Of a stretch of 64,000 nt of DNA, positions 1 to 64,000 are shown piece by piece; the first letter of the stretch is position 1, and each line of letters begins with the position of its first letter. Source of the stretch: Chondrosia reniformis (Eukaryota > Porifera > Demospongiae > Chondrillida > Chondrillidae); contig OX359200.1 in the NCBI GenBank assembly GCA_947172415.1, positions 6,698,501 through 6,762,500 on the forward strand, read 5' to 3'. The translations under genes were made by a program, and so were the position numbers. The notes under the pieces are model-generated. The model was not told the DNA's origin and searched no databases. It saw only the letters and a program-made list of their open reading frames with translations.

Positions 1-3000
1 GATAAACTAGCTTTGGAGTTGGTCAACCTGACCTTCACCAGACAACTGACTAGACTTACCCCTCAACGGAGACTGGTAGCCTTGCACTGTAAGGCCCACA
101 TCAATCAAGTAAACCTTGCCAAACTCATGTCAACTCTGCGACCACTGCAGGACCTACAGAAGGTCAACGAGGCCACTCTTCATCCAGGAGCTCAGCTGCC
201 CCTAGCTATGTCTCCGGGAGACACATTGAGATCTATTGTAGAAATGAAGTCAGAATACATTAGTGACTCCACTGCCTTGTACCAGTTCATTTTGGATAGT
301 CTCTTTCTGTCATTTGCTAATGGTTGTCTGCGGTATGGAAGCTCCCTACAGTATCTGGATACTGAGCAGCTTGTGACTTGGCACAAGTCCTATAGGAATG
401 TGGTGTGTTTACTGTGTGTAATGGTATAGTGGACTTGTGACTGTTTCACTGTGTCCTCTCAAAGTATAACCAATCTTAATAATGTAGCTGTTTTAGGTTA
501 AAATTTGTTTTTGCATACAATTGCACACGATTAATTTGTCATTGAATATTGAATTATATACAAAGGTATTGAATGATCTGAAACAATATTGTTTAGATAT
601 TTTTGCCTTATTACCTTTTTATGTATTTTACCTATTTATGCGATTGAATGCATATCAGATTAAAATACAATATATTCATAGACTGTTGAATATTAAATAT
701 ATTCATAGACTCTTTTTCCTGTACTTATTACTTAAAGCAAGGTTTGTATGTGGTTACAGTTCCTTTCCACTGAACATACTTGTCTGACCTGATTATGTGA
801 CATTCTCCATCTTGTTCAGACTCAACAGTCTTCAGTGAAAGACATCTTATTTCTGACCTCCAAAATGGAACAGGTGTACAGAGCAAAGTTGAATGTTCTC
901 CAAGCTGTCTTCCTCCTATTACAAGTCAGACCAGAGATTGATGAGGACCTCAGTGAAGTGGCAATGAAACTTGGAGATACGTTACTCAAGACATATTTCA
1001 CTGAAAAGTTTGATGTAAATATTTTGATATAAATACATACATATGTGCATTATGAATCATAGCATGTCAACTGTTCTACGTATGTATCTGATCTATTTGT
1101 TACAGATGAAAGAGAAGTGCCCAAATCTTCGTGAGATCAGTGGATCACTATTGGATGTTATTCACCCTGACTTTCCCAAGAGAGACATTAGCTGTTATCT
1201 GGAGAACTTGCTTGACTTCTTCTTTTCTCCTGGTACTACAAGTGTCACAGAGGATGATATGAGATGGTTTTTTATCCTAATCAATGAGCAGTTGACTTTA
1301 GACTTCACTCAAGACGTCATTGCAGTAGGTGGTGACGTAGATCTATCTAGTATGGACTCGCCTGAAGGGCCGGGGGAGTCTCCCCTCTTCAATGTCCTCG
1401 CACCATCAGTGGCAAGACACTTCCTGAGGAGGATACTGACACACAAGGTGGACGATGAGAAACCAGTAAAACCTCTGTCTATATTCTACAGAATGGTCAG
1501 TGCAATACATACACACACAACCCCATTCCTACACATGTACATACTGTATGGGGTTCTGTACATTTAAATGTATTACCAGAATGACAGCCTTAAAATGTAC
1601 GTACGTATGACCCAGTGAAGAAGAAGATGAAAGAAGGGAAAAGAAGGAAGAAAAGACTCCTGTATCCTCATCCAAAAGCTCTCTTCAGGTTTAGTTCCCC
1701 TATAGGCTCTTTTACAGAATAGGCATATAGCATGTAGGAAAATGGTATCTTAGATTTTTCGTACGTATGTACATATATTTCTTCAAGTGATATATACGTA
1801 TGTACGATTAGTAGGATTTACTATTAAGGAAGTTTCTGTCCTCTTTAGCCAAGGAAGCTGGTAGCTGACACTCTGTTGAGTAAGGGAAGATCAGACGACT
1901 TGACCACTTACATGCCAGTTGTGTACAGGAACACTCCAGCTATACAAGTGAAGAGGGTAAGTGTGTTATAACCCCAACAAGTAATATTTACTGTTTAATG
2001 TAATATCTGAACAAATACAAGCTTTTCATATAAAAATTAATACAATGATTCATTATCATCACAGAGTGATGTGATGATGCAACCTTTAGCAGATCTGTAC
2101 TTTCTGACTGTGCTGGAACACATGAAAGATGAGAAGGCGTCTGGCATGCGACTGGAAACAGCTTTACAGATAATCAAGGAAGTGCAAGATGTTAGTTATT
2201 ATAAATTTACATATATGTATGTACAGTATGTACGTATATAGTGGAACCTTCCTAATCTGGTCACCTACTATATAAGACCTTACTATCTGGCTGTATTAGA
2301 CAGGTTTAAAAGTATTGGAAAACAATACGTGTAGTATGATTAATTAAAACTTACTGAAGTGGCCACTTTGAGCAAGTGACTGTCATAGAGAGGTGACCAT
2401 TCTTACAGATTCCACTTTATTATGGTGTCGGCCTAAATATGTGTATTGCTTTAATGGACTACAATTGTTTTGCAGCATCTGCAGAATAATCAAAGTCACG
2501 TTCTAGAGAAGTTGTTATGCTTGATAGAACTGCAAGCTGTGGTTCAGCTGGCCTTGGAGAAGAGTGCTGAAGCACTGGCACATAGACAGAATGTAAGGAT
2601 TATCTTGCCATATTTAATATACTCAATTTTGATTGGTCAATGATGATGTCATCTCTATGCCCATATCTGTGCAGGCACTAGAATGGTCTCCAACCATTTG
2701 TACAAAAGTAAGTGAACCCTTTACTGGAGGGGGAGAAAATGGTGGCCATGAACAAATGGTCTTGATGCATCTTCTGCGAGAGCTAAAGGGACCAACAAGA
2801 TTGTTGGAGTTCCTAAACATACCAAACATCACAAGATCCCTCGATTTCCTTCAAGATTATAAAGATAAACTTGAGGTGAGAATTCTGTTTGAGTGTATAA
2901 TATGTCTTTTTATGTTGTTGAAGTAGAGAAAGAATGTAAGTAAATCATATCATTGACTGTAGAGTGCTGAGAAGGAATCGGTCCATTTACTGCCCTTTAT

Positions 3001-6000
3001 GCTTCATGGAGCCAAGGGACAGCTCACAGAGATCTGTAGCACAGTGTCGCAACTTATGAATGATATTGCACAACATGAGGGCAAGGAACAAGAAAGGGAA
3101 ACTCAGACTGTTTTCGTCCAAGTAATCAGAGAAATACTCCGGTTAGTAGAATTTACATGTAACATTTACTTGATATAGTTATATTTATTATATTTAATAC
3201 GTGTACATTGTAATACGTTATATGCTGAAACAGATCAATTTTTAGCATTATCTTTTCATTACAGTTCTAATAGGCTGTTGACATATGACAATATACCAGT
3301 CAACCCTAAACAGTTTATGAGAATGGTAATCTGGCTTGTAGCATACTATGGATTGTACTGTCATAAGGTGAGAACCTGGAATACATGTAGAGTAGCTGTA
3401 CGTTGTTTAAGGGCATACGTATGTGCATACGTACCTGCATATATGTATGTATGTACATAAAGAGTGTAAAAGATTATTGGCACTGTATAATATTCTGATG
3501 CAGACACGTTGCTCTAGCCTTGTATCATTACTAAAAACTCAATTGAGAGAGTTGAACTTTACAAGGGGACAGCTTGACATTCTCTCCTCTTTCCTCAATC
3601 CTGATGAGATGCAAAGACATCCAGAAGCACCTCTTCCTGCTGATGCCAGAGAAGAAATACTTGAGTTTGTGGGTGAACAAGTTAGACCTAAAGTGAGAAA
3701 TGTTAAGGAGTTAGAAAAGTTTGACCCAATTCACAGTCTCTTTTACCCAAAAGATGAAAAAGAAGGTAAGTATAGATTGATCAAGCACTTACCCCAGCCT
3801 TTATGGACTTTTGCCTTTGGTGTGTCCATTCCATTCAGATCCATCAGCCGTTGAGCTCCGACATGCTTTAGCTAATCTAATCGCTGTGGTATTCAGTCTA
3901 CCCGAAGGATCCAGTCACTTGTGGTATTTCTTGTTTGGCCAGTCTAGACTGGAAGGCACATTCTTGCCTGGGTTCATGGTAAGCTACTGCAAAGTGTGTT
4001 TTTGAAGAGTTTAACAGCTTCTGTTTGCTGTAGTATCCAAGTAAAGTATCAGCTGAGAAAATGTTCTTTGATTGTGGAATCTTGCTGAATGAAGAGGGCA
4101 AGTATGAACGTCCGGACTACAGGGAACACGAGTCAGGTCTCTCCCTCCACTCGTTCTACCTCTTGAACTGGACCTCATTTGGTGCCCTCTGCATCTCCTT
4201 ATTGACCAATCCTGAAGCTCAGAACAAGATACATGGTGTGTAAAGCATTATTAGCACTTTAGAGTGACTAGCTCCATTATCAAGTACCTCTACTTCCTGT
4301 ACACCTCTACTTCCTGTACACCTTTACTTCCTGTACACCTCTACTTCCTGTAGGTCACATTATCTCTGATTGGCAACCCTTACGACACTTCTGTTTAGAG
4401 TACTTGAGGAAGATCTGGCTATTTATGTCTGTAAATCTCAAGTTTACTGATGAAGAGAGGTCCTTCTTCATCGTCAGGTCCCTAGACACTCTCTTTAAGG
4501 TAAACAATACTACATACAGTATACAGATTATACATGCATTGCTACACACACGTAATAGTAATAATGATGTGTATTACATAGCTTGGACAGGCTGGGAAGG
4601 TGAATGAAGGTGTATTTGACTCCAAGGAAAGTGTACTACAGTATGAGAAAGTTTGGCATTCAAAGATTTATGAGAGATCCAAGCAGGGACTGTCTGATGT
4701 GGTTTGTTGATGTTTATAACCTTTCAATTAACTTTCTTCATAATTTACAATGCTCATTTATCTCTCTTCCTTATCCATACGTAGTTGAAGCAGCACTGTC
4801 AATTAATCAGGCATCCACTTTTTAATGAACTGAAGTGAATAAATTATGCAGCACACACAGAATGCCCTTTAAACTATTCTCCTTCACATTATAGGGTCAT
4901 GAGCACACTGTACCCCAGTTCTCCTTCACATTATAGGGTCATGAGCACACTGTACCCCAGTTCTCCTTCACATTATAGGGTCATGAGCACACTGTACCCC
5001 AGTTCTCCTTCACATTATAGGGTTATGAGCACACTGTACCCCAGTTCTCCTTCACATTATAGGGTCATGAGCACACTGTACCCCAGTTCTCCTTCACATT
5101 ATAGGGTCATGAGCACACTGTACCCCAGTTCTCCTTCACATTATAGGGTCATGAGCACACTGTACCCCAGTTCTCCTTCACATTATAGGGTTATGAGCAC
5201 ACTGTACCCCAGTTTTCCTTCAGAAAGAGAATTTAATCACAATCTAGTGTCTCTGAGTGAAGGCCGATCCACCACTCCAGGAAGCACTCCGGTCAGTCCC
5301 ATCCTGGCTCAGTTTGTCGATGACAGACACAGACTGGCAGTCGGCAGTGCTCTGCTTCCAGATCTGGTGGAGTTCTACCTTTGGCTGGACCAGAGGCTAG
5401 CTCATCTTCTCTCCTACGAAGCAGCCCCCAACATGACTGTTGATAACATTATTCTAAAAGCCACAAAAAGATTTCCTTCGGAAGCCAATGCTATTAGAAC
5501 TCTGTTCAACAGAATGAAAGGTTGGTATATAAAGATGTTCATTATTATAAACTTTAAACACTTACTTCTGTAATTCCTCTAGGTTTATTCAATGAGTATG
5601 TTCATCTGAATGGAGATGTGATTGGTACTGGAGGTTGTTTGAGACACAGACAGGAAGGACAGATCACAAAGATCACTGATGACACTCCAGTTATGAGGTT
5701 CCTATCCACTGAAGAATCTCAAGAAGGAAATGACTGGTTGTGTGCTGTGATGCAGAATATAGTGAGTTCTTTTGTATGATAAGCTAGTTTACATTTTCCA
5801 GTGTTTCATGCATTGATCTTCCACATCCTCCATCCCTTTCACACAGATCAACTTGCATAATACCTTGGTGCACATGGTGGCAAGTCGTGGATTGACAACT
5901 GCCTATCGGTGCTGGCTGCCAGAGACTCCTGTAGAAATGGATGTGAAGGAATTTAGCCAATCAGATGCCATCTTCTCAAAGAAGACGGACGACTTCTCAA

Positions 6001-9000
6001 TGGACCACCTCTTTCTAAGTATAATGCGTAGCAGACACCAGTTGAGCTTGGAGGATCCGACCACATCTCTCTGTCATGTTGGACCGACACTGCAGTTTGA
6101 TATGGAGAAGCTGGAAGGAGACGTGGTGAAGTATTTCATAGCTGGCAAGCCTCACTTGAAAGGTGTTGAGAAGACCATTAGAAGACCTTTCAGGTTTAGG
6201 AATTTAGAAAAGAGCTCCCACACTCCAGGAACTGGGTGAGTAGAAGAAAGCTCCTTGCATGTGCTCCCAATGAGTTGTTCTCTATCACTGTTAGGTTGGC
6301 AGGTCCAGGCTGTCCAGTAGACCTTGCTGCACTCTCTCAAGAGCTACCAAATGACTATAAAGTATAGTGAATTAGTGAATTTTAAACCTCCAGTATTACC
6401 ACATGTTCTGTGTATCCACAAGGTCTCTCTCTCAGAGGATGAGAGGAAAGGGTTGGAGGCAGACTTTCACAATGCAGACTATAACAAATTATCTGAACTA
6501 GTGTCTGGTCTTAGAACAGCAGCAGGCTATCTCTCACAGGTATATACCTAGCCTATCTCACAGGTATACACCTAGCCTATCTCTCACAGGTATACACCTA
6601 GCCTATCTCTCACAGGTATACACCTAGCCTATCTCACAGGTATACACCTAGCCTATCTCTCACAGGTATACACCTAGCCTATCTCTCACAGGTATACACC
6701 TAGCCTATCTCTCACAGGTATACACCTAGCCTATCTCTCACAGGTATACACCTAGCCTATCTCTCACAGGTATACACCTAGCCTATCTCTCACAGGTATA
6801 CACCTAGCCTATCTCTCACAGGTATACACCTAGCCTATCTCTCACAGGTATACACCTAGCCTATCTCTCACAGGTATACACCTAGCCTATCTCACAGGTA
6901 TACACCTAGCCTATCTCTCACAGGTATACAGCTAGCCTATCTCTCACAGGTATACACCTAGCCTATCTCTCACAGGTATACACCTAGCCTATCTCTCACA
7001 GGTATACACCTAGCCTATCTCTCACAGGTATACACCTAGCCTATCTCTCACAGGTATACACCTAGCCTATCTCACACAGGTATACACCTAGCCTATCTCA
7101 CACAGGTATATACCTAGCCTATCTCACAGGTATACACCTAGCCTATCTCTCACAGGTATACATCTAGCCTATCTCTCACAGGTATACACCTAGCCTATCT
7201 CTCACAGGTACACCTAGCCTATCTCTCACAGGTATACACCTAGCCTATCTCTCACAGGTATACACCTAGCCTATCTCACAGGTATACACCTAGCCTATCT
7301 CTCACAGGTATACAGCTAGCCTATCTCTCACAGGTATACACCTAGCCTATCTCTCACAGGTATACACCTAGCCTATCTCTCACAGGTATACACCTAGCCT
7401 ATCTCTCACAGGTATACACCTAGCCTATCTCTCACAGGTATACACCTAGCCTATCTCTCACAGGTATACACCTAGCCTATCTCACAGGTATACAGCTAGC
7501 CTATCTCTCACAGGTATACACCTAGCCTATCTCTCACAGGTATACACCTAGCCTATCTCTCACAGGTATACACCTAGCCTATCTCTCACAGGTATACACC
7601 TAGCCTATCTCTCACAGGTATACACCTAGCCTATCTCACACAGGTATATACCTAGCCTATCTCACACAGGTATACACCTAGCCTATCTCACACAGGTATA
7701 TACCTAGCCTATCTCTCACAGGTATACACCTAGCCTATCTCTCACAGGTATACACCTAGCCTATCTCACACAGGTATATACCTAGCCTATCTCACAGGTA
7801 TACACCTAGCCTATCTCTCACAGGTATACACCTAGCCTATCTCTCACAGGTATACACCTAGCCTATCTCACAGGTATACACCTAGCCTATCTCTCACAGG
7901 TATACACCTAGCCTATCTCTCACAGGTATACACCTAGCCTATCTCTCACAGGTATACACCTAGCCTATCTCTCACAGGTATACACCTAGCCTATCTCTCA
8001 CAGGTATACACCTAGCCTATCTCACAGGTATACACCTAGCCTATCTCTCACAGGTACACCTAGCCTATCTCTCACAGGTATACACCTAGCCTATCTCTCA
8101 CAGGTATACAGCTAGCCTATCTCTCACAGGTATACACCTAGCCTATCTCTCACAGGTATACACCTAGCCTATCTCTCACAGGTATACACCTAGCCTATCT
8201 CTCACAGGTATACAGCTAGCCTATCTCTCACAGGTATACACCTAGCCTATCTCTCACAGGTATACACCTAGCCTATCTCTCACAGGTATACACCTAGCCT
8301 ATCTCTCACAGGTATACACCTAGCCTATCTCACACAGGTATATACCTAGCCTATCTCACACAGGTATACACCTAGCCTATCTCACACAGGTATATACCTA
8401 GCCTATCTCTCACAGGTATACACCTAGCCTATCTCTCACAGGTATACACCTAGCCTATCTCTCACAGGTATACACCTAGCCTATCTCTCACAGGTATACA
8501 CCTAGCCTATCTCACAGGTATACACCTAGCCTATCTCTCACAGGTACACCTAGCCTATCTCTCACAGGTATACACCTAGCCTATCTCTCACAGGTATACA
8601 GCTAGCCTATCTCTCACAGGTATACACCTAGCCTATCTCTCACAGGTATACACCTAGCCTATCTCTCACAGGTATACACCTAGCCTATCTCTCACAGGTA
8701 TACACCTAGCCTATCTCACAGGTATACACCTAGCCTATCTCTCACAGGTACACCTAGCCTATCTCTCACAGGTATACACCTAGCCTATCTCTCACAGGTA
8801 TACACCTAGCCTATCTCTCACAGGTATACACCTAGCCTATCTCTCACAGGTATACACCTAGCCTATCTCTCACAGGTATACACCTAGCCTATCTCTCACA
8901 GGTATACAGCTAGCCTATCTCTCACAGGTATACACCTAGCCTATCTCTCACAGGTATACACCTAGCCTATCTCTCACAGGTATACACCTAGCCTATCTCT

Positions 9001-12000
9001 CACAGGTATACACCTAGCCTATCTCACACAGGTATATACCTAGCCTATCTCACAGGTATACACCTAGCCTATCTCTCACAGGTACACCTAGCCTATCTCT
9101 CACAGGTATACACCTAGCCTATCTCTCACAGGTATACACCTAGCCTATCTCTCACAGGTATACACCTAGCCTATCTCACAGGTATACACCTAGCCTATGT
9201 TAATGTGGGTGGATATACGTAGCTCCATAATGGAGTGTCTACTTTGTTGTACATTTCATAGAACATACAAGTAAGGACTGATACACAAGAAATGACTTTG
9301 AGTCAGTTTTTGGGAGACTATTTTGACGAGAAGGAACAGAATCCTCAAGAGTTGCTGAATCGGATAGAACTGGAAAAGTAATTTTGTTGTAATGTTTTGT
9401 CTTTAGCTCATACGTACAACTCTCCTGGCCTCTCTCTAAAGTAGCCAAGTGATACTAAGAGCTGCTCCATTTATAAAATTATATACAGTAAATAAAATGT
9501 ATACGTATGTATACACACATACATATACAAATGACCTCTGAACCCATCTCTTAATGAAGCTTTTCAGCAGAAGAGTTTCATACTATTGAAGGAATCAAGA
9601 TAAAACAGCTCTTCACAATTTTGGAGATGTTTGTGAGATGGATCACTGACAGTCTCTTTGATTTCTGTGAACTGCCATTTTCTGTGAAGAGGCCCTTACC
9701 AGAAGGAGTTGCCATTTCTGTGGAGGAGAAAGTTAAATCTAAAATGACCAATCAGCTGTCTGGTATGTGCTTGCCTTATATGGTAGTGGGGTACCTTAAC
9801 CATGTCATTGGTCAGACCATGTATCCCTCCTTTAGATATTCTGGCTCAATTGGTTGAGTTAGAGGAAACAGTGTCTCATGTAGCTCAGGGACTTGGAGCA
9901 GAAAACACAGTGGTAACTTACCAAGGACAATGTTATTGCCATTTTGTGTTGTACAACTGTACAAACAGTTGGTAATTTACAGTGCATACCTACTATTGTG
10001 CAATCTCCTTTCTATAGCACACAATGCCACTCATTGATTACCTTGTAAGCCTTAACTTTTGTGAAGAAAAGGACATGGATTCACAGTTGCTTCCAAAAGA
10101 AGTTTTGCTTCAACATTACATACAGTATGTAGTGATTCTCAGAAAGTGAGTTCTTTGGTCAATTAGTAACTTCAGTTAGTACTCAATAATCCACCATCTG
10201 TCATTTAGATGGAAGTTTATTTTGCAAGAGAAATCAGACTGCATAAATGGAGAACAGGAAACTGTCAGACAAACGGTTGTCTTCCTTGAACTAGTGCCTG
10301 ACATTTGGGAGAGACTGCCTCACTTCCAGGACAACATTGAAAAGATACTATTCTCTCCAGAAGATCTTCTTGATCCAAAAACTATGAAATATAATTTCCA
10401 ACTGACAGATGAAGATCGCCTTTCCTCTGATCAGGATGAATCCGATCAGATCTGGGTAGATCATGACTCAAGTGAGATGGACAAACCTCCACTTTCTCCT
10501 TCCCAGCCTCGGCTAACGAGATTAAACAGTGAATTATTTGAAGGCTTAGGAGAGATTCTCAGTGATGCAACTGTATTTTTGGCTCCTGAATCACCTCCAG
10601 TTCACGAAAGCAAGCAAGAAGTAGAGGAATCTAGTAAGCTGGAAATTAGTACACTGTGTATGTAGTATGTATTTACATAAATATATCTCATTGCTTCATA
10701 TTAATAGTGTATGTATTGTATATGGATAAGATGATTTCCTCATAACATGCTCTAGTGTAGTCCATTGAAAATCTACATATATAATTCAGTAGAGTTTGTG
10801 TGTTTGTTTGTTTGTTTGTTATCGCATTACTCCGTTGTTTCTGGACAAAATGCAGTCTAACTCTCACGGATTATGGAGTATCACTTGGAAAGTGACCTGA
10901 AGTATTTCATTTACGAAAATTCGCCGCTGCGGAGAAGAGCGTCCAGTCTCAAATTTATGTATGGGATAGACGCCATTTTTCATCGTTGTTTGTAACAATG
11001 TAACTCGCCGTCTAGCCGTAGCGGAGCTTTGGTGGGCTTCTATGCTAGTACTATATGATCTAATATTAGACAATTTGTGCATATTTGATTTGTCAGTGAC
11101 CTATTTCTGTACAATGAATATCTGTGTGTTTCTCTGTGCTTAGTACTTCCAACAGAGTCATTGCTGCCATCACTGCCGCCTGCAAGTGAGAAAGCTAAAG
11201 CAATGACCGTGGATGAGATTGTTGAATGGCTGCAAGATAATAAATTTGGAGAATTTGCTGACAAATTTAAGGAAGAAGATGTTGATGGAGAAACACTTGC
11301 AACTTATGATGTAGCAGATCTTGTGGATATGGATGTTCCTCGGAGGAAAGCTAAACAGATCCTCATTAAATTTAGAAGAATTAAATTTAGAAGACAGGTT
11401 CACGAAAGCAAGCAAGAAGTAGAGGAATCTAGTAAGCTGGAAATTAGTACACTGTGTATGTAGTATGTATTTACATAAATATATCTCATTGCTTCATATT
11501 AATAGTGTATGTATTGTATATGGATAAGATGATTTCCTCATAACATGCTCTAGTGTAGTCCATGGGAAAATACTATATTAGATAATTTGTGCATATTTGA
11601 TTTGTCAGTGAGTTATTTCTGTTCAATGAATATCTGTGTGTTTCTCTTAGCAGAGACAGACCAAAGTGTCACAGATGAGCTGGCTTCACATACTGCACCT
11701 ACAAACCATATCTCAAACAATATGTCACACTCTTCAAAGGCACAGATAGTTGTGACTAAATCAGGTGATGGTACTCTACATACTAAATTTTATGCATATT
11801 AATTGTACATATACATATAACAGGATAATATAGCATGCTATGGATAGTTCATTCTACCCTTACAGGAAGTAAACCTCAAAGTAGGCAGGAAGAGCTTCAG
11901 ACACAACAGATAGAAAAGATGAGCTATGATCTAAAAGAGCTCACAAGTTGTTGCCAACAACTAGAAAAGAGGAACTCAAACCTTGAAAATTCATTAAGCC

Positions 12001-13580
12001 AGTTGCATAAGAACACTTGCAGTGAGCTTAGGGAGATTAAAAATGCCTCTAAACTGCAAAAGAATAGTAATGCAAGAGTTGAAGCTTCCGTAAATAAGCT
12101 AGAGCAGACTACTGGAACTGTTATGACAAATATCAGAAGTACTTGTAGGCAACTAGAAGACAGGAGTACAAGAGTTGAAGCTTCATTAAATCAACTAGAG
12201 CAGACTACTGGAACTGCTGTGACAGATATCAGAAGTACTTGTAGGCAACTAGAAGACAAGAGCATAAGAGTTGAAACTTCTTTAAATCAGCTAGAGCAGA
12301 CTACTGGAACTGCTGTGACAAATATCAGAAGTACTTGTAGACAGCTAAAAGACAAGAGCACAAGAGTTGAAGCTTCTTTGAATCAGCTAGAGCAGACTGC
12401 TGGAACTGCTATGACAGATATCAGAAGTACTTGTAGGCAACTGGAAGACAAGAGCACAAGGGTTGAAGCTTCTTTAAATCAGCTAGAGCAGACTACTGGA
12501 TCCACACTGAATGAAATCAGGAATGATTGTAAAGAGAGTAATGCTAGAGTTAAAGCCTCATTAAAGCAGAAAAATGAAGCATTACAGCAGTCACTCTCAG
12601 AAGCAAGAGAGGAAGTTCATCGGATTGCTGTTTCATTGGAACTATCAAAGAAAGATAACCATAATATTCACACTAACTTAAGTGAGAAGTTAGAAAAGCT
12701 AATTGAAAGTAAGAATGAAGTGGAAAGACAATGGTCTGAGCGGTTTTCACAAGCAGAAAGACGCTGGACAGAACAGTTTACAATGGCAGAGAGAAGTTGG
12801 AAAGAGCAATTAGAACATCTAGAGCCATCTTGGAAAATTGAATCCTCACAACTTACAGTAACTGATGAAAAGCTTGGTATGGGTGCCTATGGAGAGGTGA
12901 GGGTTGGAATGTATTGTGGAGGTCAAGTGGCTGTGAAACAGTTGCATGAAGTCATAATCTCTCCTTACGTTAGTAAACAGTTTAACCGTGAAATGCAGCT
13001 CACCTCCCGTCTCCGTCACCCTCAACTGATCCAATTCATAGGAGCAGTCACTACTGATAAAGTAACCCTTCTAGTGACAGAGCTGATGGAGACCAGTCTA
13101 CGTAAGCAGCTTATGCAAGGTAGAATATCCAAGGAGCACATTCTCCCAATCAGTAGAGATGTAGCCTGTGCTCTGAACTACCTTCACTCTCTTCCTGAGC
13201 CCATCATCCATCGAGATGTCAGCAGTGCCAATGTCCTACTCAACTCAAAGCCTGGAGGAGGATGGATGGCCAAATTAGGAGACTTTGGATCAGCCAACTT
13301 TCTTGCCAAGCTGAGCACTAAGTATCCAGGAGCTGCTGTTTATTCAGCACCAGAGAGTGACAACCCAAAGTCACAAGGTCCTTCAATGGATGTCTACAGC
13401 TTTGGAGTTCTGCTATTTGAGGTGTGCACAGGGGAATTCCCTGACCCTGGTCAAAGGGAGGCACTGCGTAGCAGAGTACCTTTTGGAACCAATCAAGTAA
13501 TCACTGTGATAGCCAAAGAGTGTACCTGTTCAGAAGCAGAATATCGTCCCACAATGGCTGCAGTGCTGAAGAGACTGTAA
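1..13580 (+). CDS. Gene A: RNF213-like C-terminal region fused to SAM, coiled coil and protein kinase (5' partial, about 20 exons)
   Basis: The frame is open at base 1, so the N-terminal part (where RNF213 has its AAA+ and RING regions) lies upstream. Exons from 1 to about 10657 encode a large alpha-helical region that I recognise as the RNF213 C-terminal part. Landmarks are HLWYFLFGQSRLEGTFLPGF near 3918-3975, SLHSFYLLNW at 4143, LLPDLVEFYLWLDQRL at 5352, and FDMEKLEGDVVKYFIAGKPH near 6098. A SAM exon follows (11144 to about 11457), then a short linker exon (11651-11770), then one large exon (11866-13580) with a coiled coil and a complete kinase. Checked joins are in frame: 4701/4785, 4834/4895-5189, 6540/9262, 10657/11144, 11457/11651 and 11770/11866. 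Family knowledge: RNF213 is a cytosolic giant E3 ubiquitin ligase involved in lipid droplets and antimicrobial defence. The RNF213 assignment rests on memory of the family and is moderate; the fusion to SAM and kinase is read directly from continuous splicing frames. Confidence 0.72.
1606..1761 (+). repeat. Interspersed repeat R1, copy 1 (intron of gene A)
   Basis: About 155 bp of a roughly 240-bp family seen at least eight times in this window. It carries a purine-rich GAAGAAGATGAAAG block, then CTCCTGTATCCTCATCC, CAGGTTTAGTTCCCCTATAG, and the end block GCATGTAGGAAAATGGTATC. It lies in an intron between exons ending near 1494 and starting near 1849. Confidence 0.7.
2237..2419. mobile_element. 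Candidate pogo/Tigger-like MITE
   Basis: About 183 bp in an intron of gene A, bounded by imperfect inverted termini TATAGTGGAACCT and AGATTCCACTTTA (11 of 13 matching). The termini resemble those of the better supported TA-flanked element at 15029-15220. There is no coding capacity. Confidence 0.45.
4283..4353. repeat. Short tandem repeat, about 17-bp unit
   Basis: Four to five copies of ACCTCTACTTCCTGTAC with one variant, inside an intron of gene A just before the acceptor that opens the exon starting near 4354 (VIISDWQPLRHF frame). Confidence 0.75.
4877..5230 (+). repeat. 42-bp minisatellite carrying a 3' splice acceptor in every unit
   Basis: Eight units, each with a pyrimidine tract and CATTATAG followed by GGTCATGAGC and CACTGTACCCCAG. 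The AG acceptor recurs every 42 bp, giving possible exon starts at 4895, 4937, 4979, 5021, 5063, 5105, 5147 and 5189. Since 42 is a multiple of three and no unit has a stop in the used frame, every acceptor joins in frame to the exon ending at 4834 (phase 2, NELK). Each extra unit adds 14 residues, MSTLYPSSPSHYRV. Confidence 0.9.
6526..9198 (+). repeat. 26-bp minisatellite (about 100 units) repeating an exon end and 5' splice donor
   Basis: The array starts on the last exonic bases CTATCTCTCACAG of gene A and the following donor GTATATACCTAG. It then repeats this exon-intron junction for about 2.65 kb. Most units are 26 bp; 24-bp variants lack one CT or one TA. Recurrent variants (CAGCTAGCC, CTCACACAGGTATATACC) recur in blocks, which suggests higher-order amplification. 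Use of the first donor at 6541 joins in frame to the exon at 9262. Reading on into the array meets TAG within the first unit. Confidence 0.93.
10599..10764 (+). repeat. Local direct duplication, copy 1
   Basis: The sequence from GTTCACGAAAGCAAGCAAG to TCTAGTGTAGTCCAT is repeated almost exactly at 11397-11561. It covers the exon tail HESKQEVEESSKLEISTL, the donor, and the first intron bases. The following intron end (CATATTTGATTTGTCAGTGA near 11078) is also repeated near 11590, so the duplication spans exon tail plus intron around the SAM exon. Confidence 0.9.
10765..11077. mobile_element. Probable insertion in first copy of the local duplication
   Basis: About 300 bp present between the two conserved parts of duplication copy 1 but absent from copy 2 (11562-11589). 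It contains a (GTTT)n tract at 10802-10820. No protein and no clear terminal inverted repeats seen. It may be a short retroelement or MITE, but the class is unknown. Confidence 0.45.
11144..11457 (+). other. SAM-domain exon of gene A, phase 1-1
   Basis: The exon starts after TGCTTAG and encodes a sterile alpha motif: MTVDEIVEWLQDNKFGEFAD, then an EEDVDGETLATY segment and VADLVDMDVPRRKAKQILIK. SAM domains usually mediate protein-protein oligomerisation. The exon enters in phase 1 and, using the GTATGT donor at 11456-11461, also leaves at or near phase 1, so it can be inserted or removed without breaking the frame. Its last part (from 11397) repeats the tail of the preceding RNF213-type exon (HESKQEVEESSKLEISTL), with no intron between SAM and the repeated tail. 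Exact donor position is uncertain by a few bases. Confidence 0.8.
11397..11561 (+). repeat. Local direct duplication, copy 2
   Basis: Second copy of 10599-10764. Here the exon tail is fused in frame directly to the SAM domain, and the donor leads to the exon starting at 11651. Confidence 0.9.
11866..13580 (+). other. Coiled-coil/kinase cassette exon of gene A
   Basis: A single exon after CCCTTACAG, entered in phase 1 (split Gly codon G|GA), ending at the stop codon. About 300 residues of heptad-rich coiled coil come first, including four to five tandem 32-residue units from 12075 to about 12554. A full kinase domain follows: glycine loop GMGAYGEV near 12883, VAVKQ lysine, RE in helix C (FNREMQL), HRDVSSANVLL near 13208, DFG at 13281-13289, YSAPES activation-segment end, and DVYSFGVLLFEV. 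All catalytic residues needed for activity are visible. The catalytic loop lacks the Lys typical of Ser/Thr kinases (HRDxK) and the AAR of animal Tyr kinases, so specificity cannot be told; the overall look is TKL-like. Confidence 0.88.
12075..12554 (+). repeat. 96-bp coding tandem repeat in the gene A coiled coil
   Basis: Units begin at 12075, 12171, 12267, 12363 and 12459, each encoding 32 residues that open RVEASLNQLEQTTGT and end with CRQLEDKST; the last unit diverges. The equivalent region of gene C (from about 39826) has a single unit, so the array expanded in gene A. Confidence 0.92.
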
Positions 13581-15028
13581 TGTAAAACTTGCTACATTTA
13601 CTATCTGTAAATTTCTATAGATATAGAACCTGAACAATCATAATAACGTATAAATTACATTATATTACTTATTTGAAAATCTTTATCTTAACATGTAGAA
13701 TTTATTTTTGTAGTTCATATATGTGTCCCTAATTTAATTATATGATGGCTGAACTGATCATTAATAGAATTATACATGATCACGATCACTTAATGCTTTC
13801 ACAGGAGATCAAATATTGAATACGGAAAGTCAATCAACATTATACATTCTATGTAGATCCTCTGTGTCTGTCATGAGGTTCTCCTTTCAAATAGTATGTC
13901 CATGCTATATTGGGACTTATATTGGACGCTTGCTGACATGACACTGTTAACTTCCCCATCTTGGGAACCTGCGGGTCGGCTTGTTTGGCGTCATACTGAA
14001 TGAGAATGTGGTATGTCTTCTTTGGCTTGAGAACATCGTTGGCCTTGACTACGAAAGCTGGATTATCCATTTGAAACACAAACTGTGTAGATTGGTGGAA
14101 CACATTCTTAAAGGGAATGTTGATACTTGATCCAGCTCTGATGGTAAAGGGTCCTTGAGGTCTGGGAGGCAGACAGTGGCCATACAGAGGAATGATATAG
14201 TCCCCACCAGCAGGAGCGGATATACAGAGAGATGAGACAGTGTCTCCGAGGTGAGACGGCTCAAACTGTACATCTAAATTGACTTCTGTGCCACTTCCAC
14301 CAGCTCCAGCTGAGGGTGCCTGTACAGACTTCTCAACATGAAACTCAGCTGCATCCACCTACGAATATATGTATACATACATATGTGTGAAATGATCAAT
14401 AAGAAATCTACCATTTGTGACTGAAGTGACACCTACCTATATACTGTACGTACGTATATGTGATTATTTCTATGAAATAAGGTGTAATAAAATAAGGCTT
14501 TTTCATTAGATGTTTAAAATGTACCATCACAAAAGTGAACCACATGGTCTAGAAGGGCTAACAGCTGTGCAACACTTTCTCATTAACAATTTAAAATAAA
14601 CATAAAAATGGCTGATAATGTAAATGGTTACCTTGCATGCATACTCTGTCCTTCCTTTGGCAAAGCTCACAAATTTGCAGTTCTTAGTCATACTGGAGCC
14701 AAGAGTAGTCATAAAACGTACTGGCTTCTCTGGAGCAGGGGGCGTGGCCTTTAACCTCAGCTCATACTGATACACACCCAACTCTGAAGCAGACAGTGTC
14801 AATTTTCCTAGAGTGTCACCAGGCTTCAGTGGAAGGAACTCAAAACTGCATAATCCCTTAAAGGAAAATATAAAACATTTACGTAGATCACATATTCACA
14901 TATATATTTGTACTGAGTTTGAAAAAAGAAATTAAGTGATACACATTTGGTGATAATCTACTTTGAAAATAATTCCCCTCTCAAGCTATACCCAAATATA
15001 TGGTATATAAATATCTGTATACATAATA

Positions 15029-15220
15029 CAGTGGACCCTCGCTTATCCGGACCCAACGGGACTGGACTAGGTCCAGATAACTGAAACGACTGGATATGTG
15101 AAGCAAAAGAAACGTCGCCTCGATCAAACGAGAAACCAGTAGTATTTCAGTTGATTTTGTCGAGTGGTTAGTTCAAATAAGCTAGTTTGTTCTTTAAAGT
15201 ACTACAACTAGGGTCCACTG
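15029..15220. mobile_element. Pogo/Tigger-like MITE with TA target duplication
   Basis: 192 bp with inverted termini CAGTGGACCCT and AGGGTCCACTG flanked by TA on both sides. The paralogous HYDIN intron near 42560 has no such insert and reads through from ATACATAATA to the GTATATGTAA side. The empty site shows that the element inserted after the duplication. No open reading frame. Confidence 0.85.
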
Positions 15221-17041
15221 TAAATACGTATATGTAAGGGTACCAAAGTGGTACTCAAGGAGGTGTGGCTGTATTGTCTCACATCACTCTCTGCTCCAAC
15301 TTCAAATGTTGATGGCATGCTAATGTCAGACACATCGACATTAGTGTGGAAAGTCACTTGCGTAGGCAGGGGGTTGAGGATGGTCACGCGGTGTGAGGTG
15401 CTCTTGCGCACTGGAGTGCTCAGATCAATAGTTGATATGATACCTGGTGAGGTGGCCTTGAAGGTGACATTGTAGAACAAATACTCCCCCGTAATCTCAT
15501 TCTTAAAGGTAACCTTTGCATGTAAGAGAGTGAAGGAGATGTACACTGTACATTGTGTATATGATACATATGACTAGAGTTGTGCAGAATTTTTTTCACA
15601 TCGAATAATGTATCTATTCAAGTCATGGAATAAAAAATCATTCACTATGTAATCCTTTAAAAGGCTAAACATGCAAATGACAGCCACTCACTCTAGCAAC
15701 AAATGTGCCTTCCTTGTAAGCATAGAAATTCAGTCTGTAGTCTCTCTTTCCAAGAGCTGGCACATCAATGTAGTCAAGGCCACCCAGCTTCACTGATCTG
15801 TCCAACTTCTCAGGCCTAACACTCTCAATGACAGCCCTGAATCGCTGGGGTCTCCTTAACCAGTTCTTAACATGGAGGATCTCCGTGTGGGCTGTCTTAC
15901 AAGGAATGTCTTGCGAGACAGATCCGGCTGGTTTAGGTGCCTCTGCAGTTCCAAGGAGATTGTACAGGGTCCCAGTTCCATCGGGAAGAGGAAAGAAAAT
16001 GGATCCCTATAAGAGAGAGAGACACATATGACTGGCTATAGGGGCTCATTAAAAAAGAAATGAAAACTATATTCCCAAAAGTTATGGTTAACATGTCCAT
16101 GAAGTTAAGGAAGCACAAAAGAGGTAGACTTTAAAAGACAATTTTCTCAGACGAGCTACTTGGGGCAACGAGAAAGAGAAATGCAATACTAAATCTGCAC
16201 CTAATTTACGTACGTGTCTTATAAATATGTGCTGCATGATATGTAACAACTAAGGGATGTGGTAAGCTTACTTGATGCTTCACACTGTCAGATGTCATGG
16301 TGAGTGGATGGTAGGTGAGTTCGTAGTAGCCTGTTTTTCCAGGGTCAATGGTGAGTGTGTCTGGACCGGACCAGTGTTCACCGGCTATGACAGGATGCAG
16401 TAACCAAGTTGAGTTGGTCTTGTTGGGGAGAGGAAGTTGTTTCTCATCCTTCTCTCGTACATTAGCAGTGAAGTGTCGCACCTACGTAGGAGAACATTAT
16501 TTGAATGTGTGCTGAGGTAGTCATGGAGGAGGAACACATTTGGTAGCTAAGCACTATACAGTACCTCCTTCAGTGATGTCTGTTCGATGCACATTCCTGT
16601 GAGAGTTAAGGAGAGAGGTTTTCCTCCTTCAATAGTACATCTGACGTCCTACAGATTATAAAGAGATACATTAGAATAAACCATAGCTGGCATACAAACA
16701 CTGTATCAAAACTGATATACTGCACTCAATCACATGGCCACAGATGCCAGGAAAATTGCACAATGAGATTTAATTCAATAAAAATGAGCATATTACATTA
16801 TTGTCGTCCCTTAAGATACGTACGTAGGTGCATACATACTACTGTTTGTGTATATATGTACTACAGCAGCAGGTCATATGTAGAGACAGTGTATATGAAA
16901 GTGCTTACAGACCTCGTATCTGATATCTTGACTAACTCTTTTGGGATGAAATGTAATCTCAAATGGCACCTACATACGTACATAAGTACATATATACACA
17001 GTACACGAGTATACTATGTAATGTATGTATGGCAGAGACAC

Positions 17042-17320
17042 AGCTACGTGAGAGGTACAACCATGTGAGAGGTACAGCCACGTGAGAGGTACAACCATGT
17101 GAGAGGTACAACCATGTGAGAGGTACAACCATGTGAGAGGTACAACCATGTGAGAGGTACAACCATGTGAGAGGTACAACCATGTGAGAGGTACAACCAT
17201 GTGAGAGGTACAACCATGTGAAAGGTACAGCCATGTGAGAGGTACAGCCATGTGAGAGGTACAGCCATGTGAGAGGTACAGCCATGTGAGAGGTACAGCC
17301 ATGTGAGAGGTACAGCCATG
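17042..17320. repeat. 17-bp minisatellite, about 16 units, in HYDIN pseudogene intron
   Basis: The unit is CATGTGAGAGGTACAAC, with AAC/AGC variants. It directly adjoins the minus-strand donor of the exon starting AGCTGGAATGGAG. The intact HYDIN copy near 44580-44600 has essentially one unit. Long minus-strand frames across it (repeated LYLSHGCTSHM) are a by-product of the repeat. Confidence 0.9.
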
Positions 17321-18425
17321 TGCCCTATTCACCTCCATTCCAGCTGAGATGTAGCCCTCCCTCGGCTTGATAGAGAAATCTTGGGCACACTTTGCCACGT
17401 CCCATACAAACCTACACATGTGAACATCACAATAATATACAAGAAACACATGATCCCTGCAGTTCACATGAACAAGATAACACACCATTTTTCTTACATG
17501 CTACATCTACTTTAGAATAAAGGTCTATCTACGTATAGGGAACTAAACCTAGTGAGAACTTTAGATGAGGATACAAGAGTTTTCTCCTTCTTCTTCTCTG
17601 CCGGGCCATGCATAGTATATATACATTCACATAAGAAGGTTATTCTACGTTGTAATGTACATACTTAGACCCGATATCTCCCTTGTTGTACATCAGTATC
17701 CTCCTCGAGCTCTGGCTCTGCATCACTACTGCTCCAAAGGGGACATGATCGCTGTCCAAACTGATCTCCAAGCCATGACAGGAGCCAGTCACCACAAAGA
17801 GGGGCTGGGCCAAGCCTAAGGATTCCAGGAGCACCTGCACACATTACAATATATATACAGTGTTGTTAATAGTGTATACTCAAGAAGAGGTATTGTCAGT
17901 CAGTGTGGGTCCCAAATATACTTTTAAACCCAGATTAATTAGGTCCCATAGGTGACTGGATTAGACAGGTTCCACTGTATGGGGTCAGGGGTATAATGGG
18001 CCAGGAGCTGATGTATGTATAAGTCTTATTACTACTGAAGAAGAACATTAGCTTTGTGTCCGAAATCACCTCTTCTGTAAAGTGTTGCAATCTGGTGGTT
18101 GGGGCAAAGTTGACAGTCACTGGACAAACCCCTCCCCCGCCTGGAAGGGTAATTTCCTTTTTAGGAGTAACTGTGAGAACGTTATCCTGAAAGACTAGTT
18201 CTTGTGAAGAGGGCAGTATGTTGACCAAACAAGTGACATCCATGGGACTGTGGTTGACTAATTTGACAGTTTTGGACGTCTTCTGTCCAACTCTCAGAGC
18301 TCCTAAATGGACAGTCTTGTGAGAAGAATTGGCTACCTCAACCTGCAAAAAAATAAATACCAAAATGTGCAGAGATGAGATTATAAATATGTACTGTATG
18401 TATTGGTGATTTGTACTGTTATAGA

Positions 18426-18655
18426 TTAGGATTCACAAAAGATCAAGATAAAGAAGAAGACAAAGACTCCCAGGATCACTGATGAAACAGCTGTCTGACC
18501 CAGTGGAGAAGAAGATGAAAGAGAGGAAAAGAAGAAAGAAAAGACTCCTATATCTTCATCCAAAGGTCCTCCAGGTTTAATTCCCCTATAGCCTATTATT
18601 TACAGAATAGGCACAGCATGTAGGAAAATGGTGTATTAGATTTTTCATATGAAAC
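18426..18655 (+). repeat. Interspersed repeat R1, copy 2 (most complete)
   Basis: About 230 bp from ATTCACAAAAGATCAAGATA to GGTGTATTAGATTTTTCATA. This copy serves as the family reference. It is shared with the intact HYDIN intron at 46108-46335, so it predates the duplication. Confidence 0.8.
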
Positions 18656-20724
18656 ACTATCTAAATTACCATTTTAGACCTACATATAAATTAGGGCATA
18701 CATACATACACAGAGGTTAGAGGTCCTTTCTATTTCTTCACAAAGGTATACCAACATATTGTATTTGTATGCATACTATTCCTGTACATGTCCAATTACC
18801 TTCATTTCTGCTCCTTGTCCTTTTATCAAGACAGGCTTTCTTGTGACACCATTGATCTCAAACCAGATGGTCTCCTGATATTTCTTGGGTTCCTTTGGAA
18901 GGAAGTGGATGGTTGCTTCTGTCTGTTCACCTGGTGCCAACACGCCCGACTCAAAGAAGACTTTGAGATGAGGGAGCACAGGAGAATGACAGGCAATGCT
19001 GAAAGAAGAGATGGTTCATACATATACATTATGTAATACCACTAAAATAATTTTTGATTAAAATCTTCGTTCTAAGCTTATCCTCTGTCTACTAGTAGGA
19101 ATTTAAAGTACTGTACATACAAATTTCATACCACCTACAACTTACGATCATACTCACCTGACTTCTTTCTTGTCTTTATTGGTAATGATCAGTTTTTGTT
19201 CTTTAGGGGGCAGATCACTTCTTTGCTTGCTCACAAAGGAGTAACCAAAATTGTGCTCTGTAAAGGAGAACGCACACATGGGCTCCATAGCTCTTCCCAT
19301 CATGGCTAAGGAAATGAGACCTCCATTTTTGACCTGCACAAAGTAAAGAAACAGAACAAGAGAATCTACGTATATTGGAAAAATAGGGGAACACTATATG
19401 ATTCAAATGTAGTGCTGTAAAACTGGCCATAATGATGATATGCTGTCACTTTGCTCAGATCAAATGCCTACTGATAACATATTAACGTACAAATATACGT
19501 ACCTTTAGAAGGAGCTCACATCCTTTCAGAGTAGTCGGTCTTTTGGGATTGAAAGTTAATTCACAGGTTGACCTTTGATGTGCCTCGACCACACCCTCTG
19601 TAGGTGTGACACTGACCAGCTCCTCATCAGGGCCTCCCAGCATGCGACAGTGAGTATTCATAGACCAACTGTACTCAAAGCTATAGCGACTGTTATTGAG
19701 AATGTGCAGCACCCTCACAGACCTCTCGTTCACCTGCACCTTGTGACAGTAGTAGGGATAGGAAAGAGGGACATGTTTACAGCTTAGGCTGAGTATTAAA
19801 GTATAAGCTATACCTTCAGATATGTATGTATATGTACGTACATGTGTGGCCATAATATACCATTCAAAATATCAATTCTTATATACGTAATTAAGGCAGT
19901 TAGTGTATGAGGCTTTTGAAATACAATATCTGAGTGTTCATTGATCTTAAACTCAAAAGGTACATCACAGTAAAACTGATTTAAGTGACTTACTGTTCCC
20001 ATGTCTATCTTCCTAATTGCTGTCTTGTTTTCTGTTAGCATGACTGTACTGCCATCTTCTGTGTCACACTCCACATCCACCGATATACTGTATCCCTCTG
20101 CCTTGATGTTCAGTGTCACCGGTGTGGGTTTCCTCTTCACATTGCACTGAACATTATAGTTGTATTCTCCCTCTCTCAGAGCCTTGAAGGATACAGTCAG
20201 AGGAACTCTAAAAGTGTAGGGTGTGGAAAGGAAAGAGGAGAAAGTATAAAGTAATGAAGATATCAAACTTGTTATGAGACCTGCTATTAGATTATTTATA
20301 TTCTTCTATTCTATTAAGGCCAAATAAGTTGGGGCAACACTTCAATGTTTGATGAGGAATATGAACTAAATCCAGAGTCAAATGATGATGATGTCCAAGC
20401 TTTAAGATAGGCTCTTGATCTTAAGTCACCTATTTTCTCCAAGATGAGCTACTGGACTGACCTGTCATTAGGTGGTACTGTACCAGACAGTGGTTCAATC
20501 TTTAGCTCCTTGGCTGTACTCTCTGATGACAGCGTGGACTCAACAATATTGAATGAATATGGAGTAGACTCATTGTAATCATATATACTGTCTCCTTTAC
20601 CTGAGTGCCTGAAGAAAGCAATACATGTATACTCAATATATCAGTATGTGTACTGATTCATATATAAATACATGTGGAAGGGTCTAGCATACGTATATGT
20701 CATACACTACATACGTACACTTAC

Positions 20725-20826
20725 GTATATCTTCATCCAAAGCTCTCTTCAGGTTTAGTTCCCCTATAGGCTCTTTTAACAGAATAGGCATAGCACGTAG
20801 GAAAATGGTATCTTAGATTTTTCATA
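20725..20826 (+). repeat. Interspersed repeat R1, copy 3 (3' part)
   Basis: Matches the reference from TATCTTCATCCAAAGCTCTC to TAGATTTTTCATA. It is absent from the equivalent intron of the intact HYDIN copy (about 48420-48450), so it is either a post-duplication insertion or a deletion there. Confidence 0.7.
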
Positions 20827-21721
20827 TGTACCAAATATACACTTACCTAGAAGCATTGCTTTAAAGTTGAGGTAGGCCCTGTCCATGTTAACAGCTGGTT
20901 CTGCTGTGTAGCCAACCAACAAGAATGAGGTGGAGATGGAGAGGGAGGGAATGGAGAACCTCCAGGTTGATTCAGCAGTATCCAGTGAGGTTGGAATGAA
21001 CTCAAAGGCAATCTGCAAAAAGAGGGGAAACAACCAATTATTAATGGATCGCTTATTTTGGTAAGAATGTACGTACATTGTATGTATGAACAAGGAAAAC
21101 TGTGTTGTGTGGATCACTTCATTGCTGGTAAGTCTATTGTACCAACCTCAACTTTCTTTCCTGCTGTGATGTGGCCATGGCTGGTCAGGCACTTGAAGGA
21201 GGAGGATGACGAGGTAGCAGTTGTTCTATCTTAACAAGTCCATGCAAAGTCATATGCCAAACTCGTTGGATTGATAATGTTGAACCATCTGAACAAGAAT
21301 TAAAACACAGGTATATGTATATAATTCACAGAGTAAATAATTTGCAAAAATGAACTATGTACGTATTTACCACTCTTGGCTATATTGTAAGACTTAAAAT
21401 AATACAGAGTATGTTTATAACACATACCTAACTTGCTTGACACCAATGCCACAGGAATTGAATTCGATAACTTTGAGGCTGACATCTCTGGTAGTGTTCT
21501 CCATGCATGATTGGAGATGTCTGCTTCTTGTAGTGTTCTTTGCCTCTGTTCTGCTGCTGGTCAGGTAGTCGGACTCCTCCAGCTCAAAGTGGCAATATGG
21601 CATCTGTGAGGCACCACTAACTGAAAGGACTAGAGGCTCAAGACTTTCATCCAAATAAGGAATCCTGAGAGAATTGAGCGAAAATACAATAAATAAAAAA
21701 GCTTCAACACTTTTATAATTG

Positions 21722-21818
21722 TATCTTCATCCAAAGCTCTCTCCAGGTTTAGTTCCCTATAGGCTTTTTACAGAGTGGGCATAGCATGTGGGAAAATGGT
21801 GTATTAGGTGTTTCATAA
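21722..21818 (+). repeat. Interspersed repeat R1, copy 4 (3' part)
   Basis: TATCTTCATCCAAAGCTCTC through GGTGTATTAGGTGTTTCATA. Also present in the intact HYDIN copy at 49349-49447. Confidence 0.7.
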
Positions 21819-22208
21819 GTATGTTTACTGTACATGTACTACGTAGTATACTAGTTAGGGATTGGCTTACACCAACACCTACTGTACGTACATATTAGGA
21901 CCATATTCCACAATCACCAGGAGGAGAGGGAACCAGCATGCTACATGTGAGATGACTTGCGTGTGCAAGTACTGGAGACTCACTGGCACTTAAATACTGA
22001 CTCTGCCTGTCTGATGTCCAGAGGAGAATACTTGAGTGTGAAGACAGCCTCTTCTCCCGGAGGGATGGTCCCATTTAGTGGGTCCAATGTGAATGGAGAC
22101 ACTTCTCCTCCTTCACTGATAAAACTTCCAGCCTCATTGTCACAAGACTTACTTCAATGTGATGCCAGTTACTTTGTTAGTTCAAGTCTGTCTGTTTTGA
22201 TTGCTTAG

Positions 22209-23830
22209 GATGAGCGATGGCAGAGGAAATGTGAAAAGATTTTGGATTTCTGTCACAAGACTGTACTGATACTTAACAAGGTCATTCCGGATATCTCACT
22301 CAGAATGTTCCTGCAAGGAGCTCTGGCAGCTGATAGAATTGGTCTTGAGAAGGAGGCTTATGAATTTATTAGTCAAGTGAGTGTCACTTGGATATATGCA
22401 ATGAAGAGAGTATTGGATACTGTTTGTTGAATATTGCACCTATTTAAATTTGAAAAGGCTAATATATTTTGACAAGGATTGTTTCTAAAACTTACCTTTG
22501 AAAGTTTCTTGGCTTGATCTTCTTTGGTGTTGAAATGTCCAACAAGTGGATCCAATTAACTTTTAGATGGTCAAAAATAATTATAAGTTGTGGTGTGATT
22601 TGCATTACTACATACATATGTACAGTGTATATAAAGTGGTTAAACTGCATGGGAGCTCCCTTCAAACTATATTTGTCTGATTTTCCAGTCCTTTAGTGTG
22701 TTTGAGGAGGACATTTCAGACTCCAAACAGCAAGTATCCTCTCTCTTCCTCATCATTGCAACCTTTGAGCAGATGCAGAGCCTGGGGGAAGAAAACCACG
22801 AGACCTTGAGGACCAACTGTGCTCGAAGTGTCTCCAATTTGCTGAAGAAGCCAGACCAGTGCAGAGCAGTGGCAGTCTGTTCCCATCTCTTCTGGTCTGG
22901 CAAGGTGAAGGGACAGGATGAGGATGTCGGAGAAGAAGTAAGCTCTCTCCTCCCTTTTCTCCCTCATTCTTATCAGGTGTCCCTTCCAAGCATAGCATAC
23001 AGTGGTTATGCAATGTAATGTACTATTAGTGTGTTTTAGTGACACTTTGTGACAGCACATCATGATAGGTTTTATTATTATCTTAAGAAAGAAGAAGGTT
23101 AAGGAAGATGTGAAAGATGTAGCATTTCAACTTGGAGGCTGAGAAGCTGTTGTCTAAAGCTATCACTTCTATTCTGAGGTCCTTAACAATGGATTTCTCC
23201 TCTATATATACCTCTGATTAGTAGTTACGAACCATCTGCAGTGCTTTCCCCTGGGACAGATAGCTGTGTTTAAAAATTATACCTCTATTCTGATTAGAAT
23301 TAACAACAATGATGTACTTTCTCCAGATTCTCTGTTGAAATAATTGTGTTATATATCACTTGCATTGCACATGTACGTAAATGTAAGTGCAGTTCAAGTT
23401 TAAAGTCATTTCTATAGTGTCATGACAAGTAGCGAGTTGCAGAGTGTTTGAAGAAGTGTGGCCGTATAACTAGTCAGTGTATGGAAGGAGTGCATGTGCA
23501 GCTCTACATGGAACTGCTCAACACTTACATGCTATTTTATGAGAAAGGAAACAGTCAAGAGAGGCAGCTGTCGCTACACACCTTAACTTAAATTATTGAC
23601 AGTCTGTCAAAATCTCCCTTTAATGTTTTTCTCTCTCTCAGGTAACTTCCTCCTTCCTGAAGCAGCTTATTAACAAGATTAAAGACGAGTTGACTAAACT
23701 AGAAGACAATGATGAAGCTAAACAGATTAAGCAACACTTCCTCAATACATTGACACACATCAAACTGAAAAAGAGGCTTTCCTCAGAAGGAGAAGATGGA
23801 CCAAGTTACGACGGCATTGTAGTGCAGTAG
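22209..23830 (+). pseudogene. VPS35: VPS35 C-terminal fragment
   Basis: Four exon blocks match the C-terminal solenoid of VPS35, the retromer subunit that sorts endosomal cargo. Block 1 (22209-22376) has RMFLQGALAADRIG; block 2 (22689-22937) has [16 protein letters not shown] and [20 protein letters not shown]; a block near 23430-23588 has RVAECLKKCGRITSQ and LNTYMLFYEKGNSQ; the last (23642-23830) has KQLINKIKDELTKLE and ends GPSYDGIVVQ. The earlier roughly 550 residues of VPS35 are missing: upstream sequence turns into the HYDIN duplicate at 22139. The third block shows no GT donor before an in-frame TAA at 23589-23591, so normal splicing to the last exon looks broken. I call it a truncated pseudogene; a short transcript cannot be excluded. 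Confidence 0.82.
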
Positions 23831-24172
23831 AGCTGCCAGTATTAGAACATGAAGTGGACATAACTCTTAACAGATGTTGCATGCAGTAGTAATGTTGGAT
23901 AAATTTATATCTTAAAAAATATCAGAACTACAAATTTTGTACTATACTAGGTTTACATGTGTGTTTGACTATGCATCCATTAAATTAAAAACATATTGGA
24001 AGTAGAAATGGCAGTCATGCAACTAGACTAGCACATCTGGAAGAAGTAATGAGTGATCATGGGGTACATATTAAACAGTGACTTAAACATATATGGTTGG
24101 GTGCATCTTGCTAAGTATATACGATGATGCAAACAGAGGGCGATGTGTCCACTGTGCTGTATATATTATGAT
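23831..24172. other. Intergenic, with degenerate foldback-family trace
   Basis: AT-rich 3' flank of the VPS35 fragment. From about 23994 to 24060 it resembles one arm of the foldback element at 26108-26404 (GGAAGTAGAAATGGCAGT, then GCACATCTGGAAGAAG). No gene seen. Confidence 0.4.
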
Positions 24173-24736
24173 TAGGCCTTGGCGAATTATGCTGGCATAA
24201 TTTTGAGCATTGAAGCATGCTGGCATAATGAGGGAATCTTAAAGCATAATTGACATCAATTGTGTAATTTGTACAGAAAATTGAACATTCGTAACCACTT
24301 GCAGTATATAACAGTAACTACAGCAACATAAAATGTATTTGTCAAACAAGAACAGCTAACTATATATAGTCTGAGTTATTTTATTACATTTGCTTATTAT
24401 ACTGCAGCATTACTGCAGTTTCTACATAGTCCTCCAATGCTGAATACTATGATTGTTTAAAAGTGTTACTTAGAACAGAGAAAACCCTCTCAACTGCAGC
24501 TGAGGAGGGCTTCCTCAACAGTGTATAATAGCATTATCTTCCATATTGACACTTGGCAGGCCACAGATTATGATATTCATAAACCACCAAGCCACCACGT
24601 GCTCATGAATAAAATTATACGACGGCATAATGTGTAGCGTTAGAATAAACTAATTTTAGAAGCATAATCAAAGCTGTTAAGAGCATTGGAGCATAGCATA
24701 ATAGCTCAATTTCAGAGCATAATTCGCCAAGGCCTA
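24173..24736. mobile_element. Non-autonomous hAT-type transposon (MITE)
   Basis: 564 bp with perfect terminal inverted repeats starting TAGGCCTTGGCGAATTATGC and an exact 8-bp target duplication ATTATGAT at 24165-24172 and 24737-24744. The 8-bp duplication and terminal TAG fit hAT elements. The interior is AT-rich with repeated GCATAAT words and no transposase. Confidence 0.9.
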
Positions 24737-25109
24737 ATTATGATCATGATCGCATTACGCAATGTCGTCAGGTGATATTCTGTGACCACGCTCCGCTCTA
24801 ACTGTGGTGAAAGAGAGGCTATAAGCTCACTTCGATGTATTGGCTGTCAGTAGTCTAAATTGGTGCGTAGCTATAGGGTTTTAGGTATGAGAAATTATAA
24901 ATATCTTAAAAATAAAACCTACAACTTTGCTTGCTTACATATGTGATGCACCACCTCCGAACACTCGGTGCTTGTATGTGGTTGTCGAGGAAATTGTTTT
25001 GGGATTTTATTTCTAGAACGTACTAGCTACTGCTCCCTTATTTCACATATTTTTCATCATAGCAGTAAATACATACTATCACAAGGATTTCTCGTGTTTC
25101 TTAGATTCA
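24737..25109. other. Intergenic, 5' flank of gene B
   Basis: No gene or repeat recognised beyond the hAT target duplication. The promoter of gene B probably lies here, but no convincing core element can be named. Confidence 0.4.
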
Positions 25110-28100
25110 ATGGCAGAAAAAAGAGAGCAAGCTGAAGTTGTCATTGAGGATGACCGTATGTACTTGTGCACAGTTTAGTCAATTATGAATCTCATCTCCT
25201 TTGACAAAACTATGCATTTTCTATTTCTTTAGAACCAGGTTGGTTTCATTTTGTAAAGAAAGGAGGTTATTCTTCTCATTTTGTATTTTAAGAAGAAAGA
25301 TGGAACTAATCTTCTATCTCTTCTCTCTGACATGGATAACCCAGGTGATCTGCAAGTCAGTGTTGCCCTGGAAACCAGTGTGGATGACCTACCTTCAAGT
25401 GATATGGACAAGCCAATCATTGATGAGGATGACCGTATGTACTTGTGCCCAGTTTAGTCAATAATGAATTTTCCTCTTTTAATGAAACCATTGACCAAAC
25501 TATGCATTGCCATTCTTAATCGGAGAGTACGGTAGTAGACTACTCCTCTAAGTGGTATTTTCGGTTATATTCGAGTGTTTGCAGTCGTTTTTGCATGCTT
25601 TTCTAAAACCTAAATATGTTTCGATGCTCTACAACCTTCCCAAAGTGGTGAAACCGAGATAGGCCAAATTCTGAAATTCCTAATTTTTTCTTCTTATTCT
25701 TTTTTCAAATGACCTAGCGCTAACATACAAACTTACGCAGGTACATACAAGTATTTAATCGTCATTAATGTTTCCGAACTAAGGAATAGGCTACCCTAGA
25801 TTTCAACGCGCTCTATCCGAAGCGTGTTACTTTTGAAGGTGCCGAATAAAAGGCCTCTTCGAACGCCATTTTTCAATTAAGTTTCAAAGAGAAATAAAAT
25901 AGCTCAATTTAAAAATATGATAGTACTGCCGACCCCCTGATCGAATTACGGTAGTCTACTAGAACACTTAGTTGACAAATTTGGGGTCTTTTCGGACGCC
26001 ATTTTTTAATTTAGAGCTCTCGATTATATCGTCTATTCTGCTACTTTGTTTCGAGTTTTTTCGCCAAGAAACCTTTCAAAACAAACGTTAACAAGAAAGA
26101 AGGGGCAATACAAGTTAAATAAAACATTCAAAAATGAAGTTAAAAGTAGCTATAGGGATGGCACTATAGCAATGATTGGCGCATCTAGAAAAAGAAACGA
26201 AACAAGACAGTAATCATATGGTAAGGCTAACATTGCAGAAGTGACATACTGAAACTTAACTATACACATCACTTCTATGTTGCAATGTTAGCCTTATCAT
26301 ATGAATACTGTCTTGTTGCGTTACTTTTTCTAGATGCGCCAATCATTGCTATAGTGCCATCCCTACTTTAACTTCATTTTTGAATGTTTTTATTTAACTT
26401 GTATCTTTAGAAGCAGGCTGGTTTCATTTTGGAAAGAAAGGTTATTCATTAAGCAAACAGTTAAAGAGCTATTTTTCTGATCCCAAGATAGAGATTAATG
26501 AAGGACTATTCGTTCATGTTGTCTCGCATCTGGAAAAGTTTGAAACAATTGTAAGTTGGTTATCAATTTAAATTATGCAAAATTTAATTCGAAGTCTATA
26601 ACATTTCTTATTCTTTGTTTAAAGGACTCAAGAAGTGATCTAGAAAAAGGTTTAAAATATCTAAAGTTACGAGTGAACCAGCCAAATTTTAAAAATGAAG
26701 CATTACTCCATCTGATCATTGCATTCAGGATACTAAAGCAAGTTTAACTGTTTCTCCTCTGTTAACTTGAATGATAAGTTATGGTTCTATTAATGTGTGT
26801 ATATTTCATAGAAATGAGACTGTGTATGAGAGAAGTGGCTATGTTCACACATACATAAGAAGCTTTATCAGTAAGTTTGAAGCACTCAGTGGAGATGCAT
26901 CCTTTCCTGGTATCATAAAAGATTTCTTAAAAAGGTAAGTTGAGTGCTGTTACCTACATGTATTAGGAGATCCAATAGTTGAGGTAATTTTCATTTCACT
27001 TTGGTGTAGTGACTTTGATATTGTCGGAGCTGATCAGAAACCAACTACTGTATTCTCTGAACTCTCCAAAGCAGCATTAGGATTGTGTAGAACTTCTAAG
27101 GCAGTAGATCCACAGATAAATGGCAGGAGACTCATTTGGGGTAAGGGGATTTCCCACTATAATGGAAAAGTGTTCATGTTCATCTGGGGCTCCTTTCATA
27201 TGGTGCATGTCTCCACATATGTTCTATTTGACTCCTTTTATACGTACTGTGTAGTGTTCATTCACTTGTTGTTTGGAATGGATGTATCAGATTCTGAAAG
27301 TTTTACTGGTTTGTGGAGAAAGATCATTGATGCAAGAGAGGTATGATTGACTATCATTAGCTGACAGTTCTATGAAGTTTTTTTTATTTTTAGTATTTTG
27401 GAGAAGGGAAACTTGGACCAGATGACTTTCAGGATATTCAAAGGACAATTAAGTTTGGCTACTTCTTTGATATTCCTGAAGAGTTGCAATTTTCTGGGGA
27501 CAACCTTGCTCACTTGTTAATTGCAAATGGGAAGATTTATCAGTTACCTATTCTCAGGTTTGCACTGTCAATTGGAAACACTAATGTGTTTATGTATACA
27601 CACATACGTACGGTTTGTTATATAAGAAATGGTTATGAACTGTATATATTATTGTGTTTCTTTGTAGGCTGATTCTGAATATATTCAAGGAAACACTTTT
27701 CCAATTCCATAGAAATTTGTATGCATTTTTGATGTCATATGTTTCAGCCGTAGATGACTACATCACACCTAGAAAGGAAGAGTTAACTTATTTAAGTCCA
27801 GGTGGGGATTTGGGTACAGTCCTGGAGGAGGTACGATATAATCATATTCATTGTACATATGTATGTGTGTATGTACTGTTATGTATTACGTGTGGATACT
27901 TACGTAAATGTATGAAGTGTTTATTGAGTTTATATCCTTTTACCTATACCTACTTTTATATATTATGTAGGCTATGGAGTTCATTGTAACAGCTGCTAAC
28001 TGTTTCAAAGAATCTGCCCCAGAACCAGAACTAGTTGTTCAACCTCTTTCACTCTTTTGGAAATCACTGCTCCTCCTTGTGATAGAGAAGAACCCAAAAC

Positions 28101-31100
28101 TAACTGCTAAAGTACTCAATCAGCTGTCTAATGCTCTCAGAGCTCCCAGTGGTTCATTGAAATCACAAGTTAGAATTGCATTGAAGGAGAAGGTAATTGT
28201 TAGGAATAGCAATTGTAGAATCATTATCATGTCCATTTGGTGATACATATGCTAGTATACTGAAAGCATAGTGAATACCTATTTTACAGCAATAGCAATC
28301 ATGGTAAATACGTACGTAAATATCCTATTTTACAGTTTCTTGAGTTGCTAAGGGAACAATTGGACAGTTTTACAATTGATCAGTTTCTAGAGTATTACAA
28401 AAGTATTCCAAACATACCTCCTGAGGTTGGTGATAATACAGTATTCATATGTACATTGATTATATGTAGTGAAGTTGATTATGTATGTTGATGTATGCAG
28501 TTGGTTGAAGAGTATTTGAAAAGTATTAAAGCAAGTAGACACACGTGGATGAGGATTGGCTCTTCTCCAATTTTTGCTGGTCTTTTAGCAGAATTCTTTA
28601 AAATGTAATTACAATCAATTTAATAATATACATGTACATAAATGCATAATGTTTGATGTACTGTAACTAACATAAAATTGGAGACACTCTCTGTAATTAT
28701 GTCTTGTAATCTTGTCTTTATAGCTGGCCAAGATGTAGTAGTCGCTACCACAAGTGTTTCATTGAATTGTTTAAAACCTTTTGTGAGAGCGGTAGACCAC
28801 AACATACTGTTGTGTCAGATCTTCTCAAATTGACAGATCAACATCTCCTCTCAACTGAGTTTGTCAGAGAACAGGAAACTGTTGATATAATGGAACTTCA
28901 GAGAGACTTTAAGCAATTTCTCAAGAATTTAATTTATAAGAATAGATTGAAAGATCCAGTTACTAATGACTTTATGTCATTCCTTGTAAGTAAGAAAGCA
29001 TAATAAATTATTACTTGGAGATTATATTTTATGTTTATTTTGTAGAATTCCAAGAAAGGGACAGTGATCCTATCTCCTATTCAAACTGTAGTTCTATCAG
29101 TCTTTGCTGAGGTTAGGCATTTGAAGTCCAGGTTTGTGCAATGAGAATTGTGAATTTAATATATAGATTTTAAAAACAAGTATTTCAAGTTTAAAAAACT
29201 CGTGGGGCGCCAGGCACCCTAAGTAAACTACTTGGCTGGTTCTCATAGATATCCGGTTAACCGATTTCCGGTCAACTCTTGTTGGCCGTCAATTTTTCAA
29301 GGCCGTATCTCGTAGAAAACGTTTTGCGCAAGCTTTACGTTACATAGTATCAGTATAGGTGGTTTCTAAATCCTTTTCGTTAGTTCAACGTTCGACGCAA
29401 AGGAAGAGAAAGCTAATTTTAAGCTAGAAAACGAAAGCCAGCCGAGCATCTGCCATTTTGGTGACAGATATATATACAGTACAAGTTACAATATACTAAG
29501 GTAATCTAATATAATATAAATAAATAATATAAATAATTCATATGGCTCCAGGAAAGGACTTAGCAACAGAATGGGCATAGTATCATAAAGATTAGGGACC
29601 TGGGTATAAAACTCATTTTTAATTAAGGGATTTTTTATTTAGGTCTCTGTTTGGTAGAAAACGTAGGATAAAGTCTGCATATAAAAGCCCATAGGACTAT
29701 AGAAAAGCTACAGAAAATTTATATTGAAACCAAGTGTTATATTAGTAAAAATTTTCAATTTGTCAGATAACTGTGAAACCGACATATATCATGGTACATG
29801 TATATGACAAACGTCTGGCGAAGTTTTGCTTAATTAAATGAGCAAAATAATCAAGATATAATGAAGAATTCAAGGTTACGATTGCACAATCTGGTGATGT
29901 ATTGTGATGTTTTCTAGTGCGTCACCAACACCTCTCGTATATCGCTCTGTACACATTTAGTAAATCATGTGACGTTCCGAAAACGTCACCGCCAAGTTGC
30001 TAAAGAAGATCATCCCTTTGTGAACGGCTATGACAAGTCGTTGCTCTCCTACAAGAAGGAGCTAGCGAACAGGCGAGTTGTAGCGAAGGTTAGATAAAGC
30101 GTTTTTGTATACGTCCCCGTCAAGTTTGAGGCAGAGTTGTTCCTATATTGATGCGAAAGACTGAATTCGTTTGGTCGACCGTATTACTTTGGTAATTTAA
30201 GCTCTGTCTTCTCTTCTTACGTTATCTGTTAATATTTTTACTTGTCCATGTGTAGGAATAAGGAGTGTTTGTTGCGATCATTATGAGAATAAAGCCTTGT
30301 TGAGCGTCAGCAACATGAATTTACTAATTTCCTACTTGATATTCCCATTCCTTTATTACTGATGAAGAATTCCGGGTTGAAACGTCCAGAATTAGTAAAT
30401 TTTTGTTACTGATGTTCAACAAGGCTTTATTCTTATCCATGTGTGTACGTTTTCCATGTGTACAGTAGAATCTCATAACGAAATTGCTCATAGTGAATGT
30501 CTTAAGTATAGTGAAGGCTAATTACACTCAATTACACTACACAGTGAAAGTTACTGGCAATATTAAAATTACAATCAAGTACTACACAGTACAAGTTACA
30601 AATATAACAGGGCCAAGTGACTGTACAATATTAAAATTACAATCAAGTACTAGCTACACATTCAGTGCAAGTTACAAATTTAAAGAGATCCAAGTGACCC
30701 CTAGGATAATCAGTATTTTAAACAGTACAAGACTTTAGTCACACTAGTATACTGTTGCAGGGTTTGAAATCCTCAACTACTGCATAGAGAGTAGTAGTTG
30801 ATACAGATCATCCAATTGCAAGGTAGAACACATGGCCTACCAATTACCTTTTCACACCTTAGTATAGACTGAAGATGATGCATCTGCATGCCATATATCA
30901 ACAAAGGTTCCAGTATTAAAGGGGTCTCAGCTAATAACCACAGCAGATTTGATTTGCCTTGTGAGGGAGCTAAGAACACCGACGGTTGGTTGTATGCATT
31001 CGCATAATCAACAGGGTTAGAGACCATTTTGTAACTTGTACACAAGGGACATCACATACAGATATAAGGCCTTGGCCTTTTTTGTCCTTGTCACTTGAAT

Positions 31101-34100
31101 CTCTTTAAATTTGTAACTTGCACTGCATGTGTAGCTAGTACTTGAATGTAATTTTAATATTGTACAGTCACTTGGCCCTGTTAAATTTGTAACTTGTACT
31201 GTTTAGTACTTGATTGTAATTTTAATATTGCCAGTAACTTTCACTGTGTAGTGTACTTGAGTATATATATACGTATATATATATATATATATCAAGTACT
31301 ACACAGTGCAAGTTACAAATTTATACATGGATGCAAGTGACTCCCAAGATAATCACACTGAGGTATATAATATAATACGGATGCAAATGACTCCCAAAAT
31401 AATCACAATCAGGTATATATATTAAACGCTACAAGACTTTAGCCACACTGAAATTCTCAACTGCTGCATACAGAGTAGTAGTCTACAGATCATATAAGGT
31501 TAAACACATGGCCTTCCAATTACCTTTTCACACCTTAGTATAGACTGAAGATGATGTATCTGCATGCCATTATCAGCAAAAATTCCAGTCTCATGCATGG
31601 GGTCTCAGCCAATAATCACCGCAGATTTGACTTGCCTTGAGTGTGAGCTAGGAGTACCATTGGTTGCTTGCATGCATTCACATAAACAACAGGGTTAGAG
31701 ACGATATGGTAACTTGCACACAAGGGACATTGTTCATGAAATAAGGCCCCAGCCTTTATGTCCCTGTGACTAAACGAATTTCTTGTGCATCAATATAGGG
31801 ACAATTCTGCCTCAAACTTAACGGGAACGTATACAAATACACTTTATCTAACCTTCGCTACAACTCGCTTATTCGGTAGCTCCTTCTCTTAGGAGAGCGT
31901 CGACTTGTCATAGCCGTTCTCGAAAGGATGATCTTCTTTAGCAACGAGGCGATGACGTTTACGCAACGTCACAAGATTCACAAAATGTGTGTACGGAGCG
32001 ACATACGAAGGTGTTGGTGACGCATTAGAATAACATCATAAAACATCACCAGCTTGCGCAATCGTAACCTTGAATTCCTCATTATATCTTGATTATTTTG
32101 CTCATTTAATTAAGCAAAACTTCGCCAGACATTTCTTATACACATGTACCATAATATATTTTGATTTCACAGTTATCTGACAAATTGAAATTTTTTATCA
32201 ATATAACACATGGTTTGCATATAAATTTCCCATAGGTTTTCTATAGTCCTATGGGCTTTTATATGCAGACTTTGTCCTCTGTTTTCTAACAAACGGAGAC
32301 CTGAATAAAAAATCCCTTAGTTAAAATGAGTTTTATACCCTAAACTTTATGATGATATGCCCATTTCGTCCTTTTTTGGAGCCATATGAATTATTTAATT
32401 ATATTATTTATTTATTTATTTAGATTACCTTAGTATATTGTAATTTGTACTGTATATACATTGAATAGGGCGGCCATGTTTTTTTCGCCCATCCCTAGTA
32501 CTCTCTGATATATATATACAAGGTTACGAACAGGAAGCCATACGTTAACATAATTTCTGAAAACAATATAGGGGTGCCTATAGCTATGGCGCCCCAAATA
32601 TAAAAATGAACTCAAAAGTACATAGGGATGGTAGTACTTGCAACTGTGACTAATACATTTAGAAAAAGTAACTAAACAAGGCAATAATAGTATGATTAGG
32701 ATACCAACATACTTACCTATGTAGCTGAGTAGTAATATTATTATTAATATTATTTAATAATTAAATAATTAATTTAAGCACCTGTACTATTTTATTAGTA
32801 TTTAAGTAATTTTTCCTCCTGTTGTATAGTTTTGCTATATTGGTAGTGTCGCTGAACTCACTGACAAAGCCCAGTCTCCAGGTACAAGGTCTGTCAGGTT
32901 TGTCATTAGTAAACTTGAACAGTATTACAAGGACCAAGCTATTTGGAACAGTCCAGTTCCCGTTCCCCTCAACTGGTACTGGGAGATCCTAGATCGTACC
33001 TGTAAATTGGTCAATCCACACCAGCCTGACCTGTCATTGTGTGCTGATACAGTTCCTATCATTCAAGTCATATCAGTATATAGTGCCTTTGTTAAGTGTT
33101 TCAAATTAATTGGACCACTGGAGGAGGTTCCTGATTGTGTACAGGGAAGTGCCAATCCTCACATGAAGAGTTACTTCAAATGGATTGTGGATCTACAAAA
33201 TCTCAATACAATTTGGCAGAATAGGATCCTGATGGGTGATTGTGCTCTACAAGAAATCCAGTGTTTTTGTACCTACCAAGTTCCAATTGGTAATTTCTTT
33301 AAACATCTCCAAATAGAATCTTTTCATTTGACCCTGGAGATTGCTACAGAGAAAATGACCTTGATAAATAGGCTCAAAGAAGCTACCAAGGAAATGCTGG
33401 TATTCACACACAAAGATGGCAGAAAGTATGTAATTTAGGTATCTTTAGTTTTCATGTATTTACTTGTATCTGTTTCATATACGTATGTGTAGGTGCTCAT
33501 TGATGGCAGTCCTTAAACGTTACAATCTTTCCATTCCTACAAACCTGTTTGATCATCTTCAAGAATCTATAACCAAGTGCAGCGAGAGGCTGTTTGCCAA
33601 TCATGTGTACTCATCTGAGGATGAGACAGTTGAGGATATTTTCAATCCAGATTTAAAAGTAAAATCCTTCGTCACTTTTCACTTAATACTTTCAGATTTT
33701 CTGACCCCACTGACACACTATTTGGAATTTATTGTCCACTTTGTCATGAATGAGAGTCAGTTGATTGATCAACACTTAAGAGAGAGGATAAAGGCACACA
33801 CTTCATCAGCCTCTCAGCAACCACAATCTGGTACAGAGGGACACTTTCCAGATGCTGTAGATGTGCCTAACTCTTGTGCAGTTTCAGAATTACCAGTGGA
33901 AGTGAGTTTCTGTTCATATTGTATACACTTAAGTTGAATTTCCGGTTCAAGTTATACGTACAATCAAAACTTAATAAATTGTAATTTCTGAAGAACTTCC
34001 ATGTATGTAGTGACTGAATTAGTCTGATAAATACTACTTTTGCGATATCATACATAAAGTTGTCCTATGTTATGTTCACTTATATTTAAGCTACATCCTA

Positions 34101-37095
34101 TAATTTTTAAATGGCACTCTAAATTAGCAGAATATGTTTCTTGTGCTGACAGTTTTAAGTATATAACCTGTAAGTATCTGTCCGCTGGTATCATTTTACA
34201 GATTTTTGTCAAGGCCCTCCAGGAAACTCAGTCTCATTTTCAATGTATATTTGAGGGAACAGAGGTACAGATACATACATATATGTAGTTAATCAGCCAA
34301 TGAACACTGCAATGGACATAATTTTATGCGTACTGATACAAAGTAAACACTTGACACATTAAAACCTCTTCAATCAAATCAATTGTAATTGGTATAATAA
34401 GTGCATGGCTAATACAATTGAACCCTGTTAGATGAAATGGTCGGGACCATTACAAATTTCGGGTTATAACAGAGATTTTATCTTAACAGAAATCATATTT
34501 TTTATACATGTATATACAAAACTGTGTAAAGTATAAAGTGTACATAGTTAGTAACGTTTCCTACTATATAGCTGTTAAAAGGGTGTTTCCTCTATGCCGT
34601 TGTACGTGGACATTTTTAATCATTATTTAGAAGGCTCAAACGATACTGTACGATTCTTAATGGTAGCCAATACGGTTGAGTTTCCCAAACCTTTTTACTA
34701 CTGCCGTCTTTATTACTGATTGACTGGCACTCTAATCTAAAGCTTTAATAATTTATTTCTTATCCTTGAAGAGAAAGCACTTTTGCTTGTATAGCCATTA
34801 TATATAGATTCTTCAATAAAATTTCACCTTATCCGAAATATACAAAATATTATAGTTATGTATATATTTTGTAAGCACCAGGAATTATGGTTACAATTCT
34901 TAATTCCTTTGATTTTAATAATCTAACAAACTACATATGCATGGACTATACTACTTTATCTATTTATGCTCTTTCTTGAAGGTACGTATGTACATATGGA
35001 TAAATATGTATATATGTACTTATGTACATAGTTTATAGACTCTTGTTACTTTAGTTTTAATATAGAATCAGTTGCTCTTATGCTCGTACAGTACAACAAT
35101 GTGGTTCACAAAATTCACTAGTATAGATAGTCCTATACTAGTGAATTGTGGGTGCTAATTGCTATAAAATTAGTCTAAAATGTTTTACAGAATAGGCATA
35201 GCATGTAGGAAAATGGTATATTAGAGTTTTCATGGTTACTCTATTGTGGAAAGTGGTTGATTATGTACGGTTTTAAATACGGTTCTCTGTTGTCTTTAAT
35301 AGTTTTTTAGAGAAAAAAAGACTCAACATCAGCCTCAAAGTCTACAAGATATATCAGACTCAGGTCAGTTCCTCTATAATATCAATTTGTAGTCCCTCAT
35401 GTGTGTACATATATTACAAGTAAATAAAAAAAACATTTACAAAAGTGATGTTAGAAGTAGGAATGGCAGTGTTCACTAATACATCTGCAAAAAGTATCGA
35501 AACAAGACACTGATTATATGATAAGGCTAATCATACAGAAGTTGCATATACACTGAAATTTAAGTAACTTAACCATACACTTCTGTGTTTGGGTGCACTA
35601 AGTAGGAATGTAACATATAAGTTAGTATATACATGTAGGGTCTGTACAATCATAGCAATGTCCTACTTTGTTGATAGTACACTATTAACTCTATCCTTCA
35701 GGAGGTGTTCACTATTTCTTGCACTCCAGTAGTGCAGCCTTGCAGGAGAGTAACCAACAGATTGAGAAGATAGGTTCCGAACTTAAGGATGTTCAGGACA
35801 AGATAACAGAAGAAAATGTTCAAATGAAAGCTTCTCTAACCCAAATTCAGCATGATGCTAGAGCTGAGCTTGAGATGGTCAGAGATGAATGTCACCATTT
35901 GAAAGAGAAGAACACAGCGGTTGAAGTCTCCTTAAGTCAGTTACAGCAAAATACATTGTCTGAGCTGAGAGATGCTAAGAGTGATCTAGGAGAGCTAAGA
36001 AATGAATATATTGAAACTTTAAACGACCTGCAGCTGAACACAGGAGCCAAATTGAGGAAGTTGGAGAGTGATTATGAAAGTGAAAATGTTGGCATCAAAT
36101 CTTCCATGTCACAATTACAGCAACAAAATGAAACACTTCAGATCTCGTTATCAGAAGCTAAAGAGGAGGTCAATCAGCTAAGGGTGTCACTGGATCAGTC
36201 AAAGGAAGAGAATCAAAGCCTTAATACACTGGTGGCTAGCTTAGGACGAGATGTTCAAAAGCTTATAGATAACAAGAATGAGATAGAAGGACAATGGAGA
36301 GAGCGGTTTGACCAGATAGACCAACGGTTGAAGGAGTTGGAGCCATCTTGGAAAATTGAGTCCTCACAGCTTAACATAACTGATGAAGAGGTTGGTAAGG
36401 GTGCCTATGGAGAAGTGAAAGTTGGATTGTATTGTGGAAGTCAGGTGGCTGTGAAACAGTTGCATGAAGTCATAATCTCTCCATACTTTAGTAAACAGTT
36501 TAACCGTGAAATGAAACTTGCCTCCCGTCTCCGTCACCCTCAACTGGTCCTCTTCATAGGAGCAGTCACTACTGGTACACTGACCATAGTGACAGAGCTG
36601 ATGGAGACCAATCTACGTAAGCAGCTTATGCAAGGTAGAATATCTGAGGAGCACATTCTCCCAATCGGTAGAGATGTAGCCTGTGCTCTGAACTACCTTC
36701 ACTCTCTTCCTGAGCCCATCATCCATCGAGATGTCAGCAGTGCCAATGTCCTGCTCAACTCAAAGTCTGGAGGAGGATGGATGGCCAAATTAGGAGACCT
36801 TGGATCCGCCAACTTTCTTGCCAAGCTGAGCACACAAGCTCCAGGAGCTGTTATTTATGCTGCACCAGAGAGCCTCGATCCAGCCTTGCAAGGTCCTTCA
36901 ATGGATGTCTACAGCTTTGGAGTGCTGCTATTTGAGGTGTGCACTGGGGAACTCCCTGACCCTGGTCAAAGGAAGGCACTACGTAGCAGAGTGCCTTTTG
37001 GAACCAATCAAGTAATCACTGTGATAGCCAAGGATTGCACCTGTTCAGAAGCAGGATATCGTCCCACTATGGCTGCAGTGCTACCGAGACTGTAA
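25110..37095 (+). CDS. Gene B: unrecognised helical region fused to coiled coil and protein kinase (about 20 exons)
   Basis: Proposed start ATG at 25110 (MAEKREQAEVVIEDD). Well-supported exon blocks: 26411-26550, 26625-26741, 26812-26934, 27010-27140, 27291-27340, 27394-27557, 27668-27830, 27971-28192, 28336-28425, 28501-28604, 28724-28985, 29046-29131, 32830-33425, 33493-33658, 33696-33901, 34202-34264, 35303-35363 and 35702-37095. Roughly 950 residues before the cassette are leucine-rich and helical, for example FRILKQ, LLLLVIEKNPKLTAKVLNQL and IGSSPIFAGLLAEFF; I recognise no family. An RNF213-type stalk is possible but unproven. An acidic segment ending IEDD/DEDD and a GWFHF(V/G)KKGGYS motif both occur twice near the 5' end (25110-25435 and 26411), with a frame problem in the first copy, so early exon structure is uncertain. 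The 26741/26812 join is also not cleanly in frame. Confidence 0.7.
25500..25985. other. Intron sequence of unknown origin, possible MITE
   Basis: Long intron of gene B after the GATGACC|GTATGTAC donor at 25436. ACGGTAGTAGACTACT near 25528 and ACGGTAGTCTACTAGAAC near 25948 look like related ends, and the GAACGCCATTTTTCAATT block near 25861 recurs as GGACGCCATTTTTTAATT near 25995. No coding sequence. Boundaries unproven. Confidence 0.35.
26108..26404. mobile_element. Foldback MITE with about 120-bp arms
   Basis: The left arm (ATACAAGTTAAATAAAACAT to about 26240) is the near-perfect inverted complement of the right arm (about 26270 to 26404). Conserved words are GGGATGGCACTATAGCAATG, GGCGCATCTAGAAAAAG and AACATTGCA. 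The right end abuts the acceptor of the next gene B exon at 26411. Diverged relatives occur near 23994, 32600 and 35440. Confidence 0.85.
30240..30455. mobile_element. Nested inverted-repeat element
   Basis: Ends CTTGTCCATGTGTAGGAATA and its inverted counterpart near 30430-30450 flank inner inverted blocks GAATAAAGCCTTGTTGA and TCAACAAGGCTTTATTC. It lies between the outer arms of the composite insertion. Confidence 0.65.
30490..31745. repeat. Core of composite insertion: inverted plus direct repeats
   Basis: 30520-30710 is inverted at about 31090-31255 (GTACAAGTTACAAAT, GGGCCAAGTGACTGTACA). 30765-31075 is repeated directly at about 31440-31750 (TTACCTTTTCACACCTTAGT, CAACAGGGTTAGAGAC, ACACAAGGGACAT). 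An AT dinucleotide run is at 31264-31292. No gene. Confidence 0.7.
32600..32705. repeat. Diverged relative of the 26108-26404 foldback
   Basis: Contains AAAAATGAACTCAAAAGT, AGGGATGGTAGTAC and ACATTTAGAAAAAGTAACTA in the same order as the left arm of the foldback element. Only one arm is visible. Confidence 0.5.
34413..34500. mobile_element. Tigger/pogo-like transposon end (fragment)
   Basis: ACAATTGAACCCTGTTAGAT, then GGTCGGGACCATTACAAATT and CGGGTTATAACAGAGATT, resembles terminal sequences of Tigger/pogo MITEs. The opposite end was not found. It lies in the 34265-35302 intron of gene B, which otherwise holds AT-rich sequence and an R1 fragment. Confidence 0.4.
35184..35235 (+). repeat. Interspersed repeat R1, fragment
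   Basis: TTTTACAGAATAGGCATAGC through GGAAAATGGTATATTAGAG matches the 3' end of R1. Confidence 0.65.
35430..35600. repeat. Diverged relative of the 26108-26404 foldback
   Basis: AGAAGTAGGAATGGCAGT, ACATCTGCAAAAAGTATC, AACAAGACACTGATTATATG and ACTTCTGTG follow the foldback order, in the last intron of gene B. Confidence 0.5.
35702..37095 (+). other. Coiled-coil/kinase cassette exon of gene B
   Basis: Starts after ATCCTTCAG, entered in phase 1 with a split Gly codon (G|GA) from the exon ending ISDSG. About 200 residues of coiled coil are followed by a complete kinase: GKGAYGEV, VAVKQ, FNREMKL, HRDVSSANVLL, DLG at 36796-36804 in place of DFG, YAAPES and DVYSFGVLLFEV. The coiled coil differs from A and C, while the kinase C-lobe is nearly identical to C. 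DLG is tolerated in some active kinases. Confidence 0.88.
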
Positions 37096-37361
37096 TGTAA
37101 AACTTGCTACATTTACTATCTTAAAAAATTACATTATATTACATATTTGAAAATCTTTATCTTAACATGTAGAATTTATTTTTGTAGTGCTATAAAAGAC
37201 AAATTCTTTTGTTCATATATGTACATGTGTCCTTAATTTTAATTATATGAAGACTCAACTGATCGTTAATAGAATTATACATAAATACAGCATGATCATG
37301 ATCACTTTCAACAGGAAATCAATTATAATTGAATACAGAAAGTCAATAAACATTATACAAT

Positions 37362-37862
37362 CTATGTAGATCCCCTGTGTCTGTCATGAGGTTCTCCTTT
37401 CAAAAAGTATGTCCATGCTATATTGGGACTTATATTGGACGCTTGCTGACATGACACTGTTAACTTCCCCATCTTGGGAACCTGGGGGTCTGCTTGCTTG
37501 GCGTCATACTGAATGAGAATGTGATAAGTCTTCTTTGGTTTGAGAACATCGTTGGCCTTGACTACGAAAGCTGGATTATCCATTTGAAACACAAACTGTG
37601 TAGATTGGTGGAACACATTCTTAAAGGGAATATTGATACTTGATCCGGCTCTGATGGTGAAGGGTCCTTGAGGTTTGGGGGGCAGATAGTGGCCATACAG
37701 AGGAATGACATGGTCTCCACCAGCAGGAGCGGATATACAGAGAGATGAGACAGTGTATATATATAAATTATTGACTTCTCTGAGGTGAGACGGCTCAAAC
37801 TGTACATCTAATTGGATGCAGCTGAGTTTCATGTTGAGAAGTCTGTTGGCACAGAGGTCAAT
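37362..37862 (-). pseudogene. HYDIN: HYDIN last-exon fragment with micro-inversion
   Basis: Most of the HYDIN last exon (VQFEPSHL through GEPHDRHRGST) is present with its stop codon. It differs from both other copies by an insertion (about 37752-37778, TATATATATAAATTATTGAC) that breaks the exon body. From 37814 the exon start is inverted: the plus strand reads GGATGCAGCTGAGTTTCATG, the complement of the expected order, with an internal deletion. No upstream HYDIN exon follows; the VPS35 last exon comes next. It is a dead fragment left by duplication. Confidence 0.85.
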
Positions 37863-38005
37863 AATTTATATAAAATAGAGAAATTTACTACTTCAATTTT
37901 GATAGCTTTAGAATACATAATTATTAATTTAGATTATCAAGCCTTATACTGTACTGACAGTACATTATATTAGACTCTCCCTTTAATGTCTTTCTTCTCT
38001 CTCAG

Positions 38006-38191
38006 ATAACTCCCTCCTTCCTGAAGCAACTCATTGACAAGATTAAAGACGAGTTGACTAAACTAGAAGACAATGATGAGGCTAAACAGATTAAGCAACA
38101 CTTCCTGAATACACTGACACACATCAAACTGAAACAGAGGCTTTCCTCAGAAGGAGAAGGACCAAGTTACGATGGCATTGTAGTGCAGTAG
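38006..38191 (+). pseudogene. VPS35: VPS35 last-exon fragment
   Basis: One exon after TCTCTCAG, nearly identical to 23642-23830 (KQLIDKIKDELTKLE, IKQHFLNTLTHIKLK) with the same end GPSYDGIVVQ and stop. No other VPS35 exon is nearby. It carries about 40 bp of the same upstream intron (CTCCCTTTAATGTCTTTC), showing a genomic and not retro-copied origin. Confidence 0.88.
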
Positions 38192-38339
38192 AACTGTCAG
38201 TATTAGAACATGAAGTGGACATAACTCTAAAGAGATGCATGCATTAGTGATTTTGGATAAATTTAAATCTTAATAAAATCATTTCGTTATTATTAATGTC
38301 AGCACTAGATTAGGTTTACACTGGCGTATGACTATGGTT

Positions 38340-38760
38340 TATAGCTCATCCATTTTATAGGGTTAGATTTGGGTTGATTTATATAATACTCCGTTGCCGG
38401 GGCAACCGTCTGTGTTTAAATTTCGTAACCGTGATATAACAGGATTTAAGAAGCTATATACTGCATCGGCTTCTTAAATCCTGTTATATCCCTGCCCAAT
38501 ATGGTAAACTAAGACGTTTCTTCTTGGAGGGGACAATTCTCCTTACATTTAGGACAGTTGGAGTAGTCAGGGCAAGAGCATTCTATGAAGTCGTTAGCGT
38601 TTAAGCAAAACTAACCAAACGCTAGATGAGCCATCCTGAAAGTCCCGCCAAAATAACGATAAGAAGCTTCGGAGTATACCACTCATACCATGGCGCTTCG
38701 GTGTACATGGATTTTATACGTACTCGCCCTCGGGCGCGTTGTATAACTAATACATATATA
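38340..38760. repeat. 5' flank repeat of gene C, with perfect hairpin
   Basis: TACTCCGTTGCCGGGGCAAC followed by TGTGTTTAAATTTCGTAAC, and later TTATACGTACTCGCCCTCGG with GTATAACTAATACATATA, both recur in order at 41168-41300 downstream of gene C. Within it, 38433-38454 and 38469-38490 form a perfect 22-bp inverted repeat (GATATAACAGGATTTAAGAA arm) with a 14-base loop. The promoter of gene C may lie in or beside this repeat. Confidence 0.65.
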
Positions 38761-38796
38761 CTAAGAATATTTACAGCACATGCGCAGTTACAAGAT

Positions 38797-40948
38797 ATGG
38801 CAACTAGAGGAACTGTTGTTCTGCTTGGTAAAAGGGGAACTGGTAAATCAACAATAGCCAATGTCATTTATGGGGGAGAAGACGAACTGCGACGAACAGA
38901 GAGTCACCGACTATTTACTGTAAGGTCTAGTACCACATCATTATGGTGTGCTATTACAATTCTTAAACCACCAGGAGATGATGCTACATACCATATTACA
39001 GTTATCGACACTCCTGGGTTTTTCGATACCAACAGCAAAATAAGTAATAAAAAGATCATCGAAGATCTGAGAAAGTACTTTATTGAGAACATCCCCGATG
39101 GCGTTAGCTTGGTTATTTTTGTCATGCGCAAGAATCGCTTCACCCAAGAAGATCAAGATGTATTCGATTTTTTGAGGGAATCTCTTAGTGAACAGATTGG
39201 TGGCATTTCAGCTTTGTTGATTACTCATTGCGATTGCGAATGCGCAAGCGAACGGAAGAGGTTTCTGGAAACTTTTAAGTCTGGGAAGGAAAGTGGAAAG
39301 GTTGCTAAGTTTATGGGTAAAGGAGTGTACACTGTCGGTTTCCCTGATTTATCTACAACACGTGAAACTTTAATTCCCATGTTAAAAGAAGATATCGAAG
39401 TGGTCCGCAAGCTTGTTTATGAAAGCAGTGGTGCATTTATACTTGCTAAGGAAATGTTTATTGAAAAAAACCGGAAATGGTTTTTAGGTAAATGTTATAT
39501 TTTATCTAGTTATATTTTTAGTAAATATAAGTATATATTAGTCCATGTACACAATAATTTAGGTACTTGCGTTGTACGTTTATATATGACAGGATATCAT
39601 ACACACTATGATATATATTTTATATTTCTTCTTACTAGGTAATGTTGCTAAAAGGCCAAAAGAACTTCAGGCACAACAGCCGAAGTATGATCTGAAAGAG
39701 CTCACAAGTAGTTACCAACAACTAGAAAAGAGGAGCCCAAGCCTTGAAAATTCATTAAGCCAGTTACAAAAAGACACTAACACTGAGCTGAGAGAAATTA
39801 AAAATGCCTCTAAACTGCAAATTGCAAGAGTTGAAGCTTCTTTAAATCAGCTAGAGCAGACTACTGGATCCACACTGAATGAAATCAGGAATGATTGTAA
39901 AGAGAGTAATGCTAGAGTTAAAGCCTCATTGAAGCAGAAAAATGAAGCATTACAGCAGTCACTCTCAGAAGCAAGAGAGGAAGTTCATCAACTTGCTGTT
40001 TCATTGGAACTATCAAAGAAAGATAACCATAATATTCACACTAACTTAAGTGAGAAGTTAGAAAAGCTAATTGAAAGTAAGAATGAAGTGGAAAGACAAT
40101 GGTCTGAGCGGTTTTCACAAGCAGAAAGACGCTGGACAGAACAGTTTACAATGGCAGAGAGAAGCTGGAAAGAGCAATTAGAACATCTAGAGCCATCTTG
40201 GAGTATTGATCCTTCACAACTTACAGTAACTGATGAAGAGCTTGGTAAGGGTGCCTATGGAGAAGTGAAAGTTGGATTGTACTGTGGAGGTCAGGTCGCT
40301 GTGAAACAGTTGCACCAAATCATAATCTCTCCTTATTTTAGTAAACAGTTTAACCGTGAAATGCAGCTTGCCTCCCGTCTCCGTCACCCTCAACTGGTCC
40401 TCTTCATAGGAGCAGTCACTACTGATAAAGTTACCCTTCTAGTGACAGAGCTGATGGAGACCAGTCTACGTAAGCAGCTTATGCAAAGTAGAATATCCAA
40501 GGAGCACATTCTCCCAATCAGTAGAGATGTAGCCTGTGCTCTGAACTACCTTCACTCTCTTCCTGAGCCCATCATCCATCGAGATGTCAGCAGTGCCAAT
40601 GTCCTGCTCAACTCAAAGTCTGGAGGAGGATGGATGGCCAAATTAGGAGACCTTGGATCCGCCAACTTTCTTGCCAAGCTGAGCACACAAGCTCCAGGAG
40701 CTGTTATTTATGCTGCACCAGAGAGCCTCGATCCAGCCTTACAAGGTCCTTCAATGGATGTCTACAGCTTTGGAGTGCTGCTATTTGAGGTGTGCACAGG
40801 GGAACTCCCTGACCCTGGTCAAAGGGAGGCACTGCGTAGCAGAGTACCTTTTGGAACCAATCAAGTAATCACTGTGGTAGCCAAGGATTGCACCTGTTCA
40901 GAAGCAGGATATCGTCCCACTATGGCTGCAGTGCTGCCGAGACTGTAA
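38797..40948 (+). CDS. Gene C: AIG1/GIMAP-type GTPase fused to coiled coil and protein kinase (666 aa)
   Basis: Two exons, 38797-39487 and 39639-40948, join in phase 1 across a GTAAAT...TACTAG intron (FLG|NVAKRPK) to give 666 codons. The start is MATRGTVV, just before the GTPase; the frame is open upstream to 38626, but that part looks non-coding. The AIG1-type GTPase (residues about 5-210) has G1 GKRGTGKST (11-19), G3 DTPGF (71-75), the AIG1-type box FVMRKNRFTQEDQ (about 110-125) and G4 THCD (143-146). A coiled coil spans about 240-425. The kinase (about 430-660) has GKGAYGEV from 433, VAVK at K453, HRD 544-546, DLG 568-570 and APES. GIMAP GTPases act in lymphocyte survival and immunity in vertebrates and AIG1 in plant defence. 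A GTPase-kinase fusion would let nucleotide-driven oligomerisation activate a kinase; that mechanism is inference. Confidence 0.9.
39639..40948 (+). other. Coiled-coil/kinase cassette exon of gene C
   Basis: Phase-1 entry through a split Gly codon (G|GT). The coiled coil is nearly identical to gene A from RVEASLNQLEQTTGS to LEPSW (apart from HQLA for HRIA). The kinase C-lobe is nearly identical to gene B (STQAPGAVIYAAPESLDPAL, DLG). One copy of the 32-residue unit is present against four to five in gene A. Confidence 0.9.
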
Positions 40949-41167
40949 TGTAAAACTTGCTACATTTACTATCTGTAAAATTCTATAAATATAATAGTTA
41001 GAAGCTGAACAATGATACTTTAACAAAAAAAAATATTTGAAACTCTTAATGTTAACATATAGAATTTATTTTTGTAGTACTTTATAAAAAGACAAATTTT
41101 CTTGTTCAAAAGTGTCCTTGATTTAATTATATGAATTCAAAGGCTCAACTGATCATTAATAGAATTA

Positions 41168-41300
41168 TATACGTACTCCGTTGCTGGGGCAACTGCCTGT
41201 GTTTAAATTTCATAACTGAGGTGTATATGGTTTTATATGTACAAGTCACGAGGGTGAGTACGTATAAAGCTCAGCCCGTGGTATAACTAATACATATACA
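41168..41300. repeat. 3' flank repeat of gene C
   Basis: CTCCGTTGCTGGGGCAACTG with TGTGTTTAAATTTCATAAC, then TACGTATAAAGC and GTATAACTAATACATATACA, matches 38384-38760 in order and orientation. It is absent from the equivalent 3' flanks of genes A and B. Confidence 0.6.
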
Positions 41301-41404
41301 TATACGTATGTATACAAGCATGATCATGATCACATATTCACAGGAAATCAATTAAGCAATTATATAATTTATTGAATACAGAAAGTCAATAAACATTATA
41401 CATT

Positions 41405-44400
41405 CTATGTAGATCCCCTGTGTCTGTCATGAGGTTCTCCTTTCAAATAGTATGTCCATGCTATATTGGGACTAATATTGGACGCTTGCTGACATGACAC
41501 TGTTAATTTCCCCATCTTGGGAACCTGGGGGTCTGCTTGTTTGGCGTCATACTGAATGAGAATGTGGTATGTCTTCTTTGGTTTGAGAACATCGTTGGCC
41601 TTGACTACGAAAGCTGGATTATCCATTTGAAACACAAATTGTGTAGATTGGTGGAACACATTCTTAAAGGGAATATTGATACTTGATCCGGCTCTGATGG
41701 TGAAGGGTCCTTGAGGTTTGGGGGGCAGACAGTGGCCATACAGAGGAATGACATAGTCTCCACCAGCAGGAGCGGATATACAGAGAGACGAGACAGTGTC
41801 TCCGAGGTGAGACGGCTCAAACTGTACATCTAAATTGACTTCTGTGCCACTTCCACCAGCTCCAGCTGAGGGTGCCTGTACAGACTTCTCAACATGAAAC
41901 TCAGTTGCATCCACCTACGAATATATGTATACATATATGAAATTATCTATAAGAAATCTACACCTACGTACCTACATACATATACTGTATATGTGATTAT
42001 TCTATCATACACTGAAATAAGGTGTAATAGAATAAGGATTTTTTCATTAGATGTTTAAAATGTATCATCACAAAAGTGAACCACATGGTCTAGAAGGGCT
42101 AACAGCTTTCTCATCAACAATTTAAAATAAACATAATGTAAGTGGTTACCTTGCATGCATACTCTGTCCTTCCTTTGGCAAAGCTCACAAATTTGCAGTT
42201 CTTAGTCATACTGGAACCAAGAGTAGTCATAAAACGTACTGGCTTCTCTGGAGCAGGGGGCATGGCCTTTAACCTCAGCTCATACTGATACACACCCAAC
42301 TCTGAAGCAGACAGTGTCAATTTTCCTAGAGTGTCACCAGGCTTCAGTGGAAGGAACTCAAAACTGCATAATCCCTGGAATGAAAATATAAAACATTTAG
42401 ATCACATATTCACATGTATATTTTGTACTGAGTTTAAAAAAGTAATTACGTGATACACATTTAGTGATAATCTATATAGCTACTTTGAAAATAATTCCCC
42501 TCTCAAGCTATATACGTATTTGTATAATAACTCAAATATATGGTATAAATATCTGTATACATAATATATATAACGTATATGTAAAGGTACCAAAGTGGTA
42601 CTCAAAAATGGTGCAGCTGTATTGTCTCACATCACTCTCTGCTCCAACTTCAAATGTTGATGGCATGCTAATGTCAGACACATCGACATTAGTGTGGAAA
42701 GTCACTTGGGTGGGCAGGGGGTTGAGGATGGTCACGCGGTGTGAGGTGCTCTTGCGCACTGGAGTGCTCAGATCAATAGTGGATATGATACCCGGTGAGG
42801 TGGCCTTGAAAGTGACATTGTAGAACAAATACTCCCCCGTAGTCTCATTCTTAAAGGTAACCTTTGCATGTAAGAGAGTGAAGGAGATGTATACTGTACA
42901 TTGTGTATATGATACATATGACTAGAGTTGTGTAGAGATTATTATTTTGCATCGAATCTATTCAAGTCATGGAGTAAAAAAACATTCACTATTTAAAAGG
43001 TTAAAGATGCAAATGACAACAACTCACTCTAGCAACAAATGTGCCTTCCTTGTAAGCGTAGAAATTCAGTCTGTAGTCTCTCTTTCCAAGAGCTGGCACA
43101 TCAATGTAGTCAAGACCACCCAGCTTCACTGATCTGTCCAACTTCTCAGGCCTAACACTCTCAATGACAGCCCTGAATCGCTGGGGTCTCCTTAGCCAGT
43201 TTTTAACATGGAGGATCTCGGTGTGGGCTGTCTTACAAGGAATGTCTTGCGAGACAGATCCGGCTGGCTTAGGTGCCTCTGCAGTTCCAAGGAGATTGTA
43301 CAGGGTCCCAGTTCCATCGGGAAGAGGAAAGAAAATGGATCCCTATAAGAAAGAGAGAGAGAGACATGACTGGCTATTAAAAAGATTTCAAGAAATGAAA
43401 ACTATATTCCCAAAAGTTATGGTTAGCATGCCTATGAAGTTAAGGAAGCACAAAAGAGGATAGACGTTAAAAGACAATTTTCTCAGACGAGCTACTTGGG
43501 GCAACGAGAAAGGGAAATGCAATACTAAATCTGCACCTAATGCCGCATGCATATGTAACAACTAAGGGATGTGGTAAGCTTACTTGATGCTTCACACTGT
43601 CAGATGTCATGGTGAGTGGGTGGTAGGTGAGTTCGTAGTAGCCTGTCTTTCCTGGGTCAATGGTGAGTGTGTCTGGACCGGACCAGTGTTCACCGGCTAT
43701 GACAGGATGCAGTAACCAAGTTGAGTTGGTCTTGTTGGGGAGAGGAAGTTGTTTCTCATCCTTCTCTCGTACATTAGCAGTGAAGTGTCGCACCTACGTA
43801 GGAGAACATTATTTGAATGTGTGCAGAGGTAGTCATGGAGGAGGAACACATTTGGTAGCTAAGCACTATACAGTACCTCCTTCAGTGGTGTCTGTTCGAT
43901 GCACATTCCTGTGAGAGTTAGGGAGAGAGGTTTTCCTCCTTCAATAGTACATCTGACATCCTACAGATTATAAAGAGATACATTAGAATAAACCATAACT
44001 GGTATACAAACACTATATCAATATCCATCAAAACTGACATACTCCACACAACCATATTGCCACTTAACTGGGAGTCCAGGAAATTTGTACAATGAGATTT
44101 AATTAAATAAAAAATAGCATATTACATTATTGGTGTCCCTTAAGATACATAGGTAGAGGCCGAATTTACGGATTAGTTGGGTATGTCGCTGCCTTTCCAT
44201 GCCAATATGATTACCTTAAGGTTTAGCTCTGATTCAAAAAGGGTAAGCCACAGCATTTCGTAATATACAATTAACTCTGAGGTGTTAACTAAAGCAAGTA
44301 CTCTCGTGTAATTGCTAGAGCCCTCTAGAACTAAACGAGCACTACAAGCGTTTAGGATAATGAGGTTATTTTAATCAGTACTGTACATAGTACATACATA

Positions 44401-47400
44401 CTAATGTTTGTGTATATATATGTAGAGACAGTGTACGTATATGAAAGTGCTTACAGACCTCATATCTGATGTCTTGACCAACTCTTTTGGGATGAAATGT
44501 AATCTCAAATGGCACCTACATACATAAGTACATATATACACAGTACATGAGTATACTATGTATGCATGTATGTATGTATGGCAGAGACAGCCATGTGCCC
44601 TATTCACCTCCATTCCAGCTGAGATGTAGCCCTCCTTCGGCTTGATAGAGAAATCTTGGGCACACTTTGCCACATCCCACACAAACCTACACATGTGAAC
44701 ATCATAACAATATATAAGAAACACATGATCCCTGTAGTTCACAGTTCACATGATCCCTCCATACATACAATTCACATGATCCCTCCATACGTACATACGT
44801 AGTTCACATGGACACATGTGTTTTCATAAATAAGATAACACACCATTTTTCTTACATGCTACATCTACTTTAGAATAAAGGTCTATCTACCTATAGGGAA
44901 CTAAACCTAGTGAGAACTTTAGATGAGGACACAAGAGTTTTCTCCTTCTCCTTCTCTGCCGGGCCATGCATAGTATATATACATTCACATAAGAAGGTTA
45001 ATCTACGTTGTAATGTACATACTTAGATCCAATGTCTCCTTTGTTGTACATCAGTATCCTCCTCGAGCTCTGGCTCTGCATCACTACTGCTCCAAAGGGG
45101 ACATGATCGCTGTCCAAACTGATCTCCAAACCATGACAGGAGCCAGTCACCACAAAGAGGGGCTGGGCCAAGCCTAAGGATTCCAGGAGCACCTGCACAC
45201 ATTACAACATACAGTGTCTTTAATAGTGTATACTCAAAAAGAGGTATTGTCAGTCAGTGTGGGTCCCAAATATTCTTTTAAACCCTGACAATCCTGTCTA
45301 ATGCAGATTAATTAGGTCGCATAGGTGACTGGATTGGAAAGGTTCCATTGGATGTATAAGTGGTATAAGAGGCTAGGAGCTGATGTATATACATACGTAT
45401 AAGTGGTATAATAGGCTAGGAGCTGATGTATATACATACGTATAAGTGGTATAAGAGGCTAGGAGCTGATGTATATACATACGTATAAGTGGTATAAGAG
45501 GCTAGGAGCTGATGTATATACATACGTATAAGTGGTATAAGAGGCTAGGAGCTGATGTATATACATACGTATAAGTGGTATAAGAGGCTAGGAGCTGATG
45601 TATATACATACGTATAAGTGGTATAAGAGGCTAGGAGCTGATGTATATACATATGTATAAGTGGTATAAGAGGCTAGGAGCTGATGGATGTATAAGTCTT
45701 ATTACTACTGAAGAAGAACAGTAGCTTTGTGTCAGAAATCACCTCTTCTGTAAAGTGTTGCAATCTGGTGGTTGGGGCAAAGTTGACAGTCACTGGACAA
45801 ACCCCTCCCCCACCGAGAAGGGTAATTTCCTTTTTAGGAGTAACTGTGAGAACGTTATCCTGAAAGACTAGTTCTTGTGAAGAGGGTAGTATATTGACCA
45901 AACAAGTGACATCCATGGGACTGTTGTTGACTAATTTGACAGTTTTGGACGTCTTCTGTCCAACTCTCAGAGCTCCTAAATGGACAGTCTTGTGAGAAGG
46001 ATTGGCTACCTCAACCTGCAAAATAAGTACCAAAATGTGCAGAGATGAGATAATAAATAATACTATATGTATTGGTGATTTGTACTGTTATAGATTATAT
46101 ACATATAGGATTCACAGAAGATCAAGATAAAGAAAAAGACAAAGAGACTCCCAGGATCACTGATGTTACAGCTGCCTGGCCCAGTGGAGAAGAAGATGAA
46201 AGAGAGGAAAAGAAGAAAGAAAAGACTCCTATATCTTCATCCCAAGCTCTCTCTAGGTTTAGTTTTCTATAGCCTATTATTTACAGAATAGGCACAGCAT
46301 TTAGGAAAATGGTGTATTAGATTTTTCATATGAAACATTATCTAAATTACCATTTTTAGACCTACGTACGTATAACTTAGGCATACATACACAGAGAATA
46401 TATGAGGTTAGAGGGCCTTTCTATTTCTTCACAAAGGTATACCAACAGATTGTATTTGCATGCATACTATTCCTGTACATGTCCAATTACCTTCATTTCT
46501 GCTCCTTGTCCTTTTATCAAGACAGGCTTTCTTGTGACACCATTGATCTCAAACCAGATGGTCTCCTGATATTTCTTGGGTTCCTTTGGAAGGAAGTGGA
46601 TGGTCGCTTCTGTCTGTTCACCTGGTGCCAACACGCCCGACTCAAAGAAGACTTTGAGATGAGGTAGCACAGGAGAATGGCAGGCAATGCTGAAAGAAAG
46701 AGATGGTTCATACATATACATTATGTACGTATACCACTAAAAATAATTTTTGATTAAAATCTTCGTTCTAAGCTTATCCTCTGTCTACTAGCAGGTACTG
46801 TACATACAAATTTCATACCACCTACAACTTATGATCATACTCACCTGACTTCTTTCTTGTCTTTATTGGTAATGATCAGTTTTTGTTCTTTAGGGGGCAG
46901 ATCACTTCTTTGCTTGCTCACAAAGGAGTAACCAAAATTGTGCTCTGTAAAGGAGAATGCACACATGGGCTCCATAGCTCTTCCCATCATGGCTAAGGAA
47001 ATGAGACCTCCATTTTTGACCTGCACAAAGTAAAGGAACAGAACAAGAGAATGTACATACGTATGTATGAACAGTACATTGGAAAAAATAGGGGAACTCT
47101 ATATTATTCAAATGAAGTGTTGTAAAACTGGCCATAATGATGATATGCTATTATTTTACTCAAATCAAATGCCTAATGATAACATATTAACGTAAAAATA
47201 TACGTACCTTTAGAAGGAGCTCACATCCTTTCAGAGTAGTCGGTCTTTTGGGATTGAAAGTTAATTCACAGGTTGACCTTTGATGTGCCTCGACCACACC
47301 CTCTGTAGGTGTGACACAGACCAGCTCCTCATCAGGGCCTCCCAGCATGCGACAGTGAGTATTCATAGACCAACTGTACTCAAAGCTATAGCGACTGTTA

Positions 47401-50400
47401 TTGAGAATGTGCAGCACCCTCACAGACCTCTCGTTCACCTGCACCTTGTGACAGTAGATAGGAAAGAGGGACACATTCTCAGTTTAGGCTGAGTGTTAAA
47501 GTATAAGCTATACCTTCAGATATATATGTACGTACATGTATGTCCATAACATACCATTCAAAATATCAATTCTTATATAAGGCAGTTAAAATGTGTATGA
47601 GGCTTTTGAAGTACAATATCTGGGAAGTACATTGATCTTAAAGTCAAAAGGTACATCACAGTAAAACTGATTTAAGTGACTTACTGTTCCCATGTCTATC
47701 TTCCTAATTGCTGTCTTGTTTTCTGTTAGCATGACTGTACTGCCATCTTCTGTGTCACACTCCACATCCACCGATATGCTGTACCCTTCCGCTTTGATGT
47801 TCAGTGTCACTGGTGTGGGTTTCCTCTTCACATTGCACTGAACATTATAGTTGTATTCTCCCTCCCTCAGAGCCTTGAAGGATATAGTCAGAGGAACTCT
47901 AAAAGTGTAGGGTGTGGAAAGGAAAGAGGAAAGATTATAAAGCAATGAAGATATGAAACTTGATACGAGACCTGCTACTAGATTATTTACTGTATATTCT
48001 TCTATTCTATTAAGGCCAAATAAGTTGGGGCAACACTTCAATGTTTGATGAGGAATATATATGAGTTAATTCCAGAGTCAAATGATGATGACATCCAAGC
48101 TTTAAGATAGGCTCTTGATCTTAAGTTACCTATTTTCTCCAAGATGAGCTACTGGACTGACCTGTCATTAGGTGGTACTGTGCCAGACAGTGGTTCAATC
48201 TTCAGTTCCTTGGCCGTACTCTCTGATGACAGTGTGGACTCAACAATATTGAATGAATATGGAGTAGACTCATTGTTAATCATATATACTGTCTCCTTTA
48301 CCTGAGTGCCTGAAGAAAGCAATACTTGTATGCCCAATATACGTGCACTGATTCATATATAAATACGTACATGTGGAAGGGTCTAGCATACGTATATCTC
48401 ATAAACTACATACACTTACGTATATACAAGTACGTATGTACGTATGTACCAAATATACACGTACCTAGCAGCATTGCTTTAAAGTTGAGGTAGGCCCTGT
48501 CCATGTTAACAGCTGGTTCTGCTGCATAGCCGACCAACAAGAATGAGGTAGAGATGGAGAGGGAGGGAATGGAGAACCTCCAGGTTGATTCAGAAGTATC
48601 CAGAGAGGTTGGAATGAACTCAAAGGCAATCTGCAAAAAAGAGGGAAAACGACCAAATATTAATGGATCGCTTATTTTGGTAAGAATGAACGTACATTGT
48701 ATGAACAAGGAAAACTGTGTTGTGTGCATCATTTCATTGCTGGTAAGTTTATTGTACCAACCTCAACTTTCTTTCCTGCTGTGATGTGGCCATGGCTGGT
48801 AAGGCACTTGAAGGAGGAGGACGATGAGGTAGCAGTTGTTCTATCTTCACAAGTCCACGTAAAGTCATATGTCAAACTGGTTGGATTGATAATGTTGAAC
48901 CGTCTGCACAAGAATTAAAACACAGGTATACATATACAGTATAATACACAGAGTAAATAATTTGCAAAAATGAACTACGTACATACGTATTTACCACTCT
49001 TGGCTATCTACTGTAAGACTTAAAATAATATACATAGTATGTTTATGGCACATACCTAACTTGCTTGACACCAATGCCACAGGAATTGAATTCAATAACT
49101 TTGAGGCTGACATCTCTGGTAGTGGTCTCCATGCGTGATTGGAGAGGTCTGCTTCTTGTAGTGTTCTTTGCCTCTGTTCTGCCGCTGGTCAGGTAGTCTG
49201 ATTCCTCCAGCTCAAAGTGGCAATATGGCATCTGTGAGGCCCCACTAACTGATAGGACTAGAGGCTCAAGACTTTCATCCAAATAAGGAATCCTGAGAGA
49301 ATTGAGCGAAAATACAGTAAATAAAAAAGCCTCAACACTTATATAATTGTATCTTTATCCAAAGCTCTCTCCAGGTTTAGTTCCCTATAGGCTTTTTACA
49401 GAGTAGGCATAGCATGTGGGAAAATGGTGTATTAGATTTTTCATAAGTATGTTTATTATTGTACTAGTATACTAGTTAGGGTTTGGCTTACACCAACACC
49501 TACTGTACGTACATATAAGGACCATATTCCACAATGACCAGGGGGGGAGGGAACCAGCATGCTACATGTGAGATGACTTGCGTGTGCAAGTACTGGAGAC
49601 TCACTGGCACTTAAACACTGACTCTGCCAATCTGATATCCAGAGGAGAATACTTGAGTGTGAAGACAGCCTCTTCTCCCGGAGGGATGGTCCCATTTAGC
49701 GGGTCCAATGTGAATGGAGACACCTCTCCTCCTTCACTGATAATGCTTCCAGCCTCATTGACTGGCAGACTGAGGTGAGATACGGACGAGAGGGCGTCAT
49801 CAAGACACTCCCACCTGTAGCGTATTGTCACACTTCCAGTATTCTTCAGAGGAAAACTGAATAAAGTACAAATAATACAAGCTCTATCACAATCTCACAA
49901 CTGACTATAGCTGATCACATATTCATTATACAGCACACAATATCATGTGCAGCTGGGCTAGTCACCTGTATCTCCTAGTCTGATACATCAGTGTGTCCTT
50001 AAACTTGATCTCTTTGAAGTTGCACTGGTACTTGCAGTAATCCACGACTCCGCTGATGACAAAGGGCACTGCCTTTTCACTGTCTTCAATGACACTATGA
50101 GAGGGCTCTGGTTCTGTTTCAATCACTTTCTTCTTAGCTGGTGCAGTAGATGGTCTACTCAGCGCAGAAGTAGGACGGGATTGGCTGTCAGCTAAGAGAT
50201 TGAGGGAGAGTGGATAAAGTACAATATTGAACAAGTCTGATGTGGACATATTGTCCAGTAATTCAACCAGGGGAGTGATGCCTCACTTAGCCTGTCCTGT
50301 TCTGTGAAATGTGCTCACTTGTGCTTTCTTCTGTTTCTATTGCATTCACCCACTTTACACTTCTCATTCTATCATCCCAATCTGGAACCTGAACAGCAAT

Positions 50401-53400
50401 GTACAGACAGTATAATTAAAATATATAAGTATCATATGTATATACGTACATAGGGACATAAAATTTTGACATACTGATAATTACCTGTGATATAGGTTGA
50501 GTAAACACAATTTTACAGATGGAAACATCAAACTTCCGCTTCTCAAGTTTCATCTGTTTGTCTCCTTTCAGCGTAACAGTAACTTCCTTTGAGGTCCTCG
50601 GATGGAGGTGTGCAGTGGAAGGACTGAACTCCGCCCCTTCAATGGAGGGACACTGGAACCGATACACAACAGAGGGAGACTGATTGGCTAGAGTGAATGA
50701 CATCTGTCGAGAGGTCCCCACTGGAAGATCTCCAAACACGAGACTGTTACCAAGCATCGCTGTACATCAACAAAGACACAGACGTACATACATCCATTCC
50801 TCCTGTATGCTCTATGATATTTGGGGCCTAATACATTTTATGTGCATCATGTATAGCAAAGGCCAAAGTTCAGGGGAATATCTATGGATCAAAGAATATT
50901 CTAGAATATTCTACTGTACTAATCGGCCTAAGATTGACTGCTATTTTGAACTTTGATAGGCAATGGCTTATACATATTAGAGGTTCATACGTATATATAA
51001 CGTATATGTACACATACAATTGCTCTAGCATGCACATAATATTGTAATTATGTATTTGTAAAGAGATCCATCTCACTAACTGGTATCTTCTATGGTCTCC
51101 TGCTGGGGTACTGGGAGCTCAAATCCCAAGGCTCTGATATTCTCCACTGAAATATCATCCTGGTACCCCTCTCCAATCAGTGCTATGGGGATGTTCTCAA
51201 ACTGGTTGTCCTTGATTCTCAGCCTCACACTACCAACATGTCTGCCAGTACTCTTGGGGTTAAAGGTCACCACAACCTCTGCAGTTTGACCAACCTCCAG
51301 CTGCTCAGAGACTGGGGCTGGTCTGCTCACAGCACCATCCTGCTGGTGAGGCTGGGCTGGGAGGAGGGTAAAGGACTCGTTGCCGTCCGGCTCCAGAACT
51401 GCAGTCACTGCAATAGTGCTGTCATTCTTCAGTACAATTGGCAGACAGTGGGTCACTCCCACGAGGGTCCTCTTAAATACCAACATCAGGTTTCCATTTT
51501 CATCTCTCAAAGTTGGTTTCAAAATTGATACTTGAGGCAATATTCCTTCTCCTTGCACTTCAAAGGCTAACGTCCTCTGTCTGGCCGGTACAGGACTGTC
51601 AACAACAACAGCTTCAAATGATCCCAGATAGGTCTGCACAGTATATTATAGAATGTATACAGAAATCAGGTACTATTAATGTAGTGCAGGAAAATTTATG
51701 TTATACCAAGATTTAAGTTAAATTTCCAAAATGCTTTGGTTACATATATATGTATATATTGTAACCATGGTTACTGTTTCTTACGTACCTGCATGGTGAG
51801 GGACTTGAAGGTGACTGTGACATAGGAGTGGGAGTGGCTTTGTATGGTCAACTTGTGGGGCTCCACCTCAAAGCCTTCAGCTGTGGACTTGGAACTCTTT
51901 GAGGTAGCATTGACTGGTTTGACGGCCAAGCTCACATCACAAGGAATCTAGGAGAATAGGGAGCAAAACCCACTTCATCTAAACCTTTAAGGATTCCCTC
52001 TGCATACATCTACGTACTTGATGTCATGGGTTAGGTAAAGGGTGCTTTAGATACTAACCTCATAAACTAACCAACCTTGTAGGATTCACACACAATTTAA
52101 TTATACATATGGTATATATTAAACTGGTTGAAACTCAATAAACTAAACCTAAAAATACGTACCTTTCATATTAGCTACGTATGTACGAACGTATGTATCA
52201 ATAATTATATCTACAGTCTGTCAGATCAGGTCAGAGCATAGAGAGGTGTGTGCTCTGTACCTTGTTGGTGTTACTGAGCTTGAACCTTGCTTTAGCTGAA
52301 TGGCCAACAATGACACTATTGAAGAGGAACTTCCTGTTCTCTTCCCCGTACACGCCCACTCCATCCAGTCTGGTCTGGTGAGCCAATATGCTGAGCTGCT
52401 TACAAATCCTGTGCTCCTCAAAGATGGAGGCAACATCTTCCATGTTGATGCTGGGCAGCACCACCTCACTACACAACTTGTACACTATCGGCTCCTCAGA
52501 CCTTGGTTGGTCACCAATATCAATATTCACAGCCTGGGGAGAGGGAGAGAGAGAGAGAGAGAGATAGAAAGAGAGAGAGAGAATGAAAATTATAAGATAT
52601 TTTATGCCAGCATGTCCAAGGGAACACAATCACTTCAGTTTTAGGCTACATGGAACAAACGTATGGGAAGTAAAGTCTTAGTTACACTTGTGGTGCTGAG
52701 GCTCATTTAAACTAACACTATTCTCAATGTACACAGCCCTATCATTCGAGTATACAATATGTACACATGCACGTACATCTTCAAACTTTCCCAACTGGTC
52801 CCCTACAAAGTCAACTGTAATGTTCTGTACGTGTCCGGGCTGGACACTCCCAAAGGCAGGTTGTAGGGTGAACATTCCTGTGGTCAGCCGCTGGGTCACA
52901 GTCAGTACCTCACTCCTCAGACTGGATCCCTCTGGCCGTCTCCCTCCCTTCATCATCTGTGAGGCTCTTCCCCCGGTGCTGCTGATGCTCTCCCTTGACC
53001 GCGCCCTCTTGGGTTGCCCTACCATCGATGAGATCAGATTGGGTTTGTGTCTGCCTTGAAAGGCACCCACGTTCACTTTACTGATAGAGTATCTAAAGTC
53101 AAATTCTCCCTTGTTTTCAATCATTAGGTTAAGCGTTCTCCTGGAATTCAACACTAAAGCCCCAAAGTTGATGTCATTTACTGGAGTGATGGCATATCTA
53201 ACAAAAAGGATTCAATGAGTATGTATGTTTATTATTTGCAACAATAGCCTAGCACAGGCTCAAGTGCAATAAACTCCCCTTTTCATTTGAGTATGTATGT
53301 ACATATGTAGGTACGTATGTGTACTATACATACATAAGAATCTATATGGTCTCACTTTGAGAATACTGCTCTTGCACTTAATTTGATGGGAATACTTGCA

Positions 53401-56400
53401 ATGACCTCGCCCTCCTTGCTCACATGCATGTCCAGCACTTGGCACTTCAGGATGGCTTGGTCCTTGATGGTTATCTCTCTGTTGGCCTTGAAGACTATGG
53501 ACACAGCCTGAGCCTTGTCTCCAGGGTACAGTATTGAGTGGGTGGGGGAGACGGTGAAAAATTTGGCCATGTCTAGACCCTCAAAGGTTTCCAAACTGAA
53601 ACTAAAATAGCAAAATGGAAGGTAGAGTTTTATAAAACTACGTACATGTACTCAAGATGTTATAGACTTCCATTTCACCAAACCAAGAGGTGAACATGCA
53701 TATTGTGATATACGTACTTGTATGCAATGTCATATCTTCCTCTGTTCTTCAAATGACATACAAGTTTTAGATCCTCATACACTCTGATACTCTGGAAATC
53801 AAGACCTCCATCAGCACCTACGTATGTACGTATACAGTATATGTTAGTCAAAGATAAAATTCTGTTAATGCTGCACTCGTACAAAGGTTAGAAGGAAAGT
53901 AGGTACATATATATATAAATAGAGTATTCATTACATACATAATATATACGTACGTATATTGCTACGTATATACAGTACGTATGTACATACATACCTCTTG
54001 GAAAACTGACATCCAGTGCTACATCGTAGGCCTCAGCATGTATCTGTATGGGTTCAGAGTTCATCAAACCCAGTATATTCTCCACATCAGACACCTACAA
54101 ATACATATATAACGTACGTATATACTTAATAAGTTAGAAGGTCTGCCTACACCTACGTACATAGATATACATACAGTACATGTACGTACAATAGGTTACT
54201 AAGATATGATACTAATTCATAGAAAATAGCTGTGCCTCCAAGTACGTACCTCAAGTTTGGCTGCCTTTTTATACACATTTGGCTTCATAGCTCTAAAGTG
54301 TATGTTCAGAGTGAATTCGGCTTTAGGAGCAATGATTCCCGAGTCTGTGCTGAACCCAAACTCATCTCCCATGGTATCGTGACCACTCAGTTTCCAAGCA
54401 ACAGGAAGTAGAGTATTGTTCCTAAGGTGCAACTGCCGCGTCTCACGTCTACAGAATCAAAAAGCACTAACGCAACTGTACTCTACATACACATACACGA
54501 ATAGTATAATAGAATAAGGAAATGTCTGGCAGAAAGAATCAGAAAAACTGCATCTCTAGACGCTCCCAAAGTTGAAAGATGACCCTTTCCAAAGATACAT
54601 ATAGTATATGTGATAATCTGATTTTCTGAACATCTACAATATTTATAGAATTAATTATGTATATATACGTACAGTATACGTACATACAGTACACATACTG
54701 TATATTAAAATTATATAGGAGAATAAGTTGATTTGCAACACAACACAATTGTTGAGATAACATGAGTTGTGATTGCAGCATTAAACTGACCTTCTTAATA
54801 GTACCTTTCCAAACTCAATCAACTTCTTGTCTATTTCTATGTCGGGCTGCACCCCATCACACTTAATGGTAAAGGTAAAAGGGTCTGGATTGTGCATGAT
54901 GCAAGCTATCATAACATCTTCATAGTGCTTGGCTGCTCTTGGATACGCCCACACACTCAATAACTATGTAAACAATAGCACACTACATGTAACATATATG
55001 GTAGTCCGAACCCTGATAATTTAGACACAAGCAAAATGTTCAAATATTCATTCAGTCACATGATATAAGCAAACTATACTTACAGTAGATAAAGGTACAT
55101 TTCAGAGGTTATATTAATGGCATATACGTATAGATGTACATGTTTTTATTAATATATAGACTCTGTACATACGTACTGTATCATATACGTACTTAAGTAA
55201 GACTACATCTATGTATTACAAATAATAAAGCATATCTGCACCTTTTTCTCTCCAGGCAGAAGAGACATGCTGGGAGGATCAAAGAGAAATGTGGTACCAT
55301 TGTGGTCATTCTGCAAGCAAAATGATGCTTCTGCCGGTAGAGGAGAGGTGTTGGCAATAGTAAAGGTTTCCCTGTTCTCGTGGTTCTCCTTGTGTCTATA
55401 CGGAATAGCATGCATACAATAGTATGTACACATAAAGGCAGGTAAGTGTAAGTATACAATGAAATGAATGCTCAATTTTTGGATTTATATATAATATATG
55501 TAGCTAATGTACACATACATATCATACGTACGTACCTTTCAGGAGGGGCATTATCTATGTACGTACATAGCAAATATATACGTACGTATACTGTACCAGT
55601 ATATTTGTATAATGCATGTGCTCTCACTTTTCTCTAAGTTTGCCACACAGCAGGGGACCAAAGGTGTAGTAGCTGTCGCTGATGACAAACTTCTTGTGAA
55701 TAATATCATCTTCAGTTGCACTCTTTTGCCGACCTGGAAACACCAGTCTGCAACAAAGTACATAACATACGTAGATGATAAAGAATGTCTTCCTTGAAAT
55801 ACGTACAATCTGTTATGCATAGGCCCCTAGATCTATCATAGAGAACCAAGGATTCACAAAAGATCAAGATCAAAAAGACAGGGTCACTGATGAAGGGTGG
55901 AATTCCCAGAAACAGCTGTCTGGCACAGCGGAGCAGAATAAGAAAGAAAATAAAAGACTTCAGCTGTATCTTCATCCAAAGCTCTCTCCAGGTTTAGTTA
56001 CAGAGTAGGCATAGCATGTAGGAAAATGGTGTATTAGATTTTGTCATATACATACATATACGTATGTATGTATATGTGCATACATACCTTGGTTCTCTGG
56101 CCACATCAGGTAGAGCACAGTGACCTCTGCAAAATAGCTGGTAGCACCGCTTTGTGCCCAAGACTTCAAAGTTCAAAGTCTGTAGATCATAATGAAAACA
56201 CAAGAATTTCTCCTTCTTCTTTTCTTCTGCTCTACTGGGCCACACTAACACTTACCTGGTCGACTGTCCCGACTGCATTAGAAGTGAACTGCAGCTTTAG
56301 TGTCTTCTCCTCTCCTGGTCCGATGAGCCACCGGAACTTCTTCAATCTAAATTGGTGATAATGGACAACTCACAGTTTTCAGTTGTAACAAAATGAAAGT

Positions 56401-59400
56401 GATGAGTGGGCAGACTCCTAGGCAGCAAAGGCTTATGAGGTACATGTACACGTGTATGGTCACTCTCAAAACACAAACTGTATGTACAGTATGCTGTGGT
56501 GCGAACTACAGACATTGATATCTACAACACTCACTTCAGCACCTTTTCTTCTACTTCAATAATTGTTTCACTTCTGTTATATACAGTAAATACAAGTACA
56601 TATGTAGGTATATAAATGTACACGTACGTATATACGTATATATAGTTCAGGCACTCTACATACACACATACACATAGTAGAGGCTGGACTTACTGTATTG
56701 GTTCTGGTGGCTCTGGGGGAGGAGTCTTCTGTATAGGTGACACAGTCTTGGAGGTGCGCCTCTCCCTTCGACTCTTTGGCTTCTTGCTGGCTCCATCAGA
56801 TGCAGTGCTGTCAGTAGACTTTTGAGAGGGAGCCTTACGACTGACTGCCCTTTGCTGAGCAGGCTCAGGTGGAGCATCAGACTTAGCATCCTCTTCCACT
56901 GGTACCTTTACTGGCGGACTTTCATCAGAGAGGAGATTACTACGTACATGCAACAGGGGAATAAAAGAATATCATACAATTACACTCTATAAGATTCAAT
57001 CAGTGACAGTGTAATTACTTTATGTGGATTTTATATATGCATAAGTACGTATATATGTACGTACTATATGTAGTGTACATATATCAAAGAATTATGTACG
57101 TAGCTTACGGGTCATCAGCAGATGTGCCTATGAAGGTGAACTGGGCTAGTGAGTCTGACTGAGGTCTTTGTCTCTCCTTGGGATATTTGACAACAGAAAA
57201 TGTGATGGGATCCATTATTGGAGGACCTTCAGGTCCCAAACCCATTTCATTCAAAATCTGTAAGGGGGGATCAAATCAAACTCCTAAATATCTCTAAATC
57301 TAACTACTACGTAACTCATGGCAGAGTTTCACTGACCTTGTCAGGAGCAGGAAGGGCAGACATGACATCACATGTTATGATACTGCTCTCTCTAGCAGCA
57401 TCCACGCTCACAACAGGCACTCCAAGACCTTCCCTGTTCTCCTCCTTCTCTGTCAGTATGGCACTTGGGACCGTAAGCAGAGATGACTTGGAACCAGAAG
57501 ATAATAACTAAAAACATATTTTTGGTTTTGTGTGAAAAAACATCCAAGTAATGGGTATAATTAATATTCACAGAATCAATTGATATGAAATTGCACCTCT
57601 TTCTTTCCCTTGCTTTTGTGTTTCGGTGTGGAGGAGGTGTTCCTCATGTCTCCCTCCAGGTCCATGATGGACTGCCTGCGAGGTCGTGATGCTCCAATAG
57701 ACCTGTCCCAGTCCCCCAGCAGCTGTGTCATGTTGGAAGCATTGCCACTGTAGTACATATACCTGCAGCAAGGGAGGGAGCCAGTGCACATCTGAGACAA
57801 GGGAACAATCTTAAGATAATACTAAAGCTTCTATCATGATAGTGTCCATGTCAAGTGTACCATTTCTGGGTTAGAGAAAGCTGTATCTTTGGAGAGGAAT
57901 CTGATTCATCCTTTTTCACTTTCTTCTTTCTAAAGTCCAAGAAAAGAGAAAACATATTACTAATGGATGACAGTAAATTGAGGTGTCTAACTGTTCAGGG
58001 ATGGCCGCACCATGTGGATGTAGAGCCAGTATCTCACCTGTTGCCTATCTCTTGGTCTGGAGGTCCATCTCCAGCTCTCTCTCCCATCAGACTGGCCTTT
58101 GACTGAGTGTGACTAGGAGACTGAAGCCCTCCGGCCTCTGTGAGCACTCCCTGCAACATTCCCGGCAATGCTCTTCCAGCAGAAGAGCCCGGTCTGGAGG
58201 CTACACCATGTCCAGGTGAAACGTGGTCAACATTGAGAGCCTTGGGGGCTATGCTCCCTCGTCCTCCCTTGCCTCTTCCTTTCTTCTTGTCTCTCCTGCA
58301 GAACACACACGGCAAGTTGCACAGCATTCACAGGTACATACAGAAGCATTTGGTCAGAACAGAAGATGAGTACAGAAAAGTCTGAAAAGCTCAGAACGTA
58401 CCATTTGTAATGCAACAATGCTACAACTCACTTTTCTTCCTCAAGTCTCCTTGCCTCTTCCAAAGCTCTTCTTTCTTCCTCTTGTCTTTCCCTTTCTTCT
58501 TGTTTCCTCCTACATAGACAGGGATGACTCATTACAATCATTGAGGGACTTCAACAAAATCCAAAGGCAAGCACATAATAGGACATCTTTTCAGTCATTC
58601 ATCCTCTAGATTATCACTTGCTTTAGTAATCTTTCCTTCTTTAACTGATGTCTCTTCTTTTCAATGTGTTCCTTCTCCTTTGGATCCAGAGCTTCATACT
58701 CATCTTCAGAGAGCGCCAGAAGCCTTTCCTCAGCTGCTTGGCGCATCTCTTCAGCCTTAATTTTTTCCTCTTCAATTTCTTCTACAACACACACAATAGA
58801 ACTTCATTTATGTAACTACTTAGTTATGTATTTCCAAATTGGGAACAACTTCAATGTACAAATGTGAAACTAGGTATGTAGACATACATTTTGTACAAGT
58901 GATATACGTAAGTATAACTCCCTTCGCCATACGTATGTATGTACGTATATCAGTGTATTGTATGGGTATACAAAGGTGACTGCCAATGGCTTACGTTTCC
59001 TTCTCTCCTCCTCTTTCAGCCTTTCCTCTCTCCTGGCTTGTAAAGACTCGTAGGTGAAGTTGAGATTCACAAAGTAAATGTGTTTCCTATCTCCTATTGC
59101 TTTCAGCACCAAGGCTAGGGCTAGTATGGGATTCTGAATGAACTGAGACTCCAGGCCGTCAAACACCACACCATGGTAACAGCTCTGATGCTACACATTG
59201 AGAAATCAGCACAATCCAGTACTACAGAGACTTACGTACAACATGAGCTTCTAATGGCATTGACAAATACAAATATCAGTGTATACATGCATATATCAAT
59301 GTATACATACAAATATCAGTGTATACATGCATATATCAGTGTATACATGCATATATCAATGTATACATATAGGAATATAGGTCAATACAGTGTACATACA

Positions 59401-62400
59401 AGCACTCGCTCAGTTAGCATCTCTACAATGAGCTCCTCAGCCAGCTTGGTGGGGTAGAGCTGTCCATCTGGCACTTCCACGTCTGAGCCCTCCAGGGGAT
59501 CCACTTCAAATGTGGTCAGCTCAGTTGGAGGAGGCTGGTGTTCCTCTTCCTGAGTCCTCTCCAAGTCCTTATCCTTATCTTTTTCCTTTGATGGCTGCTT
59601 CTTCACCTGATCCTGGCTAGACTGCTGAGTTGCTAGATCTTCGGACACAGCATGAAGTCTTGCAGCAGTTGCCTCCATGCATGCAAGCCTAGCCTTCACT
59701 CCAGCTGGTGAGTCAGCTGATGAAATGTTCTCCTTGATGACACTGTCAATATTCAGGAGGCCTGCATTGAATGTTTCCTGGAGTTTCTTAGCTTGAGTGC
59801 TGCAGCCAGATTCCGGAGGGCCATGAACTACAATAGCAATGCCTCTTCTCAGCTCGGCCAGACGTGCCTCGGGGGACAGTTCTATCCCCATGTAACAAGC
59901 CACTGCAGCACCCAAGGGAGTCACCTCCAGCTCTCCCACAGCACTCCCTCCCTCTTCTGCCACACCTCCCTTCACATCAGGGACACTCCCCTTAATAGTA
60001 GATGCACTGGGTTTGACTGACAAGTGTGAAGTCTCCTGGATTACATCCATATGAGATCCTGTCTCTGTTCCTTCTTCGACCCTCAGCAGGGCATCAGTAG
60101 AAAGAGGTTTAATGTGGTCAATCTCTGGAGGTTGAGACTCTTTATAAGCATCCAGGATCTCAAAGGGGAGCTTGCCCCCTGGTTGAAGAGGTGGCATTAA
60201 AATGGTCTTTTGTCTTCTGAACTCCTTTAACCACCTCAATATCTACAAAGTAAATTGAGGCAAATATATAAATATACGTAAAAGAATCAGAATCTACAAC
60301 AATAACTTTACCACTGCGTACTAGTCTATTGGAATCAAGCAAATAAAGACTACGACTACTTCCTTAATTGTAGTGTCATTCATGTGGCTAACTTTCTCTT
60401 CTTCAAGGTATCGTTCATCAAATTCCAGTGAGTACATCTCCACAGGAAAGGCTGTCGGGTTAAGGATGACCACCTCTTGTTCGTCCCCATTTGAATACGG
60501 AAGAACAGGGCCAAAGTCAAGCATGGTCTTGCTGAAGATGACCTGAGGCTCAGAGCCTTCTCCCTGGACTGCTAGGCTGTAGCCAGCATCTGGGTTCTGG
60601 TTGACTGGCAGTGGAATGATGTGACTGTAGCCAGTCTAATGGAAGAGTTACACACATGTACGTACACACATAAATGTAGGTACGTATATGTACATACGTA
60701 CACGTACACACATAAATATATGTACATACGTACACGTACATATATAATGTTATATGAAACAAAAAGATGCACATACGTACGTACCTCTTCAGCTGGCGTG
60801 AATTTGACTTTGATGTCCATGGACTGTCCTGGCATCAGTTTTCCAGAGGATGGAGTCAGATCAAAGTACTTGGGAGGGGCTTTCTCCTTAAACTTCTTCT
60901 TCAAGTGCAGAGGCATGTGTTTTGGTGGCTACAGAAGCAGTTACAATACATAATACCTATATATATAATATACACTACATATGTACGTACGTTACTATAT
61001 GTACGTAATATCCTGGTATGTACTTACATAGACATGTACGTAAGATGTGTATAGGAAGGATGTATGTACGTATTACAGAGCAGTGGACTTGATAGTTTAG
61101 CTGTACCTTTTTGGCAGGTCTTTCTGTCACTGAGTTCCACTGACACCTAATCAGTGGGAATACATAGTGTATGCAATACACATATGTATGTACATACATA
61201 TAAGTACGTACGTATAAGTACTTCCAATACATTAGTTGGTGCACTTACGTCACATGATTGTGGTTGGTCATTCTAATGGTGACCACCTTACACTGTCCGC
61301 ACTGAACAATACCAAAGTCTACCTCTGACTGTGATAGCTGGAGACTTGGCAAAGTTACTACACTGTGTAGCCTCAAGTGGTACCAAGGACCATTAACAAT
61401 CTAATGGAATGGAAGACATTCCAGCACATGTAGTACAGCACTGAATACACAGATTATGTGAAGAAGGAATGTCCCTAATAATCTACCTATACTGTACATA
61501 TTACTAAGTACATATTACTAAGTACATACACTGTACATATACTATACATCTACATATATGGAACTGTTATACCTGTAAGGGCAGTACTGCAACTACTTCC
61601 TGTATATGGCAGTTGACTGAAGCTGGATCAAACTTGACTATAAAGTCGACAATCTCTCCATCCGGAAGTGATTTGATCTTGTCGCTCAAATCCACAGAGA
61701 AACCTGACCCAGCTATTGCTTTCTTTTGCACATTAACAGTGACAGAGAGAGGACTAGTGTTTGTGAGTATGACTCTCTTCTTACACATATCTCCCAAAAT
61801 GGTGTACCCAAAATCCAAGTCATAATGTGGAAGGTGACATCTACGTATATGTACACAATCAGAAGTTGTATGTATAAAGGACATACGTACGTACATACAC
61901 AGGATTGTATACGTACGTATACAAGAATGTATAAGTTTGGAGCACTGGCTTATGCAAATATACACATTTATTGAATGCTTAAAAATTATAATGTAAAGGG
62001 ATAATATAGATATATACGTATGTACTTTGTTTTCATTTCTGAGCCATTTATTGACAAATCTGAACTTGCTTCCATTTTCTGTTTTGCATATTCCATCATT
62101 ACAACTTGGTCCATGGCACACTCCAGTTCTTTAGTTGGTCTTGCAGACTGGTGAGGAGCATGGGAGGGAAGTAATAGGGAGGGGAAGGGGGAGAGGGAAA
62201 GGGAAGGGCAGGGAGAGAGGGAGGAGGGAGGAGGGGAGGGAGAGAGGGAAAGGAGATAGAGGATTATTTAATTGAAACTGTCATAAAAAGGAATGACACT
62301 GGTGCAGTGGATAGCTTACCTTCAAATCTGATAATGAGTCCACTTCAGGGATTCCAGACACTTCAACACTCTGAATGCTGAATTGACGTGATTGTGGTCT

Positions 62401-64000
62401 ACCTGAGGGAGCCAATGCGTGTGAGGCCATTTGGCTAACTGAAGCTACCTCTGCAGGAATGTGGTCGGTCTGGTACAAGTCTTTTGTCAGCTTGGATATG
62501 AGTGATTCGTACACTCCATCTGGGTCCCTGTACCTGGAGCAGGACAGGGACAGACTGGGGAACACACCCACTCCTTCCAGCGTAACAGTCTGAGGATGCA
62601 GGTGTCCTACCTGGATCTGTACAACATACCAGAATATGTACTTAGTATGTACACATATGTACGTATTGTATGCATTATGTATCTGACAGCTGTATGGTAT
62701 GTAGATGTATATTTAACTGTATGGTATGTAGATGTATATTTAGCTTTATGTACATATGCAAATACAGGATGCCAGTCATGTACATACATATGTACTTACG
62801 TACGTACCTCAAAGGAGACCTTGAAGGGCTCTGGTAGACCAGGAAGATAGCTAACAGTCAGTGTCTGCTCACTCATTGGAGCAACTTCACCCTACATAGG
62901 AGGATGTTAGGATAACGTACTAATCATACATATGCTTATGTACGTACGCATCTACATATGAATATTCTATATAATACACCATTTTCTACTTGCTGTACAG
63001 TATACAATTGTAATATAAGTAAGTTACCACTGCTGGCCACACTGCCATTGATCCAGGTGAAGGTTCAGTGCTGTTCTGAACTCCAAATGTGCAGTATTCA
63101 AACTCAACTCCTCCAAGGTTCTTCAGAAGCACCTCTTCCTGTATCACCCTGTCATACAACTGAAGGAGGAGAGGGCAGAAGATATGTGTAGATAGAGAAG
63201 AAGGGAAACAGGGAAGACACACAAATGGTTACGTATACAATACGTAGGTCTACTGTTATATACCATATGTATAGTAAAATACGTAGTATATGTAGTATAT
63301 AACGTTACGTATGTACAGTATATAGTAATTCCAGTATTTAGTAGTTTATGTAATTTCCATTTGCTAACACACTTGTAAATTAGAGAACATTTGATTTGCC
63401 AACTTATCCATAGCATTTCTAAGACACTTACCACTTCTCCAAGTGGTATTTCTGTTCTGCTGATCTGGTGGCTGACGCCAGAGGCCTCTCCCTTCAGTGT
63501 GAGATGATATGAAGGACCACCATCAACCTGACAGACAGCAATAGCCGTTGCAGACAGGCAGGAATGGCCGTAAAAGGTAAACTGAATCTGCTGAGTCTGT
63601 CCAGGCAACAGGACACCACTCAATGGGAGAATATCAAACACCTAAAGGGGCAAATATACAGTGACATGGCAGGAGTACATACACATCTCTGTAGACAATA
63701 AAGTATTGAAACCTATATACGTATATAATACGTATGATATCCCTACTGTATGCATGTACGTACATACCGTATATGTACGTAGGTACGTAGTACGTATGTG
63801 TATTTTATGAGGTGTGTCTTATAGTACTTGTGCATATACAGACCTGCTGAATGTTGACTGGTACAAATTTCCTTTCAAACAAATCTTGATTGTTCTGGCT
63901 GCTCTCTTCGCTTTTCACTTCCTCTAATTCTGCTGTAGAGCCAATAGACACTTGTACTGCAGCATTCTCATTGTCACTACCATCTTGCTCGACTGGGTGG
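41405..64000 (-). CDS. HYDIN: HYDIN-like axonemal central-pair protein (5' partial, about 50 exons)
   Basis: The minus-strand frame is open at 64000 and ends at the stop near 41405. Exons encode many short MSP/ASH-type beta domains, for example LDFGYTILGDMCKKRVILTN (about 61750-61810), VFDILPLSGVLLPGQTQQIQ (63580-63640) and LLPAQPHQQDGA (51340). The middle holds the Hydin adenylate-kinase-like P-loop region (about 59400-60240, RGIAIVVHGPPESGCST) and a charged EEEKIKAEEMRQAAEERLLA segment (58606-58790), both typical of HYDIN. The order MSP, P-loop, charged coil, MSP fits the family; human HYDIN is about 5,100 residues. HYDIN is a C2 central-pair protein of motile cilia and flagella, so this gene is expected to serve choanocytes, ciliated larvae or sperm if the host is a sponge. 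The two lesions of the duplicate at 13849-22139 are absent here (GAA codon kept near 48850; GT donor at 47629-47630), so I take this as the functional copy. Exact exon ends not all checked. Confidence 0.88.
44152..44372. mobile_element. Insertion specific to the intact HYDIN copy
   Basis: About 220 bp (starts AGAGGCCGAATTTACGGATT) present here but absent from the aligned intron of the duplicate near 16820. No inverted termini or coding potential recognised; class unknown. Confidence 0.5.
45340..45690. repeat. 43-bp minisatellite, about eight units, in HYDIN intron
   Basis: The unit contains GTATAAGTGGTATAAGAGGC and TAGGAGCTGATGTATATACA. The duplicate near 17985-18025 has one degenerate unit only, so it expanded after duplication. 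Confidence 0.9.
46108..46335 (+). repeat. Interspersed repeat R1, copy 6
   Basis: Near full length and orthologous to the copy at 18426. In this copy one forward frame is open and would encode an acidic/basic stretch, GEEDEREEKKKEKTPISSS. Reverse-oriented relatives of that block lie at about 17577-17620, 44937-44975 and 56203-56250. Confidence 0.75.
49349..49447 (+). repeat. Interspersed repeat R1, copy 7 (3' part)
   Basis: Orthologous to 21722-21818; TATCTTTATCCAAAGCTCTC through GTATTAGATTTTTCATA. Confidence 0.7.
52543..52582. repeat. (GA)n simple repeat in HYDIN intron
   Basis: About 40 bp of GAGAGA with two interruptions, directly after an exon boundary near 52530. Confidence 0.9.
55847..56046 (+). 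repeat. Interspersed repeat R1, copy 8
   Basis: GGATTCACAAAAGATCAAGA to GGTGTATTAGATTTTGTCAT with a variant middle. A reverse-oriented fragment (TTCTCCTTCTTCTTTTCTTC) follows at 56203-56240, so the family may carry long inverted ends. Confidence 0.7.
59264..59376. repeat. Tandem repeat of about 20-40 bp in HYDIN intron
   Basis: Alternating units of AATATCAGTGTATACATGC and ATATATCAATGTATACATAC, about five in total. Confidence 0.8.
59400..60240 (-). other. HYDIN P-loop (adenylate-kinase-like) exon
   Basis: One large exon of about 280 residues. The loop reads GPPESGCST; the Walker A lysine position is Cys (codon at 59802-59804, minus strand). After it come LLNIDSVIKEN and an acidic linker, EVDPLEGSDVEVPDGQ. 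Nucleotide binding is therefore doubtful in this copy. Confidence 0.75.
62155..62265. repeat. Purine-only G/A tract in HYDIN intron
   Basis: About 110 bp, almost all G and A on the plus strand, with many GGG runs (GGGAGGGAAG, GAGGAGGGAGGAGGGGAGGG). On the coding strand it is a long pyrimidine tract next to an exon, and it could form triplex or G-quadruplex structures. Confidence 0.85.

Follow-up and report, generated by a model that had tools for sequence, protein, structure and literature searches.

A coiled-coil and TKL-type kinase cassette behind RNF213-like, CYLD-like and AIG1 front ends in the sponge Chondrosia reniformis

Background

RNF213, CYLD and AIG1 modules have been connected with ubiquitin or immunity by work in vertebrates, and CYLD in other animals is a regulator of ubiquitin and NF-κB. 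Immune genes joining a kinase to varied domains are reportedly found in wheat, where kinase fusion resistance proteins such as Sr43 are said to have a known resistance phenotype.

For choanoflagellates and sponges, GPCR-TKL/K and GPCR-TK fusions have been described, for which repeated independent fusion with possible domain swapping is inferred and sponge examples are given for GPCR-TK (PMC12716839). In the snail Biomphalaria glabrata, AIG1 genes with an N-terminal protein kinase domain are reported (PMC7053062). The open-licence PMC literature, searched mostly at listing level, yielded no paper on sponge RNF213-, CYLD- or AIG1-kinase fusions.

Here, we analyse a stretch of 64,000 nucleotides from C. 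reniformis (contig OX359200.1, positions 6,698,501 to 6,762,500; the window), together with related loci elsewhere in the genome. A first-pass annotation had three genes of the window, A, B and C, end in homologous single-exon cassettes of a coiled coil and a kinase starting at 11866, 35702 and 39639, and the cassettes were found at exactly these positions. The features are as follows.

1..11764, plus strand: RNF213-like gene A, 3′ part; the SAM exon is 11156-11431 and the linker exon 11654-11764 (ab initio models, SAM match, RNF213-like paralogues)
11365..11647, plus strand: rearrangement by which the native stop behind SAM is lost (paralogue comparison, internal repeats)
11765..11865, plus strand: intron before cassette A, phase 1, G/GA split (splice scoring)
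11866..13580, plus strand: cassette A, coiled coil and TKL-type kinase (12819-13577; G-loop, VAVK, HRD, DFG) (homology)
13849..14358, minus strand: 3′ end of a HYDIN-like gene, downstream of cassette A (homology to the downstream copies)
25105..35363, plus strand: N-terminal part of gene B, RNF213-like stalk (exons 32882-33425 and 33493-33901) and small junction exon 35303-35363 (ab initio)
35364..35701, plus strand: intron before cassette B, phase 1, G/GA split (splice scoring)
35702..37095, plus strand: cassette B, C14-like coil and kinase 36337-37092 with DLG (homology)
37362..37865, minus strand: shortened copy of the HYDIN-like 3′ end, downstream of cassette B (homology)
38797..39487, plus strand: N-terminal exon of gene C, AIG1 (GIMAP-type) GTPase (Pfam; start codon chosen by us)
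39488..39638, plus strand: intron before cassette C, phase 1, G/GT split (splice scoring)
39639..40948, plus strand: cassette C, coiled coil and TKL-type kinase (40187-40945) with DLG (homology)
41405..60242, minus strand: HYDIN-like gene beyond the 3′ end of cassette C (Hydin_ADK match at 59385-60242, 58.8 bits)

Results

The cassette family

Genome-wide, the cassettes form a distinct TKL-type kinase family with at least 12 loci, 11 of them unbroken, the number being a lower bound since 150 of 281 candidates were scored. The boundary of the family is sharp: its weakest unbroken kinase reached 267 bits at 56% identity, and the next kinase 100 bits at 36%. Just 5′ of each of the 12 cassettes lies a partner module, which is RNF213-like at four loci (A, B, C14, C5), AIG1 at one (C) and CYLD-like at seven (cy1 to cy7). 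These sequences, their homology and the partner families are direct observations, and they strengthen the earlier proposal of a reusable kinase output on different front ends, now with at least 12 loci and three partner families. Homology and change of partner are the strong facts about the cassettes. The choice of partner may partly reflect location on C12, where all CYLD-like and most RNF213-like loci were found.

The solved structures closest to the cassette kinase are CTR1, RAF and TNNI3K, which we take to be TKL members, and the TKL assignment follows these matches together with the lysine, HRD and DFG motifs. G-loop, VAVK and HRD are present in all 12 kinase rows; cassettes B and C have DLG instead of DFG, and the cy7 kinase is broken into two pieces. 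The coiled coil varies in length between family members, and that of cassette A holds a 96-bp tandem repeat (12073-12500). Cassette DNA of A and C aligns at 85-90%, and from the kinase start into the 3′ flank the values are 86% for A-B and 89% for B-C. Codon comparisons gave dN/dS ratios of 0.46 (A-C), 0.35 (cy2-cy3), 0.56 (cy4-cy5) and 0.50 (B-C) for the cassette and 0.39 for the B-C14 kinase.

The 3′ flank common to cassettes A, B and C is the HYDIN side. In the copy at 41408-41914 Cep192/CFAP65 matches stay below cut-off, and the name HYDIN comes from the Hydin_ADK match given above. The last exon of a VPS35-like gene (23613-23924) is likewise copied, to 37976-38281 at 91%. Beyond the HYDIN-like gene on the C side, further minus-strand frames continue up to the end of the window.

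Front ends of genes A, B and C

Gene A had been read as RNF213-like with a SAM domain, which held except that the gene is not contained in the window. It extends upstream to at least C12:6.680 Mb, and its stalk exons reach about 19 kb upstream of the window, the edge of the sequence examined. The upstream exons match solved RNF213 with E 3e-35 (all nine solved sequences matched being RNF213) and contain an RNF213-type AAA core; stalk and AAA part keep the same order and strand at all seven loci having both. Within the window, gene A gave no match to solved structures (PDB, phmmer), and SAM_1 and SAM_2 lie just above the Pfam cut-off. Pfam revealed neither RING nor RZ in gene A (upstream part to E 1, window part to 0.01, in an ab initio model that may miss exons), so that a ligase function is not supported.

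An RNF213-like paralogue at C12:6.635 Mb has TAA immediately 3′ of SAM. At the corresponding place, the rearranged stretch of gene A has a 15-bp tandem repeat (11365-11394) followed by 11398-11587, copied from 10600-10786 (96.8%), and 11575-11647, copied from 11063-11135 (94.5%), and these copied pieces are a possible source of a new donor and acceptor.

The front end of gene B, formerly called unrecognised, indeed received no name from Pfam or PDB (phmmer, stalk profile), but it is 62% identical to the stalk 5′ of the AAA part of gene A. A module without relatives is thereby rejected, and the description of three unrelated N-terminal modules fails, as those of A and B are both RNF213-like. 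At B, C14 and C5 the stalk was found alone, without the AAA core that marks RNF213, and the stalk (profile; exon 3 onward) had no credible match among solved RNF213 sequences; judged by sequence, these three front ends are filed as relatives of the gene A stalk and not as RNF213. The cassette is present at all three stalk loci without an AAA match and missing from six of the seven with stalk and AAA.

In cassette B a C14-like part reaches to about codon 45 of the kinase and gives way to a mostly C-like one, a mosaic that can be read directly from the informative sites: before the breakpoint 126 of 131 side with C14, and beyond it 55 of 62 side with C (0 of 10,000 permutations; two sites matching neither C14 nor C were dropped). 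Three of the seven sites that are still C14-like 3′ of the breakpoint stand together at codons 100-104. The exchange may have run in either direction, with B as the recombinant or with C14 as a copy whose kinase was changed later. The junction splice sites of the gene B intron are the same in C14, and stalk exon 1 shows no sign of purifying selection between the two (dN/dS 1.47; dN 0.090, dS 0.061, 180 codons).

That gene C carries an AIG1 domain was confirmed by a Pfam match of 56.8 bits (E 2.6e-15; 2.4e-14 in another search), above the curated cut-off of 27, the next-best domain being MMR_HSR1 with 34.5 bits.

C5 and the CYLD-like loci

C5 is a single open frame of 665 codons comprising stalk, coil and kinase, and needs no intron. 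Among the CYLD-like loci, cy3 has a CYLD USP match (2vhf, E 4e-53) as well as CAP-Gly, with Pfam UCH slightly below cut-off, and the USP pieces of cy2 are 59-94% identical to those of cy3. CAP-Gly together with a CYLD-type USP thus characterises cy2 and cy3; USP matches are confined to these two and C12:7.159 Mb and were not found at cy1, cy4, cy5, cy6 and cy7. Pfam detects CAP-Gly in cy4, cy6 and cy7, and cy1 and cy5 are called CYLD-like by paralogy read from translations, an open third CAP-Gly not being seen at cy1. The cassette is placed 3′ of the third CAP-Gly region or 3′ of the USP domain. The CYLD-like copy at C12:7158710-7161150 shows no cassette in the flank examined.

An RBCK1/HOIL-1 fusion at cy6 was rejected, as the ab initio model had merged two genes: RBR frames lie at C12:7140428-7142272, and the CYLD-like frame starts from a separate ATG at about 7143035.

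Junctions before the cassette

A phase-1 intron splitting a glycine codon had been described as always preceding the cassette. It does so in A, B and C, whose junctions are ordinary on our own scale of splice scores, but it is no general rule. Over the 12 loci, phase 1 is backed by good sites at five junctions (A, B, C, C14, cy6) and by weak ones at four (cy2, cy3, cy5, cy7); cy1 is best read as phase 0, cy4 is without a clear donor and C5 can do without an intron. Glycine is split at four of the 12 (A, B, C, C14). Acceptors are weak in cy2 (1.4) and cy3 (-0.1), where the unspliced CYLD frame stops just 3′ of the predicted donor. As background, 34 of 99 introns are phase 1 in ab initio models built with a raised intron penalty (exons of 40 bases or more). 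G/GN is the usual result of the AG/G splice consensus, and with homologous acceptors the same phase and glycine are expected by descent.

The introns of A and C have a common stretch of 44 columns (11803-11846 and 39572-39613), and looser scoring carries the alignment across the acceptor, which is what exon shuffling predicts. The suggested shuffling through a phase-1 intron, which would call for an intronic breakpoint with one phase on either side, fits A and C and agrees with the phase of cy6, but does not describe B, with its breakpoint in the kinase exon, C5 or cy1.

Exchange between kinase cores

At fourfold sites, the kinase core is more alike than the flanks with p < 0.001 in all 35 between-clade pairs excluding C5, in none of the 10 within-clade pairs and in 1 of 10 pairs with C5. 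The A-cy4 pair, for example, agrees at 40 of 42 such sites in the core and 19 of 49 in the flanks; a site counted as fourfold according to the first member of each pair, so that swapping the two shifts a few counts by one or two. These codon comparisons and those behind the cassette B mosaic left out cy7. This silent-site pattern is observed directly and argues for gene conversion between cassette kinases. Frozen silent sites as an alternative are made unlikely by C5, which is like A at 23 of 38 core fourfold sites, so that the core is not simply frozen. Of eight run-length tests, three fell short of significance (C14-cy1 4370, A-C5 9814 and cy4-C5 1598, each of 10,000).

In the tree of the non-core kinase, the RNF213-like C5 groups with the CYLD-like cy4/cy5 (support 100/98), so that kinase and partner histories disagree, and by our count the partner changed at least three times in the family. 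The kinase tree has long branches for C5 and cy6 and includes one outside kinase (L028), and its rooting was not relied on; the coil tree left out cy6 and cy7.

Discussion

With a probability of roughly 0.6, we favour an output cassette that was moved by recombination and duplication onto RNF213-like, CYLD-like and AIG1 front ends, with conversion among its kinases and coil-driven signalling. The cassette would be the C-terminal output half of a spliced fusion protein, made of a self-associating coiled coil and an apparently active TKL-type kinase (predicted). It could have reached new front ends through recombination, in introns as well as within the kinase exon, and through segmental duplication. 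Conversion of the kinase cores would preserve enough similarity between the loci for recombination and would make the swapping of front ends possible, as the gene B mosaic suggests. The front end (RNF213-like AAA or stalk, CYLD CAP-Gly region or AIG1 GTPase) might bind a trigger or oligomerise; the coil would then gather kinases for trans-activation, and the activated kinases may pass on a ubiquitin- or immunity-linked signal.

The family might instead be a by-product of segmental duplication, in which the cassette was copied with its HYDIN-end flank and joined by chance to give fusions that are mostly non-functional or decaying. The common flank of A, B and C with the HYDIN piece shortened at B, the VPS35-like exon copy at 91%, the broken cy7, the lack of a visible open third CAP-Gly at cy1 and the B-C14 dN/dS of 1.47 in stalk exon 1 speak for it, but 11 of 12 kinases are open with the checked motifs present, cassette dN/dS is 0.35-0.56 and the junction splice sites are kept in both B and C14, so that we regard this origin as unlikely. 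More doubtful still are front ends and cassettes as separate genes, each cassette being a stand-alone kinase with its own promoter. The weak splice sites of cy2 and cy3, the frame stops after their predicted donors and the lack of a clear donor at cy4 fit such an arrangement, whereas the stalk-to-kinase frame of C5, the in-phase and well-scoring donors and acceptors of A, B, C and C14 and the partner immediately upstream in 12 of 12 cases oppose it. Least probable is that every join arose by recombination in a glycine-splitting phase-1 intron, for although the glycine split in A, B, C and C14, the phase of cy6 and the A-C intron stretch agree with it, glycine is split at only 4 of 12 junctions, and as a universal rule it is already contradicted by B, C5 and cy1.

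If the moving output cassette is real, one kinase on RNF213-like, CYLD-like and AIG1 fronts would tie together three intracellular modules, and a common downstream output for the three families would be suggested. A modular sensor-to-kinase innate system, in which the self-associating kinase output is plugged anew onto intracellular ubiquitin and GTPase sensors and core conversion itself serves as the plug, making the outputs interchangeable and creating new pairings of sensor and kinase, is a tentative extension that we hold to be rather improbable. CYLD, the added partner, strengthens such a putative immune role slightly through its regulation of ubiquitin and NF-κB in other animals. The family is also a readable record of the remaking of multidomain proteins, including an intronic junction, a breakpoint in a catalytic domain, stop loss by small duplications and conversion across partners.

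Compared with known proteins, gene A resembles RNF213 in an AAA core that matches solved RNF213 chains and differs in having no detected RING or RZ and in ending in SAM and kinase, whereas B, C14 and C5 keep the stalk alone. The CYLD-like cassette loci resemble CYLD in their CAP-Gly domains and, at two of them (cy2, cy3), in USP catalytic pieces, and are unlike it in the appended coiled coil and kinase. GIMAPs have coiled coils, as does the cassette of gene C. Proteins of the Sr43 type also have a kinase fused to varied domains, but belong to plants, have other fronts and reportedly confer a resistance phenotype. Both gene C and the snail genes combine AIG1 with a kinase, which is C-terminal in gene C and N-terminal in the snail, and the kinase type of gene C also occurs in RNF213-like and CYLD-like genes of the sponge (PMC7053062 for the snail). 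Closest in layout are the GPCR-TKL/K and GPCR-TK fusions, where the kinase is likewise C-terminal to a receptor-type front end; their fronts are 7TM receptors, and those of the sponge cassette are RNF213-like, CYLD-like and AIG1 (PMC12716839). What sets the sponge cassette apart from these GPCR-kinase fusions is a recombination breakpoint that is visible in its DNA.

Cassette family in the genome

A search of the host proteome with the cassette (kinase and coiled coil) and a tabulation of front ends had been proposed in the first-pass annotation. With the kinase of gene A searched against the whole genome (117,379,552 bases, 15 contigs) and 150 of 281 candidates scored, so that all counts are lower bounds, at least 12 cassette loci were detected, with RNF213-like, AIG1 and CYLD-like partners. 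The window lies at C12:6698501-6762500. Besides genes A, B and C, whose three predicted frames of coiled coil and TKL-type kinase after acceptors 11866, 35702 and 39639 held up, the search yielded:

C14:4.144 Mb, cassette locus C14
C5:1.170 Mb, cassette locus C5
C12 7.098 to 7.147 Mb, six cassette loci (cy1 to cy6)
C12:7.255 Mb, broken cassette copy (cy7)

Among the scored candidates, the lowest-scoring unbroken cassette kinase reached 267 bits at 56% identity and the next kinase 100 bits at 36%. The closest solved kinases are CTR1, RAF and TNNI3K, and A and C each match the Pfam protein kinase domain at E about 1e-35. All 12 cassette rows show the glycine loop, VAVK and HRD, with DLG in B and C and DFG in the remaining rows. 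The label "coiled coil" is our reading of heptad-like sequence, the length of which varies by tandem repeats (96 bp x 4.5 in A, 42 bp x 28 in cy4).

Front ends

Gene A extends upstream of the window, with exons at C12:6.689-6.698 Mb whose matches among solved sequences are all RNF213 (9/9, best E 3e-35); a SAM domain is found by Pfam. The N-terminal part of the RNF213-like genes, here termed stalk, has no credible match in Pfam or solved structures and is assigned to RNF213 because it precedes the AAA part at seven loci, in identical order and strand, gene A being the only one of these with a cassette. Stalks are also present at B, C14 and C5, all with cassette, and no AAA match was found at these three. 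Identity to the gene A stalk is 62% for B, 61% for C14 and 35% for both C5 copies. The AIG1 (C) and SAM/RNF213-like (A) front ends were identified correctly beforehand, but the three are not unrelated as had been stated. Pfam gave no match on the N-terminal part of B. RNF213-like genes carry the cassette at three different positions: A has it behind SAM, B and C14 behind the stalk, and C5 within a stalk exon.

AIG1 was detected in gene C by Pfam. Genome-wide, the profile gave 44 matches, 40 of them above cut-off and one in a cassette gene; these are not all GIMAPs, because 8 of 14 control genomes also contain matches above the profile's cut-off. One study states that AIG genes are, as far as known, absent from the sponge Amphimedon (PMC7053062), to be set against the 44 matches of a profile which also matches bacterial GTPases.

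The front ends of cy1 to cy7 are CYLD-like: cy3 matches the CYLD catalytic structure 2vhf (E 4e-53), USP pieces occur in cy2 and cy3, Pfam detects CAP-Gly in cy4, cy6 and cy7, and cy1 and cy5 are read as CYLD-like by paralogy. Sequence matches revealed a further gene:

C12:7158710-7161150, CYLD-like gene, no cassette within the fetched flank

In mammals, the same ubiquitin chains are targets of both HOIL-1 and CYLD. RBCK1/HOIL-1-like RBR frames (L044, C12:7140428-7142272; solved RBCK1 match E 1e-39) lie immediately upstream of cy6, and a CYLD-like exon piece is repeated just before them. The CYLD-cassette array is a repeating unit with a downstream membrane-type frame, recognized by eye (C12:7120169-7120468, with matching places after cy1, cy2 and cy3). 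Aldehyde-dehydrogenase-like frames, likewise seen by eye, lie on the opposite strand near cy1 and cy5.

Splice junctions

Donor/acceptor scores are on our own scale, with an acceptor listing threshold of 4.5. As read earlier, the introns before the window cassettes are of phase 1 and split Gly in A (G|GA, 5.3/6.6), B (G|GA, 6.2/7.0) and C (G|GT, 4.7/6.4). C14 likewise has a phase-1 Gly junction with good sites. The generalization to "always" does not extend to the family: cy6 splits Asp (phase 1, G|AT, good sites, 6.0/6.7), cy2 and cy3 split Val (phase 1, G|TA) at weak sites (acceptors 1.4 and -0.1), and cy1 is best in phase 0 (8.1/6.2). The phase-1 junctions of cy5 and cy7 are weak (donors 4.0 and 3.9, acceptors under the listing threshold), and cy4 was counted under no phase. 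In C5, a single 665-codon open frame runs from the stalk into the kinase; this is no proof of intron absence, since a 108-base GT-AG stretch within it is a candidate in-frame phase-1 intron (G|AG, 6.5/3.0). Phase 1 is the commonest junction state in the family; as 34 of 99 introns in ab initio models are of phase 1, agreement in phase between homologous acceptors says little on its own.

Origin of the gene A tail

An RNF213-like paralogue at C12:6.635 Mb, with which gene A shares 93% identity over 11133-11386, has TAA immediately after SAM. Two features of gene A are relevant here:

11365-11394, 15-bp tandem repeat after the paralogue-like stretch
11654-11764, linker exon joining cassette A by predicted splicing

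The repeat is followed by copies of 10600-10786 (96.8%) and 11063-11135 (94.5%). Repeat and copies took away the native stop, as is seen directly in the sequence, and the rearranged stretch can provide predicted splice sites, a donor downstream of SAM and the acceptor of the linker exon. A 26-bp satellite occupies a gene A intron (6541-9198), and the same kind of repeat follows the same exon in an RNF213-like paralogue at C12:4.668 Mb.

Cassette movement and mosaic structure of gene B

A and C have the cassette and 3′ flank including a HYDIN end in common (90-92%). Their introns align locally with gaps (11803-11846 with 39572-39613) at a score of 34, reached by 0 of 300 base-composition shuffles (mean 18.7). 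The A-B and B-C intron alignments are not significant (92 and 56 of 300 shuffles as high). Looser scoring carries the A-C alignment over the acceptor into the exon, as predicted by intronic exon shuffling.

Gene B aligns with C14 over 34021-37252 including introns (74-90% in pieces, stalk exons 92-93% identical), and its 3′ flank beyond 37252 aligns with A and C instead. Judged by informative sites, the switch falls at kinase codon 44-48: before it 126/131 are C14-like and after it 55/62 are C-like (0/10000 permutations; 2 sites matching neither were dropped), 3 of the 7 C14-like exceptions clustering at codons 100-104. Therefore, the front end and the kinase C-lobe of B differ in their nearest relatives. 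Exon shuffling, as previously suggested, thus agrees with the A-C introns but not with a switch inside the kinase exon.

Several other repeats were observed. A VPS35-like 3′ end lies at 22150-23830 (Pfam Vps35 E 2e-25); its last exon region recurs at 91% between B and C (37976-38281), a leftover of segmental duplication. Inverted repeats in a gene B intron (29468-30176/31768-32461, 86.6%; 30523-30698/31090-31265, 96%) look like nested mobile elements. A short element (38391-38723, palindrome 38433-38490), within which an open frame begins at 38626, lies just before the AIG1 exon; a 90% copy is found in the C14 relative of B and is missing at that place in B.

Similarity within the kinase core

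For the 11 unbroken cassettes (all 55 pairs), fourfold sites in same-amino-acid codons were compared one-sided between core (kinase columns 66-163) and flanks. Because the core window was picked after viewing a sliding table and the pairs have sequences in common, the resulting p-values err on the optimistic side and lack independence. All 35 between-clade pairs without C5 were more alike in the core (p<0.001), e.g. A-cy4 (40/42 vs 19/49) and cy4-cy6 (43/44 vs 9/41), the weakest being cy3-cy6 (44/47 vs 34/54). None of the 10 within-clade pairs reached p<0.001, and 1 of 10 C5 pairs did (C14-C5, 24/36 vs 9/37), the rest showing the same direction (p 0.0015 to 0.045). A run-length permutation, independent of the core window, gave at most 25/10000 for A-cy3, A-cy4, cy3-cy4, cy3-cy6 and A-cy6, the cy3-cy6 run lying outside the core (codons 166-188), and was non-significant for C14-cy1, A-C5 and cy4-C5. 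This pattern suggests gene conversion between kinase cores; the C14 core may have been converted ahead of that copy's relocation, so that the exchange need not have crossed chromosomes.

History and selection

Without the core, three groups emerge in the kinase tree: C5 with cy4 and cy5 (100/98), cy1 to cy3 (99/99), and C14 together with the window clade (100/99). The tree program flagged the long branches of C5 and cy6. Neither the RNF213-like nor the CYLD-like loci stay together, and by our count from this tree the cassette would have changed partners at least three times. Partner choice could more plainly reflect location, as C12 holds most of the RNF213-like loci found and all of the CYLD-like ones. 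The AIG1 front end of gene C and the copies on C5 and C14 agree less well with this explanation.

The dN/dS values of A-C (0.46), cy2-cy3 (0.35), cy4-cy5 (0.56) and B-C (0.50) suggest that the kinase is constrained. For B-C14 they are 0.39 in the kinase, 0.76 in the coil, 0.35 in stalk exon 2 and 1.47 in stalk exon 1. The junction exon of this pair (20 codons) has 0 silent changes at dN 0.11; neither it nor stalk exon 1 shows constraint.

Possible function and relation to known systems

In a conceivable mechanism, the front end would sense or oligomerise and the coil would concentrate kinases, which would then act in trans. The cassette genes may have an immune role, a reading based entirely on the links of RNF213, CYLD and GIMAPs to ubiquitin or immunity in vertebrates.

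Kinase fusion resistance genes are reportedly known from wheat. Choanoflagellate and sponge GPCRs are described with C-terminal kinase fusions of repeated origin as well (PMC12716839), with a partner set different from RNF213-like, CYLD-like and AIG1, and a snail AIG1 gene with an N-terminal kinase (PMC7053062). Within the accessible portions of the open-licence PMC literature, no report of sponge RNF213-, CYLD- or AIG1-kinase fusions was found. The kinase-fusion kind is already known, and the present case is set apart by its partner set together with the visible recombination.
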